NCBI RefSeq assembly: GCF_004349245.1 | Contig: NZ_SMLC01000008.1 | Span: forward strand, 1 to 64,000 | DNA: 64,000 nt | Direction: 5' to 3' | From: Actinomadura sp. 6K520 | GTDB taxonomy: Bacteria; Actinomycetota; Actinomycetes; Streptosporangiales; Streptosporangiaceae | Shown: positions 1-64,000 of the stretch, piece after piece | Layout: each line of letters begins with the position of its first letter | Numbering within the stretch: position 1 is the stretch's first letter | Made by a program: the position numbers and the translations under genes | The notes under the pieces: generated by a model | What the model was told of the DNA's origin: nothing | Seen by the model: the letters and a program-made list of their open reading frames with translations, nothing else | The model's database searches: none

Positions 1-2
1 GG

Positions 3-2312
3 TCAGGGGCGGGAGTGGGTTAGGAGGAGGTCCAGGAGGGTTAGGGCGCCGTGTTTGTCCAGGGGGTCGTTGCCGTTGCCGCATTTGGGGGACTGGATGC
101 AGGACGGGCAGCCGGAGTCGCACTCGCAGGACGCGATCGCGTCGCGGGTGGCGTGGAGCCATTCGGCGGCGTCGGCGTAGCCGCGTTCGGCGAAGCCCGC
201 TCCGCCCTCGTGGCCGTCGTAGACGAAGACGGTCAGCAGGCCCGTGTCGGGGTGGACGGCCGTGGACACGCCGCCGATGTCCCAGCGGTCGCAGGTGGCG
301 AAGAGGGGGAGCAGCCCGATGGACGCGTGTTCGGCGGCGTGGGCGGCCCCGGGCAGGTCCAGGTCGTCCAGGGCGGAGATCTGTGCTTCGGAGAGCGTCC
401 ACCATACGGCGCGGGTGCGGAGGGTGCGGGGCGGGAGGTCCAGGGGCTTCTCGCCGAGCATCTCGCCCGTCTGCATGCGGCGCATCTGGTAGCCGACCAC
501 CTGGCGGGTGACTTCGACGGTTCCGAAGCAGAGGGTGGCCTCGCCCCAGGCGGTGGAGCGGAGCCGTTCCACGATGGCGATGTCGGTCACGTCGCGGGCG
601 GTCGTCGAGTAGTCGGGGTCGGCCGGTTCCACCAGTGCGACGGAGTCGTCCAGATCGAGGGTGTGGACGATGAACGAGTCGCCTTGGTGGATGTAGACGG
701 CGCCCTCATGGACGGTGGTGTGCGCGGAGGCCTCATCGACCGTGCCGAGAAGGCGTCCTGTGCCCAGTTCCACGACCTGGATGGGGTCGCCCCCCGCACC
801 CCGGATATCGGCCAGGCCGGCGGCCCTGTCGCGACGTGTCCAGTACCAGCCGGCGGGGCGGCGGCGGAGGAAGCCGCGGCGGACGAGGTCGGGCAGCAGA
901 TCGACGGTCGAGGGGCCGAAGAGGGGAAGGTCGTCCTCGGTGAGCGGCATCTCGGACGCCGCGGCGCAAAGGTGCGGTTCAAGGACGTACGGGTTGTCCG
1001 GGTCGAGCACGGTGGCCTCGACCGGCCTCCCGAAGATCGCCTCCGGGTGGTGGACGAGGAACGTGTCGAGCGGGTCGTCCCGGGCCACCAGGATCGACAG
1101 GGCCGCCTGGCCGGAGCGTCCGGCACGCCCTGCCTGCTGCCAGAGGGACGCGCGGGTACCGGGCCAGCCGCAGACGACGACGGCGTCCAAACCGGAGACG
1201 TCCACGCCGAGTTCCAGGGCGTTCGTGCTCGCCAGGCCGATGATCGAGCGGGAACGCAGAGCGGCTTCCAGTGCACGTCGTTCCTCGGGGAGGTAGCCGG
1301 CGCGGTAGGCGGCGACCTGTTCCGCCAGGGCAGGGGTGACCTCGTGCAGGGCGCGCTTGGCGCTTAATGCCACTGACTCTGCACCGCGCCTGGACCGGAC
1401 GAACGCGAGTGTTTGCACGCCTTCTACGACGAGGTCCGCCAGGAGGTCTCCCGCTTCGGCCGTGGCCGTGCGGCGGACGGGGGCGCCACGCTCGCCCCGC
1501 AGCTCGGTCAGGGGCGGCTCCCACAGTGCGAACGTCGCCGGTCCGCGTGGTGAGGCGTCGTCGTCGACGGCGACGACGTCCAGTCCGGTGAGGCGGGACG
1601 CGGTGGCGGCGGGCTCGGACGTCGTCGCCGAGGCAAGGATGAAGGTCGGGTCGGCGTGGTAGCGGGCGCACAGCCGGCGCAGCCGGCGCAGAACGTGCGC
1701 GACGTGCGACCCGAAGACGCCGCGGTATCCGTGCGCCTCATCGATGACCACGTAGCGGAGGCGGCGCAGGAACGACGACCAGCGGGCGTGGCTCGGCAGG
1801 ATCGACCGGTGCAGCATGTCCGGATTCGTGAGGACGTAGTTCGCGTGCTGCCGGACCCAGGTGCGTTCATCCTGGGGCGTATCACCGTCGTACGTCGCCG
1901 CGCGGACGCGGGTGAGGCGCAGCGAGCGCAACGCGCGGAGCTGGTCGGCGGCGAGCGCCTTGGTGGGCGCCAGGTAGAGAATCGTCCCCTGGTGGCGAGG
2001 AGTGTCGTCCCCGTCGTAGATCGCCTCGATGGCGGGCAGCAGGTACGCGAGGGACTTCCCGGACGCCGTGCCGGTGGCCAGGATCACAGAGCGTCCCGCG
2101 CGGGCGTGCTCGGCCGCGGCGGCCTGGTGCTCCCAGGGGGCCGCGATGCCGGACGCCGCCAGCCGCTCGACGAGCAGTGGCGGCGACCAGGCAGGCCAGT
2201 CGGCACGACGGCCCTGACGTGCGGGAACGCTCTCCACATGGGTGATGCGTTCGCGCCTCGTCGGGTCGGCGAGCAGCCGGTCCAGGGGAGTTGAAGATCT
2301 TTGGGCGCCCAT
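3..2312 (-). CDS. DEAD/DEAH-box helicase with C-terminal DUF1998/MZB zinc domain (MrfA-like)
   Basis: A 769-aa superfamily 2 helicase. Visible motifs are Walker A GTASGKS (about 81-87), DEAH (191-194), SAT (about 228-230), and a motif V/VI stretch ending in QQAGRAGRSG. The C-terminus has a cysteine cluster (C729, C731, C735, C738, C744), as in the DUF1998/MZB zinc domain of YprA/MrfA helicases, which act in mitomycin-type DNA repair in Bacillus. The frame is open 77 codons further upstream, but that stretch is poorly helicase-like; ATG 2312 begins the recognisable domain. It is divergent from bldG, the order I recall from Streptomyces. The repair role is inferred from family. Confidence 0.9.
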   Translation of the reverse strand: MGAQRSSTPLDRLLADPTRRERITHVESVPARQGRRADWPAWSPPLLVERLAASGIAAPWEHQAAAAEHARAGRSVILATGTASGKSLAYLLPAIEAIYDGDDTPRHQGTILYLAPTKALAADQLRALRSLRLTRVRAATYDGDTPQDERTWVRQHANYVLTNPDMLHRSILPSHARWSSFLRRLRYVVIDEAHGYRGVFGSHVAHVLRRLRRLCARYHADPTFILASATTSEPAATASRLTGLDVVAVDDDASPRGPATFALWEPPLTELRGERGAPVRRTATAEAGDLLADLVVEGVQTLAFVRSRRGAESVALSAKRALHEVTPALAEQVAAYRAGYLPEERRALEAALRSRSIIGLASTNALELGVDVSGLDAVVVCGWPGTRASLWQQAGRAGRSGQAALSILVARDDPLDTFLVHHPEAIFGRPVEATVLDPDNPYVLEPHLCAAASEMPLTEDDLPLFGPSTVDLLPDLVRRGFLRRRPAGWYWTRRDRAAGLADIRGAGGDPIQVVELGTGRLLGTVDEASAHTTVHEGAVYIHQGDSFIVHTLDLDDSVALVEPADPDYSTTARDVTDIAIVERLRSTAWGEATLCFGTVEVTRQVVGYQMRRMQTGEMLGEKPLDLPPRTLRTRAVWWTLSEAQISALDDLDLPGAAHAAEHASIGLLPLFATCDRWDIGGVSTAVHPDTGLLTVFVYDGHEGGAGFAERGYADAAEWLHATRDAIASCECDSGCPSCIQSPKCGNGNDPLDKHGALTLLDLLLTHSRP

Positions 2313-2453
2313 CAGGTTTTCAGTTTGCCAGCCGGGGCAAAACAACGGGAACGCCCCGGCGCCGGTGAGCCCGTACCCCTGTCCTGGCCACTGGATCAGC
2401 AGGTCAGACGGGATGGCGCGAACTTTCGCCCGTGTGGGCGATAACGTGCGTGT

Positions 2454-2471
2454 ACCACGCCGGAGCGTGGT
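2454..2471. promoter_or_regulatory. Inverted repeat in the helicase/bldG divergent promoter region
   Basis: ACCACGC and GCGTGGT form 7-bp arms around a 4-bp centre, about 90 bp upstream of the bldG start. It could be an operator or a leader hairpin. No promoter boxes could be assigned with confidence. Confidence 0.35.
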
Positions 2472-2559
2472 TGAATCACGGCGAAGTCTCGATGGCCGAA
2501 CCCCGTCCGGGCGACCGGTGATCGAGATCAGATAGTGCTGCACGGCGCGTGGAGGATCT

Positions 2560-2913
2560 GTGGACCTGAAGGTGAACGACTACACCACCGACGATGGCCT
2601 CACCGTCATCAACGTGGAGGGCGAGATCGACGTCTACACGGCGCCGAAGCTTCGCGAGAAGCTCATCGACCTGGTCAACAAGGGTAAATTCCACCTCCTG
2701 GTGGACATGGAGAAGGTGGAGTTCCTCGACTCCACCGGTCTCGGCGTGCTGGTCGGCGGGCTCAAGCGCGTGCGCGCGCACGACGGCTCGCTGGAGCTGG
2801 TGTGCACCCAGGAGCGCATCCTCAAGATCTTCCGGATCACGGGGCTGACCAAGGTCTTCGGCATCCACGACTCGATCGCCGAGGCCGAGGAGAAGCGCAA
2901 GGGCGCCAAGTAG
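2560..2913 (+). CDS. bldG: STAS-domain anti-anti-sigma factor, BldG-like
   Basis: A 117-aa single STAS domain. The phosphorylatable serine is in FLDSTGLG (S58), the standard SpoIIAA/RsbV motif. In Streptomyces BldG is needed for aerial development and antibiotic production and is controlled by phosphorylation. The start is GTG 2560 with GGAGG at 2551-2555. The anti-sigma gene follows after 15 nt, so the two are probably cotranscribed. The symbol rests on the domain and on the helicase-bldG-anti-sigma-hppA gene order, not on an alignment. Confidence 0.88.
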
Positions 2914-2928
2914 CGGCCAGCAGCTGAG

Positions 2929-3372
2929 ATGTCGACCGTTGAACTCTCCTTCAGCGCGCTGCCCGTCCACGTCCGGACCGCCCGCCTGATCGTGACCGCC
3001 GTCGCCCGCCGCAGCGGCGTCGCCGAACCCCTGCTGGACGAGGTCAGGCTCGCGGTGGGCGAGGCGTGCTCGCGGGCCGTCGAGGCGCACCGCCGGCACT
3101 GCCCGGACGAACCCGTCCGGCTGGAACTGAGCGGTGCCGACCGGCGCTTCGAGGTGACCGTCAGCGACACCGTCCCCGGCGAGGACGAGGCGGGGGGCCT
3201 CCCCAAGGCGCCGGACGCTGAGGAGTTCGAGTACGGCCTCGCCGGGGAGGGCACCGCGGAGTTGGGACTGGCCGTCATCGCCGGCCTCGCCGACGACGTG
3301 GAGATCGCCTCAACCCCCAAGGGGGTCCAGATACGGATGAGCTGGCCGGCCGAAGCAGAGGCGACCATCTGA
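2929..3372 (+). CDS. HATPase_c anti-sigma factor / serine kinase partner of BldG
   Basis: A 147-aa RsbW-type ATP-binding protein, probably the partner kinase or anti-sigma factor of BldG (the 'orf3' position in Streptomyces). It keeps the fold landmarks: the N-box region LAVGEACSRAV and the G1-like ELGLAVI. The asparagine expected in the N-box (EAxxNA) is Arg here, which may weaken Mg-ATP binding or be normal for this subfamily. The next structure is a strong terminator, so the operon appears to be just these two genes. Confidence 0.85.
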   Translation: MSTVELSFSALPVHVRTARLIVTAVARRSGVAEPLLDEVRLAVGEACSRAVEAHRRHCPDEPVRLELSGADRRFEVTVSDTVPGEDEAGGLPKAPDAEEFEYGLAGEGTAELGLAVIAGLADDVEIASTPKGVQIRMSWPAEAEATI

Positions 3373-3395
3373 CGCGCGCACTCCCGAAGACCCTC

Positions 3396-3425
3396 GAAGG
3401 CCCCGCCACCCCAGGCGGGGCCTTC
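3396..3425 (+). terminator. Rho-independent-type terminator after bldG operon
   Basis: A perfect 12-bp stem (GAAGGCCCCGCC and its complement) around a 6-nt loop starts 23 nt after the anti-sigma stop. The following run is T-enriched (GTGTTTGTTG). Confidence 0.85.
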
Positions 3426-3829
3426 GCTGTGTTTGTTGCAGTCCAGGCCCACTTCGCTCGCTGGCGCTCGCTACGCGAGTTGGCCTGTGCGAGCGCGGCA
3501 CCGTCCGCCAGCCCCCGCCCACCACCATTCAATCGACGAACTTCGCTCGGCCGTCGCTTCGCGATCTTCCGGTGTGGCTCGCCTTCGGCTTCGCCCCGCC
3601 GTCAGGTCACGCGCTCGCGTGCGGGGCCGAGGTCATCTTGGGGGAGGGTCGATGCCGGCGTTCTGAGCGGGCGGTGAGGGGGGCTGGGCGCCGACCGACG
3701 GCTCCCCAGGGTAGGTCGATGCCGGCTCCCGGTCGTGCCGTCGGACGCGGCGGTGGCGAGCGACCCTGACCGCAGGAACGCCACGACCGTCACCGGCGCC
3801 GGAGGCCGGGAAGCCGGAGAACCGCTCGG
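3426..3829. other. 404-bp intergenic region, no gene seen
   Basis: It lies between the bldG terminator and the 3' end of the VOC gene. Open frames here lack family similarity and ribosome sites. It has short self-similar CGCTCGC-type runs and a 13-bp direct repeat (GGTCGATGCCGGC at 3647-3659 and 3714-3726). Confidence 0.6.
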
Positions 3830-4360
3830 TCAGGCGCCGGACGACGTCGCGGTCAGGCGGGGCTTGCGGGCGCTTAGTTCGCGGTCGAGGGATTGCTGGG
3901 CGTCGCGCATGGAGGCGACGTACTCCGGCTGGTTCCAGCGGGTCTGGGTCTCCTCGTCCGTGACGTTCTTCACGCGTTCCATGAGCCACCAGATGTTGCC
4001 GAGCGGGTCTCGGACGCGGCCGCCGCGGTCGCCCCAGGCCGCGGTGCTCAGTTCGGTGACGGCGACCGCGCCGGCCTGGACGGCCTTGGCGAAGACCGTG
4101 TCCACGTCCTTGATGTAGAGCCGCAGCAGGGCCGGGGTGTCCGGCCAGGTGTCCCTGGCGTCGAAGAGCAGGACGATGGAATCGCCGATGCGGACCTCGG
4201 CGTGGCCGATGGAGCCGTCCTCGTTGAAGTAGCGGAAGAGCTCCTCCCCTCCGAACGCCTCGACGATGAAGTCGATCGCCTTCGCGGTGTCGCGAGTCAC
4301 GATCCAGGGTGTGACTGAGGTTTGGCCGTCCGGAACCGGCTGGACTTCGGTGCTCGCCAT
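3830..4360 (-). CDS. VOC-superfamily protein (PhnB/glyoxalase-like)
   Basis: A 176-aa protein. It begins with a PhnB-type segment (VTPWIVTRDTAKAIDFIVEAF) and continues with GHAEVRIGDS and RVRDPLGNIWWL, typical of the 'glyoxalase/bleomycin resistance' group. A C-terminal tail of about 50 residues is charged and extra to the fold. ATG 4360 is preceded by GAGGAG at good spacing. The substrate is unknown. A strong palindrome 54 bp upstream (4414-4439) suggests repressor control. Confidence 0.8.
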   Translation of the reverse strand: MASTEVQPVPDGQTSVTPWIVTRDTAKAIDFIVEAFGGEELFRYFNEDGSIGHAEVRIGDSIVLLFDARDTWPDTPALLRLYIKDVDTVFAKAVQAGAVAVTELSTAAWGDRGGRVRDPLGNIWWLMERVKNVTDEETQTRWNQPEYVASMRDAQQSLDRELSARKPRLTATSSGA

Positions 4361-4413
4361 CGTTGACTCCTCGCTGTCGGCGCCGTGGGTTCTGCGCGGT
4401 GTCCGGGGATCAT

Positions 4414-4439
4414 ATCAGAACGGAACGCTTCGTTCTGAT
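4414..4439. promoter_or_regulatory. Palindromic operator candidate upstream of VOC gene
   Basis: ATCAGAACG and CGTTCTGAT are perfect 9-bp arms with an 8-bp centre; an overlapping inner pair GAACG/CGTTC also exists. This is the size and style of a TetR-family operator. No regulator gene is adjacent. Confidence 0.5.
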
Positions 4440-4587
4440 CGAGCTCACGAGGACTGGGCGTTATGTCCGAGTTGGGGTTGGTGGGACGCGTGGGACTGGT
4501 GGGGAGAAAGTGATGAGCGATGAGAACGGTGTGGGAAACTCATCCGGATGATCTCGGACTGGATCGATTTGGGTCTGGACATAATCC

Positions 4588-4610
4588 GTGTTAATGCCTA
4601 GCTTTAACAC
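4588..4610. promoter_or_regulatory. Inverted repeat in hppA upstream region
   Basis: GTGTTAA and TTAACAC are perfect 7-bp arms 9 bp apart, in an A/T-rich patch that is unusual for this genome. It is an operator candidate. Confidence 0.35.
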
Positions 4611-4881
4611 CGACGCCGATGCTCTCATCGAGGCGCCCGAGACGTGCTGCGCACGTCAAGGTGCCGGTGAGGTGATAGTGAGCTATCCCGGGCTGACCTG
4701 GGGAAATGACCCCTGGCCTGGGATAAGGGGCAAATTCCGGGCGTATCTTTCATTGCGTTTTGGCGACATCCGCTTCAAGGGCCCTGCGGCCTTAACATTC
4801 GACCTACGCCTGCGTAGACTCCCGGAACCCGCGCTGCCGTGCGAGGCGTTCGAAATCATGACTCGCGGGGTACGCGGTAAA

Positions 4882-4898
4882 GATCGTCTTTGACGATC
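4882..4898 (+). promoter_or_regulatory. Hairpin/palindrome just upstream of hppA ribosome site
   Basis: GATCGTC and GACGATC are perfect 7-bp arms with a TTT loop, ending 22 nt before AGGAGG. It could be an operator or a leader hairpin. Confidence 0.35.
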
Positions 4899-4930
4899 GC
4901 GATCGCAGCACCCCTTGTCGAGGAGGACGG

Positions 4931-7381
4931 ATGTCTGGGCTTTCCCTGTCAAGCCCGGTCAGCGCAGACGTGGATCTCGGCGGCGGCGACCTCTCTTTGG
5001 TCGTCGTCGTCGCCGTGATCGCACTGTTGGCACTGGCCGTCGCCGCGGGTCTCGTGCGCGATGTCCTGGCCGCTGGCCAGGGCACCGACAAAATGCAGGA
5101 GATCTCGCGGGCCGTGCAGGTAGGAGCGAGCGCCTACCTGAAACGCCAGTTCCGAACGGTCGCGGTCTTCGTGGTCCTGATCCCGCTCGTTCTGCTCCTG
5201 CTACCGGCCGACTCCACCGGGGAACGCATCGGACGGTCGGTCTTCTTCGTCATCGGCGCGCTGTTCTCGGCCGTCACCGGGTTCGTCGGCATGTGGCTGG
5301 CGGTCCGGGGCAACGTCCGGGTCGCCGCGGCCGCCCGGGAGGAGGGCGGCGAGAAGACGGCGATGCGGATCGCCTTCCGCACCGGCGGCGTCGCCGGCAT
5401 GTTCACCGTCGGGCTCGGCCTGTTCGGTGCCGCGGTCGTCGTGCTGGCGTACAAGGGCGACGCGCCGAAGGTGCTGGAGGGCTTCGGTTTCGGCGCCGCG
5501 CTGCTCGCCATGTTCATGAGGGTCGGCGGCGGGATCTTCACCAAGGCCGCCGACGTGGGCGCCGACCTGGTCGGCAAGGTCGAGCAGGGCATCCCCGAGG
5601 ACGACCCCCGCAACGCGGCGACCATCGCCGACAATGTGGGCGACAACGTCGGTGACTGCGCCGGCATGGCCGCCGACCTGTTCGAGTCGTACGCGGTCAT
5701 GCTCGTCGCGGCGCTCATCCTCGGTACCGCCGCGTTCGGCACCGAGGGGCTGGTGTTCCCGCTGATCGTGCCGATGATCGGTGTGATCACCGCGGTGATC
5801 GGCATCTTCGCCGTGACGCCGCGGGCCGGCGACCGGTCCGGCATGACGGCGATCAACCGGGGCTTCTTCATCTCGGCGGGGATCTCCGCGATCCTGGTCG
5901 CGATCGCCGCGTTCGTGTACCTGCCCGCGTCGTTCGCGGACCTGAACGGCGTCACCGACCCCGAGATCCAGGCGCTGGACGCCGACCCGCGCTGGGTGGC
6001 GCTCGGCGCGGTCCTCATCGGAATCGTGCTCGCCAGCGCGATCCAGCTGCTCACCGGGTACTTCACGGAGACGAACCGCAAGCCCGTCCAGGAGGTCACC
6101 GGAAGCGCCCGGACGGGCCCGGCGACCGTCATCCTGTCCGGTATCTCGCTCGGCCTGGAGTCGGCCGTCTACACGGCCCTCGTCATCTGCGGCGCGGTGT
6201 ACGGGGCGTTCCTGCTCGGCTTCGGCAACACCACCGTCGCGCTGTTCGCGGTGGCGATGGCCGGTACCGGCCTCCTGACGACCGTCGGCGTGATCGTCTC
6301 GATGGACACGTTCGGGCCCGTCTCCGACAACGCCCAGGGCATCGCCGAGATGTCCGGGGACGTGCAGGGCGAGGGCGCGGCCATCCTGGAGCGGCTGGAC
6401 GCGGTCGGCAACACCACCAAGGCCATCACCAAGGGCATCGCGATCGCGACGGCGGTGCTCGCCGCGACCGCGCTGTTCGGCTCGTTCCGCACGACGGTGA
6501 TCTCGGCGCTGAACGACGCGTCCGACGAGGCCAGGGACGCGCTCGGCGGGTTCAGCACCTTCAGCCTGTCGATCGACAACCCGAACGTGCTGATCGGGCT
6601 GATCATCGGTGCGGCCGTGGTGTTCATGTTCTCCGGGCTGGCCATCATGGCGGTCGGCCGGGCGGCCGGACGGGTCGTGGTCGAGGTGCGCGAGCAGTTC
6701 CGCACCAAGCCCGGGATCATGGACTACACCGAGAAGCCCGACTACGACCGGGTCGTGGACATCTGCACCCGGGACGCGCAGCGCGAGCTCGCCACCCCCG
6801 GACTGCTCGCGATCATGACTCCGATCGCGGTCGGCTTCGCGCTCGGGTACGCGCCGCTGGGCGCCTACCTGGGCGGTGCGATCGCGGCGGGCGTGCTGAT
6901 GGCGGTGTTCCTCGCCAACTCCGGCGGCGCCTGGGACAACGCCAAGAAGCTCGTCGAGGAGGGCCAGCTCGGCGGCAAGGGCAGCGACGCGCACGAGGCC
7001 ACGATCATCGGTGACACGGTCGGCGACCCGTTCAAGGACACCGCCGGCCCCGCGATCAACCCGCTGATCAAGGTGATGAACCTGGTCGCGCTGCTGATCG
7101 CGCCCGCGGTCGTGACGTACGCGGGCAACACCCTGCTGCGCGTCGTGGTGACCGTGCTGTCCGTCGGGATCGTGGTGGCCGCCATCGTGATCTCCAAGCG
7201 GCGTGCCGACCCGATCGCCGACCCCGCCATCCAAGGCGCCTCGCCCGGCCCGGCCGCCACGGAGGGCGGCGAGGCCAAGGGCGGCGCCGTCGAGGAGGGC
7301 ACCCCGGAGGAGGCCGCGGTCGGTGCCGACTCCGCCAAGGCCGAGTCCGGCAAAGACGAGTCGTCCACCAAGAAGAACTGA
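4931..7381 (+). CDS. hppA: Membrane-bound proton-translocating pyrophosphatase, K+-independent type
   Basis: An 816-aa multi-pass membrane pump that couples PPi hydrolysis to H+ export. The catalytic signature DVGADLVGKVE is at about residue 207 and DNVGDNVGDCAG at about 233. The segment GNTTKAITKG has Lys (about 497) where K+-dependent enzymes have Ala, so this is the K+-independent class; the Lys/Ala rule is established for the family. The C-terminal 60 residues are a low-complexity Ala/Gly/Glu/Lys tail. ATG 4931 has AGGAGG at 4921-4926. A strong terminator follows, so it is monocistronic. Confidence 0.96.
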   Translation: MSGLSLSSPVSADVDLGGGDLSLVVVVAVIALLALAVAAGLVRDVLAAGQGTDKMQEISRAVQVGASAYLKRQFRTVAVFVVLIPLVLLLLPADSTGERIGRSVFFVIGALFSAVTGFVGMWLAVRGNVRVAAAAREEGGEKTAMRIAFRTGGVAGMFTVGLGLFGAAVVVLAYKGDAPKVLEGFGFGAALLAMFMRVGGGIFTKAADVGADLVGKVEQGIPEDDPRNAATIADNVGDNVGDCAGMAADLFESYAVMLVAALILGTAAFGTEGLVFPLIVPMIGVITAVIGIFAVTPRAGDRSGMTAINRGFFISAGISAILVAIAAFVYLPASFADLNGVTDPEIQALDADPRWVALGAVLIGIVLASAIQLLTGYFTETNRKPVQEVTGSARTGPATVILSGISLGLESAVYTALVICGAVYGAFLLGFGNTTVALFAVAMAGTGLLTTVGVIVSMDTFGPVSDNAQGIAEMSGDVQGEGAAILERLDAVGNTTKAITKGIAIATAVLAATALFGSFRTTVISALNDASDEARDALGGFSTFSLSIDNPNVLIGLIIGAAVVFMFSGLAIMAVGRAAGRVVVEVREQFRTKPGIMDYTEKPDYDRVVDICTRDAQRELATPGLLAIMTPIAVGFALGYAPLGAYLGGAIAAGVLMAVFLANSGGAWDNAKKLVEEGQLGGKGSDAHEATIIGDTVGDPFKDTAGPAINPLIKVMNLVALLIAPAVVTYAGNTLLRVVVTVLSVGIVVAAIVISKRRADPIADPAIQGASPGPAATEGGEAKGGAVEEGTPEEAAVGADSAKAESGKDESSTKKN

Positions 7382-7394
7382 CCGGTAACGCGCG

Positions 7395-7423
7395 GGGGCC
7401 GGCGGCGCTCAGTCGCCGGCCCC
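7395..7423 (+). terminator. Terminator hairpin after hppA
   Basis: A perfect 10-bp stem, GGGGCCGGCG and CGCCGGCCCC, with a 9-nt loop, 14 nt after the hppA stop. No clear U-run follows, as is common in actinomycetes. Confidence 0.75.
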
Positions 7424-7515
7424 TCCGCACGCCGGGGGTCGTGCATGGAACTCCCGTAATCGGTCATACGCTGTACGTGCCGGTCAGGCGAAATGAGATC
7501 AACTCGGGAGGCGTT

Positions 7516-7635
7516 GTGGCGAGCGGCGACGGTAAGTCGACCATGTCGGGTGCCAAGGGCTTCGCCATCGTGCTCGGCGGCATGCTGGGGATCATCCTCC
7601 TGCTCTGGGCTCTCGCGGCTCTCGTCGCGCCGTAA
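7516..7635 (+). CDS. Small single-pass membrane protein
   Basis: A 39-aa frame from GTG 7516, with GGGAGG a few bases upstream. It is almost entirely one transmembrane segment (GMLGIILLLWALAALV) after a short polar N-terminus. A later start at ATG 7543 would give 30 aa. No family recognised. The ribosome site, hydrophobic core and separate position after the hppA terminator argue for a real gene. Confidence 0.5.
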   Translation: MASGDGKSTMSGAKGFAIVLGGMLGIILLLWALAALVAP

Positions 7636-7881
7636 CCCCGCGACCGTGGCCCCCACCGGCACGGCACAACAAGCCCGCACGCCCTTGCGGCACTCCCAGG
7701 CGTTCCCGGCATCACCCGCGACCGCACGGCACCAACCGTCCTTCCCGGCCACCGCCGTTGCTTCAGGCCCCCTCAAGCCCTCGCCACAGGAGCCTGGAAA
7801 CGCGAGGCACCCGACCCGAACGCGAGACACGAGAACCCCAGCCACCCGGCGACCACAACCACTGCAATCTCGGCGCCCGGA

Positions 7882-7994
7882 GGCAGGTTTCGAGCTTGCG
7901 AGAAACCTGATCGCGCAGCGAGCCCCCTGGGCGAGTCGGAGCGATGCGGCGTTCGCACCGCGGTGCCCGCCGCAGGAAGGCGCTTCAGCGCCTG
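7882..7994. repeat. Direct repeat copy 1 (~113 bp)
   Basis: Shares with 8077-8190 the 5' GGCAGGT, the block AAACCTGATCGCGCAGCGAG, the block GGAGCGATGC, and a 3' GGAAGGCGCT...GCGCCTG hairpin. The copy also folds on itself through CAGGTTTC/GAAACCTG. Confidence 0.75.
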
Positions 7995-8076
7995 GGGCGC
8001 GGTTCGGTAATGGGCCGCCGACCCCAGCCACCACCCCGACCCCGCAACAACCTGAAGGCTTGCGATCGCGTCCGAA

Positions 8077-8190
8077 GGCAGGTGGCGAGCGAAGCGAGAA
8101 ACCTGATCGCGCAGCGAGCCCCTGGGCGAGCCGGAGCGATGCAGCGATCGCGCGCATTGCCCCGCCGAAGGGAAGGCGCTCTGGCGCCTG
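8077..8190. repeat. Direct repeat copy 2 (~114 bp)
   Basis: Diverged second copy of the element at 7882-7994, ending 34 bp before the SixA-like gene. Both ends match the first copy, so the unit boundaries look genuine. Confidence 0.75.
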
Positions 8191-8224
8191 ACCGCCAAGG
8201 GCAATGCAATGAGAAAGGAGAGAG

Positions 8225-8704
8225 ATGGAAGTGGGTACGCCGGCGCTTGTCGTGCTTCGTCATGCCAAGGCCGTTGCCGGGTTGGGGGTCGCGGACATCG
8301 ACCGGACGCTCAACGATCGTGGGCGGCGGGATGCCGTGGCGGCCGGGGAGTGGCTGCGGGCGAACGGTCTCGTCCCGGATCTGGTGCTGTGTTCCACGGC
8401 GGCGCGGACGCGGGAGACGCTGGCGCTGCTGGATGTCGACGCCGAGGTGAGTTTCGAGTCCGGGATCTATGACAACGACCCCCGTGAGCTTCTCGAACTG
8501 GTGAGCCGGACGCCGGACGAGGTCGGGAGGCTGCTGCTCGTGGGGCACAACCCGTCGGTGCACCAGCTCGTCTACGATCTCGCCGGGAGCGCGCCGGCCC
8601 TCTTTCCAACGTGTGCGTTCGCCGTGATCGAGCTGTCGGGCGCGTGGGCGGACGTGCATCCCGGTTCGGGGACGCTCCGCGCCACCCGTACTCCGAAGGA
8701 CTGA
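8225..8704 (+). CDS. SixA-like phosphohistidine phosphatase
   Basis: A 159-aa histidine-phosphatase-superfamily protein. The catalytic RHA motif is near the N-terminus (VVLRHAKAV), followed by STAARTRETL and the second histidine in VGHNPS. SixA-type enzymes remove phosphate from phosphohistidine domains; the actual target is unknown. ATG 8225 follows GAAAGGAGAG. The next gene is convergent, with its stop 3 bp away. Confidence 0.85.
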   Translation: MEVGTPALVVLRHAKAVAGLGVADIDRTLNDRGRRDAVAAGEWLRANGLVPDLVLCSTAARTRETLALLDVDAEVSFESGIYDNDPRELLELVSRTPDEVGRLLLVGHNPSVHQLVYDLAGSAPALFPTCAFAVIELSGAWADVHPGSGTLRATRTPKD

Positions 8705-8706
8705 CG

Positions 8707-11058
8707 TCAGGGACGCGGTTCGGCGGCCCGGAGCGACGAGTGGATGACCGTCCCGGTGTCCTCGCGGAGCAGGCGGATCACGTGGCGGGTGCCGGAGACC
8801 TGCAGGAGGGCGTGCCGGAGCGGGGTGAACTCGTCCCGGTCGACACCGGAGCCGAGTTCGGCGCGGCGGCGCTTGGTGAGCTTGGACAGGTGGGTGTCGA
8901 GGTCGGCGAGTTCCTCGTTCAGCTCTTCGGCGGGCGTCGCGGCCTCGGGGGCGTGTTCGTCCTCCTCCAGCAGTTCCGCGGTCTCCTCGAACTGGTCGGC
9001 GAGGCGGTCGAGGATCTCGGGGATCGGGCCGGTGTCCACGGCCTCCTCGCGGGACAGCTTCGCGACGGTGATGAGGTGGTCGCGGACGCGGTGCGCGGCG
9101 TCGACGGCGGTGCCCAGCTCGGTGGTCAGCGCGGTGTCGGGCAGCCGCTCCTGGCCGAGGCGGGTGCGGGTCTCGGCGACGGCCTCCGCGGACCGTTCGG
9201 CGGCCACGATCTTGTCGTGCGGCAGGCGGGTGCGTTCCCCGGCGAGGACGTCGGCGGTGGCGCGGACGAGGTCGGCGTGCCGGTCGAGGAGGCGGCCGAG
9301 GAGCACGGGCAGGCGTTCGAGGTGCCCGGCGGGCCACAGCAGCCGGACGGCGAGGTACGCGATGACCGTCCCGCCGAGGGTCAGGACGATGCGCTGGCCC
9401 GCGGTGAGCCAGTCGGAGGGCGTGCTGAACTCCAGCAGCATCATCGCCAAGGGCGTCCCGAACAGGGCCCAGTACGTGTAGTTCACGGCGCGCATCGCGT
9501 AGCCGGCGACGGCGAAGCAGAAGACGATCACCGCGAGGGTGGACTGGCCGGGCGCGATCGCGAGGATGACCGCGGCGATGGCCGATCCGGCGGCGGTGCC
9601 GCCGAAGCGCTGGACGAGGTGTTCGACGGTCTCGCCGTAGGTGGCGCGCAGGCTCAGCATCGCGGTGATGGTCATCCAGTGCCCGAATTCGAGGTGCAGC
9701 GCGGCGGCCAGCGCCATGGTGACCAGCGCCGTCAGGTAGACGCGCGACACCTGCCGGAAGCGGGGGGAGCGGGTGCGGACGGCGCCGCGGACCCGGTTCA
9801 GCGCCGGTGTCGGGTCGAGGGTCTCGGGCAGCCGGGGCGGCGCCACCCCGATCCGCAGCCCGCCCGCGGTGATGCGGCGGGTGCGGGCGACCTCGCCGGC
9901 GATGCGGTCGACGGACCGGCGGACCTGGCCGATCAGCGCGACCGCGACGAGGTCCTCGTCCCCGGCGAGCCCGGCGCGCCTGATGTGCTCGGCGGCGCGG
10001 CCCATGCGCCGGACGGCGGCGGACTCCTCCCGGCCCAGCGGTGCCTGGCCGCCGCTGGCGATCGCGCCGGAGATCAGCCGCAGCCGCGCCGCCAGCGCCC
10101 AGATCGCCGTCTGCGTCTCCTCCTGCCACGCGCGGTCGGGCGGGTAGTTCCTGGTGGCCTCCAGGACGGCCTGCAGCGTCACCGTCTCGTGCAGCACGCG
10201 GGCCAGGGCCTCGATGAGCCGTTCGGGCCGGGTGGGGTCCTGGCGTCCCCGCCCGGACCTGTAGAGCCCGTACGTGGCGCGTGCCGCGGTGAGCGCCTCC
10301 GACGCCGCCCGCCGCTTGGCCTCCCAGTCGGGGATGCGGGTGATGGCGAGCAGGTCGGGGTTCGTGATGTCGACCTCGTCGAGGGGGGCGGGGTCGGGTG
10401 CCCCGACCTCCTGCGCGACGGCGTCTAGTGCCTCGGCGACCGCGTCCGCGGTTTCGCTCAGCGCGGTGTGCAGGGGGCGCAGCCGCCGCGCGGGCCACGG
10501 CGCCAGCAGCAGGACGGCGACGAGCAGCCCGCCGATGAGCTCCAGCACCCCGATGAGGATGACGTCGGACGGCGGCCGGACCGCGCTGAGCAGGACCGCG
10601 AGCCCGGCCGTCGCCCCGATCCGCGGGATGGCGGTGCCCAGGGCGACCAGCGGCGGCACCACGAGGACGGGCAGCCACGTCCGCTCGCTCAGCAGCCCGC
10701 CGATCCCCGATCCCACCGCGACGACCAGGACGCCGACCGCGAGGTCCCGGGCCCGCGTCCCGTAGGGTCCCTCGGGTGCGCGCAGCGCGACCAGGTAGGC
10801 GCCGAGCGCGATCATCGACCCCTGGGCGGCGTGCCCGGTGATCGTCCCGAGGAACAGCGGCACCGCCATGGCGAGCGCCGCGGCCACCCCGTACATGGGC
10901 GTCGCGTGCCCATGGGCTTGGGCGTAGGCGTCCCGTGCCCGCTGCAGGACCGGGGACCGCTCGCCGTCAGCCGGGCTTCGCAGGGCCGCCCGGCCCCGCC
11001 GCAGCGCGGCCCGCAGCCGGGGCCGCACCCTCAACGCCATCTGTCCCCGCAGCCCCAC
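8707..11058 (-). CDS. FUSC-family (aromatic acid exporter-like) membrane protein
   Basis: A 783-aa protein with two hydrophobic blocks (roughly residues 50-190 and 430-560), each followed by a long helical cytoplasmic segment. This is the two-repeat architecture of fusaric-acid-resistance/YccS-type proteins. The C-terminal part (about 590-770) is rich in Arg, Glu and Leu and may be coiled coil. The start may be GTG 11058 or ATG 11040; neither has a strong ribosome site. The substrate is unknown; export of aromatic acids is only the family theme. Confidence 0.75.
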   Translation of the reverse strand: MGLRGQMALRVRPRLRAALRRGRAALRSPADGERSPVLQRARDAYAQAHGHATPMYGVAAALAMAVPLFLGTITGHAAQGSMIALGAYLVALRAPEGPYGTRARDLAVGVLVVAVGSGIGGLLSERTWLPVLVVPPLVALGTAIPRIGATAGLAVLLSAVRPPSDVILIGVLELIGGLLVAVLLLAPWPARRLRPLHTALSETADAVAEALDAVAQEVGAPDPAPLDEVDITNPDLLAITRIPDWEAKRRAASEALTAARATYGLYRSGRGRQDPTRPERLIEALARVLHETVTLQAVLEATRNYPPDRAWQEETQTAIWALAARLRLISGAIASGGQAPLGREESAAVRRMGRAAEHIRRAGLAGDEDLVAVALIGQVRRSVDRIAGEVARTRRITAGGLRIGVAPPRLPETLDPTPALNRVRGAVRTRSPRFRQVSRVYLTALVTMALAAALHLEFGHWMTITAMLSLRATYGETVEHLVQRFGGTAAGSAIAAVILAIAPGQSTLAVIVFCFAVAGYAMRAVNYTYWALFGTPLAMMLLEFSTPSDWLTAGQRIVLTLGGTVIAYLAVRLLWPAGHLERLPVLLGRLLDRHADLVRATADVLAGERTRLPHDKIVAAERSAEAVAETRTRLGQERLPDTALTTELGTAVDAAHRVRDHLITVAKLSREEAVDTGPIPEILDRLADQFEETAELLEEDEHAPEAATPAEELNEELADLDTHLSKLTKRRRAELGSGVDRDEFTPLRHALLQVSGTRHVIRLLREDTGTVIHSSLRAAEPRP

Positions 11059-11112
11059 GAGGCGGCTGGCGTGTGCCGCGCGGCCTGCGGGTGCACGGGG
11101 CGTCTCCGATGC

Positions 11113-12348
11113 CTACCGTGCGGCCGGGGGATCGTCTCCCCGGGCGTCGAGGGCGTCGGCGGCCTCGACCTCTTCGCGCGAGATCCCCAGGAGGAAGACG
11201 ATCGTGTCGAGGTAGGGGACGTTGACGGCGGTGTCGGCGGCCTCGCGGACGACGGGCTTGGCGTTGTAGGCGATGCCGAGGCCGGCCGCCTGGAGCATGT
11301 CGAGGTCGTTGGCGCCGTCGCCGATGGCGACGGTCTGGCTGATGGGGATGCCGGCCTCGCGGGCGAAGCGTTCCAGGGCGGCGGCCTTGCCGGCGCGGTC
11401 GACGACCGGGCCGTGCACCCGCCCGGTGATCTTGCCGTTCTCGATCTCCAGCGTGTTGGCGGCGGAGTAGTCGATGCCGAGGTCCTCGACGAGGGCGTCG
11501 GTGACCTGGGTGAAGCCGCCGCTGACGATGGCGAACTTGTAGTCGAGGCGCTTGAGGGTGCGGACCATGGTGCGGGCGCCCGCGGCCAGGCGGACCTTGT
11601 CGCGGACGTCGTCGATGGCGGACGCGTCGAGCCCGGCGAGGAGCGCGACCCGCTCGCGCAGCGAGCCCTCGAAGTCGAGTTCGCCGCGCATGGCGGCCTC
11701 GGTGACCTTGGCGACCTCGCCGAGGCAGCCGGCGTGCTCGGCGAGCAGCTCGATGACCTCGCCCTGGATGAGGGTGGAGTCGACGTCCATCACGATCAGC
11801 CGCTTGGCGCGCCGGTGCAGGCCGCTGTGCTGGACGGCGACGTCCACCTGCTGTTCGGCGGCCTCGGCGGTGAGGGCGGCGCGGAGCGCGTCGGGGTCGG
11901 CGCCGGAGACGTCCATCTCGATGCAGGTCACGGGGTTCTGCGCGAGCCGCTCGATGCGGTCGATGTTGGCGCCGTGCGCGGAGATGCGTCCCGCGATGCC
12001 CGCCATGGCGGCGGGCTTCAGCGGCGCGCCGAGGACGGTGACGTGGAGGCGGCCGCGGCGCTTCGGCATCCGCTTGTTGCGACCCGTCGACAGCTCGATC
12101 TCCATGTCGAGGTCGTTGGCGACGCGTTCGGCGGCGTTCCACACGCGGCCGATGTCGGCGCCCTCGCTGTAGGCGAGCAGGACGCCGAGGATGAGGCGGC
12201 CGCGGATGACGACCTGCTCCACGTCGGCGACGGTGAGCGGGAACTCCGCGAGTGTCCTGAAGAGACGCGACGTCACGCCGGGGCGGTCGCGGCCGGTGAG
12301 TGTGATGAGGAGCGTGCGCTGTCCTGACCCGTCCATAGCTGTTCCCAA
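11113..12348 (-). CDS. serB: Phosphoserine phosphatase with N-terminal ACT-like domains
   Basis: A 411-aa protein. The N-terminal 170 residues look like two ACT-type regulatory modules (TGRDRPGVTSRLFRTL at about 18-33; a second from about 100). The C-terminal HAD phosphatase domain has the nucleophile motif DVDSTLIQ (D188, D190) and GDGANDLDML. It performs the last step of serine synthesis. ATG 12336 is a possible alternative start. It stands alone, facing away from the QueA-like operon. Confidence 0.93.
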   Translation of the reverse strand: MGTAMDGSGQRTLLITLTGRDRPGVTSRLFRTLAEFPLTVADVEQVVIRGRLILGVLLAYSEGADIGRVWNAAERVANDLDMEIELSTGRNKRMPKRRGRLHVTVLGAPLKPAAMAGIAGRISAHGANIDRIERLAQNPVTCIEMDVSGADPDALRAALTAEAAEQQVDVAVQHSGLHRRAKRLIVMDVDSTLIQGEVIELLAEHAGCLGEVAKVTEAAMRGELDFEGSLRERVALLAGLDASAIDDVRDKVRLAAGARTMVRTLKRLDYKFAIVSGGFTQVTDALVEDLGIDYSAANTLEIENGKITGRVHGPVVDRAGKAAALERFAREAGIPISQTVAIGDGANDLDMLQAAGLGIAYNAKPVVREAADTAVNVPYLDTIVFLLGISREEVEAADALDARGDDPPAAR

Positions 12349-12404
12349 CGGTACCGGCCGTGACGTGCGGCCCGTGCGTCAGGTCCGCCATGCGAGACGC
12401 GGCG

Positions 12405-13463
12405 CTAGGCGGGCAGCAGGAGGTTGGCGTCCCCGAACTCGTGCCAGAGATAGCCCTCGGCCAGGGCGGCCTCGTAGGTGGCGGCGAGCAGGCGGGTGCC
12501 CGCGATGGCGGTCAGCATCATCAGGTGAGACGACCTGGGCTCGTGCAGCCCGGTGAGAAGGCCGTCGACGGCCGTGACGCCGTGTTCTGGTGTCACGACG
12601 TGCTCGGTCCACCCCGCGGACGCCTGGACGCGTCCTGAGGCGTCCACGGACGTCTCCAGGGCGCGGACGACGGTCGTGCCCACGGCGATCACCCGCCCGC
12701 CCCGGGAACGGACGTGCTCGACCAGCGCGGCCGTCGGCTCCGGGACCTCGTAGCGTTCGGCGTACGGGGGTTCGTGGGCCTCGGGGGACGCCACGCCCGT
12801 GTGCAGCGTGATCGGCGCGACGAGCACGCCGCCCGAGACGAGCCGGGTGACGAGTTCGGGGGTGAAGGGGCGTCCGGCGCTCGGCATCTCGGCGCCGCCC
12901 GCCGTCCGGTCGTGGGCGAACACCGTCTGGTACGCGGCGACCGGCCAGTCGCGGCGCACGTACCCGTACCGGATCGCCGTCCCGTGCCCCCGCAGGTACG
13001 GGACGACGTCGGTGCTGAGCCTGGCCTCCCAGAGCCGGTCGGACTCCCGCCGGGGCGACGACCCGGCACGCCCGCTCGCGTGCCGCCTGACCAGGGTGAG
13101 CGTGGCGCCGCCCGGCATTGGGATCCATTCGCCGCAGCAGCCGCCCGAGTAGGGCAGGTCGGCCTTCCCGGCGCGGCGCCGCAGCTCCACGATCCACAGC
13201 CGGTCGTCCCCGCCGGGCACGGGCGTGGAGAAGTGGACGCTGATCCGGTCGAGCCGGACGGCGGCGGGCAGCGTGGCCGAGGTGTTGACGACGAGGAGGT
13301 CCCCGGGGGCGAGCAGCGAGGGAAGGTCGCGGAACTCGTGATGGGAGACCTCTCCGGTGGCGCGGCGCGAGACGAGGAGCCGGACGCCGTCCCGGGCCCG
13401 GCCGCGCGCTTCGGGAGGTTCGTGCGCCTCCAGGGCCGCGGGGAGGGTGAATTCGACGGTCAT
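12405..13463 (-). CDS. QueA-like protein (SAM:tRNA ribosyltransferase-isomerase family), divergent
   Basis: A 352-aa protein collinear with QueA. It has GDLLVVNTSATLPAAVRL, YQTVFAHDRT, AEMPSAGRPFT, LHTGV, GTTVVRALE and LHEPRSSHLMMLTAIAG. Several QueA positions differ: the usual NNTR is NTSA, APTAGLHF is EMPSAGRPF and NFHLPEST is GLHEPRSS, so the substrate may not be preQ1-tRNA. The start is ATG 13463, overlapping the stop of the MFS gene by ATGA. No other queuosine genes are in the window. Confidence 0.82.
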   Translation of the reverse strand: MTVEFTLPAALEAHEPPEARGRARDGVRLLVSRRATGEVSHHEFRDLPSLLAPGDLLVVNTSATLPAAVRLDRISVHFSTPVPGGDDRLWIVELRRRAGKADLPYSGGCCGEWIPMPGGATLTLVRRHASGRAGSSPRRESDRLWEARLSTDVVPYLRGHGTAIRYGYVRRDWPVAAYQTVFAHDRTAGGAEMPSAGRPFTPELVTRLVSGGVLVAPITLHTGVASPEAHEPPYAERYEVPEPTAALVEHVRSRGGRVIAVGTTVVRALETSVDASGRVQASAGWTEHVVTPEHGVTAVDGLLTGLHEPRSSHLMMLTAIAGTRLLAATYEAALAEGYLWHEFGDANLLLPA

Positions 13464-14854
13464 GTGCGGGCCTCCAGCCGGAGTGCGGCGACCACGCCGA
13501 GGGCGGCGATCGCGGCGAACAGCGTCCCGGCGACGGCGAGCCCGGTGTCGAGCCGGGCGCCGCCGAGGCCGGTGACCAGCGCGCCCGCGACGCCGACCAC
13601 GAGGGACGAGCCGAGGGTGTCGCTGATCTGGAGCGCGGACGAGTTGACGCCCTGCTCTGCCGCGGGCGACAGGTTCAGCAGCAGGACGGAGAGGCTGCTG
13701 ATCGCGAAGCCCATCCCGGCACCGCCGATCACCCACGCGGGGGCGGTGAGCCAGCCGGAGAACTGGAGCGCGCCGGCGGAGAGGACGATCCCGGCGGTGA
13801 CGAGCCCGGCGCCGAGCCGGGCGAAGAACACGCGGGACCGCTTCGACCTGCTCTGGATCTGCGCGGACCCCGACCAGCCGAGGGCGCCGACCGTGAGGAC
13901 GATCCCCGCCTGCGCCGCGCTGAAGCCGTGCAGCCGGGTGAGCGCCAGCGGAATGAACACGCTGGTGCCGAAGAACGCGCCGGCCAGCAGCCCCCGGACG
14001 AGGACGACGCTCGGCAGCCCGCGCCGGAACCGGAGCGTCCCGGCGGGCAGCAGCCTGGGCAGCCCGTAGCCGAGTCCCGCGAGGCCGGCGACCGCGGCCG
14101 CCGCCATCGTCCAGCCGGGCCTGTCCAGGCCGTACAGGAAGATCCCGGCCCCCGCCGAGACCGTGATCGCGGCCAGATACCGGTTCCGGGCCGCCGCGGA
14201 GCCGGTGCCCGCGGGCCCGACGCCGCGCAGCGCCGGGACGAGCAGCAGCACCGGCGGGACCACCAGCGGGACCAGCCCGAGGAACACCCACCGCCAGCCC
14301 GCGTGCTCGGCGACGGCGCCGCCCACCGCCGGGCCGACCAGCGACGGGAGGACCCAGGCCGCCGAGAGCGCCCCGAACACCCGGGGGCGGAGCTCCTCCG
14401 GATAGACGCGGGCGATCACGACGTACAGGGAGACCAGCGCGATGCCCGAACCGAGGCCCTGCACCGCGCGGCCCACGACGAACAGCCACATGGACGGGGC
14501 GACGCCCGCGACGACCAGGCCCGCGACGAACGTGCCGAGCCCGATCATGAACGGCCGGGCCGGACCGGACCGGTCGACCCAGCCGCCCGCCAGGACGGTG
14601 GACAGCAGGCTCGTGATCAGGGTCGAGCTGAACCCCCACGCGTACAGCGCCAGCCCGTCCAGGTCGCCGGCGACCACCGGCATGACCGTGCCGACGGCCA
14701 TGCTCTCGAACGCCAGCAGCGTGACGACCGTGACGATGCCGAACGTCGCGCCCCGGAACCCGGCGCCCAGCAGGCCGCGGCCGGCGCCCGGCGCGGCCTT
14801 CGCGTGTTCGGGGGCCCGGCCGGGCACGTGATCGGGGTCGACGGCGGTGGTCAT
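13460..14854 (-). CDS. MFS drug/solute exporter
   Basis: A 464-aa major facilitator with about 12-14 hydrophobic segments and the MFS motif-A-like GGWVDRSGPARPFMIG near residue 85. The C-terminal half has the PAAEQGVNSSALQISDTLG signature of EmrB/QacA-like exporters. The start is ATG 14854; it overlaps the SDR stop by ATGA and its own stop overlaps the QueA-like start by ATGA, giving tight coupling in a three-gene operon. The substrate is unknown. Confidence 0.88.
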   Translation of the reverse strand: MTTAVDPDHVPGRAPEHAKAAPGAGRGLLGAGFRGATFGIVTVVTLLAFESMAVGTVMPVVAGDLDGLALYAWGFSSTLITSLLSTVLAGGWVDRSGPARPFMIGLGTFVAGLVVAGVAPSMWLFVVGRAVQGLGSGIALVSLYVVIARVYPEELRPRVFGALSAAWVLPSLVGPAVGGAVAEHAGWRWVFLGLVPLVVPPVLLLVPALRGVGPAGTGSAAARNRYLAAITVSAGAGIFLYGLDRPGWTMAAAAVAGLAGLGYGLPRLLPAGTLRFRRGLPSVVLVRGLLAGAFFGTSVFIPLALTRLHGFSAAQAGIVLTVGALGWSGSAQIQSRSKRSRVFFARLGAGLVTAGIVLSAGALQFSGWLTAPAWVIGGAGMGFAISSLSVLLLNLSPAAEQGVNSSALQISDTLGSSLVVGVAGALVTGLGGARLDTGLAVAGTLFAAIAALGVVAALRLEART

Positions 14855-15537
14855 CGCGCGGTGTCGGGGTCGGCGGGGAGGTCGGCGGCCCGGTAGCGGC
14901 CGCTGGGCGGACGATCCGTGACCAGCCTCCGCAGCACGGCGGCGGTCCGCTCGGGAGGCGGGGCGGAGTCGGCGTCCTCGCCTGCCGCGCGCAGCATGGC
15001 GGTGTTCATCTCGCCCGGGTCCGCCCACCACACGGCTACGCCGGGCTCCTCGGCGGCCAGGATGTTGGAGAGCTGCTCCAGGGCCGCCTTGGACGACCCG
15101 TAGCCGCCCCACGTCTCGTAGCCCTCCGTGGCCGCGTCCGAGGTGATGTTCAGGATCGCGCCTCGGCGTTCGCGGAGGCCGGGCAGGAAGTCCTGGATGA
15201 GCGCGAGCGGCGCCAGGACGTTCGTCGCGAAGGTGTCCGCGAGGTCGGCGACGGGCAGCTCGGCCAGCCGCGGCATCGGCGTCGGGCCGAGGGTGCTCGC
15301 GTTGTTGACGAGCAGGTCGAGGCCGCCGTCCACCGCCCGGACGAGGTCGGCGCGGTGCGCGGGATCGGTGACGTCCCCGGCGACGGCCGTGACGCTGCCG
15401 CCGATCTCCCGGACGGCGGCCGACAGGGCGTCTGCGTCGCGCGCGTCGACGACGAGGTGCCAGCCGTCCCGGGCGAGTGCGCGGGCCAGGGCCCGGCCGA
15501 GCCCCCGGGAGGCCCCGGTGATCAGTGCTGTTGCCAT
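14851..15537 (-). CDS. Short-chain dehydrogenase/reductase
   Basis: A 228-aa classical-type SDR. The cofactor motif is TGASRGLG at the N-terminus, followed by NNAS and the catalytic pattern S (NITSD), YGSSK (Y-x-x-x-K). The last 30 residues are Pro/Arg rich. First gene of the SDR-MFS-QueA-like operon. The substrate is unknown; a role in processing the molecule exported by the MFS partner is speculation. Confidence 0.88.
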   Translation of the reverse strand: MATALITGASRGLGRALARALARDGWHLVVDARDADALSAAVREIGGSVTAVAGDVTDPAHRADLVRAVDGGLDLLVNNASTLGPTPMPRLAELPVADLADTFATNVLAPLALIQDFLPGLRERRGAILNITSDAATEGYETWGGYGSSKAALEQLSNILAAEEPGVAVWWADPGEMNTAMLRAAGEDADSAPPPERTAAVLRRLVTDRPPSGRYRAADLPADPDTAR

Positions 15538-15797
15538 GCCACCGACGCTACGAATCTGCGCAGTTCAGGGCATCGGCCGACGGGTCCCCGCACGATGGTC
15601 AGATGGTCCTAGGACCCTGGTCCGCGACCCCTGTACGACCCGTCCGGAGGCGTCCCGTCGCGGGCCGGCGTTCCAGATGGGGTGGAACCGTCCGCAGGCT
15701 CGCCTTTCATGGGGGAAGCGAGAAGACCCGGGCACCGAGTACCGTCTTCACAGTGAGTGCCGGAAGGCGCTCGTACCACGGGTGACGAGAGGCCGGG

Positions 15798-16940
15798 ATG
15801 GAGACCGAGGGCGGCGGCTGCGGCGACCAGGGCGCGACCCTGCACGCCGTGAGTTCGGCGGTGCTCGCGGTGACCCGGCACCTGTCCGTGCACGAGGTGC
15901 TCCAGGTGATCGTCCGGGCGGCCGCGCAGCTGCTGGACGCCCGCTACGCCGCGCTCGGCGTGCCGGACGACGAGGGCTCGTTCGCGGAGTTCGTCGTCGA
16001 GGGCATCTCCGAGCAGGAGTGGGAGCGGATCGGGCCGCTGCCCCGCCAGCACGGGATGCTCGCCGCGATGCTGCACGGGGACGCGCCGAAGCGGCTCGAC
16101 GACATCCGCAAGGAGCCCGAGTTCGAGGGCTGGCCGGCCGCGCATCCCGTCCTGAAGGACTTCCTGGGCGTGCCGATCCCGGACGGCGAGGACGTCCTCG
16201 GCATCCTGTTCCTCGCCAACAAGCGCAGCCCCGGCGGGTTCACCGGGAACGACGAGGAACTCCTCACCCTGTTCGCCGCGCACGCCGCGATCGCCATCAC
16301 GAACGCGCGGCTCTACGAGCACAACCGCGAGCTGACGGTCGTCGCCGAACGCAACCGCATGGCCCGCGAACTCCACGACGCCGTCGCCCAGAAGCTGTTC
16401 TCGCTGCGCCTCACCGCCCGCACCGCGGCGACGCTGGCCGAGCGCGACCCGGCCCGCACCGTCCGGGAGCTGGAGCAGGTCGAGCGGCTGGCCGCCGAGG
16501 CGCTCAACGAGCTCCGCGCCGTGATCTTCGAGCTGCGCCCGGCCGACCTCGCCGACGGGCTGGTCCCCTCGCTGCGCAAGCACGTCGAGGTCCTCGACCG
16601 GGCGCACGAGGCCAGCGTGCGCATCGCCGCAGACGAGGCGGTCGTGCTGCCGGAGGAGCACGAGGCCGTCGCCTTCCGCATCACCCAGGAGGCTCTCTAC
16701 AACGCGTTGCGACACGCCAGGGCGCAGACGGTCGAGGTGCGCCTGGCGACCAGCGACGGGAACGCCGTCCTGGAGGTCGCCGACGACGGTTCGGGGTTCG
16801 ACGCGTCCGACACGGCCGAACCCCAGAACGGGCTGGGGCTCGCGTCCATGCGGGACAGGGCGTACTCCATCGGCGGGGGCCTCACGATCGACGCCCGGCC
16901 GGGGAAGGGCACGACCGTCCGGCTGGAGGTGCCGCTGTGA
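15798..16940 (+). CDS. GAF-domain sensor histidine kinase (HisKA_3/NarL type)
   Basis: A 380-aa soluble kinase. A GAF domain spans about residues 14-172. HisKA_3 dimerisation follows, with the phospho-acceptor H193 in ARELHDAVAQ, then HATPase_c with the N-box EALYNALRHA and DDGSGFD. There is no transmembrane segment, so the signal is probably sensed in the cytoplasm; the ligand is unknown. The response-regulator start overlaps its stop (GTGA), a standard pair. Confidence 0.93.
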   Translation: METEGGGCGDQGATLHAVSSAVLAVTRHLSVHEVLQVIVRAAAQLLDARYAALGVPDDEGSFAEFVVEGISEQEWERIGPLPRQHGMLAAMLHGDAPKRLDDIRKEPEFEGWPAAHPVLKDFLGVPIPDGEDVLGILFLANKRSPGGFTGNDEELLTLFAAHAAIAITNARLYEHNRELTVVAERNRMARELHDAVAQKLFSLRLTARTAATLAERDPARTVRELEQVERLAAEALNELRAVIFELRPADLADGLVPSLRKHVEVLDRAHEASVRIAADEAVVLPEEHEAVAFRITQEALYNALRHARAQTVEVRLATSDGNAVLEVADDGSGFDASDTAEPQNGLGLASMRDRAYSIGGGLTIDARPGKGTTVRLEVPL

Positions 16941-17644
16941 CCGGGAACGGCGCGGCCCCGCGCGATGGCACGATCAGGGTCCTGATCGCCGACGACCATC
17001 CGGTCGTCCGGCAGGGGCTGCGCACCTTCCTCGGCATCCAGGACGACATCGAGGTCGTCGGTGAGGCCGAGGACGGCGTGTCGGCCGTGACACTGGCCGA
17101 ATCGCTGGAGCCCGATATCGTGCTCATGGACCTCAAGATGCCGGGCGCCGACGGCTTGGCCGCGCTGACGGAACTGCGGGCTCGGGGGGTGGCGGCACGG
17201 GTGCTGGTCCTCACCAGCGTCACCGAGCGCGGGCACGTGCTGCCGGCGGTGCAGGCGGGGGCGGCCGGGTATCTGTACAAGGACGTCGATCCGCAGGCGC
17301 TGGTGCAGGCGATCCGGGCGGTCCGGGACGGGCACGTGCTGTTCGCGCCCGACGCGGCCGAGGCGATGCTGGCGGGCGGCCCGGGGGGCGGGGCCGACCG
17401 AGACGACCGCGGCCTGGCCGCGCTGACCGAACGGGAACGGGAGGTGCTCGTGCACATCGCGCGGGGGAGGTCCAACAGGGAGATCGCCCGCGCGCTCGTG
17501 GTGTCCGAAAAGACGGTCAAGACGCACGTCAGTAATCTGCTCATGAAACTGGGAGTCCAGGATCGGACGCAGGCGGCCTTGTACGCCGTCCGGCACGGCG
17601 TCGGCGCAGCCGGGGAAACCGGTGAAGCCACGGCCCGCGGCTGA
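16937..17644 (+). CDS. NarL/FixJ-family response regulator
   Basis: A 235-aa protein. The receiver domain has D19/D20 (LIADDHP), the phospho-acceptor D65 (VLMDLKMPG) and the conserved Lys in LYKD. A linker is followed by a LuxR-type HTH (LTEREREVLVHIARGRSNREIA, through VKTHVSNLLMKL). GTG 16937 overlaps the kinase stop by 4 nt, so cotranslation is likely. Confidence 0.94.
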   Translation: MTGNGAAPRDGTIRVLIADDHPVVRQGLRTFLGIQDDIEVVGEAEDGVSAVTLAESLEPDIVLMDLKMPGADGLAALTELRARGVAARVLVLTSVTERGHVLPAVQAGAAGYLYKDVDPQALVQAIRAVRDGHVLFAPDAAEAMLAGGPGGGADRDDRGLAALTEREREVLVHIARGRSNREIARALVVSEKTVKTHVSNLLMKLGVQDRTQAALYAVRHGVGAAGETGEATARG

Positions 17645-17680
17645 TACAACTCCTCTGACAGGATCGTCATCGAAATTGGT

Positions 17681-18466
17681 ATGAACGTAGCAATCAGATA
17701 CGCAGCAGGCAGCGACATCGGCTGCAACCGCGAGAACAACGAGGACTCGGGTTACGCCGGTGCGCGGTTGATCGCTGTCGCGGACGGCATGGGCGGCTAC
17801 GCGGGTGGCGAGGTCGCGAGTTCCACCGTGATCGGCTCACTGCGCTCGCTGGACACCGACGCCCACAAAGACGATCTTGTTGACGTGCTGGGCCGCGCGG
17901 TGGCCGAGGCCAACGAGAAATTGCGGATCGTCCGGGAGGAACGTCCCGACCTGAGCCGGATGGGTACCACGCTCACCGCCATGCTCTGGGACGGGGAGTC
18001 CGTGGCGCTGGCACACGTCGGCGACTCGCGCGGCTACATGCTGCGCGACGGCGAGCTGTACCAGATGACCCAGGACCACACGATGGACGAGCTGCTCAAG
18101 GCGGAGGCCGAGCAGGCCGGCCAGCAGGCCGACCCGGCGGAGACGTCGCGGCTGTCGCACGTCCTCTACCGGGTCCTGGACGGACGCGAGGACCGCGAGC
18201 CCGACCTGCGCCTGCGCGACGCCCAGCTCGGCGACCGCTACCTGCTGTGCTCGGACGGCCTGAGCGGCCCGGTCGACGCGCAGAAGATCTACGAGGTGCT
18301 GTCCGCGGAGGCCGACCCGCAGCGGGCCGTCGATCGCCTGATCGAGCTGGCCCGCGAGAACGGCGGCCCCGACAACATCACCGCGGTCGTCGCCGACGTC
18401 GTCGAGTCCGAGCACGTCAGCGGCCCCGGTGCCCCCGTCGTCGTGGGCGCGGCCGGCAACGCCTGA
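17681..18466 (+). CDS. PP2C-family serine/threonine phosphatase
   Basis: A 261-aa catalytic domain only, with the metal motifs NRENNEDSG, VADGMGGYAGGE, VGDSRGY, CSDGLSG and GGPDNIT in order. It resembles the PstP catalytic domain but lacks a transmembrane anchor. It starts 36 nt after the response regulator; no good ribosome site is seen at ATG 17681. It may reverse Ser/Thr-kinase signalling; no kinase is adjacent. Confidence 0.92.
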   Translation: MNVAIRYAAGSDIGCNRENNEDSGYAGARLIAVADGMGGYAGGEVASSTVIGSLRSLDTDAHKDDLVDVLGRAVAEANEKLRIVREERPDLSRMGTTLTAMLWDGESVALAHVGDSRGYMLRDGELYQMTQDHTMDELLKAEAEQAGQQADPAETSRLSHVLYRVLDGREDREPDLRLRDAQLGDRYLLCSDGLSGPVDAQKIYEVLSAEADPQRAVDRLIELARENGGPDNITAVVADVVESEHVSGPGAPVVVGAAGNA

Positions 18467-18989
18467 CGCCACGCCACGCCCCACCTCTCGCCACCCCGTC
18501 CACCCTGCCATCCCGCCGATGACGCACGGCACGGCCCGGCACGTCCGAGCCACCGGTCATCCACCCGGCGACGCCGCATCAACCCCCGTCCTCCTCGCAC
18601 CCGGCCCGCCGCTCACTCCGCCCGCGCCCGCACATCCGCGCGCACCGGCCCGTCCGGCGCGCCCGCGCATGCCTTTGATCACACCTCGTCCCACCTCGCA
18701 CGACTCCCGTTCCGGCCCGCACGCCCTACTGGGACGCCGCTCCGCTCCATGCGCGTCCGTCCCGTTCATCGCTCGTTTGCTTCGTCCGCCGCGAATTTCC
18801 AGACGATTCATGGAACTCGTCGGGTGAAAGTGTGCTCACGCAGGTGGCGATTTGTCCTACTCTTGCCGTGAGGTGGTGTCGCTGAGCCCTGGGTAACGGT
18901 CCGATCGCGGATCGTTTGCCGGGCTTGACCCGCCTTGGGGTGAACCCGGTATACGGGTCACTCAGTTCAGTCATCGAGGCGGAGGATTC
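18467..18989. other. 523-bp intergenic region
   Basis: The first 350 bp are repetitive C-rich sequence without a gene. The final 200 bp have lower GC and carry the promoter of the DUF2752 gene. Confidence 0.6.
18925..18955 (+). promoter_or_regulatory. Sigma-70-type promoter candidate for DUF2752 gene
   Basis: TTGACC (18925-18930) and TATACG (18950-18955) with a 19-bp spacer, about 35 bp before the GTG start. The spacer is slightly long. Confidence 0.45.
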
Positions 18990-19439
18990 GTGGGGGAAGC
19001 GCCCGGGGCGGCGGCCGCCGGTGCACCGAACGGTGTGCTCGGCGGGACCGTGAGCCGGACCCTCACCGCGGCACGGCATGGACCCAAGGGTGTGGTGCTG
19101 CGTGTCGCGGCGATGGCCGTTGCGGCCATCGGCGCGTCTTGGATCCACCGTGTCAACGACCCCGGCGTGCTCTGTCCCCTTCGGGCGCTCACCGGAATCC
19201 CGTGCCCCCTATGCGGGAGCACCACCGTGTTCATCGAGCTCGGCTCGGGCCGTCCCGCCCAGGCCGTGCTGGCGAACCCGGTGGCCCTCACCGGCGCGAT
19301 CGCGATGGCGTTCGCACCGCTGGGGCTGGGAGGACGGTGGTGGGCACTCCAGCCGAAGACCCGTGCCTGGATGCTCGGCACCGCCCTACTGGGGTCGGAG
19401 CTGTGGCAGCTCGTCCGGTTCGGTGTTCTGCGCGTTTGA
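18990..19439 (+). CDS. DUF2752 membrane protein
   Basis: A 149-aa protein with the family hallmark GIPCPLCGSTTVFIEL, a CPxCG-containing loop between hydrophobic segments, followed by LANPVAL. Three membrane segments are likely. GTG 18990 has GGAGG at 18981-18985. Function is unknown; it is often found beside RDD-type membrane genes, as here. Confidence 0.82.
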   Translation: MGEAPGAAAAGAPNGVLGGTVSRTLTAARHGPKGVVLRVAAMAVAAIGASWIHRVNDPGVLCPLRALTGIPCPLCGSTTVFIELGSGRPAQAVLANPVALTGAIAMAFAPLGLGGRWWALQPKTRAWMLGTALLGSELWQLVRFGVLRV

Positions 19440-19527
19440 GCCGCGGTCGATCCTCGGTCAGACTTGCGGAGCCCACCGGGTCCGGCGGGCGTCACATAAC
19501 CACAGGGTCAATCAATAAGGAGCAAGT

Positions 19528-20253
19528 GTGGGTAACCCCTACGACCCGTACGGTCAGCAGCCGGGCTACGGGCAGCAACAGCCCGGGTACGGCCAGCAGC
19601 CCCCGGCGCAGCCCGGGTACGGCCAGCAGCCCCCCGCGCAGCCCGGCTACGGCCAGCAGCCCGGGTACGGCCAGCAGCCGCCCGCGCAGCCGGGGTACGG
19701 CCAGCAGCCCCCGGCCCAGCCGGGGTACGGCCAGCAGCCCCCCGCGCAGCACGGCTACGGCGCCCCCCAGGCGGCGCCCCCCGCCCAGGGCTACCAGCAG
19801 GAGGTGCACCACCACCACTACGGCTCGACCGGCCAGCTGGCCGAGTGGGGCTCGCGTGCCGGTGGCTACATCATCGACTACCTCATCGTCGTCGCCCCGT
19901 TCTTCGTGCTGTACCTGATCGGCAGCCTGCTCAGCGGGTCCGGCAGCGGCGGCGCGGCCGCGATCGGCGTGCTGTTCATGCTGATCGGCCTCGCCGTCTG
20001 GCTCGGCCTCTTCCTGTGGATCTGCCACCAGGAGGGCACGACCGGCCAGTCGATCGGCAAGCGGCAGATGGGCATCCGCCTGGTCGGCGCGCAGACCGGG
20101 CAGCCGATCGGCTTCGGCATGGCCATCGTCCGCAAGATCGCGCACTTCCTCGACAGTGCGCTGTGCTACCTCGGCTTCCTCTGGCCGCTGTGGGACGACC
20201 GCAAGCAGACGTTCGCCGACAAGGTCTGCAACACCATCGTGGTCCGCGCCTGA
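19528..20253 (+). CDS. RDD-family membrane protein with Gly/Tyr/Gln/Pro-rich repeat tail
   Basis: A 241-aa protein. Residues 1-90 are a low-complexity N-terminus built from [10 protein letters not shown]-like units. An RDD domain follows: [13 protein letters not shown], a central hydrophobic pair, and [16 protein letters not shown] through [20 protein letters not shown] 19528 has AAGGAG at 19518-19523. The soluble repeat tail probably faces the cytoplasm and may phase-separate or bind partners; that is inference. A terminator follows. Confidence 0.87.
19550..19770 (+). repeat. Tandem repeats coding the [10 protein letters not shown] array
   Basis: Imperfect 27-30-bp units (GGGTACGGCCAGCAGCC...) repeat about seven times inside the RDD gene. 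They are prone to slippage, so unit number may vary between strains. Confidence 0.8.
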
Positions 20254-20268
20254 TCATCGGTCCATGAG

Positions 20269-20298
20269 AGCGGGGCGTCCCTTCGGGGGCGCCCCGCT
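20269..20298 (+). terminator. Terminator hairpin with TTCG tetraloop after RDD gene
   Basis: AGCGGGGCG pairs with CGCCCCGCT, and an inner CCC-TTCG-GGG closes the loop. It lies 16 nt after the stop, and may also serve the convergent gene at 20329. Confidence 0.85.
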
Positions 20299-20328
20299 TC
20301 CGTTTCCCGGGATGCGTCCGGGCCTCGG

Positions 20329-21084
20329 CTACGGGACGGTGTCGAACGCGCTGTTGCACGCGGCCACGAGCGCCCGCCGGACGGCCCTGTCCAGCAGCCG
20401 CAGCGCCTCGGTCCGGCGCCGCATCTGGTCGGCGCCCAGGCCGCGGTCGTCCATCTGCCGGGCGAGTTCCACGACGAGGGACAGCCGGCCCGCGAGCGCG
20501 GCGACGCGGTGGGCGCGGGGCGGGTAGCCGGGGGCGAGCGGGTGGCCGCCGCGCTCCGGGTCGCGCAGGTCGACGAGCGCGTCGGCGATCTCGGGCGGCA
20601 CGCCGGCGAAGTCGTCCACGGTCAGCAGCGCCTCGGTGGCGTCCCGCATCGCGAGGGTGAGCTGCCGGTCGGCGTCCGCGAGGGACGGGACGTCGGGCAG
20701 CCCCGGGGAGGCGTCGTGCGCCGCCCAGCGGACGCCGACGTACGACGATCCGCGCCGGTCCTCGGCGGGGACGAGGCCGATCGCCCGGTCGCCCAGCGCG
20801 GCGACGACGGCGGCGCCCGCCTCGATCGCCGCGCGGTTCAGCGGGGGCGGGCCGGCCAGGCCCAGCGGGTCGCCCGGCTCGGGCAGTGCCAGCCGCAGCG
20901 CCGTCATCCCGCCGACGCGCAGGTCGCCGAGCCCGCGGCGCAGCGTCACCTCGGCGGGCTCGCCGCCCAGGATCTGCGGGCCCGCGTTCTCCTCGACGGC
21001 GTCCACCGCCTCGTCCAGGCCGACGTGCCCGGTCAGCCAGGCGTTGCCCCAGGAGACCAGCGCTGTCGCGGCGGCCGCTCTCAT
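20329..21084 (-). CDS. Conserved actinobacterial protein of unknown function
   Basis: A 251-aa Ala/Arg/Leu-rich soluble protein. No catalytic motif is recognised. Its body reads like a compact helical protein (GVPPEIADALVDLRDPERGGHPLAPGYPP precedes a helical C-terminus). The start is set at ATG 21084 (MRAAAATALV); the frame is open further upstream but composition there is non-coding. The ribosome site is weak. It is divergent from the ABC ATPase gene. Confidence 0.65.
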   Translation of the reverse strand: MRAAAATALVSWGNAWLTGHVGLDEAVDAVEENAGPQILGGEPAEVTLRRGLGDLRVGGMTALRLALPEPGDPLGLAGPPPLNRAAIEAGAAVVAALGDRAIGLVPAEDRRGSSYVGVRWAAHDASPGLPDVPSLADADRQLTLAMRDATEALLTVDDFAGVPPEIADALVDLRDPERGGHPLAPGYPPRAHRVAALAGRLSLVVELARQMDDRGLGADQMRRRTEALRLLDRAVRRALVAACNSAFDTVP

Positions 21085-21305
21085 ACGTTCTTGCTCATTC
21101 GCTTTCCCAACACTCCCGTACGAGCATGCGATCCACCATAAGCGTTCGCGAGGCCGATGCCGCCGAACGTAAGCAAGCTCTTGCGTCCGGGGTGCATCGC
21201 GGAACCGTCGTTTCCGGTGGGGCGCGGGGAGGCGCCCGCCGCCCCGGATCACATAGGTTCTTGTCTGAGGATCGGGACCACCGGGATGGGAGACGAAGGC
21301 GCGCG

Positions 21306-22094
21306 ATGGCCGGCGAGGTGCTTCAGCTCCGCGGAGTCGGGGTCAGGCGCGGCGGGGCGACCCTGCTGCGCGATGTCACATGGACGGTGAACGAGGGCGA
21401 GCGCTGGGTCGTCCTGGGTCCGAACGGAGCCGGGAAGACCACGCTGCTCCAGATCGCCGGCGCGATGCTGCATCCCACCGAGGGCGAGGTGGTGGTCCTT
21501 GAGGAGGAGCTGGGCCGCACGGACGTCTTCGAGCTGCGTCCCCGTATCGGGCTGGCCAGCTCGTCGGTCGCGGAGAAGATACCCACCCAGGAACGCGTCG
21601 TCGACCTGGTGCTGACGGGCTCGTACGCGATCCTGGGGCGCTGGCAGGAGGAGTACGACTCGACCGACGTGAGCCGTGCGGTCGCGCTGCTGGAGGCCCT
21701 CGGCTGCGCGGACCTGATGCGGCGCACGTTCGGCACGCTGTCCGAGGGCGAGCGCAAGCGCGTCCAGATCGCCCGCGCGCTCATGCCCGACCCCGAGCTG
21801 CTGCTGCTGGACGAGCCCGCCGCGGGCCTCGACCTCGGCGGCCGCGAGGACCTCGTCGCCCGGCTGTCCACCTTCGCCGACGACCCCGCCGCACCCACGA
21901 TGGCGATGGTCACACACCACGTGGAGGAGGTCCCGGAGGGCTTCACCCACGCCCTGCTGCTCCGCGGCGGCGAGCTCGTCGCGCAGGGGAAGGTGGACGA
22001 GGTGTTCACCTCCGAGCACCTGTCGGACACCTTCGGGCTCCCGCTCACCGTGGAGCGCCAGAACGGCCGGTGGTACGCCCGCGCCGTCCGGTGA
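21306..22094 (+). CDS. Stand-alone ABC transporter ATP-binding protein
   Basis: A 262-aa single ATPase domain: Walker A GPNGAGKTT, signature LSEGERKR, Walker B LLLLDEPAAGLD, H-loop VTHH. The pattern is closest to ModF/YlmA-like ATPases with no permease partner. No transmembrane gene of the same system is adjacent, so a transport role is unproven. ATG 21306 was chosen because the ATPase fold begins there; GGAGA lies upstream. Confidence 0.88.
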   Translation: MAGEVLQLRGVGVRRGGATLLRDVTWTVNEGERWVVLGPNGAGKTTLLQIAGAMLHPTEGEVVVLEEELGRTDVFELRPRIGLASSSVAEKIPTQERVVDLVLTGSYAILGRWQEEYDSTDVSRAVALLEALGCADLMRRTFGTLSEGERKRVQIARALMPDPELLLLDEPAAGLDLGGREDLVARLSTFADDPAAPTMAMVTHHVEEVPEGFTHALLLRGGELVAQGKVDEVFTSEHLSDTFGLPLTVERQNGRWYARAVR

Positions 22095-22235
22095 GCCGGA
22101 GCGGAAGGCCGGGGGCGGAAGATCGGGAGCGGCAGGCCGGGTCGCCCGTTCCGGGTACCCCGGTTCACAGCCTGACCTGCACGGTTCTCTACCATCGTGA
22201 GGCCATTGTTAGCCTTGTGAACGAGTAGGTGCGGT

Positions 22236-23015
22236 TTGGACGTCCTGGACGCGATCGCGGTGCTGGCCGCCGGGATCGCCGCCGGCGGGATCAACGCGGT
22301 CGTGGGCTCCGGCACGCTGATCACCTTCCCGACCCTCCTCGCGCTCGGCTACCCGCCGGTCGTGGCGAACGTGTCCAACAACCTCGGCCTGGTGACCGGC
22401 AACGTCAGCGGTACGTACGGGTACCGCGAGGAGTTGCGGGGGCAGCGCCGCCGGCTGGTGCGGATGGGCAGCGCCTCGTTCGCCGGCGCGCTCACGGGCG
22501 GCCTCCTGCTGCTGACGCTGCCGCCCGAGGCGTTCGCCGTCATCGTGCCGGTGCTGATCCTCGTCGCGCTGGTGCTGGTGGTCGTCCAGCCGAGGCTCCA
22601 GGCGTGGATGCGGGAGCGCCGCGACGGGCGGGAGCGGCACCGTCCGGAGGGCGGTCCCGGGCTGTGGGTCGGTGTCTTCGGCACCGGCATGTACGGCGGC
22701 TACTTCGGCGCCGCGCAGGGGATCGTGCTCATCGCGCTGCTGGGGATCGCGCTGGACGACGACCTGCAGCGGCTCAACGGCGCCAAGAACGCGATGGTGT
22801 CCATCGTCAACGGCACGGCCGCGCTGCTGTTCATCACGATGTGGCTGCTCGGCCAGACCGAGATCAGCTGGTGGGCGGTGCTGCTGATCGCGGTCGGCTC
22901 GACGGTCGGCGGGCTGCTCGGCGCCCGGCTCGCGCGCAGGATCCCGCCGGCGGTGCTGCGCGGGGTGATCGTGGCCGTGGGGCTGGCCGCGATCGCCCAG
23001 TTGCTCTTCGGCTGA
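22236..23015 (+). CDS. TauE/SafE-family permease
   Basis: A 259-aa membrane protein with eight hydrophobic segments in two repeats. The first repeat starts with GGINAVVGSGTLITFP and the second with GVFGTGMYGGYFGAAQGI, the family signatures. These permeases move small anions such as sulfite or sulfoacetate; the substrate here is unknown. The start is TTG 22236, since no ATG or GTG gives the first repeat intact. Confidence 0.86.
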   Translation: MDVLDAIAVLAAGIAAGGINAVVGSGTLITFPTLLALGYPPVVANVSNNLGLVTGNVSGTYGYREELRGQRRRLVRMGSASFAGALTGGLLLLTLPPEAFAVIVPVLILVALVLVVVQPRLQAWMRERRDGRERHRPEGGPGLWVGVFGTGMYGGYFGAAQGIVLIALLGIALDDDLQRLNGAKNAMVSIVNGTAALLFITMWLLGQTEISWWAVLLIAVGSTVGGLLGARLARRIPPAVLRGVIVAVGLAAIAQLLFG

Positions 23016-23060
23016 TCCGGGCTTCCGGCGGGGTTGCCGACGTTTGTTCCCGGGTACATA

Positions 23061-23076
23061 TCGAACATCCGTTCGG
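23061..23076 (+). promoter_or_regulatory. LexA/SOS box candidate
   Basis: TCGAACATCCGTTCGG fits the actinobacterial SOS pattern TCGAAC-N4-GTTCGA with one mismatch. It sits in a larger 24-bp palindrome (23061-23084) of two 11-bp arms around TT, 11 bp before the next start codon. TACATA precedes it and could be a -10. Confidence 0.5.
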
Positions 23077-23094
23077 ATGTTCGAGGGGGTCCCG

Positions 23095-23358
23095 ATGAAG
23101 GGCGACTGGGTCGAGATCGTGGTGGACGTCGGCGGATCCGCGACCAAGACGTACGAGGTCGCCGCCACCCGCGCCGGGCGCCGCGTGGAGATCGGCAACC
23201 GGCGCGGGGTGGTGGAGGTCAGCGAGGTGACCCGCACGGGCACCACGATCCGCACGGCCCGCTTCATGTCCAACCGGGTCCTGGCCCTGGTGGAGCATCC
23301 CGTGGCCGACGAGAAGGACGAGCGCCCCGGAGACGGGCGCGGGGAGGGGCGCGGCTAG
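23095..23358 (+). CDS. Small protein of unknown function behind an SOS-like box
   Basis: An 87-aa beta-rich protein (WVEIVVDVGGSATKTYEVAA), with an acidic tail from about residue 65. No family recognised. ATG 23095 has GAGGGGG upstream; an in-frame ATG 23044 would place the box inside the gene and is less likely. It ends with a 4-bp convergent overlap with the amidase gene. Confidence 0.65.
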   Translation: MKGDWVEIVVDVGGSATKTYEVAATRAGRRVEIGNRRGVVEVSEVTRTGTTIRTARFMSNRVLALVEHPVADEKDERPGDGRGEGRG

Positions 23359-24479
23359 CGGAAGTCGGCCTTGCGGATCATGCAGTGGACTCCCTTGATC
23401 CCGTCGACCACCTGGCTGATCTCGAAGTCGGCGGCGCCGCTGAGATAGGCGAGGGCCGTGTGCCGCGGCATCCCCTGGGTCGCCGACAGGAAGCCGACCG
23501 CGGCCCGCACGGCGCGGCGCACGGCCTCGTCCAGGTCCTCGTGCAGTCCCAGCGGCAGCCAGTGGGTCCCGGTCTCGGCGAACGGCTCGCCCAGCATGCC
23601 GAGGAGGGCGGACGCCTCCGCCCGCGGGAGCACGGTCAGCCGCAGTGTCGCGCGTAGCGGCGCCTCCAGGGCGGTGAGCGCGACCTCCCCGTTCCCCTGG
23701 GCGTAGTGCGGGTCACCGGTGTAGAAGCCGGCGCCGGGAACATGGACGGGCAGGTAGAGCGACGAGCCGACCTGGAGTTCCTTGATGTCGAGGTTGCCGC
23801 CGTGGCTTCCCGGGGGGACCGAGTGGACGGGGTCGGCGGTGTCGGCCGCCACGCCCATCAGCCCGAGGAAGGGCGCGAGCGGGAAGCGCGCGGCGCGCCC
23901 GCCGCCGTACGGGAGCGTCCCGTGCAGGCGCCCGGCCTCCTCGATGACCTCCACGAACTCGCACACGCTGTTGTAGGCGCGGACGCCGTCCCCGGCGGCG
24001 CCACTGTGGGGGCCGCTGTGGGGGCCGCTGTCGGGGGCGGTCTCGGGGAACTCGCCGGGCAGCGCCCCGTAGCCGTGCCTGCTGCTGATGAAGCCGTACG
24101 GCGCCCGGATCAGCAGGCTCAGCGTCTCGACCCGCAGCACGTCGCCGGGCTCCGCGCCGGCCACCTCGATCGGGCCGGTGACCACGTGCGGGCCGTCGGT
24201 GTCGTAGTCGTGGGCGACCGCGGACGCGGCGAGGTCGCGGGCGTCGGCGAGGACCCCGTCGGCGGGAACGCCGAACCGCGCGAGGTACGCGGCCGGGTCG
24301 CGGCCCTGGTCCTCCAGGATGCCCTCGTGGCTGAGCGTGTCGATGGTGACGGTGTCGCCGGAGGCGATCCGCAGCACCGGGGGCCGGTCCCGGTTGGGGA
24401 GCCGGCCCCACAGGCAGGTCTCGGGGGTGGTCGGGAGGTAGTGCGCGCCGTCGATCCGGCCTTCTTTGGGCTGAAGCAT
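23355..24479 (-). CDS. Acetamidase/formamidase family protein
   Basis: A 374-aa FmdA/AmdA-family enzyme. Landmarks are GDTVTIDTLSHEG near the N-terminus, GPIEVAGAEPGDVLRVE, the glycine/histidine segment PPGSHGGNLDIKEL, and GDPHYAQGNGEV, which holds family metal/active-site residues. It hydrolyses short amides to ammonia plus an acid; the substrate is unknown. Operator A lies 70-90 bp upstream, placing this gene in the IclR-type regulon. It may release ammonia during growth on the island's substrate. Confidence 0.88.
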   Translation of the reverse strand: MLQPKEGRIDGAHYLPTTPETCLWGRLPNRDRPPVLRIASGDTVTIDTLSHEGILEDQGRDPAAYLARFGVPADGVLADARDLAASAVAHDYDTDGPHVVTGPIEVAGAEPGDVLRVETLSLLIRAPYGFISSRHGYGALPGEFPETAPDSGPHSGPHSGAAGDGVRAYNSVCEFVEVIEEAGRLHGTLPYGGGRAARFPLAPFLGLMGVAADTADPVHSVPPGSHGGNLDIKELQVGSSLYLPVHVPGAGFYTGDPHYAQGNGEVALTALEAPLRATLRLTVLPRAEASALLGMLGEPFAETGTHWLPLGLHEDLDEAVRRAVRAAVGFLSATQGMPRHTALAYLSGAADFEISQVVDGIKGVHCMIRKADFR

Positions 24480-24548
24480 GGCCGCATGCTCGCCGCCCGG
24501 TGGTGCGGCACCGTTCCGAGACCGTTAACCGCGTGTAAAACCTGCACT

Positions 24549-24569
24549 ATACGAGATGGTGTCTCGTAT
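24549..24569. promoter_or_regulatory. Regulon operator, site A
   Basis: A perfect palindrome: ATACGAGA and TCTCGTAT around TGGTG. It lies between the P450 stop and the amidase start, so it should control the amidase. Core CGAGATGGTGTCTCG. Confidence 0.75.
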
Positions 24570-24574
24570 TAGCG

Positions 24575-26791
24575 CTACAGATCGAGCACCAGGCGGGACG
24601 AGGTGCAGCGGCCCACGCAGATCATCATGGTCTTGCCCGCGGCCCGTTCCTCCTCGGTGAGCAGCGAGTCGCGGTGCTCGGGCTCGCCCGCCAGCACGCG
24701 GGTCTCGCACGCGCCGCAGTAGCCCTTCTCGCAGTCGTACGACAGGCCGGGCACCGCCTCCTGGACCACCTCGATGAGCCGCCGGTCGGCGGGGACGCGC
24801 AGCGTGGCGCCCGTCCGCGCGAGGTGGACGTCGAACTCGGTGTTGAGCGCCGGGTCGAACGCCACCTCCAGCGAGTCGTCGCCGGTGAAGCGCTCGACGT
24901 GCAGGCGGGGACGGATGCCCAGCTCGTCGCAGACCCCCTCCGCCGCGGCGATCATCCCGGTGGGGCCGCAGCAGTAGACGGCGGTGTCCGGTCCGGCCTC
25001 CGCGAGGATCGCCTTCAGGTCCGGGACGCCGGCCTCGTCCTGGGGCAGCACCCGCAGCCGGTCGCCGGCGAGGCCGGCGAGCTCGTCCCGGAACGCCATC
25101 GTTGCGCGGCTGCGGCCCCCGTACACGACGCGGAAGTCGGCTCCCCGCGCGGCCGCCGCTCGCACCATGGCCAGGATGGGCGTGACGCCGATCCCGCCCG
25201 CGAGGAACAGGTAGGACGCGGCGTCCACGAGCGGGAAGTGGTTGCGCGGGCCCCGCACGCCGAACGTGACGCCGTCGCGGGCGAGCGCGTGCACCTCCTC
25301 GGAGCCGCCCCGGCCGTCCGGCTCGCGCAGCACGGCGATGCGGTAGCGCGTGCGGTCGTCCGGGTCGCCGCACAGCGAGTACTGGCGCACGCGGCCGGAC
25401 GGAAGCCGCAGCTCAAGGTGCGCGCCGGGCTCCCACGCGGGCGTTTGCGCCCCGTCGGCCCGCGCCAGCGTCAGGGCGAGCACGCCGTCGGCCGCGGTCT
25501 CGGCGCGCGTCACGGTCAGGTCGTAGGCGGCGCCGAGCGGGGACGCCGCCATGGACGTGCCGGTGGCGCGCGGGCCCGGGGTGAAGACGGCCGGGATCGC
25601 GTCCCAGCCCTTCTGGTTGCCGTTGGTCGGATACCCGACGAGGCCGTCCTCCAGCACCCGGAAGTCCGGGAGGCGGGTCAGCACCTGCGTCATCATCTCC
25701 CGGAACATCGCCCTGGCCAGGTGGGCTCCGGCGCAGCGGTGCGAGCCGATCCCGAAGCTGAGGTGCCGGGACGCGTCGCGGTCGAGCCGGATCTCCGCCG
25801 GCTCGGGGAACACGGCGGGGTCGTGGTTGGCGGCCACCCACGGGATCAGGACGCGCTCACCGGCCCGGACCGGGCAGCCGCCGACCTCGGCGTCGGCCAG
25901 CGCCGTGCGAGCCATCGACTGGGACGGCGCGAACGCCCGCAGGAACTCCTCGGTGGCGCGCTCCAGCAGGTCGGGGGAGTCGATGAGGCGCTGCCGCTGG
26001 CCGGGGTCGCGGCTCAGGTGGACGAGCGTCGACCCGGTCAGCGAGGTCGTGGTGTCGACGCCGCCCGCGATGAGCAGCCCGATCACCGAGACGAGCTCGT
26101 CCTCGCCGAACGGGTTCCCGTGCTCGTCGCGTGCGGTGACCAGGGCGCTGACCGCGTCCTCGGCGGGCTCGGCGCGGCGGTCCCGGATCAGCTCGCGGAT
26201 GCGCCGCTCCATGTAGGCGAGGCCCTCGGCGCCCCGCCGCGCGCGTTCGCTGCCGGCGGGGGCGGCGAAGATGTCGTGCACCGGCCCGGCGAGCTTCGCC
26301 CAGTCCTCCTCGGGGAAGCCCAGCCAGTCGAGGGTGACGGCGGCCGGGACCGGGTTGGTCAGGTCGCGGACGAGGTCCGCCGAGCCCAGCTCGATGAACG
26401 CGTCCACGGCCCGCGCGGCGTGCCGGGCGATCATCGGGCGCAGCCGCTCGACCGCCGCCGGGGTGAGCAGCGGGTTGATCAGGTCGCGGTAGCCGGTGGC
26501 GCGGGGCGGGTCGAGTTCGATCGGGTACTGCTCCAGGCCCGGCCCGCTCGGGATGACGATGGCGACGCCGTCCACGCCGGTCGCCTCGCGCGACGAGGAG
26601 AACGCCGCGTCGTCCCGGGCGATCCGCGCGACGTCGGCGTACCGCGTCGTGTAGACGAACCCGCCGTGCGCCGAGGTGCGCCCGACGGGGCAGCCCTCCC
26701 GGTACGCGGCGTAGTACGCGACCGGGTCGGCGTTGCATTCGTCCGAGTGGTGGTCGAACTGCTCCTGCTGTGTCATCTGCTGCTGTGTCAT
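24575..26791 (-). CDS. Self-sufficient cytochrome P450 (P450 fused to FMN/2Fe-2S reductase), CYP116B-like
   Basis: A 738-aa fusion. Residues 1-410 are P450: I-helix GGVDTTTS, ExxR (EFLR), heme motif FGIGSHRCAG with Cys near 351. Residues 420-640 are a phthalate-dioxygenase-reductase-type flavin/NAD domain (RQYSLCGDP, GGIGVTP, CCGPTGM). The C-terminus is a plant-type 2Fe-2S ferredoxin (CEKGYCGAC, later ICVGRC). This is the P450RhF/class VII layout, needing only NAD(P)H and O2. Start ATG 26791; ATG 26776 is the alternative. It is downstream of the alcohol dehydrogenase gene, on the same strand. Confidence 0.95.
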   Translation of the reverse strand: MTQQQMTQQEQFDHHSDECNADPVAYYAAYREGCPVGRTSAHGGFVYTTRYADVARIARDDAAFSSSREATGVDGVAIVIPSGPGLEQYPIELDPPRATGYRDLINPLLTPAAVERLRPMIARHAARAVDAFIELGSADLVRDLTNPVPAAVTLDWLGFPEEDWAKLAGPVHDIFAAPAGSERARRGAEGLAYMERRIRELIRDRRAEPAEDAVSALVTARDEHGNPFGEDELVSVIGLLIAGGVDTTTSLTGSTLVHLSRDPGQRQRLIDSPDLLERATEEFLRAFAPSQSMARTALADAEVGGCPVRAGERVLIPWVAANHDPAVFPEPAEIRLDRDASRHLSFGIGSHRCAGAHLARAMFREMMTQVLTRLPDFRVLEDGLVGYPTNGNQKGWDAIPAVFTPGPRATGTSMAASPLGAAYDLTVTRAETAADGVLALTLARADGAQTPAWEPGAHLELRLPSGRVRQYSLCGDPDDRTRYRIAVLREPDGRGGSEEVHALARDGVTFGVRGPRNHFPLVDAASYLFLAGGIGVTPILAMVRAAAARGADFRVVYGGRSRATMAFRDELAGLAGDRLRVLPQDEAGVPDLKAILAEAGPDTAVYCCGPTGMIAAAEGVCDELGIRPRLHVERFTGDDSLEVAFDPALNTEFDVHLARTGATLRVPADRRLIEVVQEAVPGLSYDCEKGYCGACETRVLAGEPEHRDSLLTEEERAAGKTMMICVGRCTSSRLVLDL

Positions 26792-26874
26792 GTGCGCGAC
26801 TCCAGGTGCCGCATGGTTTCCGCGCGGTGTTGCCCAGCCGCGCCTCTGGGAACTTCGGGGTCGGCTTCGCGGGG

Positions 26875-27954
26875 TCAGAAGGTCAGGACGGCCTTGCCGA
26901 CCGTCCCGCGCCTGGCCGCGTCGACGGCCTCGCCGATCCGCTCGAACGGGAAGTGCCCGACGACCTCGTGCACCGGGAACCGGCCCGCGGCGTGCAGCCG
27001 CAGCAGTTCGGGCACGAAGACCTGCGGGATCGCGCCGCCGCCGATGATGCCGGTGATCGTGCGGCCGTTGAGGACGCTGCGCCAGTCGAAGCTCATCTCC
27101 GCGCTCGGCCCGACGCCGATCACGCCGCAGCGGCCGAGCGGGGCGAGGGCCTCCACGCCGGTGCGGAGGACGTCCGCGCGGCCGGTGGTCTCCAGGACGA
27201 AGTCGAACCCGTCCGGGGCGATCGAGCGCAGTTCTTCGGCGGCGCCCTCGCCCCCGGTCACGCCGTGGGTGGCGCCGAGGGACCGGGCCGTGGCCAGCCG
27301 TTCGGCGTTGAGGTCCACGACCGCGACGGTCGTGCATCCGCTGAGCGCCGCCGCGAGGACGGAGGCGATGCCCACCGACCCCGCCCCGAAGATCGCGATC
27401 GACGAGCCGGGGGCGGGCCGCAGCACGTTGAGCACGCCGCCCGCACCGGTCTGGAAGCCGCAGCCGAACGGCCCGGCCAGGGTGAGGTCCGCGTCCTTGC
27501 CGATCGGCACGACGGCCCGCTCCGGCGCGACGACGTGGTCGGCGAACGCCGACTGCCCGAGGAAGTGCGCGTTGATCTCGGTGCCGCCGAGCGAGACGGC
27601 CGAGGACCCGTCGGGGCGCCGGCCGCTGAAGTTGAGCGCGTCGAACCGCAGGCAGTAGCCGGGCGAACCGGTCAGGCAGGGCCGGCACCGCCCGCACGAG
27701 GTGAAGGACAGCGCCACGTGGTCGCCGGGCGCGACGGACGTGACCCGGTCGCCGGCCCGCTCCACGATGCCGGCGCCCTCGTGCCCGAGCACGGCGGGCG
27801 CCTCGAAGAACGTCGCGAACTCCAGGTCGGTCGCGCAGATGCCGACCGCGCTGAGCCGGACCAGGACCTCGTCCGGGCGGGGCGGGCCGAGTTCCACGTC
27901 CCGCAGGGCCAGGGGCTCTCCCGGTCGGTCCAGTACGGCGGCGGTGACCCGCAT
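26875..27954 (-). CDS. Zinc-dependent alcohol dehydrogenase (benzyl/aryl-alcohol type)
   Basis: A 359-aa MDR dehydrogenase. Catalytic zinc ligands C40 (GICATD) and H58/E59 (GHEG), structural-zinc cysteines in CGRCRPCLTGSPGYC, NAD motif GAGSVG. It reads closest to the class I/III and XylB-like group, suiting oxidation of an alcohol made by the P450. ATG 27954 has GGAGG upstream. It is divergent from the aldehyde dehydrogenase, sharing the region with operator B. Confidence 0.88.
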   Translation of the reverse strand: MRVTAAVLDRPGEPLALRDVELGPPRPDEVLVRLSAVGICATDLEFATFFEAPAVLGHEGAGIVERAGDRVTSVAPGDHVALSFTSCGRCRPCLTGSPGYCLRFDALNFSGRRPDGSSAVSLGGTEINAHFLGQSAFADHVVAPERAVVPIGKDADLTLAGPFGCGFQTGAGGVLNVLRPAPGSSIAIFGAGSVGIASVLAAALSGCTTVAVVDLNAERLATARSLGATHGVTGGEGAAEELRSIAPDGFDFVLETTGRADVLRTGVEALAPLGRCGVIGVGPSAEMSFDWRSVLNGRTITGIIGGGAIPQVFVPELLRLHAAGRFPVHEVVGHFPFERIGEAVDAARRGTVGKAVLTF

Positions 27955-27979
27955 GCGGCCTCCAAGGTCATTTCATAAA

Positions 27980-27994
27980 GAGATACGGCATCTT
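27980..27994. promoter_or_regulatory. Weak operator variant, site B
   Basis: GAGATACGGCATCTT holds an AGAT/ATCT inverted repeat resembling the regulon palindrome but with different spacing. TTGACA (27993-27998) overlaps its end, reading towards the aldehyde dehydrogenase. A weaker match than the other sites. Confidence 0.4.
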
Positions 27995-28028
27995 GACATG
28001 TGGGATAGTTCCGGTCAAGGATTCCGGT

Positions 28029-29486
28029 ATGTCCGCACTTGAGATTCCGGTCGCCCGCCAGCTGCTCGACGGAGCCTGGGTTCCGGCCCGTGACCAGGGC
28101 GAACTTCCCGTTCTGGACCCGGCGAACAGTAAGGTTATCCAGCAAATCGCGCGCGGCGGCCAGGCCGACGTCGACGCCGCGGTCGCCGCGGCCCGGCGCG
28201 CCTTTCCCGGCTGGGCCGCCACCTCGCCCGCCGAGCGCGGCGCGCTGCTGGGCCGCTGGGCCGCACTGGTCATGGAGCGCGTCGAGGACCTCGCCCGGTT
28301 CGAGGCGCGCGACGTCGGCAAGCCGCTGTCCGGCGGGCGGATGAACGCGTTCATCGCGCAGGGGATCATCGAGTACTTCGCCGGCGCCGCCGACAAGCTC
28401 ACCGGCGTCACGCTGCCGACCCGCACGCCCGACTACCTCGGTTTCACGATCCCGGAGCCGTACGGGGTGTGCGCGGTGACACTTCCGTGGAACGTTCCGA
28501 CCCTGCTGTCGGCCGCCAACGTCGCGCCCGCGCTCGCGGCCGGCAACACGGTCGTGCTCAAGCCGTCGGAGGTCGCCCCGCTCGGCCCGCTGGCGCTGGC
28601 CGAGCTGGCCCGCCAGGCCGGTCTGCCGCCCGGGGTGTTCAACGTCGTGACCGGGCTCGGCGCGGAGGCGGGCGTGGCACTCACCTCCCACCCGGGCATC
28701 GACCACATCAGCTTCGTCGGCTCCACCGCGACCGGGCGCGCGGTGATGCGCGCCGCGTCCGAGAACCTCGTGCCGGTCAAGCTGGAGCTGGGCGGCAAGT
28801 CGCCCAACGTCGTGTTCGCCGACGCCGATCTCGACGCGGCGATCCCGGCGATCGTCGGCTCGATCACCGAGAACGCGGGCCAGAACTGCTACGCGGGCTC
28901 GCGGCTCCTGGTCGAGGAGTCGATCCGCGACGAGGTGACCGAGCGCGTCGTGGCGGGCATGCGCGCCGTCCGGCTCGGGACGTGGGACCAGGACCTCGAC
29001 ATGGGGCCGCTGGTCAGCCGGGAGCAGCGCGAGCGCGTGCTCGGCTTCCTGGAGGAGGCGCCCGGCGAGGGCGCGCGCGTCGTCACGGGCGGGGCGAAGG
29101 CCGAGGTGCCGGACGACGGCTGGTTCGTGGCACCGACCGTCCTGGACCGGGTGGACCGGGGGATGCGGGTCGTGCGCGAGGAGGTCTTCGGGCCGGTGCT
29201 CGCGATCCAGGGCTTCACCGGGACCGCGCAGGCCGTCGAGATGATGAACGACACCGACTTCGGGCTGCTGGCCTGCATCTGGACCGGCGACGTGTCGCGG
29301 GCGCTGCGCGCGGCCAAGGAGGTGCGGTCCGGGCAGGTCGCCGTGAACCAGTTCCACGACGCGGGCGTCATCGGCTTCCCGTTCAACATGCAGAAGGACA
29401 GCGGGTTCAGCGCGGGCGGCGGATACGCGGCGCTGCGCGAGTACACGCAGGAGAAGGCGGTCGCGGTGCGGCTGCTCGACCGCTGA
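28029..29486 (+). CDS. NAD(P)-dependent aldehyde dehydrogenase
   Basis: A 485-aa ALDH-superfamily enzyme with catalytic E253 (LELGGKS) and nucleophile C287 (GQNCYAG), plus VTLPWNVP and GFPFNMQKDSG. It oxidises an aldehyde to the acid, a natural follow-on to the divergent alcohol dehydrogenase. ATG 28029 has AAGGA at good spacing. It probably forms a single-gene transcript before operator C. Confidence 0.93.
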   Translation: MSALEIPVARQLLDGAWVPARDQGELPVLDPANSKVIQQIARGGQADVDAAVAAARRAFPGWAATSPAERGALLGRWAALVMERVEDLARFEARDVGKPLSGGRMNAFIAQGIIEYFAGAADKLTGVTLPTRTPDYLGFTIPEPYGVCAVTLPWNVPTLLSAANVAPALAAGNTVVLKPSEVAPLGPLALAELARQAGLPPGVFNVVTGLGAEAGVALTSHPGIDHISFVGSTATGRAVMRAASENLVPVKLELGGKSPNVVFADADLDAAIPAIVGSITENAGQNCYAGSRLLVEESIRDEVTERVVAGMRAVRLGTWDQDLDMGPLVSREQRERVLGFLEEAPGEGARVVTGGAKAEVPDDGWFVAPTVLDRVDRGMRVVREEVFGPVLAIQGFTGTAQAVEMMNDTDFGLLACIWTGDVSRALRAAKEVRSGQVAVNQFHDAGVIGFPFNMQKDSGFSAGGGYAALREYTQEKAVAVRLLDR

Positions 29487-29555
29487 GCCGCCCGCGCCGC
29501 GATTTCCGGCGCGGGTGTTGACACGCCCCGTGAGCGGGGTTCAGAGTTGCCCTCA

Positions 29556-29580
29556 CATTGCGAGTCGGTGACTCACAATG
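29556..29580. promoter_or_regulatory. Regulon operator, site C
   Basis: Arms CATTGCGAGT and ACTCACAATG (one mismatch) around CGGTG. A further half-site CGAGATGG follows directly at 29581. It is 38 bp before the quinone oxidoreductase start and heads the eight-gene transport operon. Confidence 0.65.
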
Positions 29581-29617
29581 CGAGATGGCTTGAATCGGCT
29601 GAGGGCGGAGGTCCCTG

Positions 29618-30646
29618 GTGAAAGCGCTGGTCCAGACGGGGTTCGGTGGCCCGGAGGTGGTGTCGCTGCGGCACATCGCCGACCCGGTCCCCGGTCCCCG
29701 TGACGTGCTGGTCCGGGTACGGGCCTGCGCGCTGAACCGGCTCGACGTCCTGCAGCGCCGCGGCCCCGCGGTGCTGCCCGGCTTCCGCCTCCCGCACATC
29801 GCCGGCATGGACGTGGCCGGCCACGTCGCGGCGGCCGGGGACGAGGTGGCCGGGTACGCGCCCGGCGACCGCGTGGTGATCGACCCGACGCACGGCTGCG
29901 GGACGTGCGCGCGCTGCGGAGCCGGGGACCCCGGCCACTGCCCCGCCGTCCGCGTCGTCGGCGGGAACACCGCCGGCGGCTTCGCCGAGTACGTGCGGGT
30001 GCCGGCCCGGCTCGTCCACCGCGTCCCCGAGCACATCGAGCTGGACGAGGCCGCCGCGCTGCCGTCGGCGTGGAGCACCGCCTGGCGCGCCACGGTCACC
30101 GTCGGCGCCGTCGCCGCGGGCGAGACCGTGCTGGTGCAGGCCGCGGCCAGCGGCGTCAGCATCGCCGCGGTGCAGCTCGCCAAGCGCGCCGGGGCGCGGG
30201 TCGTCGCGGTCGCGGGCAGCGACGCCAAGCTCGCGCTCGCCGCCGACCTCGGCGCCGACCTGCTGCTGCACAACGACGCCGACGTCGTCGCGGCCGTGCG
30301 CCGCTTCACCGGCGGCGAGGGCGCCGACCTCGCGCTCGATCACGTGGGCGCGGCGACCTGGCAGACCTCCCTGGACTGCCTGCGCGCGGGCGGGCGCCTG
30401 GTGACGTTCGGCAACACCACCGGCGACGAGGTCACGATCTCCCTCGCGGGCGTGTACCACCGCGGCCTGCGGGTGCTGGGCACGGGCGCCTACACGGAGC
30501 CCGAGTTCGCCGCGATGCTGGACGCCTACTTCGGCGGCGGCCTGCGGACCGTCCGGATGGCCGAGTACGGGATGGCCGAGCTGCCCGCCGCGTTCGCCGC
30601 CGCCGAGTCGCGGGCGGCCATCGGCAAGGTCCTGGTCCGCCCATGA
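29618..30646 (+). CDS. Zinc-containing MDR oxidoreductase (quinone-reductase-like)
   Basis: A 342-aa MDR protein with cysteines CGTCARCGAGDPGHC for structural zinc and an alanine-rich nucleotide-binding stretch (VLVQAAASGVSIAAVQLA) typical of quinone oxidoreductases. GTG 29618 has GGAGG upstream. Its stop overlaps the amidohydrolase start by ATGA. The substrate is unknown. Confidence 0.85.
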   Translation: MKALVQTGFGGPEVVSLRHIADPVPGPRDVLVRVRACALNRLDVLQRRGPAVLPGFRLPHIAGMDVAGHVAAAGDEVAGYAPGDRVVIDPTHGCGTCARCGAGDPGHCPAVRVVGGNTAGGFAEYVRVPARLVHRVPEHIELDEAAALPSAWSTAWRATVTVGAVAAGETVLVQAAASGVSIAAVQLAKRAGARVVAVAGSDAKLALAADLGADLLLHNDADVVAAVRRFTGGEGADLALDHVGAATWQTSLDCLRAGGRLVTFGNTTGDEVTISLAGVYHRGLRVLGTGAYTEPEFAAMLDAYFGGGLRTVRMAEYGMAELPAAFAAAESRAAIGKVLVRP

Positions 30647-32130
30647 CCGGGCCGAACATGACCGAGCCGAACATGACCGGGTCGAACGGGTCACCGCTCC
30701 TGGTCACCGGCGGGACGGTCGTGACGATGGCGCCCGGACGCGAGGTCGTCACCGGCGCCACCGTCGCGGTCGCGGCCGGGCGCATCGCCGGAGTCGGCGC
30801 CTATGGAACGCTCCGCGCGGCCCACCCCGGCGCCGCGGAACTCGACGCGACCGGCTGCGTCGTGATCCCCGGCCTCGTCAACGCCCACCAGCACTGCACC
30901 GTGGACCCGCTGATCCGCAGCGTGATCCCCGACGACATCGACGCCCAGGAGGCGATCTTCGGCTGGGCCGTGCCCCTGCACGAGCGCGTGACCGGCGACG
31001 ACGACGAGCTGTCGGCGACGCTGACCGCCGCGGAGTCGCTGCTGCGCGGGGTCACCACCGTCCTGGAGGCGGGCACCGTGGCGCACCCCGGCCGGGTCGC
31101 CGCGGGGCTGGCCGCGGCCGGGATCCGGGGCCGGGTCGGCGGCTGGGGCTGGGACGCCCCGGGCGTGCCGCACTCGCTGCCCGCCGCCGAGGCCCTCGCC
31201 CGCCAGGAGGAGATCGTCCGGAGCCTCCCCGCCGCGGGCCCGGTGACCGGATGGGTCACGCTGGTCGGCCACGACCTGGTCAGCGACGAGCTGTTCACCG
31301 GCGCCGCCGAGCTCGCCGAGCGCCTCGGCACCGGCCTGACCTGCCACATGTCGCCCGGCCCCGGCGACGCCGAGTCGTACCTGCGGCGCACCGGCGTCCG
31401 CCCGCTCGTCCACCTGCGCGAGCTGGGCGTGCTGGGGCCGCGGCTGCTCCTCGGCCACGCCGTGTGGCTGGACGACGCGGAGGTCGAGGCCGTCCTCGCG
31501 ACCCGCACGGCGGTGGCGTCGTGCCCGGGCGCGTACCTGCGGCTCGGCCAGGGGTACACCCGGGCCGGGCGGCACGGCGAACTCGTCCGCCGCGGCGGCC
31601 GCGTCGCGCTCGGCTGCGACGCCCACAACGCCGGCGACGCACCCGACGTGCTGCGCACGGCCGGGCTGCTGGCCGGCCTGGAGAACGACCGGGGCACCTG
31701 GCCGCTGCGCGCCGACGAGGCGTTCGCACTGGCCACGTGCGCCGGTGCCGAGGCCGTCGGCCTCGGCGACCTGATCGGGTCGATAGAGGTCGGCAAGGCC
31801 GCCGACCTCGTCGTGCTCGACACGCACGACCCGGCCTGGACGCCTCCCGGCGACCTGGCCACGCACCTGGTGTGGGGTGCACCCGGCCACACCGTCCGCG
31901 ACGTCCTGGTCGACGGGAAGGCGGTCGTCCGCGACCGCCGGATCACGACCGTCGACACCGCGGAACTCCGCCGGGAGGCGGAGTCGAGATCGGCCGCGCT
32001 GCTGCGCGCGGCCGGACTGCGGATCCCCCGCCGCTGGCCGGTGGTCACCGCGACCGCCGGCCCACCGAGCTCCCGCAACCTGCTCGTCTCACCGTCCGAT
32101 CGAAAGGACCCCCGAGGTGAAGAACCGTAA
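30643..32130 (+). CDS. Deaminase-type amidohydrolase (ATZ/TRZ, SsnA-like)
   Basis: A 495-aa metal-dependent hydrolase. Ligands H82/H84 (NAHQHC), H235 (CHMSP), H272 (LGHAVW) and D326 (GCDAHN) match the deaminase/chlorohydrolase subgroup. Such enzymes remove amino groups or halogens from purines and s-triazines. The first 17 residues are a repetitive MTGPNMTEPN extension with alternative ATG starts. It overlaps the BMP lipoprotein start by 14 nt. Next to a nucleoside-like importer, an amino-heterocycle is a sensible substrate guess. Confidence 0.85.
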   Translation: MTGPNMTEPNMTGSNGSPLLVTGGTVVTMAPGREVVTGATVAVAAGRIAGVGAYGTLRAAHPGAAELDATGCVVIPGLVNAHQHCTVDPLIRSVIPDDIDAQEAIFGWAVPLHERVTGDDDELSATLTAAESLLRGVTTVLEAGTVAHPGRVAAGLAAAGIRGRVGGWGWDAPGVPHSLPAAEALARQEEIVRSLPAAGPVTGWVTLVGHDLVSDELFTGAAELAERLGTGLTCHMSPGPGDAESYLRRTGVRPLVHLRELGVLGPRLLLGHAVWLDDAEVEAVLATRTAVASCPGAYLRLGQGYTRAGRHGELVRRGGRVALGCDAHNAGDAPDVLRTAGLLAGLENDRGTWPLRADEAFALATCAGAEAVGLGDLIGSIEVGKAADLVVLDTHDPAWTPPGDLATHLVWGAPGHTVRDVLVDGKAVVRDRRITTVDTAELRREAESRSAALLRAAGLRIPRRWPVVTATAGPPSSRNLLVSPSDRKDPRGEEP

Positions 32131-33196
32131 AACGGTGCGGATGGCGAGCGCGGCCGTCGCGTGCGCCACCCTCCTCGCCCTCGCCGGCTGCGCCGACGGC
32201 GACGCCACCGCCAACCAGAACTCCTCCTCCGGAGCCGGGGGCGGCGTCGTGCCGAACCCCGACGTCAACGGCGACGGCAAGGTCGTCATCGGCGTGCTCA
32301 GCCCCGGCGACATCAACGACAACGGCTACTACGAGAGCTTCGTGACCGGTGCCGAGACCTTCGCCAAGGAGAAGGGCTGGGAGATCATCAAGCGCGGCAG
32401 CGTCCCGGAGAGCGAGGCGCTGAGCGCCGCCCGCGCGCTGTGCCAGCAGAAGGTCGACATGGTCGCCCTCGGCGCCTCCGAGCTCAAGGACGCGATCCCC
32501 GCCTCGGAGGAGGCGGTGTGCGAGAAGACCGCCTGGTACGTCCCGAGCTCCGGCAACGTCGAGCAGACCCCCCGGATCATGCTGTCCACCGACGACCCCG
32601 CGCAGAGCATCCTGTCGGCCGGGTACGCGACCGGCGTCCTGATGCAGCAGCGCAACACCAAGAAGGCCGCCTTCGTGGCCGGCATGGAGGTCGACTTCAA
32701 CATCAACGCCTCCAAGGCGTTCCAGGCCGGCATCCGCTCGGTGATCCCGGACGCGAACGTCACCACCACCTACGCGGGTGACCAGGACGACGCCGCCAAG
32801 GCCAAGGAGGCGGTGCAGGCCCAGATCGACCAGGGCGTCGGGGCCGTGTACCCGTACCTCGGCGGCTCCACCGACGCCGCCACCAAGCTCGCCAACACCA
32901 AGAAGCTCATCACGCTGACCCCGGGCACCGACCGGTGCGACTCCACCGACCCGAAGTTCGACGTGTCGGTGCTGTTCAGCCCCGGCGACTACTTCACCGA
33001 GGCGCTGAAGCTGTTCGCCGACGGCAAGCTCGAAATGGGCGTGCAGAAGGTCTGGACGATCGGCAAGGACCCGTACCCCACGGTCAAGCTGTGCGGCGAC
33101 AACCCCGAGGCGAAGCAGAAGATCGACGCGTTCATGCAGGACATCGCGAGCGGGAAGATCAACGCCTCCGCGGAAGTGGAGAGGCTCGGTAAGTGA
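32117..33196 (+). CDS. BMP-family substrate-binding lipoprotein
   Basis: A 359-aa protein with a lipoprotein signal (lipobox LALAGC), then a BMP/PnrA-like periplasmic-binding fold (VVIGVLSPGDINDNGYYESF; QIDQGVGAVYPYLGG). BMP proteins usually bind purine nucleosides or related heterocycles. GTG 32117 has AAAGGA upstream. First gene of a four-part ABC importer. Confidence 0.9.
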   Translation: MKNRKTVRMASAAVACATLLALAGCADGDATANQNSSSGAGGGVVPNPDVNGDGKVVIGVLSPGDINDNGYYESFVTGAETFAKEKGWEIIKRGSVPESEALSAARALCQQKVDMVALGASELKDAIPASEEAVCEKTAWYVPSSGNVEQTPRIMLSTDDPAQSILSAGYATGVLMQQRNTKKAAFVAGMEVDFNINASKAFQAGIRSVIPDANVTTTYAGDQDDAAKAKEAVQAQIDQGVGAVYPYLGGSTDAATKLANTKKLITLTPGTDRCDSTDPKFDVSVLFSPGDYFTEALKLFADGKLEMGVQKVWTIGKDPYPTVKLCGDNPEAKQKIDAFMQDIASGKINASAEVERLGK

Positions 33197-33197
33197 C

Positions 33198-34796
33198 ATG
33201 ACCGATCGTGACGGCCTCCCCGGCGACGGCCTCGGTCACCGCGGCGGGGCACGGGCGCCCGCGCTGGAGCTGCGCGGGATCTGCAAGTCGTACGGGCCGG
33301 TCGTGGCCTGCGACGCGGTGGACCTGACCGTCCACCGCGGGGAGATCCACGGCCTGCTCGGCGAGAACGGCGCGGGCAAGTCCACGCTGATGAAGATCCT
33401 GCTCGGCCTGGTCCGGCGGGACGGGGGAACGATCGGCCACGACGGCAGGCCGGTCGAGGTCGACGGGCCGCAGGCGGCGATCGCGCTCGGCATCGGCATG
33501 GTGCACCAGCACTTCAGCCTCGTCGAGCCGCTCACCGTCTGGGAGAACGTCACGCTCGGCGACACCGGCAAGGTCGACCGGGCGCGGGCGTGCGAGCAGG
33601 TCGCGGAGGTCGGTGGCCGGTACGGGCTGCCGATCGACCCGCTCGCGCCCGTGTCCCGGCTGTCGGCCGGGGAGCGGCAGCGGGTCGAGCTGATCAAGTG
33701 CCTGCGCCGCGACCCGTCCGTCCTCGTCCTGGACGAGCCCACCTCGGTGCTCACCCAGGCCGAGTCGGCGGAGCTGTTCGGCGTGCTGCGCGAGGTCGTC
33801 GCCGGCGAGGACCGCGCGGTGGTCCTGATCAGCCACAAGCTGGCGGAGATCACCACGGCCACCGACCGGGTGACCGTGCTGCGCCGGGGGCGGGTCGCGT
33901 TCCACAGCGTGACCGCGGAGACCAGCGCGCAGGAGCTGGCCCGGCAGATGGTCGGCCGGGACGTCTCGCTGCGCGCCGAGGCCGCCGCCCTCGGCATGCT
34001 CCCGGTGGAGCGGCGCGGCGGCCGGAAGCGGGAGGAGGCGCCGGAACCCGACGTCGAGCCCGCGCTCCGGCTGTCCGGCATCACCGTCCAGACCGACGGC
34101 GTCCCGCTCCTCGACGACTTCGGCCTTGAGGTCGCGCCGGGCGAGATCCTCGGGCTGTACGGCGTGGAGGGCAACGGCCAGGCGACGCTGGGCGACCTGC
34201 TGTCCGGCCTGGTCGAGCCCGCCACCGGGACGATCGAGGTCGGCGGGACGCCGGTCGACCCGGCCAGGCCGGGCGCGCTGCACCAGGCCGGCCTCGGCAT
34301 CATCCCCGAGGACCGGCACGGCTCCGGCGTCGTCCTCGACATGAGCGTCGCGGACAACCTGGTGATGAAGTCCCTCGACGGCGTCAGCGGCCGGTTCCTC
34401 ATCGACCGCCGGAAGACCCACGAGCTGGCCCGGCGGCTGGCGACCGAGTTCAACATCATCACCTCGTCGCTGGACACCCCCGTCCGCAGCCTGTCGGGCG
34501 GCAACCAGCAGCGGGTGGTCCTCGCCCGGGAGATGTCGGCGAACCCGTCGGTCCTGGTCGCCGCCCAGCCCACCCACGGCCTGGACGTCGGAGCCATCGA
34601 GGACATGTACCTGCGCCTGCGCAAGGCCGCGTCCGGCGGGGTGGCGGTCCTGCTCATCAGCACCGAGCTGGAGGAGGTCATGGCCCTGTCCTCGCGCATC
34701 GCGGTCATCTCCCGCGGCCGCATCACGGGACTCCTCCCCACCGCGGAGGCCACCGCCGAACGCCTCGGCATGCTCGTGGGGGGAGTGGCCGCGTGA
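33198..34796 (+). CDS. Duplicated ABC ATPase of BMP-type importer
   Basis: A 532-aa protein with two ATPase halves, as in RbsA/YufO. The first has a full Walker A (GENGAGKST), LSAGERQR and VLDEPTS. The second has the relaxed P-loop GVEGNGQAT, LSGGNQQR and AAQPTHGLD. Unequal halves are normal for this family. It starts 1 nt after the lipoprotein stop and overlaps the permease start by GTGA. Confidence 0.94.
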   Translation: MTDRDGLPGDGLGHRGGARAPALELRGICKSYGPVVACDAVDLTVHRGEIHGLLGENGAGKSTLMKILLGLVRRDGGTIGHDGRPVEVDGPQAAIALGIGMVHQHFSLVEPLTVWENVTLGDTGKVDRARACEQVAEVGGRYGLPIDPLAPVSRLSAGERQRVELIKCLRRDPSVLVLDEPTSVLTQAESAELFGVLREVVAGEDRAVVLISHKLAEITTATDRVTVLRRGRVAFHSVTAETSAQELARQMVGRDVSLRAEAAALGMLPVERRGGRKREEAPEPDVEPALRLSGITVQTDGVPLLDDFGLEVAPGEILGLYGVEGNGQATLGDLLSGLVEPATGTIEVGGTPVDPARPGALHQAGLGIIPEDRHGSGVVLDMSVADNLVMKSLDGVSGRFLIDRRKTHELARRLATEFNIITSSLDTPVRSLSGGNQQRVVLAREMSANPSVLVAAQPTHGLDVGAIEDMYLRLRKAASGGVAVLLISTELEEVMALSSRIAVISRGRITGLLPTAEATAERLGMLVGGVAA

Positions 34797-35977
34797 CCGG
34801 AGGGCACGGCGCGAGTGACGCCGACCGGATGGGGCGGCGGCTCGCCGCCGCCCTGAATCCCGGGCCCGGCGGGGTCCAGGTGGCGCTGGCCACGGCGGTC
34901 GCGGTCGCACTGGCACTGGCGCTGTCGTCGGTGCTGGTGGCGCTGACCGGGGGGTCGCCGGGCGGGGCCGTGAGGGCGCTGTACGACGGCAGCCTGGCGA
35001 ACTCGTCGGCGATCAGCTCGACGCTGCTGTACGCGGCGCCGCTGCTGCTGGTCGCGGTCGGGACGTGCGTGTGCGTCCGCGCCGGCGTGTTCAACCTGGG
35101 CCAGGAGGGCCAGGTGCTCATCGGCGCGCTGGCCGGGGCCGCGGTCGGGCTGCGGCTGGCCGTGCCGGGACCGGCGCTGCTGGTGATCGCGCTGGTCGCG
35201 GCGGCGCTGGCGGGCGGGGCGTGGGCCGGGATCAGCTCGCTGATGCACCGGTTCCGCGGCGTCAACATCGTGGTGAGCACGCTGCTGATGACGTTCCTCG
35301 CGCAGCAGCTCGTCTCGTACGCGGTCAACACCGAGTGGCTGCTGCAGGAGACGCGGCGCGGTGGCGCGACGGTCTCGCCGCAGTCCAACCGGCTGCCGGA
35401 GAACGGCCTGCTGGGCTCGTTCGGCGAGTACCCGGGGCTCCAAGTCAACGGCGGGCTGCTCATCGCGCTGCTCGCGGCCGTGGTCATCGCGGTGCTGATC
35501 GCGCGGAGCCGGTGGGGTTTCCGGCTGACGATGCTCGGCCTGAACCCGCGGGCGGCGCGGCACGCCGGGGTGCGGGTCGCGGCGCTCAGCGGGATGGCGC
35601 TCGCGCTGTCCGGCGCGTTCGCGGGCGTGGCCGGGGCGGTCCTGCTGACCAGCCCGGTCGGCACCAACCGGCTGCAGCAGGGCCTGTCCAACAACATCGG
35701 CTGGGACGGCCTGCTGGTGGCGCTGGTCGCCCGCAACCGCCCGCTGGCGGCGATCCCCGTCGCGCTGCTGTTCGGTGTGCTGCGTTCGGGGGGCGGGTTC
35801 CTGGCGTCGACCGGTGTCCCGCACTTCCTCGTGGACGTGGTGAAGTCGCTGCTGGTGCTCGCGTTCGTCGTCCCGCCCGTGCTGACCGAGGCGCTGCGCC
35901 GCCGGCGCGCGGGCCGCGGGACGGGGACCGACGCGGACGTCCCGGCACCCGAGCCCAAGGAGGCGGTGGCGTCATGA
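34793..35977 (+). CDS. ABC permease (YufP-like)
   Basis: A 394-aa BPD-transp-2-family permease with about ten membrane segments. The family marker GVFNLGQEGQVLIGAL lies near residue 100 and GLNPRAARHAGV near 250. GTG 34793 overlaps the ATPase stop. The C-terminal 30 residues are charged and cytoplasmic. Confidence 0.92.
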   Translation: MTGGHGASDADRMGRRLAAALNPGPGGVQVALATAVAVALALALSSVLVALTGGSPGGAVRALYDGSLANSSAISSTLLYAAPLLLVAVGTCVCVRAGVFNLGQEGQVLIGALAGAAVGLRLAVPGPALLVIALVAAALAGGAWAGISSLMHRFRGVNIVVSTLLMTFLAQQLVSYAVNTEWLLQETRRGGATVSPQSNRLPENGLLGSFGEYPGLQVNGGLLIALLAAVVIAVLIARSRWGFRLTMLGLNPRAARHAGVRVAALSGMALALSGAFAGVAGAVLLTSPVGTNRLQQGLSNNIGWDGLLVALVARNRPLAAIPVALLFGVLRSGGGFLASTGVPHFLVDVVKSLLVLAFVVPPVLTEALRRRRAGRGTGTDADVPAPEPKEAVAS

Positions 35978-36888
35978 GCGCCGCGGACAACATCTCCACG
36001 ATCCTCGCCAGCGGCGCCCGGCTGACGGTGCCGCTCGCGTTCGCGGCCTGCGGGGAGTACCTCGCGGAGCGGGCCGGGACGGTGAACATCTCCGTCGAGG
36101 CGATGATGCTGGGCGGCGCGTTCGGCGCGATCGCCGGCGCGTCCGTGACCGGCAGCGCCTCGTCGGGGCTGGTCGTCGGGATGCTGGTCGGCCTGCTCAT
36201 CGGGTTCGTGCACGGCAACCTGTCGCACCGCGCGGCGGTGAACACGTTCGTGGTCGGCCTCGTCCTCAACACGCTGGTGCTGGGGCTGACCAGCTACCTG
36301 GTCGTGACCGGGTCGTTCACCGGCCACCAGGTGTGGCAGGTGAGCGTGCCGGTGCTGCGCGACATCCCGATCGTGGGGCAGGTGCTGTTCGTCGAGCGGT
36401 GGCCGGTCTACCTGCTGATCGCGGTGGTCCCGCTGACGTGGTGGCTGGTCGAGCGCAGCCGGTGGGGCCTGGAGCTGCGGGCGGTCGGCGAGGATCCGCA
36501 GGCCGCGGACGTGACCGGCATCGACGTGAACGCGCGGCGCCGCCAGGCGCTGCTGTGGTGCGGGCTGCTGGCCGGGCTCGGCGGCGCCTACCTGGCGGTG
36601 GGCGAGGTCGGCTCGTTCAGCCAGAACATGACCGCGGGCCGCGGCTTCATCGTGATCGCCGCGGTGATCTTCGGGGCGTGGCGGCTGGGCCGCACGCTGC
36701 TCGGCTGCGCGCTGTTCGGGCTCGCCGACGCGATGCGGCTGGCGCTGCCCGCGCTGGGCATCTCGCTGAACTCGCAGCTGCTGATCGTCGCCCCCTACCT
36801 GCTGGCGCTGGTGGCCATGCTGCTGTTCGCCGCCAAGGACCGCGAGCCGCGGGCCCTGGGCAAGGCGTTCCAGCGGGGTACGGCGTGA
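35974..36888 (+). CDS. ABC permease (YufQ-like)
   Basis: A 304-aa second permease with the paired marker GTVNISVEAMMLGGAF and AVGEDPQAADVTGIDV. It overlaps the first permease by ATGA. The two permeases plus ATPase and lipoprotein make a complete BMP-type importer, so uptake of the island's substrate can be encoded locally. Confidence 0.92.
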   Translation: MSAADNISTILASGARLTVPLAFAACGEYLAERAGTVNISVEAMMLGGAFGAIAGASVTGSASSGLVVGMLVGLLIGFVHGNLSHRAAVNTFVVGLVLNTLVLGLTSYLVVTGSFTGHQVWQVSVPVLRDIPIVGQVLFVERWPVYLLIAVVPLTWWLVERSRWGLELRAVGEDPQAADVTGIDVNARRRQALLWCGLLAGLGGAYLAVGEVGSFSQNMTAGRGFIVIAAVIFGAWRLGRTLLGCALFGLADAMRLALPALGISLNSQLLIVAPYLLALVAMLLFAAKDREPRALGKAFQRGTA

Positions 36889-36946
36889 CCTGGAAGAGCA
36901 AGCGGGCCAGGGGAATCCCGGCCCGGACGAATCCGAGGAGGACTAC

Positions 36947-37396
36947 GTGACCGGACTGACCGCCGCACGCTGGACGCACGTCGCGCTGCCCAGCGGTGAC
37001 CTGGACAAGTCGATCGACTTCTACACCTCGCTCACCCCGCTGGTGGTGGTCGAGCGCTTCAAGGACGCCGACGGCGAGAGCGTCTGGCTGTCCAACGAGG
37101 GCCAGGTGGAGACGCCGTTCGTGCTGGTGCTGGTGTCGTTCAACAAGGACAGGGGCAACCAGCTGGGGCTGCTGCACCCGTTCGCCCACATCGGCATCGA
37201 GGTGCCCGCGCGCGGCGACGTGGACGAGCTGGCCGAGCGCGCCCGCGAGCTGGGCTGCCTGCACTGGGAGCCGCGCGACATGCCCGACCCGGTCGGCTAC
37301 ATCTGCGCGCTCAAGGACCCGGACGGCAACGTCATCGAGATCTCCCACGACCAGCGGGTGTTCGACACCGTCAGGGCCAAGTGGGGACGGTCCTGA
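36947..37396 (+). CDS. VOC-superfamily protein
   Basis: A 149-aa glyoxalase-fold protein. It has the paired metal-site histidine regions THVALPSGD and HIGIEVP, and ends with LKDPDGNVIEI. A single-domain lyase, isomerase or dioxygenase is possible. GTG 36947 has GAGGAGG upstream. It is in the transport operon and overlaps the SnoaL gene by 16 nt. Confidence 0.82.
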   Translation: MTGLTAARWTHVALPSGDLDKSIDFYTSLTPLVVVERFKDADGESVWLSNEGQVETPFVLVLVSFNKDRGNQLGLLHPFAHIGIEVPARGDVDELAERARELGCLHWEPRDMPDPVGYICALKDPDGNVIEISHDQRVFDTVRAKWGRS

Positions 37397-37848
37397 CCGG
37401 GTGGCCCCGGCCGGCGGAACCCGGGGCCGCCGCGCGGGTCGAGGAGCGGACCCGCGCGGCGGTGCTCAGGTACCTCGCGGCCCTCAACCGCCATGACGCC
37501 GACGCCGTCGCCGCGTGCGTGGCCGAGGGCTTCGTCAGCGAGCACACCGCGGCGACGGGGCGGGGCGTCGTCGGCCGTGCCGCGTACCGGGAACGGCTGG
37601 ACGGCTTCCTGGCCGACTTCGCCGACCTGAAGTACGTCATGGAGGACCTGGTCGTCCGGGACGTGCGGGCGGTGCTGGCGTACTCGATGTCGTTCCGGCT
37701 CGTCTCGGCCGGATACGCGCCGGTACGGGTCCGCGGCGTGTTCCGCCTGTGGGTGGACGCGGAGGGTCTGGTGGCGCGCCGCGTCGACTACTGGGACGGG
37801 TCCGACGTGGCACGGCAGCTCTCCGCGGCGCCCAAAGCGGACGCCTGA
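37381..37848 (+). CDS. SnoaL/NTF2-like protein
   Basis: A 155-aa NTF2-fold protein (VLRYLAALNRHDADAVAACV near the N-terminus, FRLWVDAEG near the end). Such proteins act as small isomerases, hydratases or oxygenase beta-like subunits. The start is GTG 37381, inside the VOC gene's end. Last gene before operator D. Function unknown. Confidence 0.75.
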   Translation: MGTVLTGWPRPAEPGAAARVEERTRAAVLRYLAALNRHDADAVAACVAEGFVSEHTAATGRGVVGRAAYRERLDGFLADFADLKYVMEDLVVRDVRAVLAYSMSFRLVSAGYAPVRVRGVFRLWVDAEGLVARRVDYWDGSDVARQLSAAPKADA

Positions 37849-37929
37849 CCGCGCGTCGTCCAGCCGCCCGGCCGCCGCCCGGTCGCGCCAGGCGGCGGGA
37901 CGGTGCTGCCCGGATGATGTCGTGTTGCA

Positions 37930-37976
37930 TTGTGAGATACCGTCTCTCATTGCTTGACAGCCGTCCATCTCACATC
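37930..37976. promoter_or_regulatory. Regulon operator, site D, with promoter
   Basis: GAGATACCGTCTC (37934-37946) has 4-bp GAGA/TCTC arms extended outwards by TG and CA. TTGACA (37954-37959) follows, then a reversed half-site CCATCTCACA (37965-37974). It lies 15-60 bp upstream of the FAH gene. Confidence 0.65.
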
Positions 37977-37989
37977 GAAAGATGACGTT

Positions 37990-38856
37990 GTGCATGTTGC
38001 AATGACTTCGCAGGGCCTCGGCCGGATCGAGGACGGCGCGATCGCCCTCCTCGACACCCCGTACGCCGACGCGGGCGCCCTCATCGAGGCGACCGGCTCG
38101 CTGGACGCCCTCGCCGCGGCCGAGGTCGTCCGGCGGATCCCGCTCGCCGATGTCACCGGCGACGGCGCCGACGGTGACGGCGCCACCGGTGCCGCCGCCG
38201 GCCCCGGGCCGCTGCTCGCGCCCCTCCGCCCGCGCGCCCTGTGGGGCATCGGCATGAACTACCACTCGAAGGCGCGGCTGACCGGACGCGACGTCCCGGC
38301 CGAGCCGGTGCTCTACCTGGCCGCGCCGTCGTCGGTGAGCGGTCCCGGTGCCGCCGTCCGGCTGCCGGCCGAGCAGACCGCCGAGATGGACTACGAGGCC
38401 GAGATCGCCGTCGTGATCGGCCGCACCCTCGACCACGCCGCCGAGGCCGACGCCTGGGCGGCCGTCGCGGCGGTCACCGCGGCCAACGACATGACCTGCC
38501 GCGACGTCATGAAGCGCACCGGGTGGCCCGTCCTGGCCAAGAGCTTCCCCGGCTTCACCCCGCTGGGCGCGTCGCTGCTGAGCCGGGACCGGCTCGCCGG
38601 CCCGGACGCGATCGGCGTCCGCTCCTGGGTCGGCGGCGAGCGGCGCCAGGACTCCAGCAGCGCCGACATGATCTTCCCGATCCCCGAGCTGCTGGCCCGG
38701 ATCTCCCGGTACGCCGTCCTCCACCCGGGCGACGTCGTGCTGACCGGCACGCCCGCCGGGACCGGCCAGGACCGCGGCGACTTCCTGCGGCCCGGCGACA
38801 CCGTCCGGGTCGAGATCGACGGCGTGCTGCCACTGACCACCCGGGTCCGGGCGTGA
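37990..38856 (+). CDS. Fumarylacetoacetate-hydrolase-family protein
   Basis: A 288-aa FAH-fold enzyme. Landmarks are WGIGMNYHSKA, the metal-binding region EMDYEAEIAVVIG, NDMTCRD, and the closing VLTGTPAGTG. The family includes acylpyruvases, fumarylpyruvate hydrolase and the decarboxylase/isomerase of meta-cleavage pathways, which fits the extradiol enzyme here. Start is GTG 37990 or ATG 38002; neither has a clear ribosome site. Confidence 0.87.
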   Translation: MHVAMTSQGLGRIEDGAIALLDTPYADAGALIEATGSLDALAAAEVVRRIPLADVTGDGADGDGATGAAAGPGPLLAPLRPRALWGIGMNYHSKARLTGRDVPAEPVLYLAAPSSVSGPGAAVRLPAEQTAEMDYEAEIAVVIGRTLDHAAEADAWAAVAAVTAANDMTCRDVMKRTGWPVLAKSFPGFTPLGASLLSRDRLAGPDAIGVRSWVGGERRQDSSSADMIFPIPELLARISRYAVLHPGDVVLTGTPAGTGQDRGDFLRPGDTVRVEIDGVLPLTTRVRA

Positions 38857-38935
38857 CCCCGCGCTCCGCGCCGCCTCGCCTGCGGCGGCGGACCCACGTT
38901 TCCCTCACCACCCGCACAGAACAGGGAGAACCCCG

Positions 38936-40090
38936 ATGACCGAAGACAAGAAGCCCGGCTACGATCGCGTGCTCCGGGGCGGGACGGTCATCGATCCCGC
39001 GTCCGGCACGAACGCCGTGCTCGACGTCGCCGTCGACGGCGGCACGATCGCGGCCGTCGGCGCGGGGCTCGCCGCGGAGGCGGCGGAGGTCATCGACTGC
39101 ACCGGACGCTGGGTGCTGCCCGGCCTGGTCGAGGGGCACACCCACATCTTCCAGTACGTGTCCGCGGTCGGCGCGCCCCCCGACGAGGCGCACCTGCGCC
39201 GCGGCGTCGTCGCCGCCGCGGACGCCGGGACGGCCGGCGCCGCCACGTTCGCCGCCTTCCGCAAGCTGGTGGTCGAGCCGTCGCCGATGCGGATCGTGAA
39301 CTTCCTGAACGTCTCGGTGCTCGGCCTCATCGACTTCCGCTTCGGCGAGCTGATGAACCCCGACACGCTCGTCCCGGACGACGCCCTCGCCACCGCCGCC
39401 GAGAACCCCGACGTGGTGCGCGGCTTCAAGATCCGGCTGTCGGAGGACGTGGTCGGCGACAACTGGCAGATGCTGCTGAAGAAGTCCCTCGACCTGTCCG
39501 AGCGGGCCGGCCTGCCGCTGATGGTGCACATCGGCGAGACGTCCGAGCCGCTCCCGGTCGTCCTGGACCACCTCCGCCCCGGCGACGTCGTCGCGCACTG
39601 CTACACGGGCAAGGAGCACGGCATCCTGGACGGCGACGCCGTGCACCCCGCGGTGCTGGCGGCCCGCGAGCGCGGCGTCCTGTTCGACTCGGCGCACGGC
39701 AAGAGCAACCTCAGCTTCGAGGTCGCGCGTCCCGCGATCGAGAAGGGCTTCTACCCCGACGTCCTCAGCTCCGACACCAGCGCCCGCAACTGGCGCGGAC
39801 CGGTGTTCGACCTGCTGACCAGCATGTCCAAGCTCGTCGCGCTCGGCCTCCCGCTCACCGAGGCGGTCGCCCGCGCCACCGTGCACCCGGCGCGGCTGCT
39901 CGGCCTGGAGGCCGAGGGCTACGGGCGCCTGGAGGCCGGCGGCCCGGCCCACGTCACCGTGGTCGAGGAGACCGGCCCGGTCGTCCTCCCGGACGCCGCG
40001 GGCAACTCCATCACCGCGCCCCTCCTGCAGCCCGCGCTGGTCCTGCACGGCGGTGCGGAGGTCGAGACCGTCCCGTGGCGCGGCCTATGA
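38936..40090 (+). CDS. COG3964-type amidohydrolase/deacetylase
   Basis: A 384-aa metal-dependent hydrolase: HxH (H68, H70), probable carboxylated lysine K165 (GFKIR), H198 (MVHIGE), H221 (AHCYTG), D280 (SSDTSA). This binuclear pattern fits the dihydroorotase-like COG3964 group; one characterised member hydrolyses acetyl-(R)-mandelate. It may act on an ester or amide intermediate. Overlaps the aldolase start by ATGA. Confidence 0.82.
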   Translation: MTEDKKPGYDRVLRGGTVIDPASGTNAVLDVAVDGGTIAAVGAGLAAEAAEVIDCTGRWVLPGLVEGHTHIFQYVSAVGAPPDEAHLRRGVVAAADAGTAGAATFAAFRKLVVEPSPMRIVNFLNVSVLGLIDFRFGELMNPDTLVPDDALATAAENPDVVRGFKIRLSEDVVGDNWQMLLKKSLDLSERAGLPLMVHIGETSEPLPVVLDHLRPGDVVAHCYTGKEHGILDGDAVHPAVLAARERGVLFDSAHGKSNLSFEVARPAIEKGFYPDVLSSDTSARNWRGPVFDLLTSMSKLVALGLPLTEAVARATVHPARLLGLEAEGYGRLEAGGPAHVTVVEETGPVVLPDAAGNSITAPLLQPALVLHGGAEVETVPWRGL

Positions 40091-40896
40091 CGTCCGGGGG
40101 CGGCCCGTCGCCGCGGAATGCATCACCACGGGCCCGGCTGCGGGCGGCGCTGCTGGAGGGCACCCGGGTCACCGGGACCTTCGTCAAGCTGCCCGCGCCG
40201 GACGTGGTCGAGGTGTGCGGCCTCGCCGGCTTCGACTTCGTCGTCGTCGACCTGGAGCACTCCACGCTGACCGAGGCCGACGCCATCGGGCTCGTCCGGC
40301 ACGCTGAACGCTGCGGGCTGCCGGCGCTCGTCCGGATCCCCGAGGTCGACGCGCCGCTGATCTGCCGCCTGCTGGAGAACGGCGCCGCCGGGCTGCAGCT
40401 GTCCATGCTGGGCTCGGCGGCGCAGGCCCGCGCGCTCGTCCGGGCCACGCGGTTCGCGCCCGAGGGGGCCCGGTCGGTCAGCCTCGCCAACCGGGCCGCC
40501 GGGTTCGGGCTGCGCTCGTCCGGCGGCCTGGCGGCGTTCCTGGCCGCCGAACGCGCCGACCCGCCGCTGCTGGTCGGCCAGATCGAGACCCCCTGGTGGC
40601 GGGGAGGCGACTCCTGGGACGCGGTGACCGGCGACCTGGACGTCGTCTTCGTCGGCGGCACCGACCTCGCGGTGAGCCTGGGCGCCGCCCCCGGCGGCGG
40701 CGAGCTGCGCGCGGCCGTCACCGAGATCGAGGAGGCCGCCGGACGGCGGGGCATCGCGTTCGGCGGCTGGGTCCCGTCCACCACCGCCGCGGACGGCCAC
40801 GGGCTGGCCGCCGCGCGCTACCTGGTGACGGGCTCTGACCTGCAGATTCTGGCCGCCGGACTGGAAGCGGCGGCCGGCCGAGAGGGGAACAGATGA
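40087..40896 (+). CDS. HpcH/HpaI-family aldolase
   Basis: A 269-aa TIM-barrel class II aldolase. VVVDLEHSTLTEAD, VRIPEVDAPLICRLLENGA and GQIETP mark the pyruvate/oxaloacetate-binding core. These enzymes cleave 4-hydroxy-2-oxo acids, the last carbon-carbon step of meta-cleavage pathways. Start ATG 40087 overlaps the upstream stop, and its own stop overlaps the cupin start. Confidence 0.88.
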   Translation: MTSGGGPSPRNASPRARLRAALLEGTRVTGTFVKLPAPDVVEVCGLAGFDFVVVDLEHSTLTEADAIGLVRHAERCGLPALVRIPEVDAPLICRLLENGAAGLQLSMLGSAAQARALVRATRFAPEGARSVSLANRAAGFGLRSSGGLAAFLAAERADPPLLVGQIETPWWRGGDSWDAVTGDLDVVFVGGTDLAVSLGAAPGGGELRAAVTEIEEAAGRRGIAFGGWVPSTTAADGHGLAAARYLVTGSDLQILAAGLEAAAGREGNR

Positions 40897-41282
40897 CCGA
40901 CGAGGGCCGCAACGCCAAGCTCTACAACAGGGTGATCGGCTGGGCCGACATGCCGGAGACCGAGCTGCGCAAGGGGGTGCGGCGCCGGGTCTACTCCACC
41001 GACGAGGTGATGGTCGCCCACCACACCCTCGACGTCGGCATGGACCTCAACCCGCACAGCCACGACGACTTCGACCAGCTCGTCTACATCTCCGAGGGGC
41101 GCTGCAACTACTACGTCGAGGGCGTCCCGCACGAGATGACGGCCGGGACGTTCCTGCTCGTGCCCGCGGGGGCCGAGCACTACATCGAGCCGCTGGAAGA
41201 GCCGTGCGTCAACATCGACATCTTCGTGCCGCCGCGTGCGGACTTCGCGAAGTCGCTGACCTACCTGGACGACCTGTCCTGA
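40893..41282 (+). CDS. Single-domain cupin
   Basis: A 129-aa cupin. The first metal motif is HSHDDFDQLVYISEGRCNYYVEG and the second is in LLVPAGAEHYIEP. It could be a dioxygenase, isomerase or carbohydrate-type cupin. ATG 40893 overlaps the aldolase by ATGA, so it belongs to the same operon. Function unknown. Confidence 0.85.
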   Translation: MTDEGRNAKLYNRVIGWADMPETELRKGVRRRVYSTDEVMVAHHTLDVGMDLNPHSHDDFDQLVYISEGRCNYYVEGVPHEMTAGTFLLVPAGAEHYIEPLEEPCVNIDIFVPPRADFAKSLTYLDDLS

Positions 41283-41388
41283 GTGGTCCGACCGCGGCGT
41301 GCCGCCCCCGCGAGGCACCCGCCCGGGGCGGTGCGCCGCGACCCGGCGGTCCCGGTCCCGGTCGTCCGGCGCGACGTCCGGTGCCGAG

Positions 41389-42177
41389 TCAGCCGACGGC
41401 CTCGGCGTGCGGGGCGCCGTTGTTGCCGAGCCGCTGCGACAGGTTCCGGGTGATCTCCAGCAGCGCCTCGGCCATCGGCGAGTCGGCCTGGCGCGGGACG
41501 TCCACGGAGGTCCCGACGATCGCCATCGTCGCGATGATGGCGTCCCCCTCGAAGACGGGCGCCGCGATGGTGTGCAGGCCGTTCTCGGACGGCGAGTTGA
41601 CCGACAGCCCGTGCTCGCGGATCCAGTCGAGCTCCGCGCGCAGCTCCGGGGCGCGGCGCAGCAGCTTGCCCAGCGCCGGCACCTGGTCGGGCGGGAGGTA
41701 CGCGCAGAACACCCGGCCCTGCGCGGAGGTCGCCAGGTCGAGCCGCGACCCGACGCGGACGCTGATGCGGATCAGGTGGTCGGTGTTGTCGGCCGAGCGC
41801 ACGACCGTCGGGGACTCGCCGTCCCAGATGCTCAGCACGACGGTCTGCCCGGCGAGCTGGACGAGCCGGTCCATGTACGGTTCGGCGGCGGTCACGATCG
41901 GCAGCGCGGCGCGGGCGGCGGCGGCGAGCGTGAGCACCTGCGGGCCGAGGGAGTACAGGGCGGTGCGGTCGTCGTACCGGAGCAGGTTCGCGGCCCGGAG
42001 CGCCTTGGTGTACCGGTGGGCGGTCGCCTTGCTGGCGCCGAGCCGGGCGGTGATCTCGTTCAGGCTCAGATGCGGCCGACTCACCGTGAACGAGTCCAGG
42101 ATGAGCGCGGCGCGCTGCACCGTCTGGATCGAAGAGGAGCTCTCGGCCGTCGTGTCTCGTGCGGTCCTCGTCGCCAT
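41389..42177 (-). CDS. IclR-family transcriptional regulator
   Basis: A 262-aa protein with an N-terminal winged HTH (LSLNEITARLGASKATAHRYTKAL, about 38-61) and an IclR effector-binding domain (RSADNTDHLIRISVRVG through IAAPVFEGDAIIATMAIVG). ATG 42177 has GAGGAA upstream; the longer frame to 42276 has no ribosome site. It sits in the middle of the island, divergent from the Rieske operon, with operators E1 and E2 between them. It is the most likely reader of the shared palindrome. Confidence 0.92.
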   Translation of the reverse strand: MATRTARDTTAESSSSIQTVQRAALILDSFTVSRPHLSLNEITARLGASKATAHRYTKALRAANLLRYDDRTALYSLGPQVLTLAAAARAALPIVTAAEPYMDRLVQLAGQTVVLSIWDGESPTVVRSADNTDHLIRISVRVGSRLDLATSAQGRVFCAYLPPDQVPALGKLLRRAPELRAELDWIREHGLSVNSPSENGLHTIAAPVFEGDAIIATMAIVGTSVDVPRQADSPMAEALLEITRNLSQRLGNNGAPHAEAVG

Positions 42178-42344
42178 CCGTTCCTCGCTTCTGCCTGGGC
42201 CACCGGCCGCGTCCCGTGCCGTGCGGCGGCTCCGTGGCGGCATGACACGCCATCTCATCATGAGCGAGAGCGTCATGGCGGGTCATTCACCACACCGAAG
42301 GGTAAAGCGCCCAGTGCATAACGTATCGGTAGCCTTACCGCATG

Positions 42345-42365
42345 CCATCTCTCACTGCGAGACGC
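42345..42365. promoter_or_regulatory. Regulon operator, site E1
   Basis: CCATCTCTCACTGCGAGACGC contains the regulon half-site GAGATGG (reverse strand) and TCTC/GAGA arms around ACTGC, in everted order. It is about 170 bp upstream of the IclR start. Confidence 0.5.
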
Positions 42366-42463
42366 AATCATGATGAACGTGACGCTCCTAGTCAAGCCGG
42401 TTGGGATCCCTCCGTACAACCCCTTGACATGACGAGCGGCACTGGGGAAGTCTGTACACGATG

Positions 42464-42478
42464 CGAGATGGTATCTCG
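42464..42478. promoter_or_regulatory. Regulon operator, site E2
   Basis: CGAGATGGTATCTCG is a perfect 6+3+6 palindrome. TTGACA at 42424-42429 lies upstream, and the site is downstream of that -35, as expected for a repressor site. It is 52 bp before the Rieske alpha start. Confidence 0.75.
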
Positions 42479-42529
42479 AATTATTGAACGATGCTGCTGA
42501 GGAAGCGGCGTGGAAGGGGGTGGAGCCCG

Positions 42530-43888
42530 ATGCCCGGACCGGATGGCGCGGGACTTCCGGGGCGGCTGGTCGTCGAGGACTGGGACGCGCTGACTTTCCG
42601 CGTGAATCGGGTCGCGTACCGCTCGGAGGAGATCTTCCAGGCGGAGCGCGACCGGATATGGGCGCGTACATGGCTGTACCTGGGCCATGAGACGGAAGTC
42701 GCCACGCCCAACGACTTCAAGACGCGAACGCTCGGCGGCCGGCCGCTGATCTTCTGCCGGGACACCGAGGGCGACATCCAGGCGTGGCTCAACTCCTGTC
42801 CGCACCGCGGCACCATCCTGTGCCGCGAGCGCGAGGGGTCCACCAAGCTGTTCCAGTGCTTCTACCACGCGTGGACGTTCCGCAACAGCGGTGACGTGGC
42901 GGCGATCCCCGGCAAGGACGCCTACGAGGCCGCGGGCGAGGGCTTCCTCGACTCGATGCGGCTCCGCGCCGTCCCCCGGCTGGAGAGCCACGAGGGGTTC
43001 GTGTTCGTCTCGTTCGACCCGGACGCCCCGCCGCTGCTGGACTACCTCGGGGACGCCGCCGACTACATGACGATGATCTCCGAGCAGCACGAGGCCGGCA
43101 TGGAGGTCCTGCCCGGCACGCAGCTGTACGGGGTGCGCGGCAACTGGAAGCTCGGCGTCGAGAACGCCATGGACGGCTACCACTTCTCGCCCACGCACAA
43201 CACCTTCGTCGGGTACCTGCGCGAGACCGGCTTCGCCGTCACCGACGACGACCAGTACGCCTACAACCTCGGCAACGGGCACAGCCTCCTCGTCCTCACC
43301 GGGCACGGCGGCCGCATCAGCATGCTGTGGGAGCCGCGCTTCGGCGAGGACGAGAAGGTCCGCACCGAGGCGCACCGCGCCGAGATGGACAGCCGTCTCG
43401 GCCCCGAGCGCGCCAAGTACGTCGCCGACGAGAGCCACATCCTGTTCGTCTGGCCGAACCTGCTGCTCTTCGACCTCGAAGGGCTGTCGATCCGCCAGCT
43501 CGAACCGGTCGCGGCCGACCGCACCGACGTGCGCGCCTGGCAGCTCGCCCCCCGCGGCGAGGACGCCGACACCCGCGCGTTGCGGATGAAGACGATGGTC
43601 AGCTTCGTCGGCCCCGGCGGGCTCGCCACGCCCGACGACATCGAGGCGTACGAGGCGGTGCAGCGGGGCATCGAGGCCACCGCCGCCGACATCCGCGACG
43701 GGATGGACTACAGCGACATGTCCCGCGGCATGGTCGACGAGGTCAAGGGCGTCCAGGGCCGCTCCATCGACGAGGGCGCGATGCGCGGCTTCTGGCGGCA
43801 CTGGGTCGGCGCGCTCGGCGCCGTGGACGGCCTGGTGGTCGGCGGACACCGTCCCGAGCGCTTCCTTGAGGGGAGGAACGTGCGATGA
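42530..43888 (+). CDS. Rieske ring-hydroxylating oxygenase, alpha subunit
   Basis: A 452-aa protein. Rieske ligands C90, H92, C110 and H113 (CPHRG ... CFYHAW). Catalytic-iron region with D215, H218 and H223 (NAMDGYHFSPTH). This is the catalytic subunit of an aromatic-ring dioxygenase or demethylase. No reductase or ferredoxin gene is beside it; the reductase half of the P450 fusion or a remote gene would have to serve. ATG 42530 has GGAG upstream. Confidence 0.94.
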   Translation: MPGPDGAGLPGRLVVEDWDALTFRVNRVAYRSEEIFQAERDRIWARTWLYLGHETEVATPNDFKTRTLGGRPLIFCRDTEGDIQAWLNSCPHRGTILCREREGSTKLFQCFYHAWTFRNSGDVAAIPGKDAYEAAGEGFLDSMRLRAVPRLESHEGFVFVSFDPDAPPLLDYLGDAADYMTMISEQHEAGMEVLPGTQLYGVRGNWKLGVENAMDGYHFSPTHNTFVGYLRETGFAVTDDDQYAYNLGNGHSLLVLTGHGGRISMLWEPRFGEDEKVRTEAHRAEMDSRLGPERAKYVADESHILFVWPNLLLFDLEGLSIRQLEPVAADRTDVRAWQLAPRGEDADTRALRMKTMVSFVGPGGLATPDDIEAYEAVQRGIEATAADIRDGMDYSDMSRGMVDEVKGVQGRSIDEGAMRGFWRHWVGALGAVDGLVVGGHRPERFLEGRNVR

Positions 43889-44406
43889 CCGCGCCCACCG
43901 ACGGCACCGCGCTCATCGGCGGCCGTGAGATCACCCGCGCCGACGTGGAGGACTTCCTCTACGCCGAGGCGGAGATCCTGGACGCCTGGAAGTACGACGA
44001 CTGGCTCGCGCTGTTCGAGCCCGGCGCCCGCTTCGAGGTGCCCGCCACCGACTGGAAGGGCGAGTCGTTCTTCGAGTCCGGGTCGTTCGTCACCGACGAC
44101 TGGGACCTGCTGCGCGCGCGCGTCAAGCGGCTCAAGTCGCGCAAGGCGCACGCGGAGAACCCGCCGTCCCGCACGCACCGGATGATCTCCAACGTCCGGC
44201 TGCGCGAGCACGACGAGCCGGGCCTGCTCCGGGTCACGGCGTCCTTCATCGTCCACCGGGCCCGCGACGGCGAGTTCGACGCCTACGTGGGGCGCTACGA
44301 CCACCTGCTCGTCCCGGGCGCCGAGGGCCTGCGCTTCCGGCGGCGCCGGGCGATCCTCGGCCACGAACACCTGTCCGCCGGCGCCCGGCTGAGCTTCATC
44401 CTCTGA
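43885..44406 (+). CDS. Rieske oxygenase beta subunit
   Basis: A 173-aa NTF2-fold small subunit (VEDFLYAEAEILDAWKYDDW; MISNVRLREH; VTASFIVHRARDGEFDAYVGRYD). Its start overlaps the alpha stop by ATGA, so both subunits are made together, probably as an alpha3beta3 oxygenase. Confidence 0.92.
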   Translation: MTAPTDGTALIGGREITRADVEDFLYAEAEILDAWKYDDWLALFEPGARFEVPATDWKGESFFESGSFVTDDWDLLRARVKRLKSRKAHAENPPSRTHRMISNVRLREHDEPGLLRVTASFIVHRARDGEFDAYVGRYDHLLVPGAEGLRFRRRRAILGHEHLSAGARLSFIL

Positions 44407-44416
44407 GGAAACCCTG

Positions 44417-45595
44417 ATGATCCAACACAACCTCGCGTTCCGGTTCCGCGAGGACGCGCCGGCGGAGGCCGTCGAGTCCATCCTCGCGGAGCTGCGCACG
44501 TTCCCGAAGCGCTACCCGGCCATGCGCGACTTCTCGCTCGGGCCCAACATCAGCACCCGCAGCGACCGGTACACCCACGCCTTCTCGGTGAAGTTCGAAA
44601 CCCAGGCGGACCTGAACGCCTACCTGGAGAGCGAGTCGCACGAGCGGTTCGTCCGGGAGCGTTGGCGTCCGGTCATCGACGACCACATCATCGTCACCTA
44701 CGAGATCCCCGGTAGGCCGGGGCGGCCGCGCGGCCCGTACGGGATGGAGTACGCCCGCATCGAGGTCCCCGACATGGACCGCACGATCGACTTCCTCCAG
44801 TACCACGTGGGGCTCCAGCTCGAACAGCGCACCGACGAGTACGCCTACCTGCGGACCGACATCGAGCACCACTCGATCGAGCTGATCAGCGCACCCGGGC
44901 ACGAGGTGGGGCACACCGTCGCGATCGGCTACAGCGTGGAGAGCGACGAGGTCCTCGCCGACCTGCGCAAGCGGGTCGCCGACGCCGGCCTGGAGATCCT
45001 CGAACTGCAGGACCGGCAGAAGGACCTGTGCGCGGACGGCTTCGCGGTCCGCGACCCCGACGGGCTGATCGTGGAGCTGTTCACCGGCTTCCTGGAGTAC
45101 GCCGAGCCGCCGGTCACGGACCTGCGCCCGGTCGACCTCGTCCACCCGTTCATCGCGACGACGAAGTACGAGGAGTCGCTGGAGTTCTACACCAAGGTGC
45201 TGGGCTTCCTGCCGTCGGACGAGATCGTGGGCTCCACCACGTTCCTGCGCTGCGAGGACCGCTACCACCACAGCCTCGCCCTGCAGAACAACAAGGAGCA
45301 CTACGTCGCGCACCTGTGCTTCGCGACGAAGAGCCTCGACCACGTCATGCGCTTCCGGGCCCGCGCCCTGTACAAGGGCGAGCCGATCGCGTCGGACCTG
45401 GTGAACCACTCGGCGTCGACGTCCATCGCGTTCTACATGCACGAGCCGCTGCACGGCCCCCGGTTCGAGCTGTGCGACCGGCACCGCGTGTTCACGCCGG
45501 AGGAGCACGAGACGCACCGTCCCCGCCGGATGCCGCCGGACCCGCGCAACATCGACGTGTGGCGCCCGGCCTCCGACGACTGGGGCCGCTTCTGA
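44417..45595 (+). CDS. Dabb-domain fused to two VOC domains; extradiol dioxygenase
   Basis: A 392-aa protein. Residues 1-100 are a stress-responsive dimeric A/B-barrel (Dabb) domain (MIQHNLAFRFREDAP, SHERFVRERWRPVIDDHI). Residues 108-225 are a first VOC module and 238-355 a second, with the type I extradiol iron triad H243, H299 and E351. It should open a catechol-like ring by meta cleavage. The Dabb fusion is unusual. ATG 44417 has GAGGAAA upstream. Confidence 0.85.
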   Translation: MIQHNLAFRFREDAPAEAVESILAELRTFPKRYPAMRDFSLGPNISTRSDRYTHAFSVKFETQADLNAYLESESHERFVRERWRPVIDDHIIVTYEIPGRPGRPRGPYGMEYARIEVPDMDRTIDFLQYHVGLQLEQRTDEYAYLRTDIEHHSIELISAPGHEVGHTVAIGYSVESDEVLADLRKRVADAGLEILELQDRQKDLCADGFAVRDPDGLIVELFTGFLEYAEPPVTDLRPVDLVHPFIATTKYEESLEFYTKVLGFLPSDEIVGSTTFLRCEDRYHHSLALQNNKEHYVAHLCFATKSLDHVMRFRARALYKGEPIASDLVNHSASTSIAFYMHEPLHGPRFELCDRHRVFTPEEHETHRPRRMPPDPRNIDVWRPASDDWGRF

Positions 45596-46794
45596 GTACG
45601 GCACCGGAGTACGCGGACATCGTCCGCGTACTCCAGGTCCTGGACGGCGTCCCGTCGCCGTACGGGCACGAAGCCGCCGCCGCCGTGCGCCTCGCCTCCT
45701 GGTGCACGGCGCGGTGGCCGTGGCTCGACTGGGACGTCCAGCGGTACGGCAAGGGCGGCGCCAACCTCCAGGCGGGCGACCCGCGGGGTGTGCTGCTCTA
45801 CTCGCACCTGGACACGTCGCTCAGCGGCGACCCGTCCGAGGACCGCCCGATCACCGCCCGCGCCGACGCGCCACCCCCGCTGAAGGTCACGGCGTCCGAG
45901 GCCGAGGGCTTCGGCCTGGGCGTGGCAAGGGCTCCTGCCGCCGCCGCCCTGATCGGTTTCGTCTCCGCCGCGTCCCGAGGCATACCCGCACGGCTCCTCC
46001 TGGCCGGCTCGGGCACGCACCGGAGCACCCTGCACGGCCCCGGCGGCAGGCCCCGCAGGACCGGCCTCGACCACTACCTCGCCACGGCGCCCCGGCCGCC
46101 CGCCGCCATCGTCGCCAAGGGCGGCCCGCCGACGATCCTCTGGGAGGAGCCGGGCGCCCTCTACCTGCGGCTGCGCGTCGCCGGCCGGCACGGCGCCGTC
46201 CTGGCCCGCGAGTCCGCCGACCCGCCCGGCGGCGTCATCGCCCACGCGGCCCCGGTCATCGAGGCCGTCGAACGCTGGCGCGCGGCCTACGTCGCCGCCG
46301 GCCAGGCCCCGGGCACGCAGGTGGGCGCCGCCGCCGGAATCGGCTCGCTCACGGCGGGCCGCCCCGACAAACCCGACCTCTTCCCGGCCCTGCTGGAGGC
46401 CGGTATCTACGTCGTGACGGTCCCGGGAGCCGACCCGCAGGCAATAGCCGACGCTCTGCGACACGATGTCGAAACGGCCTGCGCGAACGGCCCCCTGGCC
46501 ACCTGCACGGTCGAAGTGGACGTGGACGAGATTCACCCCGCCGCCGCGACCGCCGCCGACGCACCGATCGTCCGCGCCGCCCGCGCGGCCTGGCAAACGG
46601 AGTTCGGCGCCTCCCCGCCCCCGATCACCGGCTGGACCGGCTCGACGGACGGGGTCGTCCTCAGAGCCCACGGAATCGACACCGTCCGCCTCGGGCCCGC
46701 ATCACGCCCGTCCCCGGAAGACCCCCGCTGCGACGTCCTGGACGTCGCGTCCCTGGCCGCCTACGCCCGCCTCTACGCCCGCCTCCTCTCCTGA
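45592..46794 (+). CDS. M20-peptidase-like protein with degenerate metal site
   Basis: A 400-aa protein of the M20/ArgE-DapE fold. It keeps HxD (H72/D74 in YSHLDTS), but the expected second metal Asp and the DEE pair are absent (SEAEGFGLGVARAP; LLAGSGTHRST). It may be inactive, bind differently, or act as a non-metallo hydrolase. No ATG, GTG or TTG fits; CTG 45592 overlapping the upstream stop as CTGA is the best start. Last gene of the Rieske operon. Confidence 0.7.
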   Translation: MSTAPEYADIVRVLQVLDGVPSPYGHEAAAAVRLASWCTARWPWLDWDVQRYGKGGANLQAGDPRGVLLYSHLDTSLSGDPSEDRPITARADAPPPLKVTASEAEGFGLGVARAPAAAALIGFVSAASRGIPARLLLAGSGTHRSTLHGPGGRPRRTGLDHYLATAPRPPAAIVAKGGPPTILWEEPGALYLRLRVAGRHGAVLARESADPPGGVIAHAAPVIEAVERWRAAYVAAGQAPGTQVGAAAGIGSLTAGRPDKPDLFPALLEAGIYVVTVPGADPQAIADALRHDVETACANGPLATCTVEVDVDEIHPAAATAADAPIVRAARAAWQTEFGASPPPITGWTGSTDGVVLRAHGIDTVRLGPASRPSPEDPRCDVLDVASLAAYARLYARLLS

Positions 46795-46858
46795 AGGACT
46801 TCCGGACGGTGGGCTCCGACCTGTACTTCGCCGTCGCTGGCCCCTAATTATTCCTTGA

Positions 46859-46872
46859 CACGAATATTCGTG
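46859..46872. promoter_or_regulatory. Palindromic ArsR-type operator over promoter
   Basis: CACGAATATTCGTG is a perfect 14-bp palindrome that overlaps the end of TTGACA (46855-46860), 20 bp before the ArsR-like start. The pattern suggests autorepression. Confidence 0.6.
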
Positions 46873-46891
46873 ATGAGGAATGCTTTGCCGC

Positions 46892-47746
46892 ATGGACGAC
46901 GTGCTGGCCGCACTGGCCGATCCCGCACGCTGGCGGCTCGTGTGCCTGCTGGCCGAGCGGCCGCGCTCGGTCGGGGTGCTCGCGCGGCTCGCCGGGGCGC
47001 GCCAGCCGCAGACGACCAAGCATCTGCAGACGCTGGAACGGGCCGGCGTGGTCATTTCCCAGCGCACCGGCCAGCGCCGCATCTACGCGCTGCAGCCCGC
47101 CCCGCTGCGGGAGCTGGCGGCCGCACTCGGGCGGCTCGCCGACACCGCCGACGAGGTCGGCGGTCCGCGCGAGACCTTCGACCGGTACGGGCTCAGCCTC
47201 CGTGCGGAGCGGCTCGCCGCGCAGCGGCCGGGGTGGGCCGACGACCGCTCTTTCCGGTTCTCCCGGTCACTGGCGGGGCGCCCCGCGCTGGTGTGGCGCC
47301 ACCTGACCGAGGCCGGGCTGCTGGCCCGGTGGTGGACGCCCGACGGCCTGCGCGTCTCCGAGCTCGTCTTCGAGGCGCGGCCGGGCGGGCGGATCGTCCA
47401 GGAGTACCGCGACGCCGAGGACGCCGACGGCTCCGAGCCGGTCGCGGGCCGCGCGGAGGGGGTCGTCGAGGACGTGCGCCCGGCCGAGCACCTCGGCTAC
47501 CGGCTCGCCCCGCTGCTTCCCGATGGCGGTACGGCCTTCACCGCCCACGTCGGCATCGATCTCCAGCGCGCCGCGGACGGCACCGACCTGCACGTCCACT
47601 ACCGGATCACCGACAGCACGGTCGACTCCGCGGACTTCATCGCGGGCATCGAGATCGGCTTCGGCCAGAGCCTCGACAGGCTCGCGGCCGTCCTCGCCGC
47701 CGACCCGCACGACACCGATCACGACACTGAAACAAGGAGCACGTGA
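46892..47746 (+). CDS. ArsR-type HTH fused to SRPBCC/AHSA1 domain
   Basis: A 284-aa fusion. Residues 1-75 are an ArsR winged HTH (ALADPARWRLVCLLAERPRS, QPQTTKHLQTLERAGVV). Residues 115-280 are an AHSA1-like ligand-binding domain (FSRSLAGRPALVWRHLTEAGLLARWWTPDG). This ArsR-AHSA1 pairing as one protein lets a ligand pocket control DNA binding. ATG 46892 has GAGGAA; ATG 46880 is too close to it. It is transcribed with the RibD-like gene. Confidence 0.84.
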   Translation: MDDVLAALADPARWRLVCLLAERPRSVGVLARLAGARQPQTTKHLQTLERAGVVISQRTGQRRIYALQPAPLRELAAALGRLADTADEVGGPRETFDRYGLSLRAERLAAQRPGWADDRSFRFSRSLAGRPALVWRHLTEAGLLARWWTPDGLRVSELVFEARPGGRIVQEYRDAEDADGSEPVAGRAEGVVEDVRPAEHLGYRLAPLLPDGGTAFTAHVGIDLQRAADGTDLHVHYRITDSTVDSADFIAGIEIGFGQSLDRLAAVLAADPHDTDHDTETRST

Positions 47747-47747
47747 A

Positions 47748-48350
47748 ATGAGCGAGCAGAGCAGTGGCCGCAGGGTGACCGCCAACCTGGGCCTCACCCT
47801 CGACGGGCGCTACCACGGCCCTGGCGGGCCTGGCGATTTCGCGGCGTTCGCCCCGTACGTGACCACCGAGGTCGCGCGAGACCAGCTGGCACGCATCTGG
47901 AAGGACGCGACGACGGCGGTGCTCGGCCGGATCAACGCCGAAGGGTTCATGGGCTATTGGCCCCCGGTCGCCGCGGACGAGGACGCCGACCCGCGTGACC
48001 GCGGGTACGCCCGGTGGCTGACCGAGACGGAGAAGGTGGTGTTCTCGACCACCCTGACCGAAGCGCCATGGGAACGGACCCGCCTGGTGAACGCACCCGT
48101 CACGGACGTCGTCACCGAGCTCAGGAGCACCGGTGCGGGCGACATCCTCGTCAACAGCAGCGCCAGCCTCATCAAGCCGCTCCTGGCGGCGGACATGGTC
48201 GACCGGCTGTACCTCATGATCTTCCCGGAGATCGCGGGCGGCGGGCGGCGCCTGTTCGAGGACGGCCTGCCGGCCACGCGCTGGGCGCTCGCCCACCAGG
48301 AGACCGGCAAGCTGGGCGAGATGGCCATGGTCTACGACCGGGCCCGCTGA
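47748..48350 (+). CDS. Dihydrofolate-reductase-like (RibD C-terminal domain) protein
   Basis: A 200-aa RibD_C/DHFR-fold protein (ANLGLTLDGRYHGPGG at the start, DILVNSSASLIKPLLAADMVDRLYLMIFP in the middle). Such proteins use NADPH in mostly unknown reductions. ATG 47748 has AAGGAG upstream and starts one base after the ArsR stop, so it is probably the regulator's target. It ends at a bidirectional terminator. Confidence 0.85.
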   Translation: MSEQSSGRRVTANLGLTLDGRYHGPGGPGDFAAFAPYVTTEVARDQLARIWKDATTAVLGRINAEGFMGYWPPVAADEDADPRDRGYARWLTETEKVVFSTTLTEAPWERTRLVNAPVTDVVTELRSTGAGDILVNSSASLIKPLLAADMVDRLYLMIFPEIAGGGRRLFEDGLPATRWALAHQETGKLGEMAMVYDRAR

Positions 48351-48394
48351 CCGCATCCCGCCGCGACCCGATCGGCCTGCTTCGGCCAGGGGTG

Positions 48395-48434
48395 TCGTGG
48401 CCCCGTTCACACCGCTCTTGGAACGGGGCCACGA
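48395..48434. terminator. Bidirectional terminator between convergent genes
   Basis: A perfect 14-bp stem (TCGTGGCCCCGTTC and its complement) around a 12-nt loop, centred between the RibD-like and TauD-like genes. Confidence 0.88.
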
Positions 48435-48450
48435 GCTTCAGGGCGGACGG

Positions 48451-49527
48451 TCACAGCCCCCAGGTCTCGTTGGGGACGACCGCGTCCGCGATCTGGAAGC
48501 GGCCGCCGGGCAGGGGCTCCTTCGCCTTGCCGTCCGGCGTGTTGATGACGTTCTTGCCGAAGCCGGGCACCATCGGGCGGCCGACTGCCCGGCGCAGCCA
48601 GAGCCGCAGCAGGTGGCGGCGCCGCTCGGGCTCGGGGTGGTCGACGTACTCGGTGCGCGAGTGCAGCGCGGCGTAGTTCAGGAGCCACTGGACGTCGCCG
48701 GGCTGGAAGTCCATGTCCAGCGGAAGGCCGGGCTCCTGCGCGATCTCGTCGAACAGGTGCAGCACCTCGATCTGCGCCTCGGTCAGCCGCGGCACCTCCG
48801 GGTACTCCTGCGCCGTGAAGATCATCTGGGCTCCGGCGTAGGTGCTGAAGACACCGTCGACGTAGCTGCAGATCGGCGACTGGTAGGTGTTGGCCGGGGC
48901 GTCGGGGTCCTGCCGGCGCCAGTCCCAGTGCCAGGGCTCGAACAGCAGCGGCGCGAGGTCGGGGCGGCGGCGCAGGATCTCGTTGTAGATCGTGGTGCCG
49001 CTGACCAGGCTGCTCGCGCCGCCCTCGCGGGCGCCGCGCAGGCACATCAGGGCGACGACGTCGGAGCTGTCGGAGTGGAACGGCAGCCGGTCCCGGACCC
49101 GCGACGGCAGCGCGGTCGGGTCGTCCATGGTCTTGTTCGAGGTGGCGATGACGTGGTCGAGGACGTCGCCGTACTGGTTCTGCGGCATGGGTGAGCCGAG
49201 GTGCAGGCCCATCAGGTAGAAGATCGCTCCCGCGACCGCGTCGCCGTACTCCTCCGTCCGGAGCCCGCGGACGAGGATGAACCCGCGGCCCGAGTCCATC
49301 TGCTGGGCGCACTCCTCGATGAGGCCGGTGGAGGCGTCCAGCGGGTAGTCGGCGGCGGTGACGGTGCGCAGGTCGGGGTCGTCGGCGACGAACCGGCGGC
49401 CGACGGCCTCCAGCTCGTCCCGCTCGGCGTCGGACAGGTGGTAGATCCACTCGGTGGAGCCGGCCAGTTCGTCGCCGCGCCAGGCGGACGGCCCGGAAAT
49501 CGGGGACAGGCCAATGGTCGTGGACAT
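48451..49527 (-). CDS. TauD/TfdA-family 2-oxoglutarate-dependent dioxygenase
   Basis: A 358-aa oxygenase. Iron ligands H151/D153 (PFHSDSSD) and distal H289 (AALHSRTEYVD), followed by RRRHLLRLW for 2-oxoglutarate. The family cleaves ethers, sulfonates and esters by hydroxylation. ATG 49527 has GAGG upstream; GTG 49539 is possible. Operator F and a -35-like TTGACG sit about 270 bp upstream, so it probably belongs to the regulon despite lying 6.6 kb from the Rieske operon. Confidence 0.9.
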   Translation of the reverse strand: MSTTIGLSPISGPSAWRGDELAGSTEWIYHLSDAERDELEAVGRRFVADDPDLRTVTAADYPLDASTGLIEECAQQMDSGRGFILVRGLRTEEYGDAVAGAIFYLMGLHLGSPMPQNQYGDVLDHVIATSNKTMDDPTALPSRVRDRLPFHSDSSDVVALMCLRGAREGGASSLVSGTTIYNEILRRRPDLAPLLFEPWHWDWRRQDPDAPANTYQSPICSYVDGVFSTYAGAQMIFTAQEYPEVPRLTEAQIEVLHLFDEIAQEPGLPLDMDFQPGDVQWLLNYAALHSRTEYVDHPEPERRRHLLRLWLRRAVGRPMVPGFGKNVINTPDGKAKEPLPGGRFQIADAVVPNETWGL

Positions 49528-49903
49528 GATGCCTCGCACTTCAGAAAGGAGGGCAGGACCGCGGACGGAACGCCGCGGCCCGGGAGACAGGGCGGCGGAC
49601 GTCGTGCGTTAGAAGGGCGTCTGCGGAAGGCCGGCCGCCGTGCCGGGACGCATGCCGGTACGCGGCGGACGCACGCGCAGCGGCTCAGAGTAGGCGCGCA
49701 CAGCCGACCCAAGGCCCCGCGAGGCGACTCGGCTCATGGCGTGCTCCCGACTGTGGAGGATCTCCCGCAAACCGTAAGCCAACCTCCCAGATCCCGTCAA
49801 GCGAGACACCATCTCGTATTGCTGTCGCCAAGCGGCCCGCCGCCCGTTCATGTCACCCCCGAGGTAGGGCGCGAAGTCACTGGCATCACCTAAAATCGAA
49901 CGT
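49528..49903. other. 376-bp divergent regulatory region
   Basis: No gene is supported here. It contains operator F (minus-strand TauD promoter) and the promoter and SOS-like box of the gene at 49904. The TauD leader would be about 240 nt. Confidence 0.6.
49802..49816. promoter_or_regulatory. Regulon operator, site F
   Basis: Minus-strand CGAGATGGTGTCTCG, identical to the 15-bp core of site A. TTGACG follows directly on the minus strand, with TTACGG 17 bp further, so the operator abuts the -35 of the TauD promoter. Confidence 0.75.
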
Positions 49904-49911
49904 ATGTTCAA
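49891..49911 (+). promoter_or_regulatory. -10 box with LexA/SOS box candidate, leaderless start
   Basis: TAAAAT (49891-49896) is a good -10, placing the transcription start at or next to ATG 49904. TCGAACGTATGTTCAA (49896-49911) matches TCGAAC-N4-GTTCGA with one mismatch. No -35 is obvious. Confidence 0.5.
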
Positions 49912-50413
49912 GTGGGTTCAGGAATGGTCCACACCCGAACGGCGGCGGCCGACTCTTCGACGTCCGGCGGACGTCCCGATGGCGGCCTCACCCGACGTCC
50001 TCGCAACCTCCATCGACGCGATCAGGAGCTCCCAGGCGCGGCAGCGTCCCATCGTCATGATCACCTGTGCCGCGGACGGCCTGCCCTGGGTCTGCGTCCC
50101 GGACTGCGGCGAGCTGCGGGTGATCGAGGACCGATGCCTGCGCGTCGCGATTTGGCCCGACGACCCCACCGTGGACGACCTGGACCGCGGCGAGCCCGTC
50201 CTGCTGATCGTCACCGGTTCACCGGACGTCCATCTCATCCGCGCCACGCCCCGCCGCCTGGCCGGCGCCGCCATGGCGTGGGCTCACTACGACCTGACCA
50301 TCACGTCGGCCCGCATAGCCGACCGCGGCCCCGCCCCCTACCTCCGGACCTCGCAGCCCAGCACGGACACCACCGCCCCCAGAGAGGTCCTGAACAGCAG
50401 CGTCCAACGCTAG
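49904..50413 (+). CDS. Protein of unknown function, possibly leaderless and SOS-controlled
   Basis: A 169-aa soluble protein. Its central part (RPIVMITCAADGLPWVCVPDCGELRVIEDR through EPVLLIVTGSPDVHLIRATP) is beta-rich and vaguely like a flavin split barrel, but that is not certain. ATG 49904 fits a leaderless mRNA; ATG 49979 (MAASPDVL) is the alternative. Confidence 0.6.
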   Translation: MFKWVQEWSTPERRRPTLRRPADVPMAASPDVLATSIDAIRSSQARQRPIVMITCAADGLPWVCVPDCGELRVIEDRCLRVAIWPDDPTVDDLDRGEPVLLIVTGSPDVHLIRATPRRLAGAAMAWAHYDLTITSARIADRGPAPYLRTSQPSTDTTAPREVLNSSVQR

Positions 50414-50474
50414 CGGCGGACAGGCCCGATCGTTCGACCGGCGTGCTTCCGGGAGCCCGGATACGTTGATCCGC

Positions 50475-52436
50475 ATGGAGCAGGGAACCGTGTTGGCGGA
50501 TCGGTACCGGCTGGTCCGGCGGCTTGGCGGCGGCGGGATGGGTGAGGTGTGGGAGGGCTTCGACCAGACCCTGCGCCGCCGGGTGGCGGTCAAGCTGATC
50601 CGTGCCGATCTGCGAGGTGATCCCTGGCTCGCCGAGCAGGTGCTGGCTCGGTTCCGGCGCGAGGGAGAGGCCACCGCCCGGCTGAACCATCGCAACATCG
50701 CCACGGTGCACGACTTCGGTGAGCACCGGCGGCCTGACGCGGCCGACGGAGCCCATGGCCTGCCGTTCCTGATCCTCGAATTCCTGGAGGGCGATGACCT
50801 GGACTCGCTACCGGGCAAGGCCGCAGGCGGTCTGCCGGTCGACCAGGTTCTCGGGTACGGCATCCAGACATGTGAGGGCCTGGCCGCGGCCCACGAGGCC
50901 GGTGTGGTGCACCGTGACATCAAGCCCGCCAACCTGATGCTCGTGTCCGGCGGCATCATCAAGATCTGCGACTTCGGGATCGCCCTCATCCGTGAGGCCA
51001 CCGCCGGTCTGACCGGACTCGGGGCGTCCGTGGGGACGCCCGCGTACATGGCTCCGGAGCAGCGTCAGGGCCGCACCGTCGATCACCGAGCCGACCTGTA
51101 CGCGTTCGGCGCGACGCTCTACCGGCTCCTGACCGGCGGGGCCAGGACCGTGGATCCGCCCAGCGCTCATCGGCCCGGCGTCAGCCCCGCCCTTGACGAC
51201 CTCATCCGCGATCTCCTTGCCGAGGACCCCGCACACAGGCCCGCATCCGCGTCTGCGGTGGCCGATCGCCTCCGCGCCGTCGGGCAGCGGGCGTCCGCGC
51301 CCTGTCCGCTGGTGCGCCACCGGCCTCCGGTCACCGGCCGGGAACCCGCCTGGCGGCTCCGGTGGGTCGGCCGGCCGGCGCCGAACAAGGACGGCCAGAG
51401 TGGTTCGGTGCAGGCGGCGGCGTTCAGGCCGGAGGGAAACGACGAGCCGCCGGTGCTGGCCTCCGCCTCCCACGACAAGACGGTCCGGTTGTGGGACGCG
51501 GCCACGGGAGAACCGGCCGCCCGGACCGACCGCGGCGCGCTGGGGCGGTTTTGGGGCGCGGCCACCGGTCGGCCGGTCGGTGGGCCTTTGACCGGTCACA
51601 CGAGGGCGGTGCGGTCGGTGGCGTTCGCTCCGAAGTCGTTCCGTGCGCGGTCGCTGCTGGCTTCCGGGTCGGATGACAAGACGGTGCGGTTGTGGGATGC
51701 GGCCACCGGAGAACCCGTCGGCCGGCCTTTGACCGGTCACACGAGGGCAGTGCGGTCGGTGGCGTTCGCTCCGAAGTCGTTCCGTGCGCGGTCGCTGCTG
51801 GCTTCCGGGTCGGATGACAAGACGGTGCGGTTGTGGGATGCGGCCACGGGACGGCCGGTCGGCCACCCATTGACCGGCCATACCGAGCCGGTGCATTCGG
51901 TGACATTCGCGTCCCGACCGTGCGGCGGGCGCTGGCTGCTGGCCTCCGGGTCGGTCGATGAGACGGTGCGGTTGTGGGATGCGGCCACCGGAGAACCCGT
52001 CGGCCGGCCTTTGACCGGCCACACCAGACTGGTGAGGTCGGTGGCGTTCGCGCCGAGTCCGGTGGACAGGCGGTTGCTGCTGGCCTCCGGGTCGGTCGAT
52101 GGGACGGTGCGGTTGTGGGATGCGGCCACCGGAGAACCCGTCGGCCGGCCTTTGACCGGCCACACCAGGGCGGTGAGGTCGGTGGCGTTCGCGCCGAGTC
52201 CGGTAGAGGGGCGCTTGCTGCTGGCCTCCGGGTCGGATGACAGGACGGTGCGGTTGTGGGACGCGGCCACCGGAGAACCGGCCGGCGTGATCTCCCATCC
52301 CGGGCCAGTACGATCATTGACTTTCACGTTGCAATCGGACGGGCAATTGCTGGTTGCCACCGGCTCCGATGACGGCTCGGTCCGAGTGTGGGAATGGGGA
52401 GATCAGTCGGGAGGGAAGTTCATGCAGTCCAGGTAG
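50475..52436 (+). CDS. Serine/threonine protein kinase with C-terminal WD40 propeller
   Basis: A 653-aa soluble kinase. P-loop LGGGGMGEV, K40, catalytic HRD (146-148) and DFG (166-168), SVGTPAYMAPEQ activation segment. After a linker (about 280-320) come WD40 blades of 47 residues with the signature TVRLWDAATGEP; seven are recognisable and a further one is collapsed to RFWGAATG. No transmembrane segment. TACGTT 8 bp before ATG 50475 and no ribosome site suggest leaderless translation; TTG 50466 is the alternative. Confidence 0.92.
   Translation: MEQGTVLADRYRLVRRLGGGGMGEVWEGFDQTLRRRVAVKLIRADLRGDPWLAEQVLARFRREGEATARLNHRNIATVHDFGEHRRPDAADGAHGLPFLILEFLEGDDLDSLPGKAAGGLPVDQVLGYGIQTCEGLAAAHEAGVVHRDIKPANLMLVSGGIIKICDFGIALIREATAGLTGLGASVGTPAYMAPEQRQGRTVDHRADLYAFGATLYRLLTGGARTVDPPSAHRPGVSPALDDLIRDLLAEDPAHRPASASAVADRLRAVGQRASAPCPLVRHRPPVTGREPAWRLRWVGRPAPNKDGQSGSVQAAAFRPEGNDEPPVLASASHDKTVRLWDAATGEPAARTDRGALGRFWGAATGRPVGGPLTGHTRAVRSVAFAPKSFRARSLLASGSDDKTVRLWDAATGEPVGRPLTGHTRAVRSVAFAPKSFRARSLLASGSDDKTVRLWDAATGRPVGHPLTGHTEPVHSVTFASRPCGGRWLLASGSVDETVRLWDAATGEPVGRPLTGHTRLVRSVAFAPSPVDRRLLLASGSVDGTVRLWDAATGEPVGRPLTGHTRAVRSVAFAPSPVEGRLLLASGSDDRTVRLWDAATGEPAGVISHPGPVRSLTFTLQSDGQLLVATGSDDGSVRVWEWGDQSGGKFMQSR
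51585..52289 (+). repeat. Five exact-period 141-bp WD40 coding repeats
   Basis: CCTTTGACCGG-type unit starts recur at 51585, 51726, 51867, 52008 and 52149, each 141 bp (47 codons). Units 1 and 2 differ at about one base over more than 100 bp, so they duplicated very recently. Confidence 0.9.
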
Positions 52437-52460
52437 CCTTCGGCGCAAGCCCAGTCGCGC

Positions 52461-52799
52461 TTGGTCCTCGTAGGGGTGACTCTGCACTCCCTGACGCCGA
52501 ACTTCTCGCTCCTGACCGTCGGCCGGATCGCCTCGGGCCTGGGCGCGGGCGTGCTCGCCGCGAGCACGGTGGTGCTCGCGCTGCGCGCCGGACACCTGCG
52601 GGGACGGAGGATCGCAGTGGCGGCCGGAGCCGGCGCGCTCGCCGCCGTCCTCGGCCACGTCGTCGGCCTGGCGCTGGCGAGGTCGTTCGGGTGGCGGCTG
52701 GCTTTCGTGATATCCGTGCCGCCGACGATCATCGCCCTGCTCGCCTCCGTCATCGGCGGCCTCATCATGGTCACGAACAACCGCCCCGCACCCCGCTGA
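52461..52799 (+). pseudogene. MFS transporter fragment
   Basis: A 112-codon frame similar to an internal MFS section: LTVGRIASGLGAGVLAASTVVLA, GRRIAVAAGAGALAAVLGHVVG and FGWRLAFVISVPP are the helix 3-6 region of EmrB-type exporters. Helix 1 and the whole C-terminal half are absent. It reads in the same frame as the kinase, 8 codons after its TAG. Likely a decayed remnant. Confidence 0.65.
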
Positions 52800-53038
52800 A
52801 ACCCGCCCGTCCCAGGGCAGACCACGTGGGTGTCGGTGGTGCCGCGGTAGGCGATCTGGCTGCGCATGATCTCTGGCCTGCCGACCGGCTGAGCGGGTAT
52901 GCCCAGGTCGAAGATCATCAGACTCGTGGCCCGGCCGGCCAGGGCTGTCCGGCAATGGGAAGTGCCGTGGCAGCGATGAGTATCCGGGTGCCCCCAGGTC
53001 AACCTCCTGACCAGGACAACTGATTCTCGGGAGTAGAC

Positions 53039-53683
53039 ATGGGCCTCATCCAGATCGAGATGTTCGCGACCCTCGACCTCGTCGGGCAGTCGCCCGGCGG
53101 GCCCGACGAGGACCCGGTGGGGTTCCCGTTCGGCGGCTGGCAGGCGCCCCTGCTGGACGAGGTCTCCGGGGGGCAGGTCGGTGCCGCGTACGAGGGCACG
53201 GACGCCCTGCTGCTCGGCCGGCGGACGTACGACATCTTCGCCGCCTACTGGCCGCACCAGAAGGGCGGCGAGGACGGCGAGATCGCCGCGCTCTTCAACA
53301 GCATCCCGAAGTACGTGGCCTCCCGCGGAAAGCCCGACCTCTCGTGGGCAGGTTCGACTCAGCTCGGCCCGGACCTGGCCGCCGAGGTGCGCGAGATCCG
53401 TGACCGGCACGAGAACATCAAGGTCGTCGGGAGCCTGAACCTGGTGCAGACCCTCCTGCGCGAGAAACTCTTCGACCGTCTCGACCTTTGGGTGCACCCC
53501 ATCATGCTCGGCGTCGGGAAGAAGGTGTTCGACGGAGGCGCGGTGCCCACGAACGTCAAGCTCCTCGAACCCCCGGTGGCCAGCCCGACGGGCACCGTCT
53601 ACCTGCGCTACGGCCTCGCCGACGGCACCCCCGGAACGGGAGACATGAGCGCCCCCGACCGGGGCGTCGGCACCGAAGCCTGA
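53039..53683 (+). CDS. RibD C-terminal/DHFR-like reductase
   Basis: A 214-aa RibD_C-fold protein (MGLIQIEMFATLDLVGQSPGG; LLLGRRTYDIFAAYWP; LWVHPIMLGVGKKVFDGG). NADPH-dependent reductase is the family expectation; substrate unknown. ATG 53039 has GGGAG upstream. The C-terminal 25 residues are acidic and extra. One of three such genes in the window. Confidence 0.87.
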   Translation: MGLIQIEMFATLDLVGQSPGGPDEDPVGFPFGGWQAPLLDEVSGGQVGAAYEGTDALLLGRRTYDIFAAYWPHQKGGEDGEIAALFNSIPKYVASRGKPDLSWAGSTQLGPDLAAEVREIRDRHENIKVVGSLNLVQTLLREKLFDRLDLWVHPIMLGVGKKVFDGGAVPTNVKLLEPPVASPTGTVYLRYGLADGTPGTGDMSAPDRGVGTEA

Positions 53684-53689
53684 TTCCGC

Positions 53690-53830
53690 CGGTCTCGAAG
53701 GACGGTCGGCGGGCGGCGGCGTGGCCATGGACGACCGCGCCGTCGCGGAAGATGCTGCCGTGCCGGGAGCGGACCACGCAGGTCTCGGCATTGTCCTCGG
53801 TGACTATGCGGCCCTGATGGAGGGCACCGG
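53690..53830 (-). pseudogene. Fragment of a Rieske-domain gene
   Basis: The DNA is a diverged copy of the 3' part of the Rieske gene at 59566-60483 (compare 59610-59760): shared blocks include GACGACCGCGCCGTCGCGGA and TCGAAGGACGGT. On the minus strand it reads DGAVVHG and PSFET, but the second Rieske cysteine region is broken (VRSRHGSIF instead of ICPWHGSTF) and nothing upstream remains. Confidence 0.7.
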
Positions 53831-53840
53831 GTCACTAGCC

Positions 53841-53864
53841 AGTACCGCGTCAGGCAACGTTTGC
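53841..53864. repeat. Left arm of 1-kb inverted repeat
   Basis: Reverse complement of 54828-54851 with one mismatch in 24 bp; the shared 20-bp block reads GCAAACGTTGCCTGACGCGG at the right arm. Together they bound the second RibD-like gene. Confidence 0.75.
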
Positions 53865-54002
53865 CCTGTCCGCTACCGGCACCTCGGGGCGATGTCCCCC
53901 GTCGATATGTCCGCGCGTTCGGGGGCACGGCCCGCGCGGCCAACGCGACCCGAGCCGTCGTTCCGTCGCGCGGGAGCGGCCAACGTGCCAGGACAAATCA
54001 CG

Positions 54003-54572
54003 TCAAGCCGCAACTCGCGTGGGCTGGTATCGCAGGGCGACCGCGCCCGACCGGAACTCATGGCGGGCCACGGGCTCGAGCTGGATGCGCTCACGCAGAC
54101 CGGCGAACAACGTCGGCCCGTGTCCGGCAAGGACCGGATGCACAAGGAACTCGTACTCGTCGATCAGTCCCAGATCTGCCAACGCCAGGGGGAGCGTCAC
54201 GCCACCCACCCACAGGCCCTCGCCTGACTCCTGCTTGAGCCGCTGCACCGCTTGCCCCAAGTCGCCTCGCACCAGCTCGGCATTCCAATCGACCCCGCTC
54301 AGCGTGCTCGACACGACGTACTTCTTCGCCCGGTCGATGGTCTCGGCGAACGGGATCTGCCACTCGTCCATCCAGGCAGGCCACGTGTCCGTGGCCGGCT
54401 TCCGCCACGCCGACTCCATCATCTCGTAGGTCACCCGGCCGAATAGCAGGGCATCGGCTCGCTTCATCTCAGCGGTCCAGTAGCGCATCGACTCCTCGTC
54501 CGGGGGGAGCCCTGCCTCGTGATGGCAGCAGCCGTCGAGCGTGACGTTGATCGAGTATCGAAGTGGTCTCAT
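54003..54572 (-). CDS. RibD C-terminal/DHFR-like reductase inside inverted repeats
   Basis: A 189-aa RibD_C-fold protein (YSINVTLDGCCHHEAG, ALLFGRVTYEMMESAW, GLIDEYEFLVHPVLAGHGPTLFAGL). ATG 54572 follows GGGGAGAG. It is the only gene between the 24-bp inverted repeats at 53841 and 54851, and is less GC-rich than the catabolic island. Confidence 0.87.
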   Translation of the reverse strand: MRPLRYSINVTLDGCCHHEAGLPPDEESMRYWTAEMKRADALLFGRVTYEMMESAWRKPATDTWPAWMDEWQIPFAETIDRAKKYVVSSTLSGVDWNAELVRGDLGQAVQRLKQESGEGLWVGGVTLPLALADLGLIDEYEFLVHPVLAGHGPTLFAGLRERIQLEPVARHEFRSGAVALRYQPTRVAA

Positions 54573-54875
54573 CTCGTTGCTCTCCCCTGATGCGCGCAGC
54601 GCGTTTTCACTGGACGGTACTTAGACCCCTGTCGGCGCCGTTTCTCATCGGCGCCCGATCCCACCCACTCAACACCGCCGTGATGCGAACCAGACCGCAG
54701 ACCGAGCGCGCGACCGATTCGGCGCTCGGGGTGTTCAGGTTCGCAACGGGACGGCGCCCATAACGCTCGACTTCGATGCACGGTGCCACGTCACCTAGCC
54801 GTCGGCTCAGGGTCAACGACGAACGTCGCAAACGTTGCCTGACGCGGCACTAGCCGGGGTCCATCGCGTGAGGGG
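54573..54875. other. 303-bp intergenic region with right inverted-repeat arm
   Basis: No supported gene. It probably holds the promoter of the RibD-like gene (minus strand) and contains the right arm of the inverted repeat. Confidence 0.5.
54828..54851. repeat. Right arm of 1-kb inverted repeat
   Basis: Pairs with 53841-53864. The segment between the outer edges is 1011 bp. No transposase is present, so it could be a non-autonomous element or the product of an old inversion. Confidence 0.75.
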
Positions 54876-55064
54876 TCAGCTGTCCAGGTCGTTCCGCTTC
54901 ACGCCCGCGACGAGTTCAGCGAAGGCGGCAGGCGACAGGCTGAGGTGACCGGAGTCCGGGGACTTGCTGTCGCGAAGGCCGACAACCCCGTCAAGCCGGG
55001 CGACCTCGACGCAGTCTGTCTGGCCGGAACTGGCGCTGCGGCTGGATTTTCTCCAAATGGTCAC
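54876..55064 (-). CDS. DUF397 protein
   Basis: A 62-aa protein with the family pattern WRKSSRSASSGQTDCVEVA, LRDSKSPDSGHLSLSP and AFAELVAGVK. DUF397 proteins are small partners of XRE/DUF5753 regulators in actinomycetes. GTG 55064 has GGAG upstream. A close paralogue precedes it. Confidence 0.88.
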   Translation of the reverse strand: MTIWRKSSRSASSGQTDCVEVARLDGVVGLRDSKSPDSGHLSLSPAAFAELVAGVKRNDLDS

Positions 55065-55156
55065 AGGCGTCGCTCCGCTTCAGGGGTTCGATGGGCATGC
55101 GCGAAGCTTCCCCGGCGAGCGTGAGACCCCCTCCGAGGCTGGCCACGCATTGCGGA

Positions 55157-55345
55157 TCACGGGTTCAGTTCGCCCCGCTTGATGCGAGCAACCAGTTCGG
55201 AGAAGCACCCTGGGGACAGTGTGAGGTGTCCTGCCTGGGGAGCCTTGGAGTCCCGCATGGCGACCTTCCGGGTAAGACGGGCCACCTCAACGCAGTCTGT
55301 CTGGCCGGTGTCGGCGCTGCGGCTTGACTTTTTCCACTGGGTCAC
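55157..55345 (-). CDS. DUF397 protein, coupled to XRE regulator
   Basis: A 62-aa paralogue (WKKSSRSADTGQTDCVEVA, MRDSKAPQAGHLTLSP). GTG 55345 overlaps the XRE stop by GTGA, so regulator and partner are translationally coupled. Together with the next DUF397 it looks like a tandem duplication. Confidence 0.9.
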   Translation of the reverse strand: MTQWKKSSRSADTGQTDCVEVARLTRKVAMRDSKAPQAGHLTLSPGCFSELVARIKRGELNP

Positions 55346-56148
55346 TGGTGAGCCTCCATTATTTCTCGGAGCCTGGTGCGGGTGACCTCGGGCGAGAGGG
55401 CGCGCCCGCTGGTTCGGTCGAACGCGACGGTGAGCTTGCGCAGGTCTTCCACCTCGGTCACCAGTCTTCCACGAGCAGGAGTCTCCACGAACCCGACCTC
55501 TCGCTCTGGTGTGGTGAAGATATGAAAAGCCCCTCCAAGCCCCACTTGCAGGCCGACATCGGCGGACACCAGCCGAAGCGTGACGTTAGGGAGCTCCGCC
55601 ACCTCTGTGAGCCTTGCGATTTGGCCTGGTAGGAGGGTGGGTGGGATGACCGTGAGAGCAATCTCCGACAGGAGGATCGAGACGTAGGGCGGATCGGCTC
55701 GGGTGAGGACCGCCTGTCTTTCCATCCGTAGCCTGACCTGGTCTTCTATATCCGGCTCCCCCGCAAGGGTGAACGCTTCACGCGCGTATTCGGGTGTCTG
55801 GAGAAGGCCCGGCACAAAAGCGACGCCGTTCATGCGGATCACGTCGGCCAGTGACTCGTACTCGACGAACGCGAGGAACTGTGCCGGGGCCTGCATGGTC
55901 TTGGCGTAGTGGCGCAGGGCTTCCAGGAGCCCGCCTGCCTTCCACTCAAGGTCGAGGACCCGGAGGGCTTCGACAGGTGGGTGGTTTCTCCCGGCCTCCC
56001 AATTCGAGACCGTCTTGTGGTCGGCCGCCACGAGCCGTCCGACATCGGCCTGGGATTGGCGGTGCTGCTGACGGAGTTTCCGCAGCATGTAGGCCAGAAG
56101 TGACCAGAGGCCGTCCATCGGGTTGATCGACTCAGCGGTGCTGGCCAT
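55342..56148 (-). CDS. XRE-family regulator with DUF5753 domain
   Basis: A 268-aa protein. The N-terminal HTH (QSQADVGRLVAADHKTVSNWEAGRNHP, about 31-57) is followed by DUF5753 (YESLADVIRMNGVAFVPGLLQTPEYAREA through GFVETPARGRLVTEVED). Typical of BldB/WhiJ-type developmental switch systems in actinomycetes. ATG 56148 has GGAGGAG upstream; divergent from the ATP-binding gene. Confidence 0.92.
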   Translation of the reverse strand: MASTAESINPMDGLWSLLAYMLRKLRQQHRQSQADVGRLVAADHKTVSNWEAGRNHPPVEALRVLDLEWKAGGLLEALRHYAKTMQAPAQFLAFVEYESLADVIRMNGVAFVPGLLQTPEYAREAFTLAGEPDIEDQVRLRMERQAVLTRADPPYVSILLSEIALTVIPPTLLPGQIARLTEVAELPNVTLRLVSADVGLQVGLGGAFHIFTTPEREVGFVETPARGRLVTEVEDLRKLTVAFDRTSGRALSPEVTRTRLREIMEAHQ

Positions 56149-56251
56149 GACTCCTCCGTGACTCTCGAATCCATCCCGAGACAAAGCAAAGGTAGCGGTG
56201 AGTGTGTGAACCTGTGCGAAGAGTAAAGGATTCGTAGTGGAGGCGGCAACG

Positions 56252-56698
56252 ATGGCGACACCCAGCGCACAGGGCGCCCTTGACGTGACCTTCCTCGCGG
56301 CCAAGACCGCCGTGGGGGAGGTGCGGATGCTCGTCGAACTGCGGCTGGCCGGCTGGGGGCTGTCCAAGCTCACCGACGATGTCTCGTTGATCGCCAGTGA
56401 GCTCGTCACCAACGCGGTCTTGCACGTCCCGGACGGAAAGATCCGGGTGACTCTCACGCGGGAGCTGAACGCGGTGCTGCTGTCGGTATGGGACTGCTCG
56501 GATGCGCGGCCGGTCCGCAAGCGCGGGCTGGAGGTAGTGGCGGGTGACGTGGCTCCGGACGCCGCGTCGCTCGACCCGGGCCACGGCGACGGCCTGGGCG
56601 GGCGTGGCCTGCCGATCGTAGAGGCGTTGTCGCTGGAGTGCGGGGTCACGCCTACGGAGCCACGCGGGAAATGGGTATGGGCGAGGGTCGGCGCGTGA
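56252..56698 (+). CDS. HATPase_c (RsbW-like) regulatory protein
   Basis: A 148-aa ATP-binding protein with the N-box IASELVTNAVLH and GGRGLPIVEALS. It is the usual third member of XRE-DUF397 clusters and may act as an anti-sigma-like kinase. ATG 56252 has GGAGG upstream; GTG 56237 is less likely. Confidence 0.88.
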   Translation: MATPSAQGALDVTFLAAKTAVGEVRMLVELRLAGWGLSKLTDDVSLIASELVTNAVLHVPDGKIRVTLTRELNAVLLSVWDCSDARPVRKRGLEVVAGDVAPDAASLDPGHGDGLGGRGLPIVEALSLECGVTPTEPRGKWVWARVGA

Positions 56699-56742
56699 GC
56701 CATGAGTGGTGCGGTGGCCGGTGGAGCCGGGAGGAGAGGCGG

Positions 56743-57120
56743 ATGGTTCGCGGGCTGCGCAGGGCCGTGGGCCGGTGGCAACCGGTCCTTCGGTGGCGGA
56801 CGCGTTGTGGGCACGAAGTCGCGGTGCGGCATCTGGATCTGCTGGCCGTCGCACTCAAAGCGCGCGGCTGGCGATATGTCCGGCTCTACGGGAGCGGAGA
56901 GTTCGCGGTTCCGGTGCCCCTGTTGTGGGTGTACGCCAGCGGCGTGACGGACGACGCCGGAGTATTGGTGAGCGTCCTGGCGACGTCCGGGGGGACGTGG
57001 GGTTATCACGACGCCCGGTGGGGTCGGTACGGCTTCCTGGCCCCCTGCGGTGACGCGAAAGCGGCGGCGGAACGCGTGGACCGCTTTCTCAAGCAGCGGT
57101 TGTTCCCCGGCACCTGGTGA
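56743..57120 (+). CDS. Small protein of unknown function after HATPase gene
   Basis: A 125-aa protein ending in WGYHDARWGRYGFLAPCGDAKAAAERVDRFLKQRLFPG. No known domain; reads as a conserved actinomycete partner of the XRE cluster. ATG 56743 has GGAGGAG upstream. GTG 56695, overlapping the previous stop by GTGA, would add 16 residues and cannot be excluded. Confidence 0.65.
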   Translation: MVRGLRRAVGRWQPVLRWRTRCGHEVAVRHLDLLAVALKARGWRYVRLYGSGEFAVPVPLLWVYASGVTDDAGVLVSVLATSGGTWGYHDARWGRYGFLAPCGDAKAAAERVDRFLKQRLFPGTW

Positions 57121-57290
57121 GCTGGCTGTCCTATTCGAGGGCATGAAGTTGGAGCACGGCACGCGGGTTCTGTAGATCGGGCCTTCCGGTGGACGCGTCC
57201 GCCGAGTTGATCCAGCAAGTGATGGAAGGCTTCTGATGACTCCCGTCTGGTGCAATTCCAGCCAAAGAGGAGCCGACGCTGGAACGAGCG

Positions 57291-57434
57291 ATGGCGTGGG
57301 ACGTTGCGTGCCTCGGAGCAAACATCGGAGAGCGGGACTCCAAAGCCCTCGCGGCTCCCCACGTGGCGTTCGGTGCCGCCGACTGGCGTGTGTTCGTCCG
57401 CCGTGTGAAACGCGGTGAGTACGACCTGAACTAA
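57291..57434 (+). pseudogene. DUF397 C-terminal fragment
   Basis: Reads GERDSKALAAPHVAFGAADW and RRVKRGEYDLN before TAA, the C-terminal half of a DUF397 protein. The normal N-terminus (W-x-K-S-S, NCVEVA) is missing, although AGAGGAG lies 19-25 bp upstream of ATG 57291, so a short product is possible. The flanking 57121-57290 and 57435-57686 hold nothing recognisable. Confidence 0.5.
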
Positions 57435-57686
57435 TCTGTCACAGCTCTGTGTGAGCCCTCGGCCGATGGGGGCGAGGGCTCATTGCTGTGTGTCGAGCGT
57501 TCTGGCCTGACGATGGTGGCCAGGTGCAGCGGAGCGCCTATGGAAGGATGGGCGGCGCGCTCAGCGGGTGGGCCGCCGGCGTCGGCAGGCGGTAGTGGCC
57601 GGGGGTGGTACAACCTGGTGTCGACGTTGATCAAGATGGACGTTCTCAGCGCGTCCGAGCGCGTCACGGCCTGCTGTGGCCCGCTG

Positions 57687-59012
57687 TTACGCCGCATCCG
57701 ATAGGAGTTGGTTCTGGAGTTGGTGGCGAACGACCAGCGGGGAAACCTTGAAGGCAGCGGCTACCCGCTCCAGATCCTCCACGGTCGCCGTCTCTGGATC
57801 ACTCTCCAGCACCTGAGATACGCCAGCGGCAGGAGCTAGCAGCTCTGCCGCAAATGCGCGTTCGACCTTCTGTCGATCAGTGTAAGCAGTGGTGACGAGG
57901 AAAAGGGTGTTCTGCTCCTCCCAGAGGTGGTGCCAAAGTGCGCGAGCAAGCGTGAATCTACGTGCCGACGCAGGTTGAGACTGGCCGGTCACGACGGCAG
58001 GACCATGTTGCTCCACTGGCCCTCCGGCAGCGAGAAGCCCTCGATCCGCAGAAATGTGTTCAACGCCCGATATATATGCTTTGAGCTCAAACGCATTCGT
58101 GTCGGGCATCTCCAGTGTACGGCGGACTCGTCTTGCTTGCGCCCACCCGACTTCCCAGGGGAAGGTAGATTGAGGATTGAGGTCCCGGCGCAATTCCCGT
58201 CGAAGATCCCGAACTTTTGTGTCGCGCTTATGGCCTGCTCTGATGAGTTCACTTGCGGACTCGATCCAAGCTATGGCCGTACCTATTCCCTTCGGATCAA
58301 CCGCATCTAGGAAGTCAGTTAGCAAGTTTCCCGAGAAGAGTTCAGAGGCGTGCAGGATGGATTCCTGATACGGCTCTGCTTCGGAGTAAGGATCGAGGCC
58401 GAGTCTTGCGGCGGCATGACAGAATTCTACCTCGTCCGGATGTGCCTGCTGGACCGCCGCCCACTCCTTGTGCAGGGGTGTATCGTGAATACCCTTCTCT
58501 GCCAGCCTCGTCAGCACTTCCGATACTACGGACGCGAGTTCCCGTAGCACGGCGGCGGGATCGGCGAGGGCATCGCCTTGATTCAAGTAGCTGATTACTC
58601 GATCAGTGGGCGTTGACCTGTCGCGTTGCCAGGCCAGGCGTGTTTGGTTTCCTTCGGGGACTATCAGGAGATTGGGCCACAAGAACCCGTCCCCACTTCC
58701 GCGAATTGAGTGCCTGCGTAGCAGCTTGGAGGCCTGTGTTTGATCAGAGGACCAGCGGAGCGCAAGGCCGCTTGCGGGCCTGGCGTCAGACTGAATGAAC
58801 CACCAGTTATAGGCAATCCACTCGGCCAGTGGGTACAGCGGACAGTAGATAGAGCGACGAGAACTGCCGGATTCCCTATCCTCAACCAGGGTGACACATT
58901 CGGAGCCTACCCAGATCTCAATGCGCGCCCAAGTGGCGGCGTGCTCTTGTGCGCGCACCGCCCCGGATGGTTCCCATTCCCATTTGATCATCAGTTCTGG
59001 GCGTGAGCTCAT
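57687..59012 (-). CDS. Large protein with degenerate ImmA/IrrE-like domain
   Basis: A 441-aa protein. The N-terminal 330 residues match nothing I know. The C-terminus follows the ImmA/IrrE pattern (FTLARALWHHL at 353-363, then RAFAAELLAPAAGV), but the HExxH zinc motif reads RALWH, so protease activity is doubtful. GC drops visibly here, suggesting transfer. The gene upstream overlaps by ATGA. Confidence 0.7.
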   Translation of the reverse strand: MSSRPELMIKWEWEPSGAVRAQEHAATWARIEIWVGSECVTLVEDRESGSSRRSIYCPLYPLAEWIAYNWWFIQSDARPASGLALRWSSDQTQASKLLRRHSIRGSGDGFLWPNLLIVPEGNQTRLAWQRDRSTPTDRVISYLNQGDALADPAAVLRELASVVSEVLTRLAEKGIHDTPLHKEWAAVQQAHPDEVEFCHAAARLGLDPYSEAEPYQESILHASELFSGNLLTDFLDAVDPKGIGTAIAWIESASELIRAGHKRDTKVRDLRRELRRDLNPQSTFPWEVGWAQARRVRRTLEMPDTNAFELKAYISGVEHISADRGLLAAGGPVEQHGPAVVTGQSQPASARRFTLARALWHHLWEEQNTLFLVTTAYTDRQKVERAFAAELLAPAAGVSQVLESDPETATVEDLERVAAAFKVSPLVVRHQLQNQLLSDAA

Positions 59013-59347
59013 GACAGCCCCTCTGGCAGTTCGCTGGGCTGAAGTGGGTAGCCCTTGTACTGTCCAAGCTCTTGATTTACAAGCCTCGCCTCATAGATCA
59101 CTGTGTCGAGTCGATGCCAAACGTATCGCGGGAAGTCTCCTTCCCAGGGTGCTCCGATGCGACCGGCTTCCATGGCGGTACGGAGCCATCCCGTTATTTC
59201 GTCCGGGTCGGCAAATGCCGGATCGCACTTGCTCGCATCTGCGCGTAGCCTCGGCGGACCGGCGAACGACGGGAACGATTTGTGTTCGCTGCTCCCCACG
59301 TACGATGCCCGCGCGGCGAGAGCAGCCAGGCTCACACCTTCTGGCAC
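59009..59347 (-). CDS. Conserved actinomycete protein paired with ImmA-like gene
   Basis: A 112-aa protein with a conserved-looking core: SEHKSFPSFAGPPRLRADAS, GAPWEGDFPRYVWHRL and RLVNQELGQYKGYPL. I recall similar small proteins beside ImmA-like genes in other actinomycetes, function unknown. The start is set at GTG 59347 by an AAGGAG at 59358-59363; GTG 59353 is possible. Coupled to the next gene by ATGA. Confidence 0.65.
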   Translation of the reverse strand: MPEGVSLAALAARASYVGSSEHKSFPSFAGPPRLRADASKCDPAFADPDEITGWLRTAMEAGRIGAPWEGDFPRYVWHRLDTVIYEARLVNQELGQYKGYPLQPSELPEGLS

Positions 59348-59565
59348 AGCCACCACGCTCCTTCGAAGGGGACGGCGACGACGGGGGGCTCGCATCCTCC
59401 AAGTATGCCTGTCTCCGAGCCGCGGCACCCTCATCTGGCAGGTCTACCCATCGGCTCGGCCGACACCCGCGGACGACGTTTTACCCGTTTGTCGTCTATG
59501 CGGTGGGGCCGAGCCCGGTGCGTAGAGGCTGAGCGTGGTCGGGTGGCCTTGAGCTTGCGGGACGG

Positions 59566-60483
59566 TTAGCCGAGGGGGCGGACTTGGATCGTTCCCGATT
59601 CGGTTACGCGGGTTTCGAAGGACGGTTGGCGGGCCGTGGCGGGGCCGTGGACGACCGCGCCGTCGCGGACGCGGAAGGTGCTGCCGTGCCAGGGGCAGAT
59701 CACGCAGGTGTCGGCGTTGTCGTCGGTGACGATGCGGCCCTGGTGGAGGGGGCCGGCGAGGTGGCTGCAGCGGTCGGTCAGGACGTGGACCTCGTCGCCG
59801 GTGCGCAGGACGAACAGGCTGATGTAGCCGAGGCGGCGGTGTACCGGCCAGCCGTCCGGGAGGTCTTCGGTGCTGCACAGGTCGTGCCAGCCGAGGCTGA
59901 CCAGGTGGGCGGTCTGGTCGGCATGGCTGGCGCCGCCGGCCTGGCGGAAGGCCAGGTGGCCGCCCAGGTAGCCGCCCGCCAGGAGGGCGGTGAGGCCGGC
60001 GAAGCCGAAGGCGCGGCCGGCGGCGTCGCGGCCCTGGTAGCGGGCTATGAAGGACGCCGAGTACAGGCCGCTCGCGGTCGCCATCCCCGCCGCGTGGACC
60101 AGGCCGACGCGCTGCTGTTCGCGGTGCATCGCCGACCAGTCGGCTATGCCGGTGAGGACGGTCGGGACGGCGCCGGCGAGCCCGGCGGCGACGAGGGTCT
60201 GTGACGCGCGGCGGGTGCCCGGCATGAGGTCCAGGACGGCGGCGGACATCCAGAGGCCCATGGGCAGGTCGGTCAGCGGCGGGTGCGCGGGGTGCCCGAT
60301 CGGGACGCCGTGCAGAGTGTCCTTGACCGGGCCGGTGCGCAGCGTCCGCCGGACGGCCGTGGAGAGGGCGCGGATCGTGCGGTCGAGGCCGCGGGCCTGT
60401 TCGAGGCTCTCGGTGGCGTCCGCCAGCCGTGCCGAGCCCTGCGGCCGGGACATGCGCCGGAAGATGCCCGTCCTGCGGTTCAT
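59566..60483 (-). CDS. DUF2231 membrane domain fused to Rieske 2Fe-2S domain
   Basis: A 305-aa protein. Residues 61-180 are a DUF2231 membrane module (GHPAHPPLTDLPMGLW). Residues 195-300 form a Rieske domain with C239, H241, C263 and H266 (CSHLAG; CPWHGSTF). Probably a membrane redox protein; partner unknown. ATG 60483 has GGAGGAG upstream. The pseudogene at 53690 is a partial copy. Confidence 0.88.
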   Translation of the reverse strand: MNRRTGIFRRMSRPQGSARLADATESLEQARGLDRTIRALSTAVRRTLRTGPVKDTLHGVPIGHPAHPPLTDLPMGLWMSAAVLDLMPGTRRASQTLVAAGLAGAVPTVLTGIADWSAMHREQQRVGLVHAAGMATASGLYSASFIARYQGRDAAGRAFGFAGLTALLAGGYLGGHLAFRQAGGASHADQTAHLVSLGWHDLCSTEDLPDGWPVHRRLGYISLFVLRTGDEVHVLTDRCSHLAGPLHQGRIVTDDNADTCVICPWHGSTFRVRDGAVVHGPATARQPSFETRVTESGTIQVRPLG

Positions 60484-60583
60484 GCCCCTCCTCCGCGTGA
60501 GACGCCTGTCGCGACAGTGGTCTGCTGCGTATGTATGTGGCCAGTCATTCCTACCTGATGGCGGATGGGGCTAAACCACGGGG

Positions 60584-62818
60584 TCAGCGCGTCACGGGCT
60601 CAAGCGTCACGGGCACGCCGTTGAACACGGCGTTGCCGGACAGGGGGTCGATCTCCTGGTCGTCGGTGACGGCGTTCACGTTGACGCCCGCGTGGCGGTG
60701 GGCGACCTCCGTGCGGGTGCCGGGACGGTCGTGGCCCCAGCCGTGCGGGAGGCTGACGACGCCGGGCATGACGGTGTCGGTGGGTTCGGCGACGGCCTCG
60801 ACGGTGCCGGTGCGGGACGTGACGCGGACGCAGTCGCCGGTGGAGATGCCGAGGCGGTCGGCGTCGGCGGGGTTGAGCTGGAGCGTGCACGTGTTGGAGC
60901 CGCGCACGAGTTCGGGGACGTTGTGCAGCCAGCTGTTGTTGGAACGCAGGTGGCGGCGCCCGATCAGGAGCATTCCGGTGGGCGCGGGGTCGCGCAGGGC
61001 CGAGTGGAGGCGGTCCACGTCGGCGGCGAACGTGGACGGGCACAGCTCAACGCGTCCCGAGGTGGTGCAGAGGACCTCGTCCAGGCGCGGTTCCAGGGCG
61101 CCGAGGTCGAGGCCGTGCGGGTGTTCGGTGCGCAGCCGGGTGAGCGTGAGGCCGGACGGTTCGGCCCCGAAACCGTCGCCGTACGGGCCGAGGCGCAGCA
61201 TCATGTCGAGGCGCTGCTCGGTCGGGGTGCCGCCGTCGAGCATCTTGCGCAGTTCGCCGGGGTCGCGGCCGTGGACGGGCGAGCCCTCGGCGGCGGCGGC
61301 CTTCGTGAGCGTCGTGTTGATGACCAGCTCGTCGAGGGCGGCGGGATCGCCGTCCGTGCCGGAGGCGAGCATGGCGAGGCGGGCCAGGATCTCCGACTCG
61401 CTGGGCCGCCCGTCCGGCAGCGGCACCGCCGGCGGGGAGAAGCGCGCGTAGTTGCGGACGGCGAGGCCGACCAGCGCGAGGTCGTAGTGCGGCGTCTGCA
61501 CGGGACGCGGCGGCGGCAGGACCACGTGCGCGTGCCGGGTCGTCTCGTTCAGGTAGGGGTCGACGCTGACCATGAACTCCAGGCCGGCGAGCGCGCGGTC
61601 GAGCCGGGCGGAGTTGGGGGCCGACAGCGCCGGGTTGCCGCCGATCGTGATCAGTGCCTTGACCTGGCCCTCGCCGGGCGTCTCCAGCTCGTCGACGAGG
61701 GTCGCGACGGGCAGTTCCCCGTTGACCTCGGGCAGCCCGCGGGCGCGGCTGCGCCACCGGCCGGTCGTGAACGGCCTCTTGCGCCGGTACACGGGCGCGT
61801 GGGCGGGACGCGGGAACATCGCGCCGCCGGGCCGGTCGAGGTTCCCCGTGAGGACGTTGAGGGCGTCCACGAGCCAGCTGTTGAGCGTCCCGTATGCCTG
61901 GGTGCAGGTGCCGATGCGCCCGTAGACGGCGGCGCGCCCGGCCGCGGCCAGCTCGCGGGCCGTCCGGCGGATCGTGCCGGCGGGGACGCCCGTGATCTCC
62001 GCGACGCGCTCGGGGGCGAAGTCGACGGCGAGGGCGCGCAGGTCGTCCAGGCCGTTGACGCGCCCGGCCAGGTGTTCCGGGGACGCGGTCAGGTCCTCGG
62101 CGAACAGCGTGTGGACGAGCGCCATCAGCAGGAACGCGTCCGTCCCGGGGCGGAGGAACAGGTGCTCGTCGGCGAGGGCGGCCGTCCGCGTGCGGCGGGG
62201 GTCGACCACGACGACCTTCCCGCCGCGCGCCCGGATCGCCTTGAGCCGGCCCGGGAAGTCCGGCGCCGAGCACAGGCTGCCGTTCGATTCGAGGGGGTTC
62301 GCGCCGAGCATGAGGAGATGGTCGGTGCGGTCCAGGTCCGGCACGGGGATCGCGAGGGGGTCGCCGAACATGTGCCCGCACGACACGTGCTTCGGCATCT
62401 GGTCGGCGGTGCTGGCCGTGAACAGGTTGCGGGTGCCGATGGCCTTGACGATCGCGCCCGCGTAGAGGGGACCGGCAAGCGAATGCGCGGTCGGGTTGCC
62501 GATGTAGACGGCGACGGAGTCCCGGCCGTGCTTCGCGATGACGGCGGACAGCTCGCGCCGGACGGTCTCGAACGCCTCGTCCCAGCCCACCTCGTCCCAG
62601 TCCGCCGCGGCGCTCCGGACGAGTGGCGCGGCCAGCCGGTCGGGGTCGCCGTCGAGACTGCCGAGAGTCGCGCCCTTGGGGCAGATGAACCCCTGGCTGA
62701 ACGGGTCCTTCCCGTCGCCCCGTACGCGGGTCACGGTTCCCGCGTCGTCAAGGGTGAGTTCGAGGCCGCACAGGGCTTCGCAGAGGGGACAGGTGCGGAA
62801 AGCCGTGCGGTCGCCCAT
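60584..62818 (-). CDS. Molybdopterin oxidoreductase (formate dehydrogenase/BisC-like)
   Basis: A 744-aa Mo-bisMGD enzyme. N-terminal 4Fe-4S motif C10, C13, C17, C46. C147 in HVSCGHMFG is a candidate Mo ligand. It ends with the dinucleotide-binding domain (SGDCVRVTSRTGTVE, PHGWGHDRPG). No Tat signal and no partner subunits nearby, so a cytoplasmic, possibly single-subunit enzyme. The substrate is unknown. Confidence 0.9.
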   Translation of the reverse strand: MGDRTAFRTCPLCEALCGLELTLDDAGTVTRVRGDGKDPFSQGFICPKGATLGSLDGDPDRLAAPLVRSAAADWDEVGWDEAFETVRRELSAVIAKHGRDSVAVYIGNPTAHSLAGPLYAGAIVKAIGTRNLFTASTADQMPKHVSCGHMFGDPLAIPVPDLDRTDHLLMLGANPLESNGSLCSAPDFPGRLKAIRARGGKVVVVDPRRTRTAALADEHLFLRPGTDAFLLMALVHTLFAEDLTASPEHLAGRVNGLDDLRALAVDFAPERVAEITGVPAGTIRRTARELAAAGRAAVYGRIGTCTQAYGTLNSWLVDALNVLTGNLDRPGGAMFPRPAHAPVYRRKRPFTTGRWRSRARGLPEVNGELPVATLVDELETPGEGQVKALITIGGNPALSAPNSARLDRALAGLEFMVSVDPYLNETTRHAHVVLPPPRPVQTPHYDLALVGLAVRNYARFSPPAVPLPDGRPSESEILARLAMLASGTDGDPAALDELVINTTLTKAAAAEGSPVHGRDPGELRKMLDGGTPTEQRLDMMLRLGPYGDGFGAEPSGLTLTRLRTEHPHGLDLGALEPRLDEVLCTTSGRVELCPSTFAADVDRLHSALRDPAPTGMLLIGRRHLRSNNSWLHNVPELVRGSNTCTLQLNPADADRLGISTGDCVRVTSRTGTVEAVAEPTDTVMPGVVSLPHGWGHDRPGTRTEVAHRHAGVNVNAVTDDQEIDPLSGNAVFNGVPVTLEPVTR

Positions 62819-62876
62819 CGGGACACTCCTCGTAAATAGTTCCTTTCCATCATGGCCTGTCCTGGCCTGGGGGCGC

Positions 62877-62895
62877 CATGACGCGAGACGTCATG
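62877..62895. promoter_or_regulatory. Inverted repeat between Mo-oxidoreductase and NfeD genes
   Basis: CATGACG and CGTCATG around CGAGA, in the 152-bp divergent promoter region. Operator candidate. Confidence 0.4.
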
Positions 62896-62970
62896 ACCGG
62901 GCATGGCCGAGACGTGGATTTTGGAGTTACCTTTGCGGGGAGGGCTTTCGGGCAGCCGTGAGGAGCTGCT

Positions 62971-63423
62971 ATGGAGTCGTGGGTCGTCTGGCTGGTCGTC
63001 GCCGCGCTGCTCGGAATCGCCGAGATCTTCACGCTCACGTTCGTGCTGGGCCTGCTGGCCGCCGCCGCCCTGGCGGCCGGCCTCGCCGGCGCGCTCGGTC
63101 TCCCCTTCGCCGCCCAGGTCGCGGTGTTCGCCATCGGTTCCGTCGCGGGGCTCGCCGTCGTCCGGCCCATCGCGCACCGCCATATCACCCGGCCGCCGCC
63201 GCTGCGCTCGGGCACCGCCGCGCTCGTCGGCCGCGAGGCGCTCACCCTCACCGAGGTGAACCGCCGCGGCGGGCGCGCCCTGATCGGCGGTGAGGAGTGG
63301 ACGGCCCGCCCCTACGACCCCGACCTGGTCATCCCGGCCGACGCCGTCGCCGACGTCCTCGCCATCGAAGGGGCGACCGCACTGCTCTATCCGGTCTCGT
63401 CCTCGAATGAGGGGCAGCCATGA
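62971..63423 (+). CDS. NfeD-family membrane protein
   Basis: A 150-aa short NfeD: two to three hydrophobic segments (WVVWLVVAALLGIAEIFTL), then an OB-fold tail (GTAALVGREALTLTEVNRRGG; GEEWTARPYD). NfeD proteins partner SPFH proteins in membrane microdomains, and the next gene encodes one, overlapping by ATGA. Confidence 0.9.
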   Translation: MESWVVWLVVAALLGIAEIFTLTFVLGLLAAAALAAGLAGALGLPFAAQVAVFAIGSVAGLAVVRPIAHRHITRPPPLRSGTAALVGREALTLTEVNRRGGRALIGGEEWTARPYDPDLVIPADAVADVLAIEGATALLYPVSSSNEGQP

Positions 63424-64000
63424 CCGACATCGCCGTCACCGTCCTCATCGCCCTGGCCGCCGGGCTGGCCCTGCTCGTCAGCGCGATGATGCGGGCCGTG
63501 TGGATCATCCCGCAGGCGCGGGCCCGCAACGTGGAGCGCCTCGGCCGCTACCACCGCACGCTCGAACCGGGCATCAGCTTCGTCATCCCGTTCGTCGACC
63601 GGGTGAAGACCAGCATCGACCTGCGCGAGCAGGTGGTCTCGTTCGGGGCGCAGCCGGTCATCACCGAGGACAACGTCGTCGTCCACATCGACACCGTGCT
63701 GTTCTTCCAGGTGACCGACCCGCGCGCCGCCGACTACGAGATCGTCGACTACATCAAGGCGATCGAGCAGCTCACCGCGACGACCCTCCGCAACGTCATC
63801 GGCACCCTGGACCTGGAGGCCACGCTGACCTCCCGCGACCGGATCAACACGGCGCTGCGCGGGGTGCTGGACGACGCGTCCGGCAAATGGGGCATCCGCG
63901 TCACCCGCGTGGAGATCAAGGCGATCGAGCCGCCGCCGTCCATCAAGGACGCGATGGAGAAGCAGATGCGCGCCGAGCGGGAGAAGCGCGCCGCGATCCT
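63420..64000 (+). CDS. SPFH/band-7 (stomatin-like) protein, cut by window end
   Basis: The first 193 residues are present; the gene runs off the window. An N-terminal membrane anchor (VLIALAAGLALLVSAMM) precedes the SPFH core (RARNVERLGRYHRTLEPGIS, VVHIDTVLFFQVTDPRAADYEI, KWGIRVTRVEIKAIEPP). Starts by ATGA overlap with NfeD. Probably scaffolds membrane microdomains. Confidence 0.93.
   Translation, partial: MTDIAVTVLIALAAGLALLVSAMMRAVWIIPQARARNVERLGRYHRTLEPGISFVIPFVDRVKTSIDLREQVVSFGAQPVITEDNVVVHIDTVLFFQVTDPRAADYEIVDYIKAIEQLTATTLRNVIGTLDLEATLTSRDRINTALRGVLDDASGKWGIRVTRVEIKAIEPPPSIKDAMEKQMRAEREKRAAI

Follow-up and report, generated by a model that had tools for sequence, protein, structure and literature searches.

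Within a 64,000-nucleotide stretch of the genome of Actinomadura sp. 6K520 (contig NZ_SMLC01000008.1; hereafter the window), a short palindrome recurs ahead of several catabolic genes. This raises the question of which protein reads it, and of what the genes that carry it do. The 15-bp core, CGAGATGGTRTCTCG, has three exact copies in the 8,190,264-base assembly (445 contigs), every one inside the window, and its reversed control pattern has none in the whole assembly. It lies exactly at site A (24552-24566, plus strand) and site F (49802-49816, minus strand), and with one mismatch at site E2 (42464-42478, plus strand), confirming the coordinates given for these three in the initial annotation. 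Its judgement that chance recurrence is unlikely also held. The 13-mer GAGAYGGTRTCTC has four exact copies in the assembly, all in the window (sites A, D, E2 and F). Relaxed matching looks chance-like: the 13-mer with one mismatch was found at 11 further places in the assembly (10 for the control), and looser matching gave three places in the window at up to three mismatches (3.76 expected) and 22 in the assembly at up to two (9 for the control). The signal is carried by exactness and symmetry.

The whole unit is 21 bp long, approximately ATRCGAGAY-NNN-RTCTCGYAT. With up to two mismatches this pattern was found at seven places in the assembly: five in the window, one on contig C222, near an IclR paralogue, and one on a 4.3-kb contig (C240). 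Allowing three mismatches added 21 places, for a total of 28 against 8 for the control. A symmetric weight matrix built from sites A, C, D, E2 and F scored these five at 22.5-31 and the next-best place in the window at 8.1. The matrix makes no use of the centre (positions 10 and 12), where 87 and 90 of 92 distinct sites have A/G and C/T, respectively. Hits scattered over unrelated genes of the genome had been named as one outcome that would speak against a regulon; in pattern searches, the good matches in this genome were concentrated in the island. The half-sites, TGCGAGAY, form inward-facing pairs 3 nt apart; site C and the iclR leader also show back-to-back pairs 3 nt apart, so that three boxes are present at C.

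The genes of the window were compared with those of the lum operon of Nocardioides/Pimelobacter simplex ATCC 6946, which encodes a lumichrome catabolic pathway whose in vitro reconstitution was published in November 2025 (PMC12746152). That paper describes lumichrome, the core of vitamin B2 (riboflavin), as a plant signal and a quorum-related one. Lum letters were assigned from gene order, size and product, and identities refer to the P. simplex stretch. Leftmost is amdA (23355-24479, minus strand), of the acetamidase/formamidase family (Pfam), followed on the same strand by a LumU-type single-chain P450-reductase-ferredoxin of 738 aa (24575-26791, the start being a judgement; 60% identity across 741 aligned positions) and a zinc alcohol dehydrogenase (ADH) in the LumT position (26875-27954; 31%). 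The plus strand then encodes an aldehyde dehydrogenase (ALDH) in the LumN position (28029-29486; 62%), its start placed at 28029 because 27993 falls within a weak site. It is followed by a zinc dehydrogenase/quinone oxidoreductase (QOR; 29618-30646, Pfam), which within the P. simplex stretch matches the LumT-position gene best (31%), and by a second amidohydrolase (AmidoH2; 30727-32130 in the frame of 30685-32130, start judged), 28% identical to the LumM-position gene. Next come a BMP-type ABC substrate-binding protein in the LumO position (32141-33196, start judged; 35%), an ABC ATPase and two permeases in the LumP-R positions (33198-36888; 39-55%), and glyoxalase-fold and SnoaL-like genes (36947-37848; Pfam). 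Still on the plus strand lie an FAH-family gene in the LumV position (38002-38856, start judged from the footprint; 57%), an amidohydrolase in that of the LumW pyrone hydrolase (38936-40090; 72%), an HpcH/HpaI aldolase in that of LumX (40075-40896; 60%) and a cupin in that of the LumY hydratase (40893-41282; 63%). Beyond iclR, the same strand carries the alpha and beta subunits of a Rieske dioxygenase in the LumC (73%) and LumD (67%) positions (42491-44406), a Dabb-VOC extradiol dioxygenase in the LumE position (44417-45595; 70%) and an M20-type metallohydrolase in the LumF position (45685-46794, start judged; 54-55%). The open reading frames at 30691-31890 (minus strand) and 45702-46847 were rejected as wrong frames of the plus-strand amidohydrolase and M20-type genes. 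An ArsR-type protein is encoded at 46880, and a TauD/TfdA-type dioxygenase (Pfam) at 48451-49539 on the minus strand. Neither Rfam nor tRNA scanning gave any match in the window.

Each site precedes a transcription unit, and the amidase, QOR, FAH, Rieske/IclR and TauD neighbours initially proposed all hold. Ahead of amdA, site A (24549-24569) has the palindrome ATACGAGATGGTGTCTCGTAT and overlaps TATAGT, a -10-like sequence on the minus strand (24551-24546) that is only weakly kept in relatives. Besides the five palindromes listed initially there is a sixth, weaker one: it lies between the ADH and ALDH genes (27978-27998; score 7.9), its right arm contains TTGACA (27993-27998), and its GGCATCTTGACATG half is kept in all eight aligned sequences. 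Site C begins at 29558 rather than at the 29556 first given. Site C (29558-29588) consists of a palindrome (29558-29578) and a third box, TGCGAGATGG (29579-29588), immediately 3′ of a conserved TTGACA (29518) and TTCAGAGT (29540). Site D (37930-37974) combines a palindrome (37930-37950) near a TTGACA (37954) with a half-site (37965-37974, minus strand) in the spacer ahead of AAAGAT (37978). Half-sites of the form TGYGAGATGG had been claimed beside C and D and as E1; those at 29579 and 37965 (minus strand) are indeed present, their TGYGAGATG part being kept in 7/7 and 8/8 aligned sequences, respectively (window included), but E1 reads TGAGAGATGG and departs from that form. E1 (42344-42365), within the iclR leader, consists of two half-sites placed back to back; TCTCGCA-N3-AGAGA, as read on the iclR strand, is kept in 8/8 aligned sequences. 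Site E2 (42461-42481) lies before the Rieske operon, 3′ of a conserved TTGACA (42424), and site F (49799-49819), reading towards TauD, touches TTGACG (49800-49795), with TACGGT at 49776-49771 (minus strand). Footprints of five to eight sequences per promoter showed the sites to be fixed relative to conserved promoter-like hexamers, most clearly for C, D, E2 and F. Two positional classes recur across aligned orthologues: the D, F and ALDH sites lie against the -35, while C and E2 lie downstream of the -10 and A lies over it.

The proposed reader is the IclR-family protein (Pfam) encoded at 41389-42165 on the minus strand, whose true start is probably M38 of the 295-aa open reading frame. Its N-terminal HTH_IclR (42.9 bits) and C-terminal IclR_C (67.1 bits) domains exceed the Pfam cut-offs. 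Among the seven NCBIfam families listed, it reached the cut-off of none (94.7 bits for PcaR/PcaU/PobR, cut-off 284.75; 90.7 bits for BhcR, cut-off 350). The palindrome is quite probably the operator of this protein, which would hold a lumichrome catabolic pathway off until an effector binds. The best reading is that of an autoregulated local repressor with palindromes plus a third box, an architecture known for IclR proteins. By occupying DNA that overlaps or adjoins the amdA, ALDH, QOR-transport, FAH-aldolase, Rieske, TauD and iclR promoters, it would repress the operons for catabolism of lumichrome, the riboflavin core, together with its own gene; a compound of the pathway, perhaps lumichrome or an early product, would bind the C-terminal domain and lift repression. 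Computation showed the sites and how they are conserved, their occurrence alongside this IclR subfamily and the gene-by-gene lum match; that the protein binds this DNA, that it represses instead of activating, and what its effector is are what we infer.

The same protein and sites might instead serve activation, or both modes, with activation at D, F and ALDH and repression at C, E2, A and its own gene. The recurrence of two positional classes in aligned orthologues agrees with this, an activator could equally work from the -35-adjacent positions of D, F and ALDH, and a review title cited in PMC10470539 refers to IclR proteins as activators and/or repressors. Sites touching a -35 fit repression too, however, and repression alone is the more economical explanation; a role in activation is possible but somewhat improbable.

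The assignment to lumichrome rests on both this island and a second locus. The 25-kb limit first set for the regulon did not hold, since the regulon extends to contig C222, which has a motif site and an IclR 56-58% identical. The pathway is divided in this genome: the window has counterparts of LumC-F, N-R and T-Y, while C222 has those of LumH, LumI, LumJ and LumM and a thiamin-enzyme gene (identities 31-73%). Homologues of LumC, D, E, H, I, J, M, U, W, X and Y across the two are 56-73% identical to P. simplex. As to the reductase and ferredoxin LumA/LumB, a DUF2231-Rieske gene adjoins the C222 site; a TPP_enzyme_C gene occupies the position expected for the thiamin-dependent decarboxylase LumK/LumL, as judged by place. 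Such separation of loci is also seen in relatives. In G213, a single contig whose close IclR genes are at 3.99 Mb, motif-only matches fall megabases away, at 7.10 and 8.04 Mb, within lum-type loci; similar motif-only matches in lum-type loci were found distant from the close IclR (G118:C6) or on a contig other than that of the close IclR (G202:C53). In G085, also one contig, a distance of at least 0.36 Mb separates the C222-type locus from the main cluster, and each has a site. A tauD match (G273:C40) was rejected as evidence for an unlinked gene; judging by gene order and by where G273:C299 breaks off, it probably belongs to one and the same cluster, interrupted in a draft assembly.

The cluster might nevertheless degrade another carboxylated aromatic or a quinoxaline, with only its lower half common to lumichrome catabolism. 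The motif-bearing amdA and tauD have no match within the 60-kb P. simplex lum stretch, and four of the eight Actinomadura genomes with the cluster have it in the window type without LumI or LumH. LumI homologues are absent from those 4/8 genomes and, among the 15 genomes tested for LumH, 10 lack it; because of these gaps, lumichrome may not be the universal substrate. Against this reading, which we regard as unlikely, C222 carries the LumH, LumI, LumJ and LumM counterparts and the thiamin-enzyme gene under the same motif, and the window has a LumU-type P450 with ADH and ALDH.

Comparison across genomes favours a single regulon read by IclR, as had been proposed. In the genus, all eight genomes with an IclR orthologue have two to five sites and none of the 31 without it carries any (best eight candidates scored per genome). 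In a sample of 298 genomes of the family, two or more sites were found in 16/16 genomes with the orthologue and 2/282 without; matches thus track the orthologue rather than scattering. Fisher tests were applied to this co-occurrence, but their values overstate certainty because the species are related. A site scoring at least 18 is present at 61 of 75 named-genome loci of the IclR subfamily, and absent from the stretch examined at the other 14, nine of which exceed 15 kb. On the 75 loci, 200 permuted matrices gave a mean of 0.83 loci with a site and maxima of 44 sites and 31 loci; this largest result could reflect a permutation close to the original column order. Where the IclR gene was no more than 40% identical (14 stretches), the top score was 8.8, and three longer stretches (L068-L070) reached 9.9 at most. 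The recognition helix, mostly S[KR][APS]T[AT]HRY, recurs across the subfamily and differs in distant IclR proteins. These comparisons give good support to the pairing of regulator and operator.

Another DNA-binding protein, the ArsR-type one or an unlinked regulator, could read the palindrome with IclR as a passenger. Similar palindromes may indeed serve other proteins, since 21 of the 282 family genomes lacking a close IclR have a single site, against 6/298 with a reversed-control match; no lum gene lies near the single match in one genome without a close IclR (G016), nor near a match in G209:C580. ArsR was matched at only one of the 75 loci, however, and none appears in the G085, G247, G204 and G174 clusters, where that stretch is in view; we consider the alternative as a whole very unlikely. 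That the copies are a mobile or structural repeat family is compatible with their recurrence and symmetry by themselves, but the chance of it is negligible: the copies are about 21 bp, mutually different and at promoters in kept positions, without exact copies elsewhere in the genome, and the assembly counts, matrix scores and 21-mer search led us to reject both this and chance.

Whether this is the first regulator and operator for lumichrome catabolism seems to us evenly balanced; the claim would cover one IclR subfamily and motif, reaching beyond Actinomadura and Streptomyces as far as Acidimicrobiales, Thermoleophilia and Chloroflexi MAGs and working in trans at unlinked loci of the pathway, and an undescribed variant of flavin-ring breakdown replacing LumH-M in many genomes. 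The variant is proposed because the motif marks TauD, AmdA and QOR-second amidohydrolase operons, which are absent from the published pathway. Nothing on the control of lumichrome catabolism was found in the literature searched, neither regulator nor operators being found in print, and a search for printed sites returned solely papers unrelated by title. In the main text of PMC12746152, IclR does not occur and the displayed occurrences of 'regulat' concern signalling. The initial description of the regulon as undescribed therefore stands for the regulator and operators, but not for the enzymes, which match the published operon. The motif provides a handle for locating pathway genes, unlinked ones included, and for proposing roles, such as that of tauD. 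If lumichrome acts as a signal, the switch would set when soil actinobacteria remove it, and an IclR sensing lumichrome or a product could serve as a biosensor.

The P. simplex lum operon has an IclR of 68% identity about 1.5 kb from lumC. Unlike the present pathway, it is not split over two loci, and its stretch has no match to the motif-bearing amdA and tauD. Only two sites score above 14 in its 60 kb, both modest (17.3 before lumC, 18.5 before lumH), which may point to a smaller regulon in that strain or to drift of the motif. The ARO microcompartment loci of Actinobacteria (PMC10470539) likewise have an IclR gene adjoining a meta-cleavage pathway, and satellite loci. A link to them was dropped: unlike those loci, this genome has no match to the shell-protein profile PF00936, and the shell genes in 4 of 25 relatives lie away from the IclR loci seen, as judged by contig number or coordinate. 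Operators of IclR proteins have been described as GKTYCRY-W3-4-RYGRAMC (group 1) and TGRAACA-N1-2-TGTTYCA (group 2) (Suvorova and Gelfand 2021, PMC8222616). By eye, the present sites fully match neither group as printed: the half-site has an A-to-G change, neither of the spacings printed for inward-facing pairs agrees with the 3-nt centre seen here, and no GAGA or GCGAGA string occurs in the main text of that paper. The half-site GCGAGAY nevertheless fits RYGRAMC at five to six of seven positions (by eye), and inward-facing and back-to-back pairs occur in both sets of operators. Three-box sites are described in the same paper for 32 groups and PcaU, and three alternating boxes are likewise found at site C, where the third box is kept in 7/7 aligned sequences (by eye).

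The three near-identical 15-mers reported in the initial annotation, at 24552-24566 (site A), 42464 (E2) and 49802-49816 on the minus strand (F), were confirmed, and no other copy was found in the 8.19-Mb assembly. The operator-like unit is a 21-bp palindrome, approximately ATRCGAGAY-NNN-RTCTCGYAT. Sites A, C, D, E2 and F, which precede operons of the window, were used to build a symmetric weight matrix in which the 3-nt centre carries no weight; in a scan of the window the five sites scored 31.0, 22.5, 27.4, 30.5 and 27.7, respectively, and the runner-up place 8.1. With up to two mismatches allowed, the 21-mer pattern matched at seven genomic positions: the five sites of the window, one on contig C222 adjoining an IclR paralogue 56-58% identical to the window IclR, and one on the 4.3-kb contig C240. 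More permissive pattern searches of the window and genome were swamped by chance matches.

The IclR proposed to read the palindromes (41389..42165, minus strand) has HTH_IclR and IclR_C domains, both above cut-off, and orthologues with 80-98% identity in seven other Actinomadura genomes. In a sample of 298 genomes of the family, two to five sites with no more than one mismatch were present in each of the eight genomes of the genus with an orthologue, and none in the 31 without it. Across the family, at least two sites were found in all 16 genomes with an IclR at least 53% identical, versus 2 of the 282 others (Fisher values, which ignore species relatedness, of 1.2e-24 for the family and 1.6e-8 for the genus). 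A single site was seen in 21 of the 282 genomes lacking a close IclR; a reversed control pattern matched in 6 of the 298. Named genomes supplied 75 loci of the IclR subfamily, ranging from Actinomadura and Streptomyces to Acidimicrobiales, Thermoleophilia and Chloroflexi MAGs. A site scoring at least 18 was present in 61 of the loci, with 116 sites in total, although the 75 loci are not independent, nine lying in Actinomadura and several belonging to genomes already in the family sample. With 200 permuted matrices, averages of 0.9 sites and 0.8 loci were obtained, the maxima being 44 and 31, respectively. The R and Y of an R-N-Y centre, which the matrix does not demand, were present in 87 and 90 of 92 distinct sites, and across the subfamily the recognition helix is conserved, in most cases as S[KR][APS]T[AT]HRY. 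The sequence around 14 more distant IclR genes scored no higher than 8.8, and three longer stretches of this kind no higher than 9.9.

The two family exceptions were G146 (L170) and G127 (L172), in which the same kind of palindrome occurs twice, at no more than one mismatch, in a different cluster with a P450 (46-49% identity), a Rieske protein (27-29%), an FAH protein (35%) and an IclR (29%). This distant IclR may use a similar motif, the resemblance hinting at a second pathway whose regulator would share the same DNA preference. Five Microtetraspora loci (L105, L106, L108, L109 and L122) have a 56-62% identical IclR beside a TauE-type exporter and no full site; a degenerate TTGCGAGACAGCATCCTGTCA, scoring 11.3, is present in three of them (stretches L057, L059 and L065). 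In seven loci of other genera (L054, L055, L056, L058, L060, L063 and L064), two IclR paralogues about 3-4 kb apart are divergently oriented, and the interval between the pair contains one or two sites.

The Pfam set of the window genes suggested a meta-cleavage pathway. A riboflavin catabolic pathway is described by Sinha et al. 2025 (PMC12746152), and the lum letters used here were assigned by order, size and product as described there. Compared by position with the contig of P. simplex ATCC 6946, identities were 73% for lumC, 67% for lumD, 70% for lumE, 54-55% for lumF (M20-type), 65% for lumH, 68% for lumI, 56% for lumJ, 61% for lumM, 62% for lumN, 35-55% for the transport genes, 31% for lumT, 60% for lumU, 57% for lumV, 72% for lumW, 60% for lumX and 63% for lumY. 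Counterparts of C-F, N-R and T-Y are in the window, and those of H-J and M, plus a thiamin-enzyme gene, on C222. G085 is a single-contig genome of 6.7 Mb in which at least 0.36 Mb separates the main cluster from the C222-type locus; the split of the pathway is therefore not a draft-assembly artefact. P. simplex also has an IclR gene (68% identity); roughly 1.5 kb, including a reductase-type gene, separates it from lumC, and sites scoring 17.3 and 18.5 precede lumC and lumH, respectively. IclR is not mentioned in the main text of PMC12746152, nor in passages of the accompanying comment (PMC12752717).

In this strain and in A. livida (G276), the cluster includes genes for an ArsR-AHSA1 fusion and a RibD_C protein (46880-48350 in the window); neither is found in G085, G247, G204 or G174, in which the corresponding stretch is visible. 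A protein kinase with WD40 repeats (50466-52436) lies beside the cluster edge.

As an independent test, nine neighbourhoods of pattern-only motif matches were inspected, two of which are the G127 and G146 clusters already described. In G213 (one contig, 8.1 Mb), with close IclR genes at 3.985 and 3.989 Mb, one match (7,102,460) falls within an XO/isochorismatase/amidohydrolase/NMT1 locus and another (8,035,225) within a QOR/ALDH/ADH/P450/BMP locus. The match on G202:C53, a different contig, is in a P450/ADH/ALDH locus, and that on G118:C6 adjoins NMT1-type transport genes. The match on G273:C40 is at a tauD with 93% identity, which probably belongs to the end of the same cluster, detached by a contig break, and is not an unlinked target. 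No lum gene was found near the matches of G209:C580 or G016. In several of these cases, though not in all, the motif thus predicts members of the pathway distant from iclR.

Footprints were drawn from 5-8 aligned sequences per promoter, the window sequence included. Sites C and E2 lie immediately 3' of conserved promoter-like hexamers and A overlaps a weakly conserved -10-like hexamer, while D, F and the weak ALDH site abut or overlap a TTGACA/TTGACG hexamer. IclR is probably an autoregulated repressor of lumichrome catabolism: it would repress the lum operons and its own gene, and lumichrome or an early product would release it. Repression is suggested by the sites at A, C and E2, which are on or after the promoter. 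An activator acting from the sites against the -35 (D, F and ALDH) would also suit those three promoters. The interval separating site F from tauD contains a 42-codon small ORF (49609-49737, minus strand), a candidate leader peptide or small protein. The reading frame and the C-terminal half of this ORF are apparently kept in the six other aligned Actinomadura leaders, two with an in-frame insertion.

The putatively repressed pathway, or its substrate, may differ from that of P. simplex. AmdA and TauD have no match in the P. simplex lum stretch, the second amidohydrolase here is only 28% identical to the LumM-position gene, LumH is absent from 10 of the 15 genomes tested and LumI from four of the eight Actinomadura genomes; Actinomadura latina NBRC 106108 (L075) lacks both. 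These differences would fit a related substrate or a variant of the pathway. Among those eight, amdA with site A is in view in five and tauD with site F in seven (one on G273:C40), counts affected by clusters cut at contig ends.

The regulon had been called undescribed. Its enzymes have been known since 2025, whereas no paper with this motif or with a regulator of lumichrome catabolism was seen in searches of open-licence PMC articles, main text only; identification of the putative regulator and operator is useful for the lumichrome pathway. The regulator type and the IclR operator architecture are also already known. Site C has a third box, back-to-back with the palindrome across a 3-nt gap (7/7 aligned sequences), the iclR leader keeps a half-site pair of this type (E1; 8/8), and D has a half-site within the promoter spacer (8/8). 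These half-site arrangements and three-box sites are those given for the IclR family by Suvorova and Gelfand (PMC8222616), with one half-site base differing here; read as a second dimer, the D half-site would place the centres about 25 bp apart by coordinates, versus the usual 18-22 in that study.
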